Assembly (NCBI RefSeq): GCF_001625215.2
Contig: NC_030388.2
Coordinates: forward strand, 23,486,558-23,550,557
Direction: 5' to 3'
DNA length: 64,000 nucleotides
From: Daucus carota subsp. sativus
Lineage: Eukaryota; Streptophyta; Magnoliopsida; Apiales; Apiaceae
Shown: piece after piece, positions 1 through 64,000 of the stretch
Position numbering within the stretch: the first letter of the stretch is position 1
Layout of the letters: each line of letters opens with the position of its first letter
Position numbers and translations under genes: made by a program
Notes under the pieces: model-generated
Databases searched by the model: none
Told to the model about the DNA's origin: nothing
The model's input: the letters and a program-made list of their open reading frames with translations, nothing else

Positions 1-415
1 GTCACGCGAACAGTAAATTTTACGGATTTGCAAATATTGTGTTTATGTCTTTATGACCATTAGCAATATGGTATATGTTTATGTGTAGTTTGTGGAAGAC
101 AATGTTAATCAGCCCATTGTTAGCAATTCGTGCTTTATAGTGCAAAAGTTCTGTTGTACATGATGGTCTTTTCCCTAATTTCAGCAACTATAGGAAACCA
201 ACAACAAAATTTACAGTCAGAGTAGTATGGTATGCCGTTCGTGTGTAGTCTGGGATGTATAGCTAGCACTGCATAGCATGAATATATAGAAGTTTGTCTC
301 TAATCATGAAGCTGTACATGTCTTAGGTTATGATTAAATACTTATTGCTGTGACAAAGTTCTGATGGCAAGTTGCCGAGTATCACCCTCTTTGCATATGA
401 TCGCTTTTTTTGTAG

Positions 416-975
416 GCCTCGGAGCCTCTAAATGGTGACACGGAACAAAATTTGGATACTGCACCAATAGGTAGTATGGAGCCTCCAAATAATGCCGAAC
501 TGCCTATTCCTGACATCATTGAAAATGCACCAAATAATGACAATACAGGTACACTATAAGAATTATCATCTCGTTTAAGAAAAATAAGTTGAGTTTATGC
601 CTCAGCTAATATTTGTATGATACAATGTTATTGACTTTATGGTGAAACAATGTTATTACATAAAGGTCAGGATAGCAAAATTTTGAATTGTAGAATGTAA
701 TATGATATTGGTCACCACACACATTGAATGATGAGAATGTTGTTCTCCATGGTGAAGGTATGGAAGACTCCCGTGGACTTGATGTTACTCTTATGGCCCC
801 TGTTATCAGCTCAGATGTCAACCTCGGTAATACTAACACCGAGCTTTCCCTGGCCATCCTCCCTCCACAAGCACCGGGGGGAACTATTCCAAAGAAAAGA
901 CGCAGGCCTTGCTACGGGTGGATTGATGATGATGATGAAGACTTGAATGACATTGTGCATTTAAGACCTTCTTAG
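416..975 (+). CDS. AT-hook/WIYLD-domain protein, last two exons (5' part outside window)
   Basis: These are the two 3' exons of a second copy of the gene at 10064-11900. Exon 416-548 follows a T-rich acceptor (TTTTTTTGTAG) and ends at CAG/GTACAC. The last exon, about 758-975, encodes the acidic C-terminus with the basic patch PKKRRRPCYGWI followed by DDDDED and ends in TAG. The sequence matches the exons at 11341-11473 and 11683-11900. Whether the AT-hook and WIYLD exons exist upstream cannot be seen. The last acceptor is uncertain by a few bases because two AG sites (at 757 and 765) keep the same frame. The gene could be intact or a 3' fragment made by the tandem duplication. Confidence 0.7.
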
Positions 976-1666
976 GGTGGTCATTGATCTTATTGGTTGT
1001 CTAGCATATTTTGGCAAACCTATGAATGGCCGGTTCTTATGAATTCTGTAGAATTTTAACTTGGAGCAAATTTTCGAAGTGGTTGCATTTTCCATCTTTT
1101 ATACTTCCAGCAAAATTTAAAGAGTTTATGTATTTGATTCTATCTATTTTTCCTTTTTGGATCCTTTGTTGCATTTCTTTTCAAATTTAGAGTTAAGTTC
1201 GTTTTTATATTATAATCTCTTTGTGATATAATAATGCAGGCAGTGGTTATATTTGTGTGTTAGCCTGTGTGCCACCAATTCAACAAAAATGTTCCCAAAT
1301 ACCAGAAGATGATTCTAACCTATCACTTTGCAATTCAAAACACTAGTTTGTATAGTGTTTATTCTATTTTCATTCTTTAACGCTGTATGGTCTAGCGTTT
1401 TGAAATCCTAATTGGCATTTCATGTAGCGTTTTCCTGTTAAAATGCAATAGATCTAGCGTTTTCTATTGAAAATCAAAATGTTAGCTTATCTAGCATTAA
1501 TATATTGTATTTAGGATTTTTCTCTCAACTCTGTTATTTTTGTTATTTTTGGTATTATTTGTGGTTTCTGTGACTCTGGACCTTTCTCCGGTTTACCTAT
1601 ATCATTTTGTTAAACAAAAAAAAATTACAACATATTTATCTTTTTATGCATGTTAAACATATTTTG
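976..1666. other. Intergenic, AT-rich, no gene seen
   Basis: This lies between the WIYLD 3' end and an LRR relic. It holds several copies of the short motif AGCGTTTT at about 1380-1470, and no open frame I can support. It is repeated at 11901-12591. Confidence 0.6.
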
Positions 1667-2443
1667 CCATGGTAACGGGAAACGAAACAGATTGACTAGC
1701 ATTGCTGGCCTTCAAAGCAAAAATTATTCATGATCCTCAAGGAGCATTTAGCTCATGAAATATGATTCTCCGCTTCTGCAATCAGGTAGGCATTACTTGC
1801 GGCAAGCTGCCAAGCAGCACAAGAGAGTAACCAGCATAAACCTCACGTCCAAAGGTTTTGTCGGCTCTGTCTCGTGATGCAGGAAACATGATTTTCCTGA
1901 GTGATAGAGAAGTAGACCGTCTTTTCAGGCTTAAAGTTCTAAGCTTCGGACAAAATGCTTTGGAAGGGAATATACCAGATACCTTGGGACGAGTAAGATC
2001 CTGACTTCTGTTTCCAATATCTCATCACTGAATGTCTTCAATTTGGCCAATAATCAACTTCAAGTAAGTATACCATCAGACTTTGGATCGACCCATTGCA
2101 ATTTGCAATCTGCAAAAGATTCAGCTATCTGATAACAGATGAAGTGGAACCATCCCTATATCACTTTCTAATGCTTCAAAACTCCAAGTTATGGACTTGC
2201 AGTTCAACAGTTTTGCCGGTTTCATACCTGAGATCTTGGATGGTTACTCTATCTTCAGAAATTAGGTCTGACAAATAATAATCTAGGATTTGGCGAAAAG
2301 GATGGCTTGAGTTCCATTGAATCGTTAATCAATTGTAGCAGCTTAATGATACTGGAACTAGGGGCCAATAAAATGCTCTGGAAGGGAATATACCAGATAC
2401 CTTGGGAAGAATGCGATCCTGATTCCTGACTTCTGTTTTCAAT
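1667..2443 (+). pseudogene. Decayed LRR receptor kinase ectodomain relic
   Basis: The DNA resembles the 5' coding part of genes A-D: the LRRNT region (GGAAACGAAACAGATTGACT, with an in-frame TGA after the Asp codon), then fragments of LRR repeats. Frameshifts, small deletions and stops run throughout. One LRR segment (AATGCTTTGGAAGGGAATAT type) recurs at about 1958 and 2372, so it is internally rearranged. No kinase part follows. The same relic is present at 12592-13368 in the duplicate. Confidence 0.85.
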
Positions 2444-2617
2444 CGTTAGTACATCAAATACAAGGGCTAGCAGTAGGAATTAACAGATACAGGGTCGGTG
2501 TGCATCCACATTAATCCGGAGCATCCACTGACACTTGTTATTAGTAAATCAGACACAGGTGTAAGGTCATACAGGAAACAAAAAGGAAAAGGGAGAGAGT
2601 AAAACCTCAGAATTAAG

Positions 2618-3841
2618 ATGAGTGCGGGAGTTTACAAATTCTGGAAGTATATACTATATCTGTTTCTCATCTGCCCGACTCAAATCATCCCAACTTCTGC
2701 TGCTACGGTAAAGGGAAACGAAACAGATCAACTAGCATTGTTGGCCTTCAAAGAAAAAATTATCCATGATCCTCAAGGAGCTTTTAGCTCATGGAATATG
2801 TCTCTCAACTTCTGCAGCTGGGCAGGCATCACATGCAGCAAACAACACAAAAGAGTCACCAGCATAAACCTTGCATCTAAGGCATTTGTGGGCTCTTTAC
2901 CGCGTGATATAGGAAACATAATTTTCCTGACTGAAATTGTTCTTACCAACAACAGTCTTCAAGGCACAATTCCTCAAGAAGTCGACCGTCTTTTCAGTCT
3001 TAAAGTTCTAAGCTTGGGACGAAACGCTTTGGAAGGAAATATACCAGATACCTTGGGACGAGTTAATAGGTTAGTCATTCTCGAACTTTTTTCCAATAAC
3101 CTATCTGGTACGATCCCGAATTCTGTTTTCAATCTCTCATCACTGAATGTCTTCAATTTGGCCAACAATCAACTTCAAGGAAGTATACCAACAGACTTTG
3201 GTCTGACCCATCACAATCTACAGAAGATTCAGCTATTTGATAACAGATTAAGTGGAAACATCCCTATATCACTTTCTAATGCTTCAAAACTTCAAGTTAT
3301 TCACTTGCAGTTCAACAATTTTAGTGGCCCCATATCAGTAGATTTTGGAAGGTTACCGTATCTTCAAAATTTAAGTCTGGAATATAATAATTTCGGACTT
3401 GGGGAACAGGGTGACTTGAAATTTATTGACTCGTTAGTAAATTGCAGGAGCTTAAAGATATTGAAACTAGGGGCCAATAACTTACAAGGATCATTGCCCC
3501 GTTCTATTGCTAATCTATCAATCGAGCTAACGATGATAAGCTTAGCAGATAACTGTATATGTGGAAGCATCCCTCCCGACATATCCAAATTTATCAATTT
3601 GATCTTTTTATCTATAGAGCATAACAATTTCACGGGCATTATTCCCCCTGAAATCACCCAACTTGGAAAGTTGCAAAGCATTCTTCTTTCTAACAACAGA
3701 CTTACAGGGAACATTCTGGCCTCCATAGGGAACCTATCTATGTTGGATGAAGTTCATTTAGAATATAATGAATTGAACGGAATAAAGCAGGGTATTGGTT
3801 ATATCTGCGGCCTTAGTTCTATCATTCTGTTAAATGCATAA
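2618..3841 (+). pseudogene. Gene A: truncated LRR receptor ectodomain
   Basis: The 407-codon frame starts at the same ATG context as genes B-D (MSAGVYKFW, signal peptide to about residue 29). It has the LRRNT segment with NETDQLALLAF and two Cys around SSWN...FCSWAGITC, then about 13 LRRs. Homology to gene D stops at about 3782 within an LRR, and the remaining 20 residues are unrelated. No transmembrane helix or kinase follows. The 5' third matches gene B and the rest matches gene D (changeover near 3110), so it is a mosaic. If transcribed it would give a secreted LRR ectodomain. I call it a pseudogene because the break is abrupt and is followed by more LRR debris, but a functional short product cannot be excluded. 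Confidence 0.8.
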
Positions 3842-3889
3842 AATTGTTCATAGCTAGATGCTTACAAGAATCCAGGTTCCATGAATCCC

Positions 3890-3992
3890 GACTTCTGCTA
3901 CCTTAAGTGGAAATGAAACCGATCAACTAGCTCTGTCGGCCTTCAAAGCAAAGATTTTTCATGATCCTCGAGGATCTTTTAGCTCATAGAAA
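3890..3992 (+). pseudogene. LRRNT fragment of a lost LRR receptor
   Basis: About 100 bases match the LRRNT coding region of the cluster genes (GGAAATGAAACCGATCAACT, then CATGATCCTCGAGGATC) and end at AGCTCATAG, where Trp of SSWN has become a stop. Nothing before or after continues the gene. Confidence 0.75.
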
Positions 3993-4261
3993 TAGGGTAC
4001 GACTCCTATTTCTATGCTCACATGCAAGTTGCAACGAGTTCTTCTTTTTAATCAGGGACGGAAGAGGCAAGGAGAACACGTGTCCCCCCTAAATTTTTGT
4101 TTTATATTTTTTTCCTATTCTAAATTTTATAAAATTATAGAAGTGCCCCCATAAAATTTAAAAATATATAGGTGTTTTCTCAAAATTTGGTTAGTGTCCT
4201 CATACAGTTTGAATTCTAGATTCGCCCTGTTCTGACAAGAAACTTTCACGAACATATATAT

Positions 4262-4425
4262 TTATGTTGGATGAGATATATTTCGAAAATAATGATTTTA
4301 CATTATCCCTCGACTATCCCCAATGCTGGTCCTCTTGGATTTGTCTCAGAATGACCTCAGTGAAACTATCCCCGACAATCCACAGATGACATTTCACCTT
4401 TTTCTGTCCAGTTATGGATTTCATA
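4262..4425 (+). pseudogene. LRR fragment
   Basis: The bases resemble the late-LRR coding region (MLDEI..., then MLVLLDLSQN-L). The segment GTCCTCTTGGATTTGTCTCA is shared with all cluster genes. Homology fades after about 4425. With the fragment at 3890 this is probably the remnant of the 3' part missing from gene A. Confidence 0.7.
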
Positions 4426-4703
4426 TGCAGCTATTTGCTTGGTCAGGGACTAAAGCCACATGTAAAACTCAGTGGAACCAATTCAAAATAATATTAAAAT
4501 ATCTCGATATAAACTAAAACTATAAAATAATTTACATGAAATTCAAATATCCTGCGTTCGTTTGAATTCCGAAATCTCGAAATTCATCTATTAAATTCTC
4601 ACTATTATAAAGAAAAAAGTAAATTAAATCTTATATGCAATATATTTAACTGTTAGGAAGGGGACCGGACCTAAAATTCTATATTCTTTAACAGAAAAAA
4701 TAA

Positions 4704-5362
4704 TCTATACTATACTATACTATAAAAAGCCAACATGGGTATAATTTGTAGTCGTACAAAATTTTGGTTCAGTACTCTCCTCTCAAACTAAAAGTCTACA
4801 ATGTAGATATCTAGGACTCTCTTGCATCATTAAACAGTTTCATATATTAAAAACACTCCCTGTATATTAATATGTATATTAATATCTTTCTTATTAAACT
4901 GGAAGTCAAATAAAATTTTTTAATAATAATATTTTATCAAATTTCGATACGTTATCATATAATATTTCATATAAAATATTATAATGATGTTACAAATAAA
5001 ATTATAAATATACAATTTTGAATATCTTTTGTCTAAAATACATACAAATAATTAGAGACGCTTCTAGTTCAAACACGAACCATTACGTAACATATGAAGA
5101 TATATGAAATATGAAAATTTTGATTTAAAATTAACTGAATAATAAAATGTCACATATTAATATTAGAAAAATATTTATAGATAGATAATAAATTGTAAAA
5201 GCTAAATTTCCGTTGGAAGATATAATCAGTTGGTTCATATAATTTAATTAAAATCCAATTCATTAATACTAAAATACTAATAACATGGCGTTAAGATTTG
5301 AATTTTAATTAATAAATTACGAATTATATACTCGCTCGTGCTTTGCACGGGTTAAAGGCTAT
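4704..5362 (+). mobile_element. Helitron-like non-autonomous element
   Basis: The 5' end TCTATACTATACTATACTAT is preceded by A. The 3' end is a degenerate version of the hairpin GTGCTTTGCAC followed by GGGTTAAAGGCTAT, where an intact Helitron would read CTAG. Its 5' part (TTTGTAGTCGTACAAAATTT) and 3' part match the element at 63273-63694. No protein is encoded. Confidence 0.65.
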
Positions 5363-5869
5363 ATATATAATGAAACATTAGATGAATTTAATGTTTTTGA
5401 AATCCGTTAAATAATATTTAATAATATAATGATAATAATTAGACATATAGATTAAAATAATCGTACTTATATTATGTATTAAATAATTAGGTGTGTTACC
5501 ACTTATTTTCTTTAGACTCGACTTTCAAATTTTCTAATAATAATATTAATAATTAACTTTAGTTCCAAGTTATTAATTTCTTTTGTGAAACGATAAATAA
5601 CTCCTAATTAATTATAATATAGACAATATCTCTCAACATTCGGGAGCTATCCTAACACAAAATATGATTAAAAGATAAAATTAACTAATTCAAAACGAAG
5701 AAACATCTGCACTGAGTTCTAAATAATCCGGGGGCTATTTAACTAGAGGCGCCAGAACAATTCTATATTTTAAATTTAGTATAATCAAAAAATATGAGGC
5801 GACGGTAAAAAATGGAGCACAATAAAAAAGTAATATACACGATTGCATTCCTTGACTCAATAAAAGGGC
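5363..5869. other. AT-rich intergenic sequence
   Basis: No open frame, RNA gene or clear repeat boundary is seen here. Confidence 0.5.
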
Positions 5870-6415
5870 TCTAATATTATTTTCAAGACTCTTGAAAGTT
5901 AAGGATGACATTATTTTGAAAGCCTGGTGATTTAAATTTGAAGGTCTTTAGATGATTTTATTTTGAAAGTTTTTAGGAGTTAATTGTGATTTTATTTTGA
6001 AGCCCTTAGAAGATAAGAGTGATTTTATTTTCAACTTCTTTAGAAAGCAAGAGGCCACCCCTTAGGAATTAAGGTAATTTGGATAATTTTATTTTGAAGG
6101 CCTTTAAGAAGTTAGTAAGGGTGATTTTATTTTGAAAATCCTTTACTTTTTGAAACTTTTACGAGCGATTATTTTGAAGACCCTTAAAAATTAAGAGTGA
6201 TTTTATTTTGGAGGTAAAAATGATTTTATTTTGAAGGCCTCTAGAAAATAAGAGTGATTTTATTTTTAAGACCCTTAGTAGTTAAGGTGATATTTTTTGA
6301 AGGCTCTCAGGAGTTATTTTGAAGGCCGTCAAGAGTTAAGGGCGATATTATTTTGAAGGCGCTTCAGAGTTAAGGAAGGCCCTCAGGAGTAATAATATTT
6401 TGAAGATTAGAGGGA
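5870..6415. repeat. Degenerate minisatellite, unit about 34-45 bp
   Basis: More than ten diverged units of the type GTGATTTTATTTTGAAGGCC followed by CTTAGGAGTTAAG run head to tail with variable spacing. The most regular part is about 5990-6380. There is no coding potential. It ends just before a SINE-like sequence. Confidence 0.75.
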
Positions 6416-6473
6416 TGTCTCCGTTATTTACTATGAACACTAGAGGGATATGGCTCTATTGCTCACTATGAAG

Positions 6474-6655
6474 ATCAGAGGGATGGCTCAGTTGGTTAAG
6501 GAGGGGATTTCTATCCTCTTGGTCACGGGTTCGAATCCTAAAGTGAGGAGAGTTTGTAATTATGCCTCGTGGACCAGAACTTGTCGCTTAAGTGCGGTTT
6601 ACCTGATTCACGTGATTTGCAAGCTACTGCGTCAACGAGCATATTTTTAAGAAAA
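6474..6655 (+). mobile_element. tRNA-derived SINE
   Basis: The head resembles a tRNA: TGGCTCAGTTGGTTAAGG fits a pol III A box and GGTTCGAATCC (about 6528-6538) is a perfect B box. Instead of an acceptor stem it runs into about 110 bases of unrelated tail ending in ATATTTTTAA. This is the structure of a plant tRNA-derived SINE with an internal pol III promoter. A decayed tRNA gene is the alternative. Confidence 0.6.
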
Positions 6656-6945
6656 TCAATATAACGTGACAATTTTCAATCGTCATGCTAATTATATTTT
6701 GAATTGTGCTTGTAAAATATATTTTTTATATTGTCGCAGTAATATATGTCAAAAAAGAAATTTCAAACTTGCAAACTAAACTTGTCAAGTAGCCTAAAGA
6801 AACTTGTAAGTCCCACAATGCTACACTATCTTCTAATTTCTATTTATTAAGTCAGATTAATAATTAATTACTTGACCACAAGTAATTATCCTCTCTCTGA
6901 AACGAGAAAAGAATCAACTATTACATAAAATATCTCTAAATGATA

Positions 6946-7227
6946 CTCCCTCCGTACCTCTGATTTCTATACACTTTCTTTTTTCGGGATCTCTCATTCA
7001 ATTCTATACATTTCAAAACTTTCCTAAAATAGTAAACTTTTATAATATAAAAATCCCACCCACCCACTACTTCCATTTACATTTTCAAATCTATCAATTA
7101 AATATGCATGGGTCCCACCACTTTACCTACTTTTCTTTCTCTTTCTCATTACTTTACACTACTTTATACACTTTTCTTAGTCTCCGTGTCCATTCCAAAC
7201 GTATACATCCCAGAGGGACGGAGGGGG
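6946..7227. mobile_element. Stowaway MITE (Tc1/mariner type)
   Basis: The terminal inverted repeats CTCCCTCCGT and the complement of ACGGAGGGGG are flanked by TA on both sides (6944-6945, 7228-7229). It is 282 bp, with no ORF. The interior matches the MITE at 15011-15292 in the opposite orientation, so this is one family. Confidence 0.85.
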
Positions 7228-7308
7228 TATATTTTAATTTCAGAAGATATCACTACTCGAAGATTATATAAGATTAAAATCAATTAATTCTGCATTAAAC
7301 GTAACTTA

Positions 7309-7812
7309 TAGGGGTGGCAATATTGGACCCGACCCAACAACCCGACACGAATTCGACTCGTAAAATACGAATTCGGGTTAGAGTTTTTCGGGTTCGGGTC
7401 GAATTCGGGTTGACCCAAAATCAACCCAAAAAAATGGGTTAGTTTCGGGTTGAATTCGGGTTACCCGAAATTATCCGAAAATTAATATATAATATAAATA
7501 TTATATATATTTATATAAAATACATATATTTATATTATTTTTGTAATATTTATTACATAAATGTAATAAAAATATATTTAATTTAATATAAATTAATTTA
7601 TTTGAATTCAAATAATATTTATTTTTTATTTAAAAAATATATTTATTAATAAATATTATCTTTTCGGTCGGGTTCGGGTTACCCGCGGGTTGTGCGGGTC
7701 GGGTTCGGGTTGAGTATACTAACCCATTAAAATTTCGGGTTGGGTAAATTTTTTGACCCGCGACTGTTAACCCGACTCGAACCCAACCTGAAACCCGAAA
7801 TTGCCAGCCCTA
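7309..7812. mobile_element. Non-autonomous hAT element
   Basis: Terminal repeats TAGGGGTGGCAAT and ATTGCCAGCCCTA are bounded by a perfect 8-bp target duplication, GTAACTTA, at 7301-7308 and 7813-7820. The subterminal regions are full of CGGGTT/AACCCG motifs, typical of hAT transposase-binding clusters. The centre is very AT-rich and non-coding. Confidence 0.85.
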
Positions 7813-7949
7813 GTAACTTATCCCTTAAGTCTCTTGGGATAGGCCCAATAACAACATAACTGGGCATGCGTGGGTTTTTTCTTATAAAAATATAATTATG
7901 CAGGCATTTTGGGATATAAGATCTGATATCCGAGACAAATCGACACATC

Positions 7950-8141
7950 TGTCAAATTCAGACCCTCTTTTTCCATAAACCCTAAAATTCCCGAAATCTT
8001 GTTAGCGAATTCGCCGTCAACACATTCTTTTCTCTATTATTCTCCGTTCTGCTTAAAACTTGAAAACACAACATAAATTTCTCTAAAAAAAATTAATTTC
8101 TCAAGTAACAACATTCGTCTTCAACAAATTTGAGATTTACG
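7950..8141 (+). promoter_or_regulatory. Possible non-coding first exon (5' UTR) of the WIYLD gene
   Basis: The stretch has the look of a plant 5' leader (AAACCCTAAAATTCCCGAAA, then CT-rich sequence) and ends in a good donor, ACG/GTATGT at 8141/8142. The nearest matching acceptor before the AT-hook start codon is ACTATAG at 10034. That would make a 1.9-kb leader intron carrying two transposons. This is inference; cDNA would decide it. The upstream boundary is a guess. Confidence 0.4.
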
Positions 8142-8358
8142 GTATGTCTTCGACTAATTCTTCTGCACTTCCATATATTTTTTCGCTTTCTTGTATATGT
8201 ATGGTATTTTTTAATGACATCTCATTAGTTGTTTAGTTTGGTAACAAAATTTATCAGATCTAGGATGTGTTCCGATTAATTTCTTCATTAATTCCGTATA
8301 TATTTCTCTTTTCGATAAAAAAATATATGCATTTTCCCGATCTCCTTCTACATGTAAA

Positions 8359-9087
8359 TAGGGATTGCAGTTTTACCCGACCCGATGGATACCCGACCCG
8401 TTCCAACCCGATTGCATCTACCTGAACCCGACATGGATCTTATTTTTTGGCTCGAAAAAGTTTGGATCTGGATATGGATCTTAAGTATTTCGAACCGAGA
8501 CCCGACCCAAAATTCGTTTCAAACCCGATCCAAACCTGAAACCCGATAAAATTTCGATACAAAAAATATGTGTGTGTGTGTGAGTGTGTGTTAAATATAT
8601 AGTATATATATATATATATATTGAAAAATTATGAATTATTAGTTATGTGTGTTAATTTACTTAATTTATATGCGCGAAAAATTATATTCATTTCACCAAT
8701 ATTGTATTTTTCTTAATTATTTTGCATTAAATAATCAAAATATAAACGATAAATTGAATGATTGTAAACAATTAAATTATCATGTTTCACGTGTTGATTA
8801 TACTAAGTGAAACATGGAATCCCTTCTTTATATTCTTAAATGTTTAAAAAAATTATCATATTTTTCATAGGTATATCATTTTTAATTTTTATTTAACTTT
8901 ATTTTCTTAAGTATTCGAATTAAACCCGAATTAAACCCAAACCCGAACGGAAAACCGAAAAAACTCTACGGATCAGATTTGGATCTTCATTTTAGATACC
9001 CGGATCCGAACCCAAACCGACCCGAAATAAAATGGACCGGGTCTGGATCTCAAGAAACCCGACCCAACCCGACCGTTTTCATCCCTC
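8359..9087. mobile_element. Non-autonomous hAT element
   Basis: It begins TAGGGATTGCAG and ends TTTTCATCCCTC (imperfect inverted ends) with an exact 8-bp target duplication CATGTAAA at 8351-8358 and 9088-9095. ACCCGACCCGA and CCCGACCC clusters sit at both ends and the centre is AT-rich. There is no ORF. It would lie inside the proposed leader intron of the WIYLD gene. Confidence 0.8.
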
Positions 9088-9506
9088 CATGTAAAGTAAA
9101 TTGTGATCTAACTAGACATGTATAATAATTTTAACAATATTTGGTAATAGTTGTCGTATAAATTTGGAATAAATAAAGAAACATTAAATTGTATTAAACA
9201 ACAATTATAATCTAAATTTCTTTGAACAAGTGAGAAATAATAATATACGTTTGGTACATGTTTAGGATCATTTTAGGAAAAATAATGATATTTCCTTGGT
9301 TTGAATTTTCTTTAAAATGTTGTAGATATATTTGATTTAAGTAAAAAATTTATGACCGTTTGCATAATCTTGGGCTTCAAATCATAGTTGTATATTTCAA
9401 TACATTGGTCAATTATGTGAATCTTTGACAGGACTTAAGTTTTATAATAGCCATCGAAGGTAATTAAGAGGAGCTCTTGACGGGGCTTAAGTTAACTCGA
9501 GACTTA

Positions 9507-9869
9507 GAGCATCTCCAACGGTGCTCCTAAATCATTCCTTAAACAATAATATAAAATGTGGCTCCTAATAAGTTAATACACTAAAAAGCATGAGAACTCC
9601 AATGGTACTCTTTATACTTGCTCCTTATTCATATTTTATATTTATTTTATATAAATGAGAGGAAAAAGTTAACTAAAATAGAGAGAAGATTGAAGGGAAA
9701 TTAATATAATATTGGGTTAGGAGCTACTAGATACTCTTTAAAAGAAAGGAGAGAGAGTAAGCTCTTAAATTTTTAAAAAGCATCTAGGAGCCCATTGGAG
9801 CACTAAAATTTGATTTGCTCCTAAAATTTAGACTTAGGAGCTTGTTTAGAGAGCCCCTTGGAGTTGCTC
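9507..9869. mobile_element. PIF/Harbinger-type MITE
   Basis: The ends GAGCATCTCCAACGGTGCTC and (reverse strand) GAGCAACTCCAAGGGGCTC are inverted repeats flanked by TTA on each side (9504-9506, 9870-9872), the three-base target typical of this superfamily. It is 363 bp and non-coding. Confidence 0.75.
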
Positions 9870-10063
9870 TTATAACAGTTATTATATCATCATCAATTTA
9901 CAAGCAGTTGTCTATATTCTACTGCTCTATATAAATATTTATAGAACTTGGTTAAATGGCGCCAATGTACAGCCAAAGTGTTTATGTATGTTCTCACCCC
10001 ATTTATAATAGCTTCGTTTTCTTATATACTATAGGGAGGAAAAGGTTGCACAGTGAGAGAAAA

Positions 10064-11900
10064 ATGGCATCAAGGGGAAGAGGAAGAGGAAGAAGAGGAA
10101 GACCCAGGAAGGTTCGGGGTTCTGATCTTCTGCATGGGTTTTTGGTTTCTTGCATTTTCATGATTTTAAAAAAAATATTAGTTGTTTTTTAGCCAAGGGA
10201 GACTCGGATGGATGCAGCCTTGGACGCGATGAAGGAATATGGTTTCAAGGAGAAGGATATTAAGCAAGCAGTGAAGGAGCTGTTAGAGGTTTGATGTTTA
10301 CCACTAGTTGTTTTTTAAGAGTAAAACATTGTTATGTGTGTGCTTTTTTATTTTGGGAAATTTGTGAAGGGGATTTTTTGATAATGTCATTGTTTTGTTG
10401 AGACTCTTTCTTTGTTTATAGTGAAATTTGACCCCCCTGTGTATGAGTATTTGGCAGTGTAAAACAGTGCTATGCATGTGTATTTGTGTTTGTTTTGCAC
10501 TTACCCTTTTGATCCAAAGGTGCTAATGTTACACTTTTTGGGGGGATTATCCTGATTTTAGGTATACGGTGGGACTCAAGCCTGGCCACATATCGAAGAT
10601 CATGGATATAGCATGCTTCTTGAAGTTATTTTAAGCAACCAGGAAGGGGAAAATGGAGAAGCTGGGCCAAGCCAGACGGGAGCAAATCAACCCGAAGAGA
10701 CAATGGTACTATATAATGTCCTAAAAAAAAATTCTGTGAAGTATAAATTTTTGATTTTGCTGATAATTTATATTTGAATGCCTAAATAGATGATTTATAG
10801 AATGATTATTGTTTTATATAACCTTTATTATTCACGGGGATTAGTTCAATAGTTTATTTCTGAGGTGTTGCATTGTTTAGATAATGGATGTCTAGAGATT
10901 AAGTTTATCAATTATCAGTAACCAAGTCACGCGAACAGTAAATTTTACGGATTTGCAAATATTGTGTTTATGTCTTTATGACCATTAGCAATATGGTATA
11001 TGTTTATGTGTAGTTTGTGGAAGACAATGTTAATCAGCCCATTGTTAGCAATTCGTGCTTTATAGTGCAAAAGTTCTGTTGTACATGATGGTCTTTTCCC
11101 TAATTTCAGCAACTATAGGAAACCAACAACAAAATTTACAGTCAGAGTAGTATGGTATGCCGTTCGTGTGTAGTCTGGGATGTATAGCTAGCACTGCATA
11201 GCATGAATATATAGAAGTTTGTCTCTAATCATGAAGCTGTACATGTCTTAGGTTATGATTAAATACTTATTGCTGTGACAAAGTTCTGATGGCAAGTTGC
11301 CGAGTATCACCCTCTTTGCATATGATCGCTTTTTTTGTAGGCCTCGGAGCCTCTAAATGGTGACACGGAACAAAATTTGGATACTGCACCAATAGGTAGT
11401 ATGGAGCCTCCAAATAATGCCGAACTGCCTATTCCTGACATCATTGAAAATGCACCAAATAATGACAATACAGGTACACTATAAGAATTATCATCTCGTT
11501 TAAGAAAAATAAGTTGAGTTTATGCCTCAGCTAATATTTGTATGATACAATGTTATTGACTTTATGGTGAAACAATGTTATTACATAAAGGTCAGGATAG
11601 CAAAATTTTGAATTGTAGAATGTAATATGATATTGGTCACCACACACATTGAATGATGAGAATGTTGTTCTCCATGGTGAAGGTATGGAAGACTCCCGTG
11701 GACTTGATGTTACTCTTATGGCCCCTGTTATCAGCTCAGATGTCAACCTCGGTAATACTAACACCGAGCTTTCCCTGGCCATCCTCCCTCCACAAGCACC
11801 GGGGGGAACTATTCCAAAGAAAAGACGCAGGCCTTGCTACGGGTGGATTGATGATGATGATGAAGACTTGAATGACATTGTGCATTTAAGACCTTCTTAG
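10064..11900 (+). CDS. AT-hook and WIYLD-domain nuclear protein, 5 exons, about 212 aa
   Basis: Exons 10064-10111, 10193-10288, 10562-10705, 11341-11473 and 11683-11900 join in frame (639 nt with the stop). Exon 1 encodes MASRGRGRGRRGRPRK, with an AT-hook core (RGRP) that binds the minor groove of AT-rich DNA. Exons 2-3 encode a segment like the ubiquitin-binding WIYLD domain found at the N-terminus of plant SUVR histone methyltransferases and in small relatives (LDAMKEYGF..KDIKQAVKELL, then W..IED.GY..LLEVIL, residues about 22-75). The C-terminus is acidic around a basic PKKRRRPCYGWI patch, possibly a nuclear signal. There is no SET domain, so a chromatin or ubiquitin reader role is inferred. 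I chose ATG 10064 because it directly precedes the AT-hook; an in-frame codon at 9956 would add 36 residues across a likely splice acceptor. The last acceptor is uncertain (11683 or 11691, same frame). Introns 3-4 and the 3' end lie within the duplicated segment. Confidence 0.75.
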
Positions 11901-13428
11901 GGTGGTCATTGATCTTATTGGTTGTCTAGCATATTTTGGCAAACCTATGAATGGCCGGTTCTTATGAATTCTGTAGAATTTTAACTTGGAGCAAATTTTC
12001 GAAGTGGTTGCATTTTCCATCTTTTATACTTCCAGCAAAATTTAAAGAGTTTATGTATTTGATTCTATCTATTTTTCCTTTTTGGATCCTTTGTTGCATT
12101 TCTTTTCAAATTTAGAGTTAAGTTCGTTTTTATATTATAATCTCTTTGTGATATAATAATGCAGGCAGTGGTTATATTTGTGTGTTAGCCTGTGTGCCAC
12201 CAATTCAACAAAAATGTTCCCAAATACCAGAAGATGATTCTAACCTATCACTTTGCAATTCAAAACACTAGTTTGTATAGTGTTTATTCTATTTTCATTC
12301 TTTAACGCTGTATGGTCTAGCGTTTTGAAATCCTAATTGGCATTTCATGTAGCGTTTTCCTGTTAAAATGCAATAGATCTAGCGTTTTCTATTGAAAATC
12401 AAAATGTTAGCTTATCTAGCATTAATATATTGTATTTAGGATTTTTCTCTCAACTCTGTTATTTTTGTTATTTTTGGTATTATTTGTGGTTTCTGTGACT
12501 CTGGACCTTTCTCCGGTTTACCTATATCATTTTGTTAAACAAAAAAAAATTACAACATATTTATCTTTTTATGCATGTTAAACATATTTTGCCATGGTAA
12601 CGGGAAACGAAACAGATTGACTAGCATTGCTGGCCTTCAAAGCAAAAATTATTCATGATCCTCAAGGAGCATTTAGCTCATGAAATATGATTCTCCGCTT
12701 CTGCAATCAGGTAGGCATTACTTGCGGCAAGCTGCCAAGCAGCACAAGAGAGTAACCAGCATAAACCTCACGTCCAAAGGTTTTGTCGGCTCTGTCTCGT
12801 GATGCAGGAAACATGATTTTCCTGAGTGATAGAGAAGTAGACCGTCTTTTCAGGCTTAAAGTTCTAAGCTTCGGACAAAATGCTTTGGAAGGGAATATAC
12901 CAGATACCTTGGGACGAGTAAGATCCTGACTTCTGTTTCCAATATCTCATCACTGAATGTCTTCAATTTGGCCAATAATCAACTTCAAGTAAGTATACCA
13001 TCAGACTTTGGATCGACCCATTGCAATTTGCAATCTGCAAAAGATTCAGCTATCTGATAACAGATGAAGTGGAACCATCCCTATATCACTTTCTAATGCT
13101 TCAAAACTCCAAGTTATGGACTTGCAGTTCAACAGTTTTGCCGGTTTCATACCTGAGATCTTGGATGGTTACTCTATCTTCAGAAATTAGGTCTGACAAA
13201 TAATAATCTAGGATTTGGCGAAAAGGATGGCTTGAGTTCCATTGAATCGTTAATCAATTGTAGCAGCTTAATGATACTGGAACTAGGGGCCAATAAAATG
13301 CTCTGGAAGGGAATATACCAGATACCTTGGGAAGAATGCGATCCTGATTCCTGACTTCTGTTTTCAATCGTTAGTACATCAAATACAAGGGCTAGCAGTA
13401 GGAATTAACAGATACAGGGTCGGTGTGC
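10926..13428. repeat. Segmental duplication, copy 2
   Basis: This is the partner of 1-2503. It begins within intron 3 of the WIYLD gene and ends in the promoter of gene B. The homology of the surrounding unit continues past a 363-bp length difference into genes A and B, but with visible substitutions. Confidence 0.95.
12592..13368 (+). pseudogene. Decayed LRR receptor relic, duplicate copy
   Basis: It has the same stops and frameshifts as the relic at 1667-2443, so the decay came before the duplication. Confidence 0.85.
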
Positions 13429-13521
13429 TTTTTCAAGATTATTATCCTCCACCAGCTTTTTTTTTTCCCGCTTGATGACCCACCAAGTGAAAAAAATGCC
13501 AGACGTTGAATTTATTAAATG

Positions 13522-13548
13522 CCAGCCGTTGGATCATCCAATAGCTGG
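13522..13548. promoter_or_regulatory. Near-perfect palindrome in the gene B promoter
   Basis: Arms CCAGCCGTTGGAT and ATCCAATAGCTGG lie about one base apart, with two mismatches, about 375 bp upstream of the ATG. The same place in gene D holds a perfect version (38293-38319). It is absent from gene A, whose promoter lacks the 363-bp block. This could be a dimeric transcription-factor site or the end of an old insertion. Confidence 0.6.
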
Positions 13549-14848
13549 AACATAATGAGTTGTATACAAATCTTTGACAATCACATGTTAGAACAAATTA
13601 ACATGCAGACCTCACAGCAGACTCACTGTCAGTCTCCATCCAAGACAAATTTGTTTACCGGTAAATTGAATGTACTATGACTTATAGTGTAGGCGACAAT
13701 AAATTGGTAGGTCATACGATACATGCCCTCTAGTGCAAAGAAATTTCCAGATGGCTACCATTTTCCTGGAACTGGTGACTTGAGGATGTGCATCCACATT
13801 AATCCGGAGCATCCACTGACACTTGTTATTAGTAAATCAGACACAGGTGTAAGGTCATACCGGAAACAAAAAGGAAAAGCGAGAGAGTAAAACCTCAGAA
13901 TTAAGATGAGTGCGGGAGTTTACAAATTCTGGAAGTATATACTATATCTGTTTCTCATCTGCCCGACTCAAATCATCCCAACTTCTGCTGCTATGGTAAA
14001 GGGAAACGAAACAGATCAACTAGCATTGTTGGCCTTCAAAGAAAAAATTATCCATGATCCTCAAGGAGCTTTTAGCTCATGGAATATGTCTCTCAACTTC
14101 TGCAGCTGGGCAGGCATCACATGCAGCAAACAACACAAAAGAGTCACCAGCATAAACCTTGCATCTAAGGCATTTGTGGGCTCTTTACCGCGTGATATAG
14201 GAAACATAAGTTTCCTGACTGAAACTGTTCTTACCAACAACAGTCTTCAAGGCACAATTCCTCAAGAAGTCGACCGTCTTTTCAGTCTTAAAGTTCTAAG
14301 CTTGGGACGAAATGCTTTGGAAGGAAATATACCAGATACCTTGGGACGAGTTAATAGGTTAGTCATTCTTGAACTTTTTTCCAATAACCTATCTGGTGCG
14401 ATCCCGACTTCTGTTGTCAATCTCTCATCATTGAATGTCTTCAATTTGGCCAATAATACACTTCAAGGAAGTATACCATCAGACCTTGGATTGACCCATC
14501 ACAATCTACAGAAGATTCAGCTATCTGATAACAGATTAAGTGGAACGATCCCTATATCACTTTGTAATGCTTCAAAACTTCAAGTTATTCACTTGCAGTT
14601 CAACAGTTTTACCGGTCCCATACCTGTAGATTTTGGACGGTTACTGTTTCTTCAGAAATTAGTTCTGACAAATAATAATTTAGGATTTGGGGAAAAGGAT
14701 GACTTGAGTTTCATTAAATCGTTGATCAATTGTAGCAGCTTAAAGATACTGGATGTAGGGGCCAATAATTTACAAGGATCACTGCCCAGTTCTGTTGTTA
14801 ATCTATCAACTGAGCTAACAATGATAAACTTAGCAGATAATCGGATCT

Positions 14849-17800
14849 TAATGACTTTCATACTGTGTAAACTAGCTAAGAGAGAAAAAGATATGAACTA
14901 CTGTATTTTCCATTAGATAATGAATAGCTCTGTTACACTTTGTTTATATACTAGTATGTACAATGACAGCTGTGTATGAGCTGTAGTTGGTGTGCTCCAC
15001 TAACTAACTACTCCCTCCGTCCCTCCCATTTGTTATCAAATGGGTTGGGCACGGAGGTTAAGAAATATGTATAAAGTAAATGAGAAAGAGAAAGAAAAGT
15101 GAGTGAAGTGGTGGGACCCATTGAATTTTAATGTATAAAATGAAGATAGTGGAGTAAAAGTAGTGTGAAAAGAAAAAAAAAGTGGAGAAGTGGCGGGACC
15201 CATTGACTATTTTTGGTAAGTTTTGAAATGTAAAGAATTGGATGGGACACCCCAAAAAGGAAAGTGTAAAGAAATGGTTGGGACGGAGGGAGTAATTCTG
15301 TTATTAACCAAAAGCAACTAACAGTTTCTTTTGTAATGGTTGTTGACTTCTCATTATATCTTTAGCCTCCCCTTGAACAGAAGTTGCTGTTGCTGCGTGA
15401 GCTTGCTTATCCCCCCCCACAAATTGGAGTTTGAGGAGAAATGCAAAGACCCAATTTGCGAGCAAAAGTCCAGTGTAAAACCTTGCCCAAACCCTTTGTT
15501 AAGATGTCAGCAAGGTTTTCTTTGGTAGAAATCTGAGTAACACTGACAATGCCAGCCTGAATTTTTTCACGAATGAAATGAACATCAAGTTCAATATGTT
15601 TCGTTCTAGCGTGATAAACTGGATTAGCAGTTAAATCGATAGCTGCCTTGCTATCACAAAACATGGGAATGGGTCCTGGAAGAGACAACTGTAAAGCTTG
15701 TAACAAGTTAATGATCCAAAGAACCTCACATGAGGCATCAGACAAAGCACGGTATTCAGCTTCTGCTGAACTTTTGGAAGTAACATGTTGCTTTTTAGAT
15801 CGCCAGGAAATGACAACAGGACCTAAAGTCAAGCAATAAGCACCAACTGAGCGTCTGTCATTGGGGTCACCAGCCCAATCACTATCACTGTACACTCTGA
15901 GCTACAGATCATTGGATGAAGGAAAAAACAATCCATGAGTCCTGGTGCACTTTAGATATCGAAGAACACGAACAGCAGCTTCTAAGTGTTTGACACGCGG
16001 AGCATGCATGAACTGACTTAAGAGTTGGACAGAAAAGGAAATATCAGGACGACAAGTATTAAGGTAAATAAGCTTGCCAATCCAAGCCCTGTAGACTGAT
16101 GGTTCTTTGATTAAAGGTCCAGATTCATCATTATCATACAATTTCAAATGAGGATCCAAAGGAACTGAGAGTGGTCGACAATCAGTTAACTCAGCAAGAG
16201 CCAAAAGATCTGATATAAACTTCTGCTGTGAGACAAAAATACCAGTTTTATCCCTGCTCACCTCCAATCCTAAATAATATTTGACAGCACCCAAATTTTT
16301 GATCCCAAATTTGCTATCAAGTGACTGCTTCAAAGCAGAGATAATCTCACCATTATTACCAGATATAAGAATGTCGTCCACATAGACTAAGACCACAATA
16401 TAATTGCCAGAAGACTGATATGTGAACATGGAATAATCAGTCTTGGACTGAACATAGCCTTCTTCAATGAGAAAAGAAGTTAACTTGTCAAACCATTCAC
16501 GAGACGCTTGCTTAAGACCATATATAGACTTTACTAATCTACATACCAAACGAGAAATACCAATGGTGTTGATGTAACCAGCAGGCAACTCCATATAAAC
16601 TTCCTCCTTCAGGGTGCCATGTAAAAAGGCATTGTTCACGTCTAGCTGTTCAATTATCCAACCCTTGGCTGCTGCAATAGCAAACAAACTGCGTACAGTA
16701 ACCATTTTGACCACAGGAGCAAACGTGTCATGATAATCAACTCCTTCTTGCTGTGTATAACCCTTTGCAACTAAACGAGCCTTGTTTCGTTCAATTTGAC
16801 CATTTGCTAAATATTTGATCCTGTAAACCCATTTGCAGGCAATTGCTTTCTTGCCAGGTGGTAAGGACACCAAATCCCAAGTATGATTCTGTTCTAAAGC
16901 TTGCAGTTCCTTTTGCATAGCCTCAACCCACAAAGGATTAGAAACAGCTTGATGATAGAACTTGGGTTCAATAATCTTTGCAGAATTAGCAAGAAATTCT
17001 GTGTGATTAGGATCTTGTTGGAGAGATGACAATAAGGCAGTCTCATGTGCTTTGGAATCAAGCACATTCAAAGATGTCTTCTTATGTCCATTAGAGACAT
17101 GATAATCCTGCCACCATTTTGGTCGAGAAGTACCTCTAGTGGACTGTCTAAGAGGCTGGACAACAGAAGTAGCAAATGTGCTATCTTCAGGTTGCTGAGA
17201 ATTATCTAAAAAAGGAACAGATAAAGAAGTTTGTGGAGACATAGCAGTGTTTTCGACTGGAGTAAAACAATTGGTGTCAGCAATAGGAGAACATGTAGGT
17301 TCATCTATATGACGTGTGACAGGCTTCTGAGAAGTGCCATTGACAAATATAGATGAAGAAGATTGAGAACCAGTACACCAGTCTTGAAACTCAGACATAG
17401 ATTTTGTAGGCTGTGTTATATTTGTAGAATGATATGGAAATGTACATTCATGAAACACAACATGTCTACTAACAAATACTGTGTGAGTATCAAGATCAAG
17501 AAGCTTGTATCCCTTTTGATTAAAAGGATAACCTATAAACACAGATTTGATAGCCCTCTGTGCAAACTTATCATTAGAATGGACTGAAGCAAAACAAAGA
17601 CAGCCAAATACTTTCAACAAAGAGTAATCTGGAGGTTTGTTATGCAGCATTTGGAAAGGAGATTTGTAGTTAAGAACAGGTGTGGGTAACATATTGATCA
17701 AGTGAGCAGCTGTTAAAACACAATCTCCCCAATACTTGGTTGGTAAACCAGATTGAAACCTAAGAGCTCGACTAATCTCAAGCAAATGTCTGTGTTTTCT

Positions 17801-18056
17801 CTCAACTTTGGAATTTTGTTGAGGTGTATAAGGACATGAAGTTTGATGAACAACACCAAGACTGTTAAGAAAAGTAGTGAAAGAATGACTCATAAACTCA
17901 CTACCATTATCAGACCTGACCACTTTGAGAGATTTATGAAACTGATTCTGGGCATAAAAAACAAATTTCTGAAATATACTGAGTACTTGTTGTTTGTTAG
18001 GCATTAAAAATACCCAAGTAGCTCTAGTATAATCATCTACAATAGTAAAAAAATAC
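14849..18056 (-). mobile_element. Truncated Ty1/copia LTR retrotransposon inside gene B
   Basis: The element lies on the minus strand. Its 3' half survives: from inside the integrase core, through reverse transcriptase and RNase H, to a purine-rich tract (AAGGGGAGG, about 15372-15380 on the opposite strand) and an LTR-like stretch with TATATAAA on the minus strand (near 14950). The 5' LTR, gag, protease and start of integrase are absent. The integrase frame runs straight into LRR coding DNA at 18056-18060, so this is a truncated insertion that replaced gene sequence. No target duplication is expected or seen. A Stowaway MITE is nested in its LTR. Confidence 0.85.
15011..15292. mobile_element. 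Stowaway MITE nested in the copia LTR
   Basis: Perfect 13-bp ends CTCCCTCCGTCCC and GGGACGGAGGGAG are flanked by TA (15009-15010, 15293-15294). It is 282 bp with no ORF. It is the same family as 6946-7227, inverted. Confidence 0.9.
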
Positions 18057-18058
18057 CA
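15407..18058 (-). pseudogene. Copia pol fragment: integrase (partial), reverse transcriptase, RNase H
   Basis: Reading down the minus strand from 18058: the integrase core with TIVDDYTRATWVFLM and VRSDNGSEF; a variable linker; reverse transcriptase (KARLVAKGYTQQEG, LDVNNAFLHG, and the catalytic YVDDILISG); then RNase H (YSDSDWAGDPNDRRS, SKSSAEAEYRAL, HIELDVHFIRE, DILTKGL), ending at TAA 15407. A single in-frame TAG at about 15899-15901 divides it into 700- and 162-codon frames; otherwise the frame is intact. It lacks gag, protease and the N-terminal integrase, so it cannot move on its own. Confidence 0.9.
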
Positions 18059-21000
18059 ACAGATTTTCGGGGAACATTCCGGCCTTCATAGGGAACCTGT
18101 CTATGTTGGACGAAATACATTTAGAAGATAATGATTTAAATGGAACCATTCCTCCTAGTTTTGGAAATTGTCCAATGTTGGTCCTCTTGGATTTGTCTCA
18201 AAATAACCTCAGTGGAACTGTACCCAACAAATTCTTTAATATTTCTCCTTTTTCTATCAAATTAAATCTTTCTCGAAACCATCTGGTTGGATCTCTAGCA
18301 GTAGGTATTGGTACTTTAAAAACCTTAGTTGAATTGGATATCTCAGAAAATGAGTTTTCTGGTTTGGTTCCAATGGAGCTGGGTGACTGCATTGCCCTTA
18401 ATTCATTATACATGCAAGGCAACTTCTTTCAGGGTTGCATCCCCCAGTCAATGAAAAATTTAAGAGGTGTGCAAAATGTTGATCTTTCTCGTAATAACTT
18501 ATCTGGGACAATCCCGGTCTTCTTTGTAACCCTATCCTTAATATATTTAAATCTGAGTTGGAATAATCTTGAAGGAGAGATACCTACAAAAGGAGTATTC
18601 GCAGATGCAGTTGCAGTCTCAATGGCAGGTAACAAAGGGCTTTGTGGAGGCATACCTGGACTACAGCTACCAAGATGCAGTAGTGATAGATCAAAAAAAC
18701 ACAAAGTGTCTTCAGATCAGCTTTTCTTCTTAATAGGTTATATACTAGGGCTTCTTATTTTCTGCCTTTTTTGGATGAAAAGGATGATAAAAGAGTCTCG
18801 CCCAAAGAGGCCCATTTCCGTACCATCCATCAGATTGCCATACCAAGAACTGCATCAAGCAACTATTGGGTTCTCACCGGCCAACTTGGTCAACAAGGAT
18901 TGTCTTGGGTCAGTGTACAGAGGAGAACTTGGTCCACAATACAGAGAAAAAGCTTTTGCAATCAAAGTATTCAATGAAGAATCATCCAGCGCTTTCAACA
19001 CCGAGTGCGAAGTCCTCCAAAAAATCTGCCACAGAAACATTGTTAAGATTATAAGTACATGCTCGATGATTGTAAGGAAGCACGAATTTAAAGCTATTGT
19101 TTACAAATTCATGGAGCATGGGAGCTTAGAGAGGTGGCTGCATCCAAGAAATATGACATTTAGTGATACACAAGACATGCCTCAGATACTGAACCTAGTT
19201 ACCAAAATAAACATAGCCATTGATATAGCTAGTGCACTTGCTTATCTTCATAATCAATTGGATAAGTCCTTGGCACATCGGAATCTAAAACCAAGCAACA
19301 TATGGCTAGATAAAGACATGAGAGCTTATGTATCAAATTTTGGACTGGCAAAGTTTATAACAGAAATCAACAGCACAAGGCAGGGCAGTTTAACTGCATT
19401 AGCAGGAACCTCTGGATATATGCCTCCAGGTACAAAAACTATATTACACTTCGTACATGAATTTTTTATTTAGTGTGTAGTTCTTTTCTCACTAAAACAT
19501 GTAAGATTTGGACAGAGCCACCCCCGTGTTAGGACAGAACATGTTAATTTGAGACATGTTAATGCCAGTGCTCCCTAACAATTAACGAATCTATGACCTG
19601 AAGTTTCTGCACTTCCACTAGTACTACAACATGCAATTTTATATGTATGACAATTTTGTACTTCAGCCTTTTCATTGCCACATATATGAGAATAATGTCC
19701 TCTGATTCTTTTTCTTGCATCTATTTACTTGTTATTAACTCTAAATGGCTGTGCAGTCCTCAAGAATTTGCGGAATTTATCCTTACAGATGTATTTAATA
19801 AGTCTAAAATAGTTTTAGGCAGATAGTAGTGCACATCGTGAACAAGAGAAACTACTTCCCTTGTGATTTATTCAAATAATTGCTGAAAGATTCTAACTCT
19901 CCTCGCTCTGATATATTATGGACAAGAGTACTATCGGGGAAGCATAGTGTCAACTAAGGGGGATGTCTACAGCTACGGAATAATTTTACTGGAGATGCTG
20001 ACAGGAAAAAGGACTACTGACTCCATGTTTGATGAACGTTTCAAGCTTCAGGACTTTGTTTCCAATGCCTTGCCTGACGGCATAAGAAAGATTATTGACC
20101 CAGTTCATTTACATGAACTTGATAGTGGTAATGTGGCACACACAGAGGCCAGTCTGAGTGTGCTTTTTAACATTGGGGTGACATGTGCCATGGAGGTCTC
20201 ACAGTTACGACCGTATATGGATGACACTCGAAGCATGCTGGAAAATGTTAGGAGCATTTATAAGGTGTGTAATGTACATCTCTAATTATTCTTATTTTTA
20301 AAGCTTGGATGTTTTAGCATTAGACCGTAGCGATCAAATGTAAAGTTACTATCTCTGAGGTTGTTTAACTGCATAATACATCATCTTTTAAGTTCAAAAA
20401 TTGATGTTTACTATTCTGCATGTAGTTTTTTTTCTCTAAAATTTGAGATTAAATGCTTTGCTCCAGGACGACAGAAGTTTCCTAACTGCAGAGTGGAAAG
20501 CTACAAGAACCATGAAAATGTACGGGTACATTTTCCATAGTTCATTTGCATGTAGATATATCAATTAGACATTCAATTGTTTATCCTAATTGTGTAGGAC
20601 AAAGAAGATGTATACAAGCTCAATTACACTGTCATACATGGATCTGCATAAAGCAACTAATGGATTCTCCTCAACCAACTTAGTCGGCGCAGGTGGTTTT
20701 GGCTCTGTTTATAAAGGAGAATCTACTGACAAAATTTTTCGCCTTCTCTCAAGGAATAGTGGGATAGAAGATGGGATTGGAACACCTGTTGCCATCAAAG
20801 TATTTAACCTTAAGCGTCGAGGTGCAGTGAGAAGTTTCAACACCGAGTATCAGATCTTAAGAAACATTCACCACCCAAATTTTGTCAAGATAATAACTAC
20901 ATGCGAAAGTGTAGATCAGGAGGGTCATGATTTTCGAGCTATTCTTTACGAATTTATGGATCGTGGTAGTTTAGAGATGTGGCTGCATTCAACAAGCAAA

Positions 21001-22379
21001 AATAACCGTGATAGGCCCATCAAACCTCAAATATTGAGCCTTCATGCCAGAATAAATGTAGCAATTGATGTAGCCTGTGCACTCAATTATCTCCATCATC
21101 GCTGCATATCTAGCATAATTCATTGTGATCTAAAACCAGGCAACGTTCTGCTTGATAAAAAAATGGTTGCACATATTTCAGATTTTGGACTGGCAATTTC
21201 TCATCTTGAATCCCCAACCTTTGACCAAAGCAGCGGCTCAACTGGAATGCGAGGAACCCCCGGATATATAGCTCCAGGTAAAGTTACTATAAAACTGCAT
21301 TGAATTAAAGATATATGAAATCTTCTGGGGTAAAATGTAAGACTTGAAGTATTTATCTACCTCCTCTACCCTTCTCCCTTCTCCTTGACCCGTCCCAGAT
21401 CATCAACTCTCATGAACCCTAATCCCTAAGGTAGTGTTAAGATAAAAACATTTGCTGCTATCGATGATTCACATTTTTCACTCATCTTGAGGAACTACAT
21501 ATATACATACACGAGTCAAGGAACTAGACATATACATAGACGAGTTAGTGAATGTCCATCCAAGTAGCTCTGCCTCCATATTATTGGAGATACATTCTAA
21601 TTGTTTTCTTTGAGATGGGTTGTTAATTGATAGGAATTTCTTTAATCAAGCAGGTAATACTGGCTGGTTGCTTTCCTGATTTGAATAACTGAGAGAAATT
21701 CTTCTTTGTTCACTACAATTTTTGTATTAAGTTTATTGTTCTAATTAAATTTTATAAAATAAAAACTCTAAGTAAAGCTTTTCATACATACATAAAGCAT
21801 GCATTTCCCAAATTCATGCTACGAAAGTGATAATAGCCTATCATTGATTAAAATAATGGTAAATTCAATTCTAATGGTTGTATACACTATACGCATATTT
21901 GATAAAGTAGTTGAATCAAGCACCAGGGTAAGAGTCATTGCATGACTGAAGTATTAGATTGAACTCTATCTTGCACTTTATGGCTAGAGATTTGAATTTA
22001 TTATTTCTTGGTTAATAGAGTATGGTCTAGGAGTCCAGATGACAACCAAGGGAGACACATACAGCTTTGGGATTCTATTACTGGAGATGCTGACAGGCAA
22101 GAAGCCCGGTCATCGTATGTTTCGGGGAGGTCTCACCCTTCACAACTTTGTCTCGATATCCTTGCCTGACGATGTAATCAACATTGCCGACCCACTCATG
22201 CAGGTAATGACATCTGCAGATATAGGGGATGGCCAATGAGTAGAGGATTGCCTGACTAGAATGTTCAACATTGGTTTAGCATGCTCCAAGATATCACCAA
22301 AGAATCGACCAGACATGTGTACCGTTTTAAGGGAGCTAAAATCCATCAGGAACAGCTTCTAAGTTAATATACTTGTGCT

Positions 22380-23010
22380 ACCTCAGTTTTAAAAGAATAA
22401 TACGGAGACACAAACTTTAGTCCCTCATTGTTGATTACTGCAGTATGATCTCATCAAAAACTAATCGTTTTTTTTTAACCTAGAAATCTTGTTTCTAATG
22501 TATTTTATTGTGAATGTATACGTTTGCGGACATATTTCTGTCCTGATGATAATAAGAGTGGTGTAATTTCCATCCAACAGATTATAAGAGTTTGTGTAAC
22601 CAACAGCATACAATAATGCATCAGCAAGCAACTCCGCGTCTAAAATTTAGAGTTATTACTAAACAGTCAAGTACAATCAGAGGCTTGATATACGTGGATG
22701 ATCCTAGAAAAGATCCAAAATTCATATAATATCCATAAAAATCGCAACAAATATATAGAGAAGAAACCCATTTTACCTACAATGTTAAGCTTCGGAGCAA
22801 CTCCTTCACTTCTGGAGAACAATTTATCAACTTCCTGTAGCTACTCCAGATACATTTTCTGCAAAGTAAATTATAAATGAAGTTCACATAAATTTTACAA
22901 CAAAATAAACTGTTTTGAGCATTTAAACATTTTAACAAACAGGTAGAGTGTTGATACCTTCTGCAACGCAGGTTTAGCTCGCATATCTGTACGCCTGATA
23001 GAAAAGGCTA
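22380..23010. repeat. Conserved block downstream of gene B
   Basis: This block recurs, diverged, after gene C (33360-33880) and gene D (45590-46170), and faintly after F (about 60840-61080). Within it, on the minus strand, are segments bordered by plausible splice signals (TTTGCAG and GTAAAATG) around 22865-22775, with a second segment near 23000-22960. They look like remnants of an antisense neighbour gene copied with each receptor. I cannot identify the protein, and stops make it unlikely to be functional. Confidence 0.5.
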
Positions 23011-24100
23011 GTTTATAATCCATTTTGAAAATTTTTATTATTCATAGACGTGTCTAACAGTACTATGATATGCTAGTAGGCTCCGTGTCCTTGACAGAGA
23101 GCCGTGGGATTTATATTTCAAGGGTCCAGATTAAAATTTCGTTTTTTTAAATATCCGTTATAATTTTCTGTGGATAAGAAAATTTCTTATCCGATTCGAT
23201 GGTAATGGAGCTGTGTTAGATAAAAGCTCCTCGAGAATCGGTTGTCAGGGAACAAAACCTAAGTATCTGTGAGTTTTGTTTTTTTCAAAGAATTGACGGG
23301 ACATGCCGAATTGCCGATTATAGTGCACGGGCTGGAATTTACATGGAACAATTTCTAAACTGATTAATTATCCGACATTTATTGGGAAATAATTTCTAAA
23401 TCGATTAATCGTGTGCTATCTATTTCGGAATATTGACTATATAACTAAAGATATTTATTTTCCAATAAAATTAATAAATTTATATTTATCTAATTAGGAT
23501 TTCTTTAAGTTTTATTTAATTTTATTTTATTTATATAACAATAACGTCTTTCCATGCTGGAAGTGGCCGTGATGCTTTGGAAGGAACCATACGAAAAAGA
23601 CCCGCAACATCATCCTAATTTAGAGTTAAAATATCCGAAATATCATAACTAAAAAAGATAGCCCTGCGTATCACCACAAGACGTGAAATTGTGTCTTGCA
23701 TTACTTGAAAATCTACCAAAACACAACATAATGTTGTGTTGGAAACTTTTATTGCATTTTCCCTATTTTTTTCTTTTTTAAAAATAATATTAGTAATCTA
23801 GGATGAAGTTGCGTTTTCCACTCAAAACACAACTTAAAATTGCGTTTTGAAACCAAAACAACACTTTAAGTAGCGTCCCAAAACACAAATTAAAATAGCG
23901 TTTTGCAACCATAACCTCACTTTAAGTAGTGTTTTTTAACTTTAGAAAAATGGGAATTTTTTTTACCCTAAAACGCTACACAATGTTGCGTTTTGTATAA
24001 ATACGACTTAAATTTGTTTTTTGATATGATATTTTGAGATCATTTTTATAGAATGTGATATTCTGGACATTATTTATTAAACTGAGATGATAAGGGCCAA
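23010..24100. other. AT-rich intergenic with repeated short motifs
   Basis: From about 23680 to 24000 the motif AAAACGC/GCGTTTT and ACACAAC variants recur many times in both orientations. There is no open frame I can support. Confidence 0.5.
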
Positions 24101-24104
24101 TATC

Positions 24105-24300
24105 TGTTACCAGATACCTTGAGACGACTTAATAGGTTAGTCATTCTTGAACTTTTTCCCACTAATGTATTTGGTATGATCCCAACTTCTGTTTTCAATC
24201 TCTCGTCACTAGAAGTCTATAATTTGACCAATAATCAACTTGATGGAAGTATACAATCAGAGTTTGGATTAGCGTATTCAAATCTACACAAAAGTTGTCC
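24105..24300 (+). pseudogene. LRR relic
   Basis: About 195 bases correspond to LRRs 3-5 of the cluster genes (CCAGATACCTTGAGACGACT, then LVILELFPTNVFGMIP-TSVFNLSSLE on translation). It is isolated and closest in wording to gene E (RLNRLVILELF, VYNL). It has no N-terminus or kinase. Confidence 0.8.
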
Positions 24301-24820
24301 GATAACTTCGTATGTATCGACACTTAGTCCACTAATCCGGCTTACAAATGACTAATACTAAAATTGATCTTTGTACCCTTGCTTAATGAACAGCTTGATC
24401 TGTTCATTCTGGTTGTGTCAATAAATTGATTACGAATAATAAGTACAAGTTGTTGTTGCTTCTGTAAATTGATTACGAATAATCAGTACAATTATATTGG
24501 GATCTTCTAGTTCTCGAATCTAAATTGACAAACAATTTTCGACAACAGAAATGTCTTGAACTTTTGAACTTTATTATTCACTGAAATTTAAACATATTAA
24601 TGAACTTTTTTCGGTGAACGAGTGTTCATCTCAGTTAGCTGAATTATTTGTATCTGTTCATACTGGATCTCCAACCTGTTGATTCATATATAATATTTTT
24701 ATTTCCTGTCATTTATTGTGTTGAATTATAACTAATACATTTCCAATCACATTATGCTTTACAAATATTTAAATTAGACTCTTCATCTTCACTAATTATA
24801 ATATTCAAATACATATGTTT

Positions 24821-25097
24821 AGGGTCATGTTCCACTTAAAACCATTAGTCATAGAACCCTTAGAACCATTAGCTTATTTCTAGTATTAGTTAGGGTTCTG
24901 CAGTAGAACTACACATGAAAAGAATATATTATTTATGTATTATATTTTGAAATTACTTTTGATTACACAACGATGCAAAAAAAAAAAAGATTTAGATTTA
25001 TATCCTGAAAATCTGTGTAAAAAATATGATTCTGCAACAAAACTTTAGTATTTCTATAATTCTATTTTAAGTATTGGTTCTCTTTTGAACGCGACCC
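24821..25097. mobile_element. Mutator-like MITE
   Basis: The start AGGGTCATGTTCCACTTAAA and end GTTCTCTTTTGAACGCGACC are imperfect inverted repeats. They are flanked by a near-match 9-bp duplication (CATATGTTT and CATATATTT). The body, including the motif TTATTTCTAGTATTAGTTAG, matches the element in gene D intron 1 (41478-41766). Confidence 0.65.
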
Positions 25098-26500
25098 CAT
25101 ATATTTATGTACATATGGGTTCTCAAAATTTAAATTTAAAATTATATATGTTAATTCGATGAATCTGAATATTTTATAGTTAGCAATTCATATAAAACCT
25201 ATATTAAAGATAGCACAAATAAAAGAAAAAGAAAATATATGAAAAGAAAACGGAACAGAAAAGGTAAACAAGAGGGAAAGGTTGGGCGAGAGACGCTACT
25301 TCTCTGCAGCGGTTACGGAAAAGGGAGCACCATCCTTCTCCAAAAAATATACCCATTAGATCGTGCTCTTCTCTCCCACCATCTGATCGTACTTCAATGT
25401 ACGAGTAGTTTTTGAAACTTATAGATACAGGTAATGACTTTCCGTCTGAGTGAAAATCATTTACATTACAGTTTCATAAACAAATTAAATATCCATTGCT
25501 ATTACCACTGCATTTTCTTGTCTGCCTGATACACATGGTGTGAGGAACGTGGCATGTTACATACTCTTCGGTTTCAGTGCAATTCTTGTGGGTGGTTTTG
25601 TTAAAAAAATTTGGAGCAACTACGTTAACAAGTGCGTATTAATGGATCATCACGGATGTTGGTTCGTCGAAAAATTTGACAAGGTTTCACGCGGTTTCTA
25701 CGTGATTTTGGCATGACAACCGTATTCTTGTGGTGGGCGTATCTAAATTCGTGTCAACATAGTCTACAGTAATATTACATGGGTTTGGGTGAAGGAAAAA
25801 AGTATGCTCCATTGGATTGGTGCCGTTTAGTGTACTGGTTATTATTACTTTGGCCGTGTATGGATTACACATATCATTGTCACCCATCATCAACAAACGG
25901 GAATTGTTTAGGTAAATCCCATGTGAAGAAGGCCATCGGCAAGGTATATTAATATTATATCACACACTCTATTATTTATTGTGCACTAAGCCGGGGTCTT
26001 CACAGAAGAAACAGCCTCTCTGCTTTAAGGGCAGGGGCAATGCTGCGTACATCTTACTCTCTTTGGACGCTGCTCTAAGCTATACTGAGTATGTTTGGTT
26101 TGGATTAGGTGGGTGGAAGACATTACATCTAAACAAAAAATTATGTATTTCCGTACCGTAGTCTATGGGCTTAGCATTTTTTAATTTTATTTATTTGATT
26201 TTAATTTTTTTATTGCATCAATTCATTTTATTTCATTTTTAGATAGGAGTTTTTCCCAAATTATTTGTAAGTAATAAAATTTATACGTTGTACTGTCTTC
26301 TTTTAACAAAAACTAAAAATTTGATTAAAATAAATTAAAATATAAAATTATTTTGATAAAATTCCACCGGTCCGCCGGCTGAAACCCGACTTAAGACCAA
26401 ATCGACCGTCCGGTCACACGGACCAGCCAGGAGCCATGATTCTATAGACCGGACTGTGGCCAACCCGGCACGGACCGCCCAAATGGCCAGGTCTCCTCCC
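25098..26500. other. Intergenic, no gene seen
   Basis: No supported frame. A GC-richer patch at about 26365-26505 with repeated CCGG/CGGTCC words stands out from the AT-rich background. From about 26515 the promoter sequence shared with genes B and D begins (CCATCCAAGACAAATTTGTT). Confidence 0.5.
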
Positions 26501-26842
26501 AGTAGACTTATTGTCAGTCTCCATCCAAGACAAATTTGTTTACCGCTAAATTGAATGTATTATAGCTTACAATATTACATTGCAGGCGACAATAAATTGG
26601 TAGGTCTCACATGCCCTCTTTCTTTCCTTCTTTTTTGTTTTTTTTTTGAAAAGTCTCACATTCCCTCTAGTGCAAGGAAATTTCCAGATGGCTACCATTT
26701 TCATGGACCTGGTGACTTGAGGATGTGCATTCACATTAATCCGCAGCATCCACTAACACTCGTTATTAGTATAGCAGACACAGGTGTAAGGTTAGAGAGG
26801 AAACAAAAAGGAAAAGGGAGAGAGTAAAACCTCGGAATTAAG

Positions 26843-29800
26843 ATGAGTGCAGGAGTTTACAAATTCTGGAATTGTATACTATCTTTGTCCCTCATCTGCC
26901 TGACTCAAATCATCCCAACTTCTACTGCTACCGTACAGGGAAACGAAACAGATCAACTCGCATTGTTGGCCTTCAAAGAAAAAATCATACATGATCCTCA
27001 AGGAGCTTTTAGCTCATGGAATATGACTCTCAACTTCTGCAGCTGGGCAGGCATCACATGCAGCGAACAGCACAAAAGAGTCACCAGCATAAACCTTGCA
27101 TCTAAAGGTTTTGTGGGCTCTTTGCCACGTGATATAGGAAACATGAGTTTCCTGACTGAAATTGTTCTTACCAACAACAGTCTTCAAGGCACAATTCCTC
27201 AAGAAGTAGACCGTCTTTTCAGGCTTCAAGTTCTAAGCTTAGGACAAAATGCTTTGGAAGGGAAAATACCAGATACCTTGGGACGAGTTGACAGGTTAGT
27301 CATTCTCGAACTTTTTTCCAATAACCTATCTGGTATGATCCCGAATTCTGTTTTCAATCTCTCATCACTGAATGTCTTTAATTTGGCCAATAATGAACTT
27401 CAAGGAAGTATACCAACTGACTTTGGATTGACCCATCACAATCTAGAAAAGATTCAGTTATCTGATAACAGATTAAGTGGAACCATCCCCATCTCACTTT
27501 CTAATGCTTCAAAACTTCAAGTTATTGACTTGCAGTTCAACAGTTTTATCGGTCCCATACCTGCAGATTTTGGATGGTTACTGTTTCTTCAGAAATTAGT
27601 TCTGACAAATAATAACCTAGGATTTGGGGGAAAGGGTGACTTGAGTTTCCTCGAATCGTTGATCAATTGTAGCAGCTTAGAGATACTGAATGTAGGGGCC
27701 AATAATTTACATGGATCATTACCCCCTCGTACAGCTAATCTATCAACTGAGCTCACAATGATAAGCTTAGCAGATAATTGGATCTCCGGAAGCATCCCTC
27801 CCGGAATATCTAAATTTATCAACTTGATCTTCATATCTTTACAAGGGAACAACTTCACGGGCATTATTCCCCCTGAAATCACCAAACTTGGAAAGTTGCA
27901 ACGTGTTATTCTTTCTAACAACAGATTTTCGGGGAACATTCCGACCTCCATAGGGAACCTATCTATGTTGGACGAGATACGTTTAGAAAATAATGATTTG
28001 AACGGAACCATTCCTCCTAGTTTTGGAAATTGTCCAATGTTGGTCCTCTTGGATTTGTCTCAAAATAACCTCAGTGGGACTATACCCAACGAATTTTTTC
28101 ATGTTTCTCCTTTTTCAGTCAAATTAAATCTTTCCCGAAACCATTTGGTTGGATCTCTATCACCAGGTATTGGTACTTTAAAAACCTTAATCGAATTGGA
28201 TATCTCAGAAAATGAGTTTTCTGGTTTGATTTCCGCACAGCTGGGTGCCTGCATTGCCCTCAATTCACTATACATTCAAGGCAACTTCTTCCAGGGTTAC
28301 ATCCCCCAGTCAATGAGAAATTTAAGAAGTTTGCAAAATATTGATCTTTCTCGTAATAACTTATCTGGGAAAATCCCGGATTTCTTTGCAACCCTATCCT
28401 TAATATATTTGAATCTGAGTTGGAATAATCTTGAAGGTGAGGTACCTACAAAGGGAGTATTCGCCAATGCCATTGAATTCTCAATAGCAGGTAACACAGG
28501 GCTTTGTGGAGGCATACCTGGACTACAGCTACCAAGATGCAGTAGTGATAGATCAAATAAACACAAAGTGTCTTCAGATCAGCTTTTCTTCTTAATAGGT
28601 TATATACTAGGGCTTCTTACTTTCTGCTGGATAATAAAATCTTCAGATCAGTTTCTCTTCTCAAGAGTTCATATATGGAGGCTTCTTGCTTTCAGCTGGA
28701 TAAAAAGGAAAATAAAAATGTCTCGCCCAACTAGGCAGGTACTATCACCATTCATCAGAGTGCCATACCAACAACTGCATCAAGCAACTAATGGGTTCTC
28801 ACCAACCAACTTGGTCAGCAAGGATTGTTTTGGGTCAGTGTACAAAGGAGAGATTGGTTCAGAATACCAAGAAAAATCTCTGGCAATCAAAGTATTTAAC
28901 GAAGAATCATCCAAAGCTTTCAACACTGAGTGCAAAGTCCTGCTATATATGATCCAAAGAAACATTGTTACTATTAGAAGTACATGCTTGAGTACCGTAA
29001 AAAACCGTGAATTTAGAGCTATTGTTTACAATTTAAAGGAGCATGGGAGGTTAGAGAGTTGGCTGCATCCAACAAATATGACATTCAGTGATGCACACAA
29101 TGTACCTCGGACACTAAACCTTGGTACCAAAATAAACATCGCGATTGATGTGGCTACTGCACTTGATTATCTTCATTATCAACATTATCATCCCATGGTA
29201 CATTGTAATCTAAAACCAAGCAATATATGGCTAGATACAAACATGAGCGCTCATTTGTCAAATTTTGGACTGGCAAAGCTTATTACTGAAATCGACAGTA
29301 CAACGCACAGCAGTTTAGTTGCAGTAGCAGGAACCTGTGGATATATGCCTCCAGGTATAAAACCATTTACCACACTTCATACATGAAATCTTTATTATTT
29401 GTTGTCAATTCCACACTAGAACATGTAAGACTTGGACCGAACGACCCCCCAAGTTAAGATTAAATAAGTTAATGTGTTAATGCGTTTAGAATAGAACCTA
29501 ACAACTAACTTATACTGGGACCTAAAGTCCTCTTAGGCACTTGTACTACAACATGCAATTAGTTATAGCTATCTATTAATGATAATTTTCTAAATCACTA
29601 TATTACCACAAATATGGCAACAGTTTCCTCAATTCTTTTCCACACATCTATTTTCACGATAACATATCTAACTGACTCTACCATTTTCAAAAACTGTTAG
29701 AATTGGTCATACAGGTATATTTAACAAGTGTAAATTAGTTTAATGGAGCAGATAATAGAGCATTATTGCAATATGATTTGATACAGATAGAACTAAATGG

Positions 29801-32800
29801 AAATAGTACTATATATAATTAGTGAACTTGAGAATCTACTTCTCTTGTGATCTATTCAAATACTTGCTAATAGATTCTAACTCTGATCGCTGTCATATTT
29901 TATGGACAAGAGTATTATCGGGGCAGCAGGGTGTCAACTAAGGGGGATGTCTACAGCTACGGAATAATATTGCTGGAGATGCTGACGGGAAAGAAGGCCA
30001 CTGACTTAATGTTTGATGAAGGCTTCAAGCTTCAGAATTTTGTTTCCAACGCCTTGCCCTACAGCGTAAGGAATATTATTGATCCAGTTAATTTACATGA
30101 ACTAGATACAGGTAATGCAGCTGAAACAGAGATCTGCCTGAGCATGCTTTTTGACATTGGTGTGAAATGTGCCATGGAGGTGCCACAGTTTCGGCCGTGT
30201 ATTGATGATACCTTAAGCATGCTGGAAAAGGTTAGGAGCAAGTACATGGATCCAAAATTAGTCACACTGTCATACATGGATCTCCGTCAAGCAACTAATG
30301 GATTCTCCTCAACCAACTTAGTTGGAGCAGGTGCTTTTGGCTCTGTTTATAAAGGAAGATTCATCTCAGGGAAAAGTGGAATAGAAAACGGAACAGAGAC
30401 AGCTGTGGCAATCAAAGTATTTAACCTTGAGCGTAGAGGTGCAGTGAGAAGCTTCAACACCGAGTATCGAATCTTAAGAGACATTCAGCACCCAAACCTT
30501 GTAAAGATGATAACTGCATGCACAAGTGTAGATCAGGAGGGTCATGATTTTCGAGCTATTCTTTACGAGTTCATGGATTGTGGGAGTTTAGATATGTCTC
30601 TGTGTCCAACAAACAAAAAATTTTGTGATGGACCCATCAAACCTCATATACTTAGCCTTCAGACCAGAATAAATATAGCAACTGATGTGGCCTCTGCACT
30701 CAATTATCTCCATCAACAAATATGTTGCATAGTTCATTGTGATTTAAAACCAGGCAACATCTTACTAGACAAAAATCGAGTTGCATGTATTGCAGATTTT
30801 GGATTGGCTACTTCTCTTCCTGAATCCCCAAACTTCAACCAAGGCAGTAGCTCAACTGGAATTCGAGGAACCCCCGGATATATAGCTCCAGGTAAAGTTA
30901 CTATATAACTGCATTGATATATGAAATCATCTGGGGCTTAATGTAAGAATTGACTCATTCTAGTTTAGCAAACAATGCTCTAAGCAGGCGTACTAAATTA
31001 TCTTTTAATAAGAAGAAAATAGAATAACAGAGAGCCAGAAAAAAAAAATGAGCCACAAAAGAAAGAAAACTGTATTAACTATTACGCTAGACGTACATGA
31101 TTAAAGCTTCTTTATATCATCCCTCTTGTGAACACCTCTTAGAAAATGGCTAAGAGTATCTATTGCACCTTATATGAAGGGAATGCTATATTAATTCTTG
31201 GATGAATTCATAACTGCATTAGTTATAAATATCTTCATCATCACGACCACTCCTTTCTTCAGTTCCAGGATTCTCTCTTCAGCTAATTTGTCCTTAAATT
31301 AACAATTCACATCTCATTCATATACTCTTCAACTGATGCTGTAAATCTAGATGCCATCAAGTAAAATGATTTTATTTAATAATATCTCAACAATCAGTAA
31401 GTAGTCCGCACTTAACTTTTGAGAATGTTTCTGCTTATCTCTAGCTATCTAAATTAAAGACCAAGCTGAAAAACCTTGCTGTGGCATCCTCATAAAGCTT
31501 AAGGATGTATAGAAATGCAGTAGCCAAACCAGTGGAGGGGCCAAGGAGGCTGAAGCTGAGGCTGAAGCTGAGGCTGACCTTCGGATTTGGTGTTACAATT
31601 TTCTTTTAGCCCCTACTGACCTTGAGAAGTTCTTTAACAAATTGTTAGAGAATATAAACTTATGAACATTAAAATTAAAATATTTTATACATGGGTCCTT
31701 CACAAAATTGGTTCTGCCACTGTGGAGAAGCAAGGTCCGGAGTTGCTCATTGCAGTTGTAAGTTACTAGCTAGAAACACGATTTCGAGTGGAAAAATGAA
31801 AAAGAGATCAGGAATTTAATGTATTCCACAACTCAGAATGGCGCTGGCCTCGTTAATTTTTATTTTTTAAAGTTGCAATTATCTGCCTACATTTGGCAGC
31901 AAAAGTGCTTTCGCAATCTTCTGTTCAAACTAGCCTAATACAAACACTCATTAATTCACCAAGAGTGCTCGTGTTGGACACTCAACACTAAGGCATGAGC
32001 ACGGACCCTTAGACACTATAGCTTGGGCAAAAAATTTCAAAAAATTGATGAGTTTAAGACTTGGCCATGAATCTAGGATGGACAGTAGTTCCATCTGAAT
32101 CAAGGTAACAGAAGAATAAACACAAGTACCCTCCTCATACTATTTTTGTAGTGATACATTTCCTAGAAGTTGAAAATCATTACGATCAGCTTTTGCCTAC
32201 TTATTGATCGTATGTACGTGGATATATGAAACTAGAGCAACAAATTGATAGAACTTGAGTAATTAATTATATATAAAACTATTGTTATCTTTAATTATTA
32301 ATGAGAGATGAATCTATGAATTGATTTCTTGGATAAATTTTATAATTAAATTGTGACTACACCGATTCTCTGTAAAGATAGGTAAATATCATCCTCCTGT
32401 ACCCTTCTCCCTGGCCTATCCTACATCACCGACTCTCCTGAACCCTAAGGTAGTGTTAAGAGAAAACCTTTGCTACTGTCAATGATTCTCATTTCTCACT
32501 CATCTTGAAGAACTAGACATATACATACACTAGTTAAGGAATGTCCATCTAAATAGCTACATATTATTGGGGATATGTTCTGATAGTTTTCTTTGAGATA
32601 GGTTGCTAATTGATAGGAATTCCTTTATTCAACCAGGTAATCCTGGCTAATTGGTATTATGGTTGCTTTCCTGATTTGAAAATCTGAGAAGAATTGTTCT
32701 TTGTTCAGTACAAGTTTTGTATTAAGAGTATTGTTCTAATTAAATTTAATAAAAGAAAAAGCTCATAGTAAAGCTTTTCATACATACATAGCACATGCAA

Positions 32801-33354
32801 TCCCAAATTCATGCTACGAAATTTATATTATCCTAGACTTGAGTAAAATAATCATAAATTTAAATCAGATGGTTGCATACACATATTTGAGAATCATTTG
32901 CATGACTGAAGGAGAGATTAATAGATTGTACTCTATCTTGGGCCTCTTGGCTAAAATTTGAATATTTATTTTCTTTGTAATAGAGTATGGTATAGGATGC
33001 CAGATGACAACCAAGGGAGACACATACAGCTTTGGGATCCTATTACTGGAGATGCTGACAGGTAAAAAGCCTACTCATCATATGTTCCGGGATGGTCTTA
33101 ACCTTCACAGCTTTGTCTCGCTGGCATTGCCTAACGATGTGATCAACATTAGTGACCCACTCATGAAGCTAACGACATCTGCAAGTATAGGAGATGACAA
33201 ACGAGTAGAGTATTGCCTGACTAAATTGTACATAATTGGTTTGGCGTGCTCCAAGACATCACCAAAGGATCGACCAGACATGCGTAAATTATTAAGGGAG
33301 CTGGAATCCATTAAGAACAGCTTTGGGATCCTATTACGGAGATACGAACTTTAG
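26843..33354 (+). CDS. Gene C: LRR receptor with tandem pseudokinase and kinase, 1,287 aa
   Basis: Exons 26843-29354, 29911-30891 and 32984-33354 join in frame (3,864 nt). Parts in order: signal peptide (1-29), LRRNT (NETDQLALLAF, about 33-75), about 19 LRRs to residue 555, transmembrane helix about 579-597, ATNGFS juxtamembrane motif, kinase 1 (about 650-950), kinase 2 (about 970-1285). Kinase 1 has a broken glycine loop (KDCFGSVYKG), keeps Lys683, but has HCN at 787-789 and NFG at 807-809, so it is probably inactive. Kinase 2 has GAGAFGSVYKG, Lys1006, HCD at 1113-1115 and DFG at 1133-1135, a non-RD active type. Exon 2 runs from the kinase 1 C-lobe into kinase 2 without an intron, because the two introns and the linker exon of genes D-F are deleted. 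A 69-bp duplication enlarges the transmembrane region. The ectodomain suggests peptide or microbial ligand sensing at the plasma membrane, as in LRR-XII receptors (EFR, FLS2, Xa21). Ligand unknown. Confidence 0.88.
28571..28708 (+). repeat. 69-bp in-frame tandem duplication in the transmembrane region of gene C
   Basis: Two units both begin TCTTCAGATCAG (28571 and 28640) and end CTGGATAA(T/A)AA. The first encodes the helix DQLFFLIGYILGLLTFCW. The second encodes the more polar DQFLFSRVHIWRLLAFSW. Genes B, D, E and F have a single unit. Confidence 0.85.
30892..32983 (+). other. Last intron of gene C
   Basis: A 2.1-kb phase-1 intron at the E-Y codon of kinase 2. It shares stretches with the matching introns of B (for example the CTACCCTTCTCCCT area near 32400). 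It holds a short 12-bp repeat, GAGGCTGAAGCT, at about 31545-31577. No ORF is seen. Confidence 0.7.
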
Positions 33355-33359
33355 TCCCT

Positions 33360-33880
33360 CATTGATGATTACTGTTCTATGCTTTCATAAGAAAACTAAT
33401 CGTCTTTTTTTCACCAAGATATCTTGTTTCTATTGTATTTTATTGCTAATGTATATGTTTGCGGAGATATTTCTGTCATGATGATAAATAATGATGATAT
33501 AATAATGTATCAGCAAGCAACTCCGGGTCTAAAATCTGATGTTATTACTAAACAGTTAAGTACAATTAGAGGCTTGGTATATGTTGATCCTAGAAAAGAT
33601 CCGAATTCATATAATCTCCATAAAAATCGCAACAAATATATAGAGTAGAAAGCCATTTTACCTGCAATGTTAAGCTTTGGAGCAACTCCTTTACTTTTGG
33701 AGAACAATTTATCAACTTCCGATACATCGTCTGCAAGTAGTTAATTAAAATAAGTTCACGTAAATTTTACAACAAATTAAACTCTTTTGAGCATTTTTAC
33801 CAAACAGGTAGAGTGTTCATACCTTCGACAGCGCAAGTTTCCTTCCATATTTTGTACCCCTGAGACTCTGGTCTAAAAGT
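33360..33880. repeat. Conserved block downstream of gene C
   Basis: Diverged copy of 22380-23010. On the minus strand a segment at about 33745-33660 reads between TACTTGCAG and GTAAAATGG without a stop in one frame, unlike the copies after B and D. It may be a decayed antisense exon. Confidence 0.5.
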
Positions 33881-34529
33881 CTGTCCCTTCCGTAGCTCGT
33901 CGAACAGATTAAATATCCGATTAATCATCAAATAATCCGATTAATTTCTGATCAATTCAATTAATCTCTGATTAATCCTGGTTACTTCATCAATTAAGTC
34001 CGATTCCCGCTTTTTACGACACTGGCCCTGACAAAAAGTCTAAGTAGTGTATGATCCATTTTCAAATTTATAATATAATACAAATTTACACGTATCCTAC
34101 AAGTTATAGTTATAATATCTTATTTGTAAATTTAATAATATCTATTTTTATTAAATTGCGGTGATTAATTAATATTATTCGTTTTAATAAGTTATGAATT
34201 TTAACTTTATTTATAATATAGGTTTCAATTTTTTAAATTTGATTTGTTTTGGGACGGATCAGACCAAACCGGAATTCAGGTCTGTCTATAATTTCGGTCC
34301 GGTTCAATCCAGATAAAAAAATGAAATTCCGAAAAGATATTCGATATATTTGTAAAATCAAAGTTTAAAAATAAAAACAAGTCACTTAAGTACTAGAATT
34401 TTCTCAAATTCTGGTTTATAAATAAAAATTAGACAAATAAATTTTTTATATAAACGATCCAATAAGTTACTCTCAATTTATAAATTCAAAAATGAGACTT
34501 TTAAACCCAACCAAACACCGCTTAATTGT

Positions 34530-34660
34530 TTCTTTTATCAAAACAGTTTTGGAAAATTTTGGCTTTCTAATTAATGCGTTAATGCTTCTCTTCTCTACCT
34601 TCGTTGACTCTCGGTCCACCACTGAACACATTGTTAGTGTTGTACACGAGTACATCTGTT
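34530..34660 (+). promoter_or_regulatory. Relic of an E/F-type promoter, left half
   Basis: The bases match the region upstream of genes E and F, including CATTGTTAGTGTTGTACA and a TTGACTCTCGGTCCACCACT block that contains a W-box core. It is cut by the hAT element starting at 34661. The rest of such a promoter appears at about 37850-37947, before an N-terminal gene fragment. Confidence 0.65.
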
Positions 34661-35412
34661 TAGAGGTGAGCCAAAAAAACCCGAAAAACCGAAACCGAGC
34701 CGAAAAACCGAAAAATCACACCGAAAAAAATCAAAATCGACAAAAACCGAAAAAAACCGTAGCTCAACTGAACCGACGGTTACGGTTTTACACCTAAAAC
34801 CGAACCGAAAAACCGAACCGCTTATATAGTATTATATAATTTGTTATATATTATATATTATATATAAAAAAAATTATTACTTTAGTATTATTGGTATATT
34901 ATTATCTGCTAAACAAGGAACTATCCAACTCAACTATAGTTACAAGTCACCGAGTTACAGTAGTTTGTTATATTAAATAGAGAGAGAGCAGTAGAGTAGT
35001 AACTAAGTCTTGTATAAATAAAAAACACTGGTCTGATTCATACTTTACATTTCTGGATCATCTTTTACATACCGTAACGGTGCTCATCTACTTCATTTCG
35101 ATTATATTAATAAGTATTTATATTTTAAATATTTTCTTTCTTATTTATTTTGGTAAAATACGTACTAATGAATAATATTTAATAGTGATTATACCTTATT
35201 TTTTATTAAATTTTTTTTAAGATGATTATTAAATTTGTATAATATTTTTTATTATAAAAAAACCGTAACCAAACCGACGGTTAACCGAACCGAAAAAACC
35301 GTTTGAAACGGTTCGGTAACGGTTTTAAGGTAGAAACCGAACCGAACCGACATGTACGGTTCGTAACGGTTTTAGCTAAAAATCGAGCCGAACCGACCCG
35401 TGTACACCCCTA
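34661..35412. mobile_element. Non-autonomous hAT element
   Basis: The ends TAGAGGTG and CACCCCTA are flanked by a perfect 8-bp duplication, CATCTGTT, at 34653-34660 and 35413-35420. Subterminal clusters of ACCGAA/CGGTTCGG motifs sit at both ends and an AT-rich centre. There is no transposase. Confidence 0.85.
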
Positions 35413-35420
35413 CATCTGTT

Positions 35421-36110
35421 AATCTCTTAGCTTTTTATTTTGTTTGATTAAAATTATGATTTATTATGTAATAAATGTTCAGTTTAAAATATATATTTGA
35501 ATAATTTTATATTATAAATAATTTATGATATAAATGACTGATTTTAGTGTAAAGATTAGTTTTCATTAAGAATATAAAATTAAAATAAACCAATCAAAAA
35601 AGTACATCATACTAACTTTTGACCTTGAAATCAGTTTCCGACTTATTTACAACTAGTCGAGAAGACGCGCGTTGCGGCGACCTATAAAAATTATATTAAT
35701 GATGTAATATTAATAGTGGTAGAATAAAATAATTTTGTGGTTGTCTATAAAATTTATATTAATGTTTCAAGGTTAATATTTGTAGGATAAAATAAATTTT
35801 ATATTATAATAATCTTGATGTGATACCAATACTAATATATAAAATTGCAAAATTGGAATATAATTCATGGTGAAAAAATGAAAATAAATTTATACACATA
35901 TTAACAATTTAATGCACGAATCTTAATTTTTTTGGATAATTGATTGTGCACAAAAACATCTAATCTAAATCCGTGAGATAGCGGTCTATAACTACCCTTA
36001 CTTGTAACAATCTTTATTTTTTAATACTGTATAAACAGCCTTCACTTAAAAGTTGCTTGAACGGAGCAAACAGATTATGCCTGAATAATTTTTTCCTCTA
36101 TACAAAGTAA
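35421..36110. other. AT-rich intergenic, boundaries of old insertions likely
   Basis: No gene. ACTAG followed by a GC-rich imperfect hairpin at about 35652-35680 could be a Helitron 3' end on the minus strand, but I cannot find the other end. Confidence 0.4.
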
Positions 36111-36116
36111 ATCATA

Positions 36117-36403
36117 TCATATACTTATATATAATAAACATAAAGAAGATAATTTGGTCGCTTGGTTTTATGGTCCAAAAGCTTATCATCCGTTGGATCG
36201 TATATTAAACAAATAATCACCGTTAGATTAGAACAAAATTAACTTCTGTTCTATAAGGCAACTGATAGTTATTTGCATGTTTATGATTCCTTTTCTGAAT
36301 CCAAAACAAATTCTGTCTCTCATGTGTTTATGATTTTTTCATGTAAAATAAATATTTTCTAACAGTTTTATTTGTAGAATCATATAAATTGCACTATCTG
36401 TTT

Positions 36404-36490
<87 letters not shown>

Positions 36491-37043
36491 CGCATCGTCA
36501 CAATTTTTATATAATATATTTTAAAATCAGTAAGCCGGATTTATGTGAGGAACGAATATAAAAACTTTTTCTTAATCCCAAACAGATTCTACATCTTATT
36601 GCATGTTTATGATTCCTTTTCTTAATTCAAAACAAATTATATTTATCAATTTTCATCTAAAACCATAATTTAGAAAAATATTTAAATCACATTATAATAA
36701 TTTTAATATAAAATACATTTGTAATTATAATCTAATAAAAGTTGGCCTCACATATTCAATCAAAATTTTATTAAAATTTGATAGGAAAGATTTAACACTT
36801 TAGCATGATACATACGAGAAAAGGAATGGGTTGATTACAATAGTTTATTTGAAGACATTAATGGCTGTGATGGTATATTTACAACGGTTCTAACTTACAA
36901 ACAAATCATAATTTCAAATTTTATTTTATTGAAAATTTTGATTTATTATTTATAAATTAAATTTTGTCACACCATTTAAAATATATTTAAAAAAATTATA
37001 AATAATTAAAGAGCTCCTGTGCCTTGCACGGGCTATAAGCTAG
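36117..37043 (+). mobile_element. Helitron-like non-autonomous element
   Basis: The 3' end has a hairpin (CCTGTGC CTT GCACGGG) then CTATAAGCTAG, followed by T. The likely 5' end is TCATATACTTATATATAATA preceded by A; a second TC at 36112 is possible. It contains an (AT)n run. No RepHel coding sequence. Confidence 0.55.
36407..36488. repeat. (AT)n microsatellite, about 80 bp
   Basis: An uninterrupted TA dinucleotide run inside the Helitron-like element. Confidence 0.95.
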
Positions 37044-37380
37044 TAAAAATTAACAACAAACATGTCCGATAAACAAAACAAATATTATAAAAAAATAACC
37101 AACAAACATACATCAATAATAGTTAACTTATTGATATCATCCATCAATATCATGTCGAGACTATATTCTTTTCCGGTGTTTGGATTTGTCGACTCCCACA
37201 TAGCGGTCTATAACTACCTTTGCTTGCAACATCCTTTATTTTTTTAAAACTGTATAAACATCCTTTGCAGAAGAACGGCACCACCGAGTTGTATTTAGAT
37301 GATCCACAACCCTACAATCTATAAGGGGTATTTATAGGTGCAGAGAAACTTGTGTGCTACCCTTTCTCATAATTAAATAA

Positions 37381-37725
37381 TCTGAAACAAAATCAGATTC
37401 TGAAACTTGCTTCTAATATACCTGAAACTAAAAAAGGTAGTTCTAATTTTTGATATTTTTCATCCAAAAATTCCAGAAAATTAGAAAAATAGAACGAAGC
37501 GATGTGAGAGGCGCCACTTACACGCCCCTCGCTTCTCCTTTATATAATAAGTATTCTGAAATAAAATCAGATTCTGAAACTTGCTTCTAATATACCTGAA
37601 ACTAAAAAAGGTAGTTCTAATTTTTGATATTTTTCATCCAAAAATTCCAGAAAATTAGAAAAATAGAACGAAGCGATGTGAGAGACGTCACTTACACGCC
37701 CCTCGCTTCTCCTTTATATAAGTAT
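37381..37725. repeat. Direct tandem duplication, unit 174 bp
   Basis: Two units begin TCTGAAAC/TAAAATCAGATT (37381 and 37555) and end CCCCTCGCTTCTCCTTTATA. They differ by only a few bases. Non-coding. Confidence 0.9.
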
Positions 37726-37849
37726 ATTGATATTGATTGATTTTAAGTAAAATTTTGATTTATTATAAATATAGACGATTCTAAGCTTAAAATCAAAAAT
37801 AGTTTAGAACTCCTGTATAAAAATCTCACGCAAACACGCTCCACACGAC

Positions 37850-38100
37850 TACACCTGTTAGGAGAATTTTCACACAAGTTCAGTCTTATAAGCAAGTGCA
37901 TGCATATTAATATACACTAGTCCGCGGCACTCGAAACATCTTACAGGATGAGAGCAGCCAGATTTAACAGATACTGGACCCGTGTAATATCTTTGTTCCT
38001 CATCTCCACATCTGCTGCTGCAGCAACAAGTGGAAATTAAACGGATCAACTAGCATTGTTTGCCTTCAAAGCAAAGATTTCCGATGATCCCCTAGGAGTT
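37850..38100 (+). pseudogene. Promoter and N-terminal fragment of an E/F-type receptor
   Basis: The segment ACTCGAAACATCTTACAGG leads into ATGAGAGCAGCCAGATTTAA at 37948. It encodes the E/F-type signal peptide (RYWTRVISLFLISTSAAAA), then LRRNT with GAA changed to TAA (GGAAATTAAACGG). It ends at about 38100, where A-D-type promoter sequence starts. It therefore lies directly upstream of gene D. Confidence 0.85.
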
Positions 38101-38292
38101 CACTAAATTTCACATATATCATTATCTCTTTGACACCCGTTAGTATATCGAATACAAGGGCTAGCAGCAGGAATTAACAGATACAGGGTCAGGTGTGCTT
38201 TTTCAAAATTACTATCATCCTCCACCAGCTTTTAATTTTTGATGGATGACCCACGTAGTGAAAAAAACGAAATACGTTGGATTTATTAACTG

Positions 38293-38319
38293 CCAGCCGT
38301 TGGATCATCCAACGGCTGG
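38293..38319. promoter_or_regulatory. Perfect 13+1+13 palindrome in the gene D promoter
   Basis: Arms CCAGCCGTTGGAT and ATCCAACGGCTGG flank one base, about 380-410 bp upstream of the ATG. The gene B promoter has the same site with two changes. It could bind a dimeric factor or form a hairpin. It could also be the centre of an old inverted-repeat insertion. Confidence 0.65.
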
Positions 38320-38646
38320 AACATAATGAGTTGTACAAAAATCTCTAACAATCACATGTTAGAATAAATTTACATGCAGACCTCCCAATAGACTCACGGT
38401 CACTCTCCATCCAAGACAAATTTGTTTACCGATAAATTTGTAGGCGACAATAAACTGGTAGGTCTCACATGCCCTCTTTGTTTCCTTCTTTTTTCTTTTT
38501 CTTTTTGAAAGTCTCACATGCCCACTAGTGCAAGGAAATTTCCAGATGGCTACCATTTTCCTGGACCTGGTGATTTGAGGATGTGCATCCACTTACACTC
38601 ATTATTAATATATCAGACACAGGAGTAAGGTCATAGAGGAAACAAA

Positions 38647-38652
<6 letters not shown>

Positions 38653-38687
<35 letters not shown>
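38653..38687 (+). repeat. (GA)n microsatellite in the gene D leader
   Basis: About 17 GA units end 14 bp before the ATG. Genes A-C have only GGGAGAGAG or GCGAGAGAG at the same place, so the run expanded in D. GA tracts near plant start sites can bind BPC/GAGA factors. Confidence 0.9.
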
Positions 38688-38691
<4 letters not shown>

Positions 38692-38700
38692 CCTCAGAAG

Positions 38701-41700
38701 ATGAGCGCGGGAGTTTACAAATTCTGGAATTGTACACTATATCTGTTTCTCATCTGCCATGCTCAAATCATCCCAACTTCTACTGCTACGGTAAAGGGAA
38801 ACGAAACCGATCACCTAGCATTGTTGGCCTTCAAAGCAACAATTATCCATGATCCTCAAGGAGCTTTTAGCTCATGGAATATGTCTCTTAACTTCTGCAG
38901 CTGGGCAGGCATAACATGCAGCAAACAGCACAAAAGAGTCACTAGCATAAACCTTGCATCAAAAGGTTTTGTGGGTTCTTTGCCGAGTGATATAGGAAAC
39001 ATGAGTTTCCTGACTGAAATTGTTCTCACCAACAACAGTCTTCAAGGCACGATCCCTCAAGAAGTAGACCATCTTTTCAGGCTTAAAGTTCTAAGCTTAG
39101 GACGAAATGCTTTGGAAGGAAATATACCAGATACCTTGGGACAAGTTAATAGGTTAGTCATTCTCGAACTTTTTTCCAATAACCTATCTGGTATGATCCC
39201 CAATTCTGTTTTCAATCTCTCATCACTGAATGTCTTCAATTTGGCCAATAATCAACTTCAAGGAAGTATACCATCAGACTTTGGTCTGACCCATCACAAT
39301 ATACAGAAGATTCAGCTATCTGATAACAGATTAAGTGGAAACATCCCTGTATCACTTTCTAATGCTTCAAAACTTCAAGTTATTCACTTGCAGTTCAACA
39401 ATTTTAGTGGCCCCATATCAGTAGATTTTGGAAGGTTACTGTATCTTCAAAATTTAAGTCTGGAATATAATAATTTCGGACTTGGGGAACAGGGTGACTT
39501 GAAATTTATTGACTCGTTAGTAAATTGCAGGAGCTTAAAGATATTGAAACTAGGGGCCAATAACTTACAAGGATCATTGCCCCGTTCTATTGCAAATCTA
39601 TCAATTAAGCTAACGATGATAAGCTTAGCAGATAACTGGATATCTGGAAGCATCCCTCCTGACATATCCAAATTTATCAATTTGATCTTTTTATCTTTAG
39701 AGCATAACAATTTCACGGGCATTATTCCCCCTGAAATCACCCAACTTGGAAAGTTGCAACGCGTTCTTCTTTCTAACAACAGACTTACAGGGAACATTCC
39801 GGCCTCCATAGGAAACCTATCTATGTTGGATGAAGTTCATTTAGAAAATAATGAATTGAACGGAACCATTCCTCCTAGTTTTGGAAATTGTCCAATGTTG
39901 GTCCTCTTGGATTTGTCTCAAAATAACCTCAGTGGGACTATACCCAACGAATTTTTTCATGTTTCTCCTTTTTCTATCAAATTAAATCTTTCTCAAAACC
40001 ATTTGGTTGGATCACTACCGGCAGGTATTGGTGGTTTGGACACCATAGTTGAATTGGATATCTCTGAAAATGAATTTTCTGGTTTCTTTCCCACAGAGCT
40101 TGGTAGATGCATTACCCTTGATACACTATACATGCAAGGCAACTTCTTTCGGGGTCACATCTCCCACTCAATGCGAAATTTAAGAGGTATGCAAAATCTT
40201 GATCTTTCTCGTAATAACTTATCCGGGGAAATCCCAGATTTTTTTGAGCTGCCCTTGAAATATCTAAATCTAAGTTGGAATCATCTTGAGGGAGAAGTGC
40301 ATACAAAAGGAGTATTCGCAAATGCAAGTGAATTTTCGATAGTAGGTAACAAAGAGCTCTGTGGAGGCATACCTGAACTGCGGCTACCAAGATGCAGTAG
40401 TGACAGTGATAGATCACATAAACACAAAAGGTCCTGGGTACAAGATTTATTCATGATAGGTTTTATACTAGTTCTTCTCATTGTCGGTTACCATTTGTTG
40501 CCTAGAGGGAAAAAAACTGAACCACCTGCTGTATCTATTAGACCTATATCAGTATTACCCATCAGATTGTCATATAAGATTCTCCACCAAGCAACTGACG
40601 GGTTCTCACGAGCCAACTTGGTCAGCGAGGGTGGTTTTGGGTCAGTGTACAAAGGAGAACTTGGTCCAGAGTACAATGGAAAAGCTGTTGCAATTAAAGT
40701 ATTCAATCAAGAAGCAACCAACAGTTTCAGCACAGAGTGTGAAGCCCAACAACATATTCGCCACAGAAACATTGTTAAGATCAGAAGTACAAGTTCAAGC
40801 ACTGCAAAGAAAGGCAAAATATTTAGAGCTATTGTTTACGACTTCATGGAGAATGGGAGCTTAGATAGGTGGCAGCATTTAACATGTAGAACATCTCCTG
40901 ATGAGCTTAGCATGCCTCAGATTCTTAACCTAAAGAACAGAATTAACATAGCGATTGATGTGGCTAGTGCACTTGATTACCTTCATAATCAATTAGATTA
41001 TCCCCTAATACATTGTAACCTAAGTCCAAGCAATATTTTCCTAGACACAGAAATGAGCGCATATGTATCAAACTTTGGACTCGCAAAGTTTCTCATAGAT
41101 CGAAGAATTTTTAATGGATTCGCAGGACCCTCCGAATATGCACCTCCAGGTAAAAAGACAAATTAAACTTCATACATACAATTTTTTTCAAATCTTAGAT
41201 ATGTCAATGCCGTCCAATAATAAACTTAAAAAATGACCTGAAGTTTTCTGCATTTTTATCAAGTAGTTAAACATGTAATTTGTTGTTTCACCCCATTGTT
41301 TATGGGTCGTTGAGGTATGTGGTAGTGGTACGAGATTGGACACATAAAACGCTAGTTTTTATGAATTGGGCACGATGACTCTTGAATTGATTCGATTCCC
41401 GAATCAATATGAGGATTCACTTTAGTGAATTTTAATAAACAATATATAGACCAGGTGTAGTTTTATATAACTAATATAGGGTCATGCTTAAGAGAGAACC
41501 ATTAGAGAGAGAACCCATACAACCCTTACCTTATTTCTAGTATTAGTTAGGGTTATGCAGCAGAACTTCACATGTAAAAAATGTCAATATCTATGTATTA
41601 TGTTTTAAAATTATTTTTGAACACATACAACGATGAAAAAACATGAAAAAAATATGTATTTAGATTTAGATCCTAAAAATCTATTTAAAATTTAGGGTTA

Positions 41701-44700
41701 TGCAGCAGAACCTTAGTGGTTCTATGGTTCTATTTTAAGGACGGGTTCTCTCTTGAGCGCGACCCTCATATTATATTCATATACATATCTATGAATATAT
41801 ACATACATATATATATATATGTATGTATAATATATATGTATAATGTATATATATATATTCATATATAGAGTTAAAATGTCTTACAAGTTCAGCAAATTTT
41901 ACGTAATATCCTACATATCCAATTTAGCCAACATCGTTGGAGACGCTCTAACAAGTCCCAATAATTTATTGTTGCTGATACAAGAGTGCTGCAACCTGAA
42001 TCTAGACAGCTAAAAGTAAATAGAAAAATTGTGTACAGATTTATTGATTTCTCGAGAAACTAATTTTCTTCTGATTTATTCATATGCTTGGTGGACCGTG
42101 CACAAGAGTACTACCAGGGAAGCATGGTGTCCACTAAGGGGGATGTCTACAGCTACGGAATAATATTACTGGAGATGCTGACCGGGAAGAAGATTACTGG
42201 CCCTAGTTTTCATGGATCGTTTAAGCTTCAGAACTTTGTTTCCAGTGTCTTGTCTAGCGGGGTAAATGATGTTATTGACCCATTCAATCTACAAGAACTT
42301 AGTACATATGATGCGGCAAAGGCAAATGATTGTCTAGTTATGCTTTTAGGCATTGGTGTGCGATGTGCCCAGGAGTCACCAAAGTTCAGGCCGGATATTA
42401 AAGATACCTTAAGAGTTCTGGAAACAATTAGGAGCTTTTTCGAGGTTACTAAATTCTTATTTATTTTCTACGAATATTAGTTTTATACCATTAGACCGCA
42501 ATGATCAGTGCTCACACAAATACAAATCACTAGCATATTTGAGGCTGTTGAACAACATAAGCTCATCTGTTAAAGCATATGCACCGATTGAAAATAATAT
42601 TGATCCGTTAAAACAAATTAATGAATTGACGTAGTTCATCAATGCAACAGTTCTTTATTAGTCCATCAATAAAACTGAAGGTCATCAATCAGATACTCCA
42701 TCAAATATTGATGGAGTTGGTGATAGATCGGGGGCCTTCAATTTGATTAATGGATCAGTAAATGCCTGCTGCATAAGTACACGTCCATCAATTTGTTTAT
42801 TGACCAATTGATGACTTAAAGACGGTGTATTTGATGGTAATAGTTATCAAATTGATGAACTGAAGCTCCAAATGAGTGCATATGCTCTTACAGACGGATT
42901 GATATACTGTTCTATTAATAGTTTTCTTGTATCAAAAAAAAGAAGATAAGATTAAATGTTTTGCTTCAGGCCAATACAGGTTGTACTCAGACGTATGCTA
43001 TAGGAAGTTTGCAAGCTGCAGTCTCGATGGCTCTAAGAAACAGGAGATCTCTACTTTGGAACAGGTACACTTTTTCATAGTTTAATGCATCTAGATTATC
43101 ACTCACACCTTCAATCTTTTATTGAATTCCCAAGTGTTGTAGGTTAGAAGTTTCAGAAATGCCCTCTCCAAATCTAGGGGAAACAAATTCAGGTAGAACC
43201 GACTGGAATGTAGCCACAGCAAGGCAGTTGTTGGATCCTTTTCCTCAGATGGCTCCAAATTTAGCCACAGTGTCATACATGGATCTCCATAAAGCAACAA
43301 ATGGGTTTTCCTCAGCCAACTTAGTCGGTGCAGGTGGTTTTGGCTCTGTTTACAAAGGAACATTTAATCAAGGATATGTTCATCTTCTCTTAAGGGATAG
43401 TGAGATAGTAGATGAGATTGGAATAGCTGTTGCAATCAAAGTATTTAACCTTCAACGTAGAGGTGCAGTGAGAAGTTTCAACACTGAGTGTCAAATTTTA
43501 AACAACATTGACCACAAATATCTTGTAAAGCTTATAGCCACATGCACAAGTGTGGATCAAGACGGTCACGATTTTCGAGCTATTCTTTTTGAGTTCATGG
43601 ATCATGGGAGTTTAGAGATGTGGCTGCACCCAAAATATAAAACTAACATTGATAGTCCCGTAAAACCTCGAATACTAACCCTTTTTGCCAGAATAAGCAT
43701 AGCTACTGACGTAGCCCTTGCACTTGATTATCTTCATTATCAATGCAAGAATGGCATAATTCACTGTGATCTAAAGCCAGGCAACATTTTGATAGACAAA
43801 AATATGTCTGCACATATTGCAGATTTTGGATTGGCAATAACTCTTCCTAAATACCAAAATATGAACCATTGCAGCAGTTCAACTGGTATACGAGGAACGA
43901 CCGGATATATAGCTCCAGGTAAAGTTACTATAACTTGAAATTGAATTAAATTTTTATGAATTCATTGGGGGCCAAATGTAAGACTTGATTTGTTCTAGTT
44001 TAGCATAGAATGAACATATCACATATACCAATGTTTTATTTTACCAATTATATACATTACCCAGACTCGGCTAAAAAGTGTCAAACATGGATATGTGTCC
44101 AAGTGTCGGACTCGGCAATATTCTGAAAATTTTACATGTTTATGGCCTAAAAGAAGGGTCGGAGTGTCAATGCCCATGTCCGAGTGTCCGACATGGGTAT
44201 TTCAGACAAAATGAAGAGTCGGGGTAACATAGATTATACTAATTATTTTATAAAGAGAAGATAGAATAAGAGAGAGCCAAACAGAATTTATTAAGCTATG
44301 AAGGGCCAGCACCCCCCCCTCCCCCGCCCAAAAAAAAAAAAACAAAAGCCCGAATCAATAAGATAAAGTACAGCTTACATCTCAACTTTTAGGTGTTATG
44401 CTCTCATTATTTTGTTTACATCATCAATACTTATGTAGTTACGTGTTATCTTCTATTAATCTGATGATGTTAATCTTCCAATAATTTCTTTTACTTTCTT
44501 TTTTCTTAATTATAACATCCATTAGACCATTAGCTCTCTCATATCATCATTTTATCTTTTCTTTAATATTATTCGCACAAATAAATGTCCACTTAGTTTA
44601 CAAATTATGGTATGTAATATTTAAGATTTGTGTATTATTATTTTCAATTTTTTATTTTTAATTTATTATGATTATTATAACTGTGTACTGAACTTCACAC

Positions 44701-45586
44701 GTTTAATTGTTACTGTTATTAATATATATTCAAGATATTTATACAAATATGAATTTTTACCATATATATAAGTAGACATCAATCTTGGAATCTAGTACTA
44801 TAATAAAACTTAGAATGGTCTTTGCTTTTTCTTTTTCTCTTTTACTTTCTTTGGCAAAGTGACTGTTTATTACAAAATAGATCTATGGTTACTTTTTGCT
44901 ATTAGTATATCTCTTATTGTTTTACTATCCATGCTGCAGTTTCATAAACATTTCTATATTTGCTTTTAACAACAGATATCGTGTATTACGTATTACCAAT
45001 ATTCGTTGATCCAAATTTTTTTATACTTTGATCATGGCCCAGGTCCTAGATTTAGCAATGTAATGGTGAAAATAATTTAAACGTTTATGCACATTTTTTG
45101 AAGTAATGGCAGTAGGCATTAAGAGTGAGAGTCATTGCCTGACTGACGAAGAGCTCCTAAAGCTTCCATTTCCTCTTGACAATTTGTACTATATATTGTA
45201 ATTTTTGGCTGAAGCTTTAATTTATATTTTCTTGGTTATTAGAGTATGGTCTAGGATGCAAGATGACAACCAAGGGAGACACATACAGCTTTGGGATTCT
45301 ATTACTGGAGATGCTGACAGGGAAGAAGCCTACTCATCGTATGTTTCGGGGAGGTCTTACCCTTCACAACTTTGTTTCGCTGGCATTGCCTGACAATGTA
45401 TTTAACATTACTGACACACTCATGAAGGTAATGACATCTTCAAATACAGGGGATAGCAAAAGAGTAGAGGATTGCCTGACTAGAATGTTCAACATTGGTT
45501 TAGCATGCTCCAACATATCACCAAAGAATCGACCAGACATGCGTACCGTATTAAGGGAGCTGGAATCTATTAGGAACAGCTTTTAA
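38701..45586 (+). CDS. Gene D: LRR receptor with tandem pseudokinase and kinase, 1,333 aa
   Basis: Exons 38701-41149, 42107-42444, 42970-43064, 43143-43918 and 45243-45586 join in frame (4,002 nt). Signal peptide 1-29, LRRNT about 33-73, about 19 LRRs to residue 545, transmembrane helix about 581-599 (LFMIGFILVLLIVGYHLL), kinase 1 to residue 929, linker about 930-1005, kinase 2 to the end. Kinase 1 keeps a good glycine loop (EGGFGSVYKG) and Lys666 but has HCNLSPSN (771-773) and NFG (791-793). It may bind ATP but should not transfer phosphate. Kinase 2 has GAGGFGSVYKG, Lys1060, HCD 1168-1170 and DFG 1188-1190. The phase-1 intron falls in the E-Y codon in both kinases. This is the best-preserved example of the five-exon form. 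Mobile elements sit in introns 1 and 2. Expected at the plasma membrane; ligand and partners unknown. Confidence 0.9.
41478..41766. mobile_element. Mutator-like MITE in gene D intron 1
   Basis: Inverted ends AGGGTCATGCTTAAGAGAG and CTCTCTTGAGCGCGACCCT. The same family as 24821-25097. No clear target duplication here. Confidence 0.65.
42573..42887. mobile_element. PIF/Harbinger-type MITE in gene D intron 2
   Basis: Ends AAGCATATGCACC and GAGTGCATATGCTC are inverted and flanked by TTA (42570-42572, 42888-42890). The interior carries many ATCAAT/ATTGAT words. Non-coding. Confidence 0.65.
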
Positions 45587-45589
45587 GTT

Positions 45590-46170
45590 AAATATATTTG
45601 TGCCACCTCGCATTTAAAAGAATAATACAGAGATACAACCTTTAGTCCCTCGTTGTTGATTACTCAGTATGATCTCATTAGTAAACTAATCGTCTTTTTT
45701 CGGACCTGGAATCGTGTTTCTAATATATTTTATTGCTAATGTATATGTTCGTCCTACAGATAATAAGAGTTTGTGTAACCAACAGCGTAAAATAATTCAT
45801 CAGCAAGCAACTCCTGGTCGAAATTTGATACTATTACTAGACAGTTAAGTACAATTAGATCCAAAATTCATAAATTTTCCCTAATAATCGCCACAAATTT
45901 ATAGAGCAGAAACACATCTTACCTGCAATGTTAAGCTTCGGAGCAACTCCTTCACTTTTGGAGAACAATTTATCAACTTCCTGTAGCTACTCCGAATACA
46001 TTATCTGCAAATAGTAAATGAAAATAAAGTTCACAAATAATTTACAACAAAATAAACTCTTTTGAGCATTTTAACAAACAGGTAGAGTGTTGATACCTTC
46101 TGCAACGCAAGTTTCGCTTGCATATCTGTACGACTGTACCCCTGATAGAAAGGCTAGTTTATAATCCGTT
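45590..46170. repeat. Conserved block downstream of gene D
   Basis: Diverged copy of 22380-23010, including the AATGTTAAGCTTCGGAGCAA segment and the GGTAGAGTGTTGATACCTTC segment. Confidence 0.55.
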
Positions 46171-46801
46171 TTGAAATTTTAAATTTTTCATAGATATGCC
46201 GATTATGTGAGTTTTTGTTTTTCTTCAAAGGATTCAGAGGACATGCCGATTATGTTACACGAGCTAGAATTTATCGGGGAACAATTTAGATTTAGACTAA
46301 TTAGAACCTGTTTGGTCTTATCTACCCCCGTTCCGGAGTATTGGTCCTCCCTTCCACAATTTTCAAGAGAATGGTTTGCATATCAGTGTCGAGAAGATGG
46401 CCCAAATCCCGATCTATTATTTTTGCAATTCAAGTCGCTAGATTTCGTATAATATTTTACTCTTAAAACATCATATCGTGTTATGTTTTGTTGTGTTCTT
46501 CAGAGATAAACGTTTTTTTTTTTAAGAAAAATCAAAGTGTTGAATTATCTAGTAATAATAATAATATTTTGGACTATCTCTCTCAACTCTATTATTTTGA
46601 ACATTATTTATGATTTTGTGTCAGGGCGCTTTTTCCGGCATCCTGAACCAATATGAAAAGAGTTCTTGGCTTTCTTTCAGTAATGTTGGTGGATTCCAGG
46701 TCTGGCCGTATACAACACGAGGCTAGTACATTATTTTTTTCTTCATTTAAAACAGCTTTTGGAAACTTTTGCTTTCAAATTATGCGCCTACCATACTTTC
46801 A

Positions 46802-46807
46802 TTGACT
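46802..46807 (+). promoter_or_regulatory. W-box core upstream of gene E
   Basis: TTGACT inside a CATTGACTCTCAGTCTACCA block, about 130 bp before the ATG. W-boxes are the binding sites of WRKY factors and are common in immune receptor promoters. The block is conserved in gene F and in the relic at 34.6 kb. Confidence 0.5.
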
Positions 46808-46932
46808 CTCAGTCTACCACTAACTACATTGTTAATCTACATCTGTTAGTAGAATTTTCAGACAATTTTAGTCCAACCAAGTGCATGCACAATAATCTAC
46901 ACCAATCCTCGGCACTCAAAACATCTCACAGG

Positions 46933-49900
46933 ATGAGAGCAGCAGGAGCTAACAGATACTGGACTCATGTAATATCTTTGTTTCTCATCTCCACATCTCA
47001 AGCTGCTGCATCAAGTGGAAACGAAACGGATCAACTAGCATTGTTAGCCTTCAAAGCAAAGATTTCCCATGATCCCCTAGGAGCGTTTAGCTCCTGGAAT
47101 ATGTCTCTCCATTTCTGCCTCTGGGAAGGCATTACATGCAGCCAACGCCACCAAAGAGTCATCATCCTAGACCTCTCATCTAAAGGTCTGGTAGGTTCCT
47201 TGTCTCCTCATATAGGAAACATGAGTTTTCTGACTAAACTTGTTCTCTACAACAACAATCTTCGAGGCTTGATTCCTCCAGAAGTAGACCGTCTTTCCAG
47301 GCTACAAGTCCTAAGCTTAGGCCGTAATGCTTTGGAAGGAAACATACCAGATACCTTGGGACGACTTAATAGGTTAGTCATTCTTGAACTTTTTTCCAGT
47401 AAGCTATCTGGTATGATCACTACTTTTTTTAATCTCTCGTCACTGAAAGTCTATAATTTGGCCAATAATCAATTTCAAGGAAGTATACCATCAGAATTCG
47501 GATTGGCCTATCCCAATCTACAAAAAATTCAGCTGTCTGATAACAATTTAAGTGGAACCATTCCTGTATCACTATCTAATGCCTCCACACTTCAAGTTAT
47601 TGACTTGCAGTTCAACCGTTTTAGCGGTCCCACACTTGTAGATTTTGGAAGGCTACCATATCTTCAGAAATTAGGCCTAGCAAATAATAATCTAGGAGTA
47701 GGGGAACATGGTGACTTGAGTTTTTTCGACTCATTGGTCAACTGCAGCAGCTTAAAGATACTGGAAGTAGGGGCCAATAATTTACAAGGATCATTGCCCT
47801 GTTCTTTTGTCAATCTATCAACTGAGCTAACAATGATAAGCTTAGCAGATAATCAGATTTTTGGAAGCATCCCTTCAGAGATATGTAAATTTACCAATTT
47901 GATCTTTTTGTCATTAGGAGGTAACAAGTTCACAGGCATGATCCCCCCCGGAATTGTTAAGCTCAGGAAGCTTCAGCGAATTGTTCTTTCTAACAACAGA
48001 CTTACAGGGAGCATTCCTGCCTCCATAGGGAACCTGTCTATGTTGGATGAAGTTCATTTAGAAAATAATGAATTGAACGGAACCATTCCTTCGAGTTTTG
48101 GAAATTGTCCTATGTTGGTCCTCTTGGATTTGTCTCAAAATAACCTCAGTGGGACTATACCCAACCAATTTTTTCATGTTTCTCCTTTTTCTGTCAAATT
48201 GAATCTTTCTCAAAACCATTTGGTTGGATCACTACCAGCAGGTATTGGTGCTTTGAAAACCTTGGTAAAGTTGGATGTTTCAGAAAATGAGCTGTCTGGC
48301 TTGATACCAACAGAGCTTTATGATTGCAGTGCCCTTGAATCACTCTACATGCGGGGGAATTTTATTCAGGGTTTCAAGTCCCAACCAGTGAAAAAGTTAA
48401 GAGCTCTGCAAAATATTGATCTTTCTCGTAATAACTTATCTGGAAAAATCCCAGATTTCTTTGAAACCCTACACTTGAAATATTTGAATCTTAGCTGGAA
48501 TAACCTTGAGGGAGACGTACCTAAGAAAGGATTATTCGCAAATGCAAGTGCATATTCAATAGTAGGTAACAGGCTCTGTGGTGGGATACCTGAACTACAG
48601 CTACCAAGATGCAGTAGTTACAGTCCAGCTTATCAAATAATAGTGGTTCTACTTGGGCTGGTTTTTATACTACTTATTTTCACTATTTTGTTACATATTT
48701 ATGCAAATATGGTGCTGCGTTCAGTATTAAATAGACCCATTTCAGTATCACCCATCACATTGTCATACAAGCAACTCCATCAAGCCACTAATGGTTTCTC
48801 AAAAACCAACTTAGTCAGCAAGGGTGCTTCCGGTTTAGTGTACAAAGGAAAAATTGGTCCACAATACAATAAAAGAGCTGTTGCAATTAAAGTTTTCAAT
48901 GAAGAAGCAACCAACTGTTTCATCACTGAGATTGAAGCCCTGCAGAATATTCACCACAGAAACATTGTTAAGATCATGAGTATATGCTCAACTATTGTAG
49001 AGAACCGCGGTTTTAAAGCTATTGTTTACAATGTCACTGAGCATAGGAGCTTGGAGTGGTGGCTGCATTCAAAAAGTATGACATCTCATGACAAGCTCCA
49101 GATACTGAATCTTAGTACCAGAATAAATATAGCAATTGATGTGGCCAATGCACTTGACTATCTTCATAATTCTTCGGATAATCCCTTGATTCATTGTAAT
49201 CTAACATCAAGCAATATTTGGCTAGACACAGACATGTGTGCACATGTATCAAATTTTGGACTCGCAAAGTATCTTACTGATATAGGCAGTGATAGTCAAG
49301 CTCAAATCAGATCTGGAGCAGTTCGAACCCCAGGATATAAGCCTCCAGGTAAAAAAACTACATAATACACATCTTACTAGAAAATTTGTATTTTGTAGTT
49401 CTTTCTTGGTTGAAACATGTAAACTAGCCACCTGCAGGTTGGAATATAACGCGATAATGTTTAATAAGGCATCACTGTAATGCTTTTGCCGTCTAGTAAT
49501 TAAGCTATACAATGACCTGACTTGAAGCTATCTACAATTCTAATAAGTAGTAGAACATACAACTTGTTACTTCCTTTTCTAAGATAATTCGTTATAGGGG
49601 CAGGTATCGTAGTGTCCAACTGTACATAACTAGTGAACTCTGGAGAAAGTACATTTCTCATAATTTATTCAAATACTTGCTAAAAAAAAATTCTAACTAT
49701 CATTACTATGTTATTTTATGGGCAAGAGTACTGCCTGAGAAGCTCAATGTCAACCAAGGGGGATGTGTACAGCTACGGACTAATTTTGCTGGAGATGCTG
49801 ACAGGCAAGAAGACTACTGACCCTATGTTTAACGAAGGTTATAAGCTGCAGAACTTTGTCTCCAGTGCCTTGTCTGATGGTGTAAAGGATATTATTGACC

Positions 49901-52900
49901 CAGTCAATCTACATGAACTTAGTAGAGATGCTGCAGCACATGCAGAAGACTCTCTGAGTATGCTTTTCAACATTGGTGTGAAATGTACCCTGGAGATGCC
50001 ACAGTTTCGACCAGACATAAGGGATACCTTAAGCATGCTGAAAACAGTTCGGATCAACTTTAAGGTTTCTAAACAATGTTCTTTTTTTTTTCCAAAATAT
50101 CTTAAGACTTTTTTAGCTGTTAAACTATTACACAACACCAAATCTTCTAAAGCTAGGTGTGTACAGCTCCAATCATATTTTTTTCCTTTTCTTAAAGATT
50201 GAGATTATGTGCTGTGCTTCAGGCTAATCATACTACTGAGGCATATGCTCGGACAAGCTCCCTAGCTTCAGTCATTATGGCTCAAAGAAACATGAAATCT
50301 CTACCATTGTATGGGTACATTTTCCCTAGTCTCCACAAATAAAGATTTATGAATCATACCTTCATTTCTCTTCTTAATGGTGTAGGATAACAAAAATGGC
50401 TCCAAACTCAAGATCAATGTCGACGTTATCATCAGTCGTGGTGTCATATGTGGATCTCCACAAAGCAACTAATGGATTTTCCCTTACTAATCTAGTCGGT
50501 GCAGGTGGCTATGGCTCTGTTTATAAAGGAAGATTTCTTTTAGGGAATAGTGGATTAGAAGACGGAACAGGAACAGCTGTTGCAATCAAAGTATTCAACC
50601 TTCAGCGTAGAGGTGCAGTGAAAAGTTTCAACACTGAATATGGAACCTTAAAAAACATTCACCACCCGAATCTTGTAAAGACTATAACTACTTGCACAAG
50701 TGTAGATAAGGAGGGTGGTGCTTTTCGAGCAATTCTTTATGAGTTCATGGATCATGGAAGTTTAGAAATGTGGTTGCATCCAAGATATAAAAATTACTAC
50801 AATGGTCCCCTCCAACCTCATATACTGAGCCTTCACGCTAGAATAGATATAGCAGTTGGTGTCGCCAGTGCACTGAGTTATCTTCATCATCAATGTGAGC
50901 ATTCCATAATTCACTGTGATCTAAAACCTGGCAACATTTTGCTAGACAAAAACATGGTTGCTCACATTGCTGATTTTGGACTGGCAATATCCCTTCCAAA
51001 ATCCCCGGAATTGAACCAATTGAGCAGCTCAGCTGGAATGCGAGGAACCCTGGGATATATACCTCCAGGTAATTTTACTATTTAACTTGACACTGAATAT
51101 ATACGATTTCTTCTTAGACTGAATGTAAAACTTGACAGGTTCTATTTTAGCATCAAATGTGTTAACCAGGCCTACTAATTCTTTCTTAAGATTATATGAA
51201 GATAAAATCAGCCAGTCAAAGAAGAATAGAGACTATATCAATTTAACTCGTAATAGAACCGATTATTTCCATCCTCTTGTAAGTTGTAATCTAACTGAAA
51301 TCAGGAGATGATAGATATTGTGTTGTTTAATTTAATCACCAAATTCTAGGCATCCTCATTTCCCCTTAAATTCAATCCATATTCAACCCTCACTAAATTG
51401 CTCAGATTTTAATTATATATTGATCAATTGCTGTAAAATGTAAATTAGTGGAGGTAAATCTCCAGTTAGTCAAGTAGATACTCTTTGCTGGATAACACCA
51501 TATTTGTTTTCCTGATGCAAGTTGCTGAGAGGACCGAATGCTTCGTATTAAATTTTATTTTTTAAAATTCTTTCATGGAATAGAAACTCTCAGTAAAGCT
51601 TTCCCTACAACCTGGTGCATGTATTTCCCTAAACTACTAATTTGATAATAGTCTAGACTTGAATAAACTCATAGCGAAGAACAAGTTTTATTCATAATTG
51701 CTAAAGAAGTGGAGATCACTATTTTCCGGAAGGAAAGTGCCAGGTACCCAAAAAGTGTTCTCCATTTTTTTCCCTAATCCAAGTGGCATTGTATGATTAG
51801 TTCCTCTCACATCTATCTATTATCTATATAATAGAACAACCCTGAGTAATTTAATTCAAAGTGACGAATCTACCCTTTACTCATTATGCATATATTTATA
51901 TATTTGAAGGTCATTATTGACTTTTATTACTAACGTATTTATTAGACATTAATGTCTAATCATTAATATACATTAAATTACTTCATAATTAAAATTTCAA
52001 TACATGTATGTGTAATATATTTATATTCATGATTTAATAATATATAAATAAATATCCAATGTTATAAAAAATGAAAATTAGAAAATCGGCGATTAATCAG
52101 AATGATGAATACATTATTCAGAATTAATTTTATTTTATATATGTAAAAATAGTAAATATATATAATAATTTTTAAAATTTTAAATTTTCGCCACAAATTT
52201 TGTAATTTTCAACCAATCATTCCATTTTTTTCCCAATTAGTCATCGATTTTAACCGAATTTTGCCAAATTCTATTATATATCTAATACAACAATAATGAG
52301 CACTTAGCAGAAAAAAAATAATGAGTAATTTTAGGTGGGTGATAATTTAATTATATAATAAAATTTTAAACAGTGTATATTTTATGTATTTATAATTTAA
52401 TAAAATATCATTATAGTGAGTTTATGTTTACATATAAACATCAATATAATATGACTTAAAATACAAATAAATTTAAATTATTTTTATAATATAAATAATC
52501 TTAATTTAAAAAGGATGAACAAAAAGATATAACATATATTAAAAAAATAATTTAAAGCAACTCGTGCTTTGCACGGGTTAAGAAGCTAGTTAGTAATAAT
52601 GGGACCTCTTGTATGCATATCAACCGCCCAATTAAAGATAGCCACATGTCTGCCACGTCATTTGGGAAAAGATTTTGCGAACGAATTTTGGGCTACGTAG
52701 CATCACCCTTTTAGGATAGAGGTTCATTTTTATTTTTTGGTAATGTGTACCCCGAATTTCAAATTTACGGCACCTTTAAATTTTATATTTTTCTTGGTTA
52801 TTAGAGTATGGCCTAGGATGCAAGATGACAACCAAGGGAGACACTTACAGCTTTGGGATTCTATTGCTGGAGATGCTGACAAGAATGAAGCCTACTCATC

Positions 52901-53139
52901 GTATGTTTCGTAAAGGTCTTAACCTTCACAACTTTGTTTGGATGGCCTTTCCTAACAACATTGTTGACATTACTGACCCACTTATGAAGATAAGATCATC
53001 TGCAAATGAAGGGGAATGCCTAACTAGACTGTTCAATATTGGTTTAGCATGCTCCAAGATCTCATCAAAAGATCGACCAGACATGCATGCTGTATTACTT
53101 GAGCTGAAATCCATTAGGAACAGCTTCCAGTTGAATTAG
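46933..53139 (+). CDS. Gene E: LRR receptor with tandem pseudokinase and kinase, 1,287 aa
   Basis: Exons 46933-49348, 49727-50064, 50223-50314, 50386-51068 and 52805-53139 join in frame (3,864 nt). I start at 46933 because MRAAGANRYWTHVISLF is a signal peptide shared with gene F. The frame is open 58 codons further up, but that part matches promoter DNA of F. LRRNT and about 19 LRRs follow to residue 545, transmembrane helix about 567-590, kinase 1 to 918, linker, kinase 2 from about 960. Kinase 1 has KGASGLVYKG (loop altered), Lys653, HCNLTSSN (754-756) and NFG (774-776). Kinase 2 has GAGGYGSVYKG, Lys1017, HCD 1125-1127, DFG 1145-1147 and IPPE instead of APE. Intron 4 holds a Helitron. Confidence 0.88.
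51823..52589 (+). mobile_element. Helitron-like element in gene E intron 4
   Basis: It starts TCTATATAATAGAACAACCC after A. It ends with hairpin CTCGTGC TTT GCACGGG, then TTAAGAAGCTAG followed by T. The 3' end closely matches the elements at 5.3 and 63.7 kb. 767 bp, AT-rich, non-coding. Confidence 0.75.
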
Positions 53140-54332
53140 TTATGATATGAACATTAGTTCCACAATGTTGATTTGCACTATGCATAATAATCTCATCGAA
53201 AAACAAATTAATTTCATTTTTTACGGACATGAAAAGCTTGTTCTTGATACGTGGGTATTAGGGGATTTTAAAATTTTTCTACACATGCAACGCTTTTTAA
53301 TTACTGTAAGTCTAATTTTATTTGACGTGTTCAACGCTTTTTAATCGCTTTATATCTAAATTGTTTTTATGTGTCCAACGCTTAAAAAGCGCTTAAAATT
53401 TTTATGTTGATATTTTATAAGAATTTTAAGATGTTTGCCGAGTAGTGAAAAAAAAACGTGCACAATTAAACAAGACAAAACGGAGTATAATTAGACCTAT
53501 GTGATTGATGTGACATGCGTATATACATCTGCCGGAATTCATCGGGTAATAACAACTTCGAAACTGATTAATGGCATGTTATTGAATTTACTGGGGATCA
53601 ATTTCTGAACTGATTAACTGTGTGATATTTTTTTTTACGAATATTGCGTGTATGATTAAAAATATTACGTTTAAAATTTTTAACTTTTTAATAAAAAGAT
53701 AAAATTTATATTTTAATTCATAAAAATCGACGTCCGAAAAGAGATGCCCTCTCCACCCAATGAACCAATATGAAAAAGAGGTTTTGGTTTTCTCTAAGGC
53801 CCCGCTCCCTAATTTTTTTAAGAGAGAAAGTAAATGTAAGTGAAAATAAATGAATTTTTTCCTCTCATTTTTGGAGTGAAAATTTTGAAGTAAAATTATG
53901 TTATAATTGCATCTATTTTCACTTACTATCGTCTTTTTAAAAGTCCAGAAACACAAATAGAAATGAAAGTTATATAATTTTACTTCCGTTTTATAACTCG
54001 GGAGAGCAGGACGTCCGTTTCACTTGTTTTCCACCCTTTTTATAACTCGGGAGCAGGGCGTCGGTGATGCTGGTGGACTCAGGTCTAGCCGTCTAGCCGT
54101 ATACAACACGGTGGCTAGTACATAGTACTCCTTTTTTTGTTTGTTTCCATACTACATTGACTCTCAGTCTACCATGCCTGTCCTTGTCTACCATACTTCC
54201 ATTGACTCTCAGTCTACCACTAACAACATTGTTAGTGTTGTACATGGTTGATTGAATTGAGCACTACATCTGCCAGGAGAATTTTCAAACAAGCATCCAC
54301 ACCAGACCGCGGCACTCGAAACATCTTACAGG
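53140..54332. other. Intergenic between genes E and F
   Basis: No gene. It holds several AACGCTTTTTAA-type motifs (53285-53395) and a short direct repeat TTATAACTCGGGAG (about 53990 and 54039). From about 54150 it is the promoter of gene F. Confidence 0.6.
54157..54207 (+). promoter_or_regulatory. Two W-box cores upstream of gene F
   Basis: TTGACT at 54157-54162 and 54202-54207, each in a CATTGACTCTCAGTCTACCA repeat, 126-176 bp before the ATG. The 20-bp block is duplicated here and single in gene E. Confidence 0.5.
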
Positions 54333-57300
54333 ATGAGAGCAGCTGGAGTTAACAGATACTGGACTCATGTAATATCTTTGTTCCTCATCTCCACATCTGC
54401 TGCTGCTGCTGCATCTGGTGGAAATGAAACGGATCAACTAGCATTGTTGGCCTTCAAAGCAAAGATTTCCGATGATCCTCTAGGAGTGTTTAGCTCCTGG
54501 AATATGTCTCTCCATTTCTGCCTCTGGGAAGGTATTACATGCAACAAACAGCACCAAAGAGTCGTCAGCCTAAACCTCTCCTCGACAGGTCTGGTAGGTT
54601 CTTTGTGTCCTGATATAGGAAACATGAGTTTTCTGCGTGAAATCGATCTTTACAACAACAGTCTTCAAGGCCCAATTCCTCAAGAAGTAGACCGTCTTTT
54701 CAGGCTAAAAGTTCTAAGCTTAGGCCGTAATGATTTGGAAGGAAAGATACCAGGCACCATAGGACGTCTGAAAAGTTTATTCTTTGTCGATATCTCTTCA
54801 AATGAACTCTCTGGTATGATCCCTACTTCAATTTTCAATATCTCGTCATTGTCTTCCTTCAATTTGGCCAGTAATCAGCTTGAAGGAAGTATACCATCAG
54901 ACATCGGATTGACTCTTCCAAATCTGAAACTGATTCGGTTATCATATAACAAATTAACTGGAAGCATTCCTGCATCGCTCTCTAATGTTTCCAAACTTCA
55001 AGCTATTGAATTCCAGTCCAACAACTTAAGAGGCCCTGTATCTGTGGATTTTGGAAGATTGCCGTATCTTCAATTACTACGCCTGTCGTATAATAATCTA
55101 GGATCTGGAGAAGAGGGTAACTTGAGTTTTCTTGATCCACTCACCAATTGCAGCAGATTACTAATATTGGAACTAGAAAGCAATAATTTTCAAAGGTCAT
55201 TGCCCAGTTCAATTGCTAATCTATCAACTACGCTACAAATCATAAGCTTAGCATATAATCAGATTTCTGGAAGCATCCCTTCCGGGATAGGTAATTGTAT
55301 CAGCTTGATTCTTTTATCTTTACAAGGCAACAAGCTCACGGGCATTATTCCCTCTGAAATTGCTAGGCTCGGGAAATTGCAACGAGTTATTCTTTCTAAC
55401 AACATGCTTTCAGGGAGCATTCCTGCATCCATTGGGAACTTATCTTTGCTGGACGAGATTCATTTAGAAGATAATCAATTACAGGGAACAATTCCGGCTG
55501 GTTTTGGAAACTGTCCAATGTTGGTTTTCTTGGATTTGTCTCGAAATAACCTCAGTGGAACTATACCTCGTAACTTATTTTCTATTTCCCCATTTTCTGT
55601 GAAACTAAATCTTTCTCGAAATCATTTAGTTGGATCACTACCAGCAGCTATTGGAGCTTTGGGAACTGTAGTTGAATTGGATGTCTCAGAAAATGAGTTT
55701 TCTGGTTTTATTCCAGTAGAGCTTGGTCGATGCATCTCCCTCAGTTCACTATACATGCAAGGGAACTTTATTCAAGGTTACATCCCTGAATCATTGACAA
55801 ATTTACGAGGTCTGCAATATATTGATTTTTCTCGTAACAAATTATCTGAGAATATCCCCGATTTCTTTGGAGACCTAATCTACGTGGAATATTTGAATCT
55901 GAGCTGCAATAATCTCGCAGGAAAGGTGCCAATGATAGGGGTATTTTCAAATGCAAGTGCATTTTCAATAGTAGGTAACAAAAAGCTATGTGGAGGGATA
56001 CCAGAACTGCGGCTCAAAAAATGCAGTAAAAAATATATTGGAACATATAACCAAATTATGGCTTGGGTACAGGTTTTCATCTTGATAGGCTCTATACAAG
56101 ATCTTCTTATCATCAGTTGCGTATTTATGTCATGGCATAGAAGGAAAAGAAGGGAACAACTGAGATACTCAGCATCAAATGTAATGATATCCCCCAACAA
56201 AATGTCATATGAGCTACTCCGTCAAGCAACCAAGGGATTTTCACGAACCAACTTAGTCAGCGAGAGTGGTTTTGGGTTAGTGTATAAAGGAAAACTTGAT
56301 CTTAAATACATTGGGATACCTGAGGGGGAGAAAGCAGCTATAGCAGTAAAGATATTTAACACTTTGAATGAAGAAGCGGCCAACTGTTTCATCACTGAGT
56401 GTGAAACCCTGAAAAATATTCGCCACAGAAATATTGTTAGAATCATAAGTACATGTGAGAACCACAAATTTAAAGCTATTGTTTACGACTTCATGAAGAA
56501 TGGGAGTTTAGAAGGGTGGCTGCATTCAACAAGTAAAGCATCTCATGATAAGCTCAACATGCCTCAAATACTGAACCTTGATACCAAAATAAACATAGCG
56601 ATTGATGTGGCTAGTGCACTTGATTATCTACATACTCAATTGGCCAATCCCTTAATACATTGTAATCTGAAGCCAAGCAATATTTTGCTAGATAGAAACA
56701 TGACTGCACATGTATCAAATTTTGGACTAGCGAAGTTTAATACTGAGTTCAGCCTTACAAGCCAAAGCATTTTAACTGGATTTGAAGGAAACAGTGGATA
56801 TGTACCTCCAGGTAATAAACTACACACACACACACCCTACTTCATACATAAAATTTTGTATTGTTTGGTATTTTCTTGGCCAAAGCATGTAAGATCTAGA
56901 CAGAGCCCATCCCTAAGCTAGGATAGAACATGTAACTTGTAGACCTGTCTAACAATTAACATGTATAATAGCCTAAAATTCTTTGCACTTATATTCTGTA
57001 GTAAAAACATGAAATTTACTTCCTTTTTTTTTTTTGCTAAATATGAAATTTACTTCCTAGTTATTCAATATAGTATGTAAACCTCTTCACTGCCACAGAT
57101 ATCACAGTCACGTCCTGTGATACCTACAATCTCTTGTATCATTATTTAAGTTATGATAATTAATGTAACTGCTTGTATTATTTCCAAAGTGGTGTAATTT
57201 GTCTATAAATGTGTTTTTAGAAAGTGCCGGTAATTCTTAGGGACAGATACAAGAGCACCGCAATCTAGTTGAAAAAGCAATTTAGGCAACGAAGGTGCAT

Positions 57301-58073
57301 TGCGTACAGAATTAGTGATCTCTAGAGAAAGTACTTCTCGTATTATACAATCATATACTTGCAGATAAATTCTAACTTGGTATAATCCTCTAATATGTTG
57401 TGCAAGAGTATGGTCTGGGAAGCATGGTGTCAACTAAGGGGGATGTCTACAGCTATGGAATAATTTTACTGGAGATGCTGACAGGAAAAAAGATAACTGA
57501 CCCTATGTTTCAAAATGGTTTTAAGCTTCAGAACTTTGTTTCCAATGCCTTGTCTGATGGTATAAAGGGAATTGTCAACCCAGTCAATCTATTTGAACTT
57601 ACAAGAGAGAATGCAGCAGAGGCGGAGGATTGTCTAAGTATACTTTTCAACATTGGTCTGAAATGTGCGCTGGACTTGCCACAGTTTCGACCAGACATCA
57701 GTGATATCTTAAGCATGTTGGAAACAGTTAGGATCATCTTCAAGGTTACTCAACTATGATCTTAATCTTTCAAATAATCTTGGATTTCTTAGCATTAGAT
57801 CAGATTGATTAGTTACCCGTATGTAAATCACTGGCATACAACTTTGAGGTTGCTTAACTGCATATCACCTCATCTTTCATAAACTCTGTCCACTATTCTA
57901 TTCATAGTCTTCCTTCTCTAGAAATCAAGATTAAATCCTTTGCTTCAGGCCAATACAGGTAGTCCGGAGGCCTATGCTAACAAAACTTCCCAAGCTGCAG
58001 TTTTGATGGCTCAAAGAAACATGAAATCTCTATTATTGTACGGGTACAATTCTCCATAATTCCCAATTGCCCA

Positions 58074-58136
<63 letters not shown>

Positions 58137-60513
58137 TCATGCCTTGAACTTTTACAAATGGTGTAGGGACAAAAAGATGCCTCCAGATTCAAGATCAATG
58201 TCGATATCACCATCGGTCACACTGTCATTCATGGATATCCATAAAGCAACTAATGGACTGTCATCAACCAACTTACTAGGCGCAGGTGGTTTTGGCTCTG
58301 TTTATAAAGCAACATTTCATCAAGAGAATGTTCGTCTTCTCTTAAGGAATAGTGGGATAGAAGATAGGATTGGAACAGCTGTTGCAATTAAAGTATTTAA
58401 CCTTCAGCGTAGAGGTGCAGCAAGAAGTTTCAAGACCGAGTATAAAATCTTAAGAAACATTAGCCACATGAATCTTGTAAAGGTTATAACTGCATGTACA
58501 AGTAAAGATCTGGAGGGTAACGATTTTCAAGCTATTCTTTATGAGTTCATGGATAATGGGAGTTTAGAAATGTGGCTGCATCCAACAAATAAAACATACC
58601 ATGATGGAGCCATCAGACCTCGAATACTCAGCCTACATGCCAGAATAAATTTAGTGATTGGGATAGCCTGTGCACTCAGTTATCTTCATTATCAATGTAA
58701 GAATTGCATAATTCATTGTGACCTAAAACCAAGCAACATTTTGTTAGACAAAAACATGGTCGCGCGTATTGCAGATTTTGGGCTGGCAATTTCTCTTCCT
58801 GAATCCCCAACTCTGAACCAAGGTAGCCAGTCCAGTGGATTACGAGGAACCACTGGATATATAGCTCCAGGTATATTTTCCATAAAACTTGGCATTTAAT
58901 TAGAGAAACATGAATTCTTTAAAGGCTTAATGTAAGACTTGGTTCATTTTAGTTTTGCACAGAATGATCTCACCGTGATTCTTTCTTAATAATATTAAAT
59001 TGGAATAAGAGAGAACCAGAAAGCAGAAGAATTAATTGTCCATGACTACAACCTTTCAGTCCTTCCCTCTCCTAGACGCCTTTAGAGAAAGTGCCAGAGT
59101 ACCCTAGGTAGTATATTAATCTTTAATTAACTCCAGAACTGCCATAATTAAAGTTTAAATTTATTGAACACCATGATTGCTCCTTCCTCACTGCCTCCAT
59201 CACTACACCTGTTTCATCCTCAGCTAAATTGCTCAAAGTTGAGACCTCCCGGTATGCTTAACTCTCGTACCATTTTTAATGACCAACCTTGTGTTGTTTA
59301 ATTGCCAAAAATTAAGTACTGACGTACACATTTTATTTATCTCCAGAAGTCTCTAGTTGGTGTACGTAGTGTTCATTTTGCTTTACTTGGACTAGGTAAA
59401 AAATGAAAAAGCTATTAATCACAACAATAGGGTTCCTCGGATTTGTCAGGTCTCATATGACTAACTTATTGCAGTCTATTTCTAATCAAACCAGAGGAAA
59501 TAACAGACGAACTCGTTTGGATTTGTTTAATTAATATGATATGTGTTCAATAGTGGGGGCACTTGAGAGTTTATTACTTAAGCTCAAGTTCCAGTATTGT
59601 CCATGTAAGTCTGCCCCTGCATACATCCACCCCTCCTTTTCCCCAATATATACCCTGATGTATTGAAATTGGTTTTAAATTAATGTAGGAATCGTACCTG
59701 GCTGATTAATTTTGATGACAGCTTAGATGTAAATATACTGGTAAATATAATATAAACTGGTTTATACCATGTTTGGTAATTGGATTTCATTTGAAATTAT
59801 GGATTTGACCCAATTACATGTTTGGATAGACAAAAGAATTTGAATGTGTGAAAACCAAGACAGTCAAATACTCGTATGAACTTGATGATTTTAAATGACA
59901 ACTCAAATCATGTCATTTGGAATCTAGCATTTAAAATGAATTACATGTTCACAAACACAATCTAATAAAAATTTAATGGCTGTATCATATGCATATTTGT
60001 TAAGGTAGTGGGACTATTAAGAATCAGGATTGAGGGGTGAGAGTCATTCCATGACTCAGGGGTGCTCTTACCTCTTAAGGCTTCCATTTTTCTTTGAGAA
60101 ATTTTACAGTAAATTGCAATTTATGGCTAAAACTTTCATTGTATATTTTCTCGGTTTTAGAGTATGGACTAGGATGCAAAATGACAACCAAGGGCGACAC
60201 ATACAGTTTTGGGATTTTGTTATTGGAGATTTTGACAAGGAGGAAGCCTACTCATCGTATGTTTCGTGGAGGTCTTAACCTTCACAACTTTGTTTGGATG
60301 GCTATGCCTGACAATGTGATGGACATTATTGACCCGCTTATGATGGTAACGGCATCTGCAAATGAAGGGAATGAGAAACAAGTAGAGGAATGCCTGACTA
60401 GATTGTTCAGTATTGGTTTAGCATGCTCTAAGCCATCGCCGAAGGATCGGCCAAGCATGCTTTCCATACTACATGAGCTGGAGTCTATTAGGAACAGCTT
60501 CTACATTAATTAG
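54333..60513 (+). CDS. Gene F: LRR receptor with tandem pseudokinase and kinase, 1,322 aa
   Basis: Exons 54333-56811, 57407-57744, 57949-58043, 58167-58870 and 60161-60513 join in frame (3,969 nt). Signal peptide MRAAGVNRYWTHVISLFLIS, LRRNT with SSWNMSLHFCLWEGITC, about 19 LRRs, transmembrane helix about 579-600 (VFILIGSIQDLLIISCVF), kinase 1 to residue 939, linker, kinase 2 from about 990. Kinase 1: ESGFGLVYKG, Lys673, HCNLKPSN (776-778), NFG (796-798). A short insert (IPEGEKAA) precedes the lysine. Kinase 2: GAGGFGSVYKA, Lys1046, HCD 1154-1156, DFG 1174-1176, GYIAPE. The LRRs are the most diverged of the cluster, so ligand specificity may differ. Intron 3 carries an (AT)n run. Confidence 0.9.
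58074..58132. repeat. (AT)n microsatellite in gene F intron 3
   Basis: About 28 TA units within the 123-bp intron 58044-58166, so nearly half of the intron is repeat and its length probably varies between plants. Confidence 0.95.
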
Positions 60514-61874
60514 TATGTGTTGCCTCACTTTTTAAACTAATTACATGAACTTTACTACCTTAATACTGATTTGTACTATGCATGATAATATCACTAAAGA
60601 TCACTTGCATATTTTATGGACGTTGAAAGAATTATTTCTTTATTTATTGATGTATGTTATTTTTTTTTTCTAAGAAATAGGTTAATTTCCTGTAAAAGAA
60701 ACATACTGTAGTTGTGGAGCCAACAATCTAATATGCTGCATTAGCAGCCATTGAAGATTTCGCACCCGAAAATCTATCTTATTACTAAACAAGAAAGTAT
60801 ATTTTCAGGGTACTGGTGTATACAAATGGTCAATATAACAGACAATTTGTAGATAAGCAGAAACACAATTTACCTGCAATGTCTGCATTGCAATGTGTGG
60901 CTTCGAAGCTACTCCTTTACGTGCTGGCCTAAAAAATATAGCCTGTGAGCAGAAAAAGAAATGATTATAAGGGATTTCAAGTTTACAACTAGACTACTTC
61001 TTTTAGACATTATAGCAAACAGATTGTGTGTTGGTCACCTATTGCATCATGCCTGGCCGTAACTTCCCCTTGCTGTGACACTCGCTTGCACAATATTAAT
61101 GCAATTTTCTGGCATGAATATAGTAGAGTTCTAAGGAAGTCTTTATATTCAAGTAGGGAAAATGGAATTATGGAAATATGAGCCACGAGACCTCCCTCGG
61201 CATGATTAATTAAACCTTTCTCAGAGAGTGATGGATTAAGTTTACAGCTTAGGGAGGGAGGTTACAATAGTATTATTTGATAAATTATTGCAGTTTATAA
61301 TCCTTAACTTTGACTTTATGAGCATATTAGTACTCATATTTTAAAACAGACAGTTAACATTTCAAAAATTTATAATGTGTTGCAGTTTGAAATTTTGCAT
61401 TAAAAATTTCCCAAATTCGACTTTAGATTCTCTTTTCTCTAGTTAAATTAGATTTAAAAATAAATTATCATTTTTGATAAAATATCACTTTTTATATAAA
61501 TGACAAGAAATATTGGTATAATGCGTATATTTATATTTTATAATAAATATCATGAAATATATTTTCTTTAAATTTAATATAATACTTATGAGTTTCTCAT
61601 CATCGCGACTATCTCTCTTTATCAGTCATCATTGTCACCTTACAAGTCTTGATCGTCATTTAGTTAATGACAAATTATATCACCCGCCTATCACCCTATA
61701 TAATAAAATAAAATATTTATATCTTTCAAAAGAAATCTGATTTACATTTGTCCATCCAAAGTTGACTAACAAACGTTTGTCAATGCTAACTTGATAATTA
61801 ACATGATAAATATGAGGAAAAAATTCATCGACTTAAATCAAAATTTAATATGTTACATAGAAATGATTATAAAA
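60514..61874. other. Intergenic downstream of gene F
   Basis: At 60840-61140, minus strand, is a diverged version of the block found after genes B-D, with two segments bordered by splice-like signals. The rest is AT-rich with no supported gene. Confidence 0.5.
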
Positions 61875-62928
61875 GGGTTAATTATCAAACTCATCACTGA
61901 AGTCAACAAATGCTATCAACTTCATCACTGATTTCTACGGGGTCTCAAGTGACTCACTAAACTCGCTTAATTGTATCAAACTCATCACTGCCGTTAAAAA
62001 ATGTAACGGAAGTTTAGACGGAATGACAGATTGGCTGTAGGGTTTGACATGTGTCAGGCCACATCATTTAAAGTTTATATGGAAATAAAGTATGCAATTT
62101 TTCTATTAAATTAATTTTAGAATATAATTATCTAAATAAATGCATGGAACTAAATCTTAAGATATAATTAACTAAACATCCAAGATTAACTTTTATATTT
62201 TTTATTAGATTATATTTATTTTTGAATTATATTGAAATTTTTTCTCTTTTAATATATTTTATTTATGTGAATATTATTGTTGGCAAAAAAATATTTTTAA
62301 TTTCTTTTATAATACCAACTTTTTTAATTTTGCATCCTCCTTCTATTATTGAATCTTTGAAAATTTGTACTATGTTGTTGGCTGCTTCTACATCCAGATC
62401 TTTCCTCCTCAGCTTTTTTGATCTCCCTCTCAATTTATGTGGAACATATTTTTAAAAAGATTCAATAGTAACAATTTTAAAAAAGTTGGTGATATAAAAA
62501 AATTAAAAATATTTTTTTGCCAACAATAATATTCACATACATAAAATTTATTAAAAGAGAAAACATTTCAACATTATTCAAAAATAATTCTAATATAATA
62601 AAATATATAAAAGCTAATCTTGGATATTTAGTTAATTATATCTTGAAATTTAGTTCCATGCATTTATTTAGATAATTATATTCTAAAATTAATTTAATAA
62701 AAGGATTGCATACTTTATTTTCATATAAACCTCATATGATGTGGCCTGCCACATGTCAAGGCCTACTACCAATCTGTCATTCCGTCTAAATCTCCGTTAC
62801 TTTTTTTAACGACAGTGATGAGTTTGATACCATTAAGCGATTTTAGTGAGCTACTTGAGACCCCGTGGAGACCAGTGATGAAGTTGATATCGTTTGTCGA
62901 CTTAAGTGATGAGTTTGATAATTAACCC
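61875..62928. mobile_element. Foldback / long-inverted-repeat element
   Basis: Arms of about 450 bp begin GGGTTAATTATCAAACTCAT and end with its complement, with an 8-bp target duplication TTATAAAA (61867-61874, 62929-62936). The loop is about 150 bp. No transposase. The size of the arms suits a Mutator-like or foldback element, and a transcript would form a long hairpin. Confidence 0.8.
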
Positions 62929-63272
62929 TTATAAAATAAGAGCTGTGAAAGTGTTTTACTTCAAGTTCAATGTAGAAATTTGCATACAAAACTTGTTATT
63001 TGGTGTATAAAGTGCATAATCTTATACATTAATGGCTTGAAAGCGAATAATTTCATCATTTATCTTCTTATAATAACTCATAAATAACTAAAAAAATTTA
63101 AATTCCACCTAAATAACTTATATTAGTCAAATTGGATAGATAAAGTCAAGAGATTTTATTACTTTCTTCATTTCAAAATAAATTATTTTCTATTTTATCT
63201 GTATTTATCATTATTTTTTGAAATTTCTTTTTTCATGTAAAAAATCAATTTTCCAAGATAATATAAAAAACA
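62929..63272. other. AT-rich intergenic, no gene seen
   Basis: No frame or repeat I can support beyond the target duplication at its left edge. Confidence 0.5.
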
Positions 63273-63694
63273 TCTATACTATAATATAATAAAACATAGG
63301 TTTAATTTGTAGTCGTACAAAATTTTGGTTTGGTCATCTCCTCTATAACTACAAGTCGGTCACATGTAGACTTCTCTTACTCTTACAATATTAAAGAGTT
63401 TTATACCGTTCAAATTACAAACACTTGTGATGTAATACAAGATAAAAAAAAACTCTACCATTATTCTTTTAAATATAATTTATATATTATTTATATACTA
63501 TATTATAATTATAATAAATCGATATTGATATAATTCGTAGTCGTCCAAAAAATGTAATTAGTTGGTAAATATCATCTGGTTAAAATCTAATTCATTAATA
63601 CTAAAATACTAATAAGATGATGTTAAAATTTAAATTATAATTAATAAATTACGAATTCTACACCCGCCCGTGCTTCGCACGGGTTAAAGGCTAG
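63273..63694 (+). mobile_element. Helitron, small non-autonomous
   Basis: 5' end TCTATACTATAATATAATAA after A. 3' hairpin CCCGTGC TTC GCACGGG, then TTAAAGGCTAG followed by T. Both ends fit the Helitron rules (TC...CTRR, insertion between A and T). 422 bp, a deletion relative of 4704-5362. Confidence 0.85.
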
Positions 63695-63895
63695 TATATT
63701 TTTATATATTAAGTTAGATTTAAAATATGGAAACAACTACTATTATTTTACGATGGAAAGAGTATATACAAACCTAAAATCTAAAAAAAATTACCCGTTC
63801 TCAGTTCACACATTTGAATCACACGTTTGAATCATCAAACCATAGGTCTCCGGGCCCGTTTGCAACTCCAGCTTTGATCTCCACTTTTCTCCGGC

Positions 63896-63940
63896 ATGGC
63901 TGCCGCCGACGCTCCGATCACCGTGAAGGAAATTTTATCT
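63896..63940 (+). CDS. Probable clathrin heavy chain, first exon (runs off window)
   Basis: ATG in a good context (GGCATGGCTGCC) begins MAAADAPITVKEILS, then a donor TCT/GTAATT. Plant clathrin heavy chains begin very similarly (MAAANAPI..KE.L) and have a short first coding exon ending at about this codon. The protein forms the coat of endocytic vesicles. Only 15 codons are visible, so the call rests on this short match. If right it marks the right border of the receptor cluster. Confidence 0.6.
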
Positions 63941-64000
63941 GTAATTCGCTCTTTTCAGTTTTGCTTTTTCGCCTTTCACCATTCAATTACTAAACTATAT

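Follow-up and report, generated by a model that had tools for sequence, protein, structure and literature searches.

The carrot array most likely encodes LRR-XII-type membrane receptors in which a pseudokinase (kinase 1) and a kinase (kinase 2) form one polypeptide and are passed on as a unit. Exon models rebuilt from the sequence for copies C, D, E and F gave proteins of 1287, 1333, 1287 and 1322 aa, each with a single terminal stop, and GT-AG borders at all 14 introns. The four intact frames of 1,287-1,333 codons between positions 26843 and 60513 that the earlier note had proposed were thus reproduced. Each of these proteins was laid out as an LRR ectodomain, one membrane helix, kinase 1, a linker and kinase 2. 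The window, which is the whole 64-kb stretch of DNA analysed, held five two-kinase copies (B, C, D, E and F), and two more (G and H) were located outside it. That seven copies share a pair of kinase domains, with motifs and frame conserved, argues against chance. The stretch belongs to contig C8 of a plant genome of 441 Mb, and it was assigned to Daucus carota from two published carrot primers that match it 216 bp apart.

All exons in the window were on the + strand. In copy C, exon 1 (26843..29354) comprised the signal peptide, the LRRs, the membrane helix and the pseudokinase up to its PPE motif. Exon 2 (29911..30891) joined the kinase 1 C-lobe and kinase 2 up to the APE motif in one open frame, and exon 3 (32984..33354) held the kinase 2 C-lobe and the stop. 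The first exon of copies D, E and F (38701..41149, 46933..49348 and 54333..56811, respectively) ran from the signal peptide through LRRs and membrane helix into kinase 1, followed by an exon for the kinase 1 C-lobe (42107..42444, 49727..50064 and 57407..57744). A linker exon came next, with 95 nt in D (42970..43064, phase 0 to 2), 92 nt in E (50223..50314) and 95 nt in F (57949..58043). The first kinase 2 exon was found at 43143..43918 in D, where it showed active-type motifs, at 50386..51068 in E and at 58167..58870 in F. The kinase 2 C-lobe and the stop were encoded at 45243..45586, 52805..53139 and 60161..60513, respectively.

The other copies were incomplete or damaged. Copy B had been described as broken, which was borne out twice. 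Its LRRs were interrupted after the 5' part (13906..14847) by minus-strand ORFs that were Copia-like by eye, and its last exon, placed by homology at 22019..22359, contained an early stop at 22237-22239. Between these lay the remaining LRRs with membrane helix and kinase 1 with the motifs HRN and NFG (18058..19429), the kinase 1 C-lobe (19927..20264), a linker exon of 59 nt (20467..20525) and the first kinase 2 exon (20598..21277). Copy A was a truncated LRR part only (2618..3781) with 92% identity to residues 1-388 of D, and no convincing kinase match was present close to it. The sixth two-kinase copy, G, started about 13 kb past the window end and was frameshifted. The seventh, H, was located 3.8 Mb from the window. 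Its linker exon is followed by a GC donor, and about 30 kb of downstream sequence did not reveal its last exon.

The receptor part matched the plan of LRR-RLK subfamily XII (EFR, FLS2, XA21), with a signal peptide and LRRNT_2, numerous LRRs, a single helix and a C-terminal Ser/Thr kinase. The signal peptide was called by eye from a hydrophobic N-terminal stretch. Pfam detected LRRNT_2, LRRs and a protein kinase on exon 1 of all four copies C-F and a kinase domain on the kinase 2 exons submitted, those of C, D and F, in agreement with the two kinase domains per protein claimed before. A hydropathy scan of C-F gave one membrane helix per protein, starting at residue 569-583. It also marked an extra weak hydrophobic segment within kinase 2 of copy F, consistent with a kinase helix. 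AlphaFold, run on exon 1 of D with an alignment of C, E and F, predicted the LRR solenoid confidently and a helix at 569-597. The kinase part of D was predicted poorly, with pLDDT mostly below 50, and was kept out of the argument. PDB profile matches included the FLS2 kinase, and kinase 2 was a non-RD kinase of the XII type. Members of subfamily XII normally have one kinase domain per protein, whereas C-F had two in one spliced frame. The carrot proteins thus differ from the subfamily by an added second kinase and by a membrane-proximal kinase without both catalytic Asp residues.

The two kinases were distinguished by their catalytic motifs. In kinase 1, the HxD Asp and the DFG Asp were both replaced by Asn in 7/7 copies, and the beta3 Lys, the alpha-C Glu, the VIa Tyr and the catalytic-loop Asn were kept in all seven. 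It had therefore lost catalytic residues and kept those of the fold, as pseudokinases do. A Tyr was located 13 residues ahead of the Asn replacing the catalytic Asp. Kinase 2 retained both catalytic Asp residues in 7/7 copies, as did all 13 examined single-kinase carrot relatives, which we take to be members of subfamily XII. The HxD motif took the form HCD in every kinase 2, and in the relatives it was HCD in 10 and HSD in 3. Judged by these motifs, kinase 1 is probably non-catalytic and kinase 2 catalytic. Purifying selection acted on ectodomain, kinase 1 and kinase 2 alike among C-F. For kinase 1, dN/dS was 0.38-0.48, and values of at least 1 occurred in 0/2000 bootstraps for each of the 6 pairs. 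For the ectodomain, it was 0.30-0.40. A diversifying signal was seen in neither kinase of C-F as whole-domain averages. The first kinase thus appears to be long-conserved and dead and the second to be working.

Each copy might alternatively form two genes or products: an LRR-RLK whose end lies behind kinase 1, within the first linker intron or ahead of it, and a cytosolic kinase 2 of its own. When kinase 1 exon 2 was read on past its donor, a stop followed after 4-11 codons in copies B, D and F, and farther on in E; therefore, retention of the first linker intron could give short products that terminate after kinase 1. In B, D, E and F, the first kinase 2 exon had an ATG close to its start, and the single-kinase relatives ended 3-15 residues past the last aligned kinase residue in 13/13 cases, which would also suit a receptor that stops there. 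However, the kinase 2 exon of copy H had its first ATG within the conserved SYMDLHKATNG stretch at the domain start. In copy C, kinase 1 exon 2 and kinase 2 exon 1 formed one ORF of 344 codons (29874-30908), with neither stop nor intron between the kinases. A small linker exon was present between the kinases in the other six of the seven two-kinase copies (B, D, E, F, G and H). Its length was 59, 92 or 95 nt, in every case 2 modulo 3, and it remained in frame, the gaps in pairwise alignments adding up to 0, 3, 33 or 36. The conservation of its DNA was only slightly above that of nearby intron (mean 70% vs 64%), which counts against the single-gene reading. On balance, two separate products are very unlikely in our judgement. 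The linker between the kinases varied from about 10 residues in C to 78 in D. Precise intron loss was also considered for the fused exon of C. Since the linker exon is missing at the join, together with a few residues to either side, an in-frame genomic deletion fits better.

Among the scored matches in the carrot genome, seven loci of the kinase 1 type and seven of the kinase 2 type were detected. All were paired, neither kinase type occurring alone among them; the remaining matches listed were at most 57% identical. In the phylogenetic tree, kinase 1 formed a clade with support of 99/98 (6 rows), kinase 2 a clade with 100/100 (7 rows), and the 13 single-kinase relatives were grouped with 98/97. 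The pairings C+B and D+H recurred in both kinase clades. Both kinases grouped with the 13 relatives against five other carrot RLKs, and a long-branch warning was raised for one outgroup row. Kinase 1, kinase 2 and the single-kinase group were separated in a three-way split, in which kinase 1 was placed no nearer to kinase 2 than to the single-kinase group. The relatives shared with both kinases an arrangement of two kinase exons split at the APE/PPE motif. The uninterrupted exon of C, the in-frame linker exon common to six copies, the pairing of the kinase types, their monophyly and the purifying selection on kinase 1 together argue for the single gene with pseudokinase and kinase that the earlier note had favoured. 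Given the open frames, the paired loci and the fact that each kinase type is monophyletic by itself, we infer that a single transcript carries both kinases and that two LRR-XII kinase units were fused once, before the array expanded.

As to function, an intact copy may be one gene for one membrane receptor, whose pseudokinase pairs with a co-receptor and whose kinase 2 catalyses or docks; we give this reading about an even chance. The LRR-XII-type ectodomain would lie outside, connected by one helix to the membrane-proximal pseudokinase inside, which would be followed by the linker of about 10-78 residues and the non-RD kinase 2 with its complete catalytic residues. Ligand binding would pair the LRRs with a co-receptor of the SERK/BAK1 type. 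Kinase 1 should transfer phosphate inefficiently, yet its beta3 Lys, alpha-C Glu and VIa Tyr are retained, and it might activate the co-receptor by acting as its conformational partner, by analogy with kinase-dead EFR. Kinase 2 would then be the source of the phosphotransfer or substrate docking lost from kinase 1. The kinase-dead D849N variant of EFR, itself an LRR-XII receptor, is reported still to activate BAK1, and its VIa Tyr 836 sits 13 residues ahead of D849 (PMC11259431). The functional D849N change is thus of the same kind as the Asp to Asn change in kinase 1, with the same Tyr spacing. According to the accessible text of that source, catalytic independence was seen only for XIIa kinases of the genus Arabidopsis, so the behaviour of EFR may not extend to carrot. 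Tentatively, and with less confidence than for the pairing mechanism, the array may represent an old, selected receptor class, in which the Asp to Asn changes (catalytic and DFG) were fixed membrane-proximally and a working second kinase was appended, splitting co-receptor activation from catalysis.

Janus kinases, which are tyrosine kinases that sit in the cytosol on cytokine receptors, share with the carrot proteins the order of pseudokinase and kinase (JH2-JH1). Kinase 1 could accordingly act like JH2 as a brake, and later a helper, in cis on kinase 2, freed by ligand-driven dimerisation. The conserved fold residues and the purifying selection on kinase 1 would agree with such a role. However, the likeness is one of domain order only, the variable linker length argues against one precise interdomain geometry, and EFR is the nearer precedent. 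We consider this brake rather unlikely. Another idea, raised for cytosolic tandem kinases, is the integrated decoy, in which one kinase would bait pathogen effectors and the other would report its modification, perhaps via an NLR. The clustered, unequal array with broken members would resemble disease-resistance loci, and in cereals, resistance is conferred by tandem kinases (PMC6170490, PMC11006675, PMC8956640). Against this, the purifying selection on the ectodomain suggests that the receptor role is retained, and the whole-domain averages held no diversifying signal in either kinase, making a decoy quite improbable. That the array is decaying and one of the kinases is tolerated junk would suit the broken copies A, B and G and the incomplete H. 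But C-F are open throughout and all three of their parts are under purifying selection. After random change of the observed amount, kinase 1 was still stop-free in only 0-2/2000 and kinase 2 in 0-6/2000 simulations. A non-functional by-product is thus extremely unlikely.

The proposed pseudokinase-kinase receptor was compared with described systems. The earlier note had held that such receptors are not a described class. This was too broad, as LRR-RLKs with two kinase domains have been counted in print: 3/467 in soybean (PMC4776374), 2/329 in Medicago (PMC7555646) and 2/285 in foxtail millet (PMC12111010), listed without study in the accessible parts of these sources. Dual-kinase RLKs were listed for wheat (PMC11968617). 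What stood is that the literature search, which covered few subscription papers, found no LRR receptor with pseudokinase and kinase whose function had been described. No LRR receptor with two kinases was mentioned in the accessible parts of PMC4177888 and PMC7017783. The models from the four plants resemble the carrot proteins as LRR-RLKs (or RLKs) with two predicted kinases. Going by their descriptions, they are isolated gene models, whereas the carrot copies make up a conserved clade of several members in which the pseudokinase is fixed. Tandem kinase proteins (Rpg1, WTK1/Yr15, Sr62, WTK7-TM/Pm36) likewise carry two receptor-kinase-derived kinases per chain, as do the carrot gene models, and one of the two is often a pseudokinase. 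Members of that family, of which 92 were surveyed, are described without extracellular and transmembrane domains (PMC6170490), and WTK7-TM has a C-terminal helix (PMC11006675). Unlike these, the carrot proteins have an LRR ectodomain and a helix ahead of the kinases.

The carrot receptors would connect surface receptors with the tandem kinases of cereal disease resistance and may represent a new way of wiring immune receptors in plants. It is described as an open question whether signalling by XII-type receptors depends on catalysis or on the allosteric activation of BAK1 (PMC11259431). A natural split into a dead membrane-proximal kinase and a competent second one would make both roles testable in one protein. 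According to the accessible text of PMC6544626, the nematode-resistance loci Mj-1 and Mj-2 are both located on carrot chromosome 8.

The window lies at C8:23486558-23550557 in an 11-contig assembly of 441,086,747 bases, of which C10 and C11 (250,368 and 127,500 bases) would fit organelle genomes in size. Carrot (Daucus carota) as the source follows from two carrot CENH3 primers (PMC10684906): the forward primer had a single exact match in the genome, and the reverse primer matched exactly at a distance of 216 bp within that locus. A repeated gene plan was visible in the stop-to-stop ORFs of the window. Exon models with GT-AG introns gave a single uninterrupted frame for each of four intact copies: C (three exons, 1287 aa), D (five exons, 1333 aa), E (five exons, 1287 aa) and F (five exons, 1322 aa). 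In Pfam, exon 1 of all four held LRRNT_2, LRRs and a protein kinase, here kinase 1. PK_Tyr_Ser-Thr was above cut-off in all four kinase 2 exons submitted, which were the first exons of C, D and F and the last exon of D. A hydropathy scan placed one membrane helix C-terminal to the LRRs in each copy and an additional weak hydrophobic segment within kinase 2 of F. The AlphaFold model of D exon 1 supported the LRR solenoid and the helix 569-597; its kinase part was poor. These models and searches, the latter covering kinase 2 exons of C, D and F, bear out the four spliced frames with LRRs, one membrane helix and two kinase domains described in the earlier note. A long TA repeat (window ~58075-58135) lengthens the short intron preceding kinase 2 of F.

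Copy B followed the same plan. Its LRRs were interrupted, over 14848-18057, by minus-strand ORFs at 15407-15901 and 15902-18085, judged Copia-like by eye, and no LTR pair was found between 14500 and 18500. Together with a stop at 22237-22239 in the last exon, this agrees with its earlier description as a fifth, broken copy. Copy A was an LRR fragment, near which kinase queries gave chance-level matches only. Two further copies were located outside the window. G started ~13 kb past its end and held both kinases; its frame changed within the LRR part as well as within exon 2 of kinase 1. H, the seventh two-kinase copy, was located at ~C8:27.370-27.375 Mb on the minus strand, 3.8 Mb from the array. 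Its exon 1 was open over 842 codons, and it had kinase 1, the linker exon and the kinase 2 first exon; reading ~30 kb downstream did not reveal the last exon. Window positions 1-2503 and 10926-13428, 10.9 kb apart and each with an LRR fragment, were 100% identical across 2503 bp, which points either to a duplication that happened very recently or to an artefact of the assembly. An isolated LRR fragment lay between B and C (24107-24292).

In kinase 1, the catalytic Asp and the DFG Asp were both replaced by Asn in all seven copies. The first glycine of the loop was also gone in 7/7 and the catalytic Lys in 3/7, while the beta3 Lys, alpha-C Glu, VIa Tyr and catalytic-loop Asn were present throughout. 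Kinase 2 was standard at the eight positions scored in every copy, with Cys preceding the catalytic Asp (non-RD). Judged by these residues, the order is probably pseudokinase then kinase, as proposed earlier. Thirteen single-kinase LRR-XII relatives from 12 loci, picked among the best matches, were standard at all eight positions and ended 3-15 residues past the last aligned kinase residue. The downstream sequence examined for them (0.4-5.4 kb or, in one case, up to the next LRR gene) contained no second kinase exon; two of the loci had other kinase matches upstream.

Genome searches paired the two kinases. Kinase 1 of D retrieved seven kinase-1-type matches, itself among them and the other six with 58-80% identity, all others listed having ≤54% (150 of 1230 candidates scored). 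Kinase 2 of B retrieved seven kinase-2-type matches, again counting itself, the other six with 68-74%; the remaining 52 of 59 listed (E up to 1e-30, 150 of 1442 candidates scored), including the seven kinase 1, had ≤57%. Among the matches listed, each kinase 1 adjoined a kinase 2 and vice versa. A maximum-likelihood tree of 31 rows, with kinase 1 of G excluded, supported kinase 1 (six rows, 99/98), kinase 2 (seven rows, 100/100) and the 13 single-kinase relatives (98/97). C and B grouped together in both kinases (87/71 in kinase 2), as did D and H, joined by G in kinase 2. The tree gave no supported order of the three groups and a long-branch warning for one outgroup row.

Separate short products for kinase 1 and kinase 2, whether from two genes or one, are possible, since without splicing the frame of kinase 1 exon 2 runs into a stop, 4-11 codons past the donor for B, D and F and further on for E, and the first kinase 2 exon of B, D, E and F has an early ATG. 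However, an in-frame linker exon is common to B, D, E, F, G and H (59, 95, 92, 95, 95 and 95 nt, respectively), and a single 344-codon ORF of C (29874-30908) contains the kinase 1 C-lobe together with kinase 2, uninterrupted by a stop. All linker exons were open, with lengths of 2 modulo 3, pairwise gap totals of 0, 3, 33 or 36, AG acceptors and GT donors, except for a GC donor in H. Their mean DNA identity was only slightly higher (70%) than that of the preceding 100 bp (64%) and the following intron (64%; pairs among B, D, E, F and H, the five pairs with G being omitted for its intron of >300 bp).

Nei-Gojobori dN/dS among C, D, E and F was 0.30-0.40 for the ectodomain, 0.38-0.48 for kinase 1 and 0.29-0.46 for kinase 2, reaching 1 in 0/2000 bootstraps in each of 18 comparisons. 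In comparisons with broken B, kinase 1 values were 0.43 to 0.67. Under simulated random change of the observed amount, ignoring mutation bias, the frame stayed free of stops in 0-2 of 2000 trials for kinase 1 and 0-6 of 2000 for kinase 2. Because the Asn changes are present in all seven copies, parsimony suggests that kinase 1 was retained after losing its catalytic residues. In the LRR-XII receptor EFR, BAK1 activation and signalling are reported to persist in the D849N form, and VIa Tyr 836 matters (PMC11259431). At the position of D849, kinase 1 likewise has Asn in place of Asp, preceded by a conserved Tyr at a distance of 13 residues. By this precedent, kinase 1 may act on a SERK co-receptor without catalysis of its own, and the catalytic role would fall to kinase 2. 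PMC11259431 describes catalytic independence only for XIIa kinases of the genus Arabidopsis. JAK-like control in cis, to which the earlier note had likened the arrangement, and an integrated decoy are possible alternatives to this division of roles.

The earlier statement that such receptors are not a described class holds in part. Our literature search, whose results did not include a recent cross-plant tandem-kinase survey, returned no work on a clade of LRR receptors with a pseudokinase and a kinase, but two-kinase LRR-RLKs have been counted in surveys of soybean (3/467; PMC4776374), Medicago (2/329; PMC7555646) and foxtail millet (2/285; PMC12111010). Dual-kinase RLKs are also listed for wheat (PMC11968617). 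Plant tandem kinases are characterised in PMC6170490 as lacking extracellular and transmembrane parts, whereas the carrot copies have an LRR ectodomain and a helix. WTK7-TM is described with a C-terminal helix (PMC11006675); the carrot helix follows the LRRs and precedes the kinases. The sunflower and lettuce kinase pairs are presented without an ectodomain (PMC8866362). Carrot chromosome 8, assumed to be contig C8, is reported to hold the nematode-resistance loci Mj-1 and Mj-2 (PMC6544626).
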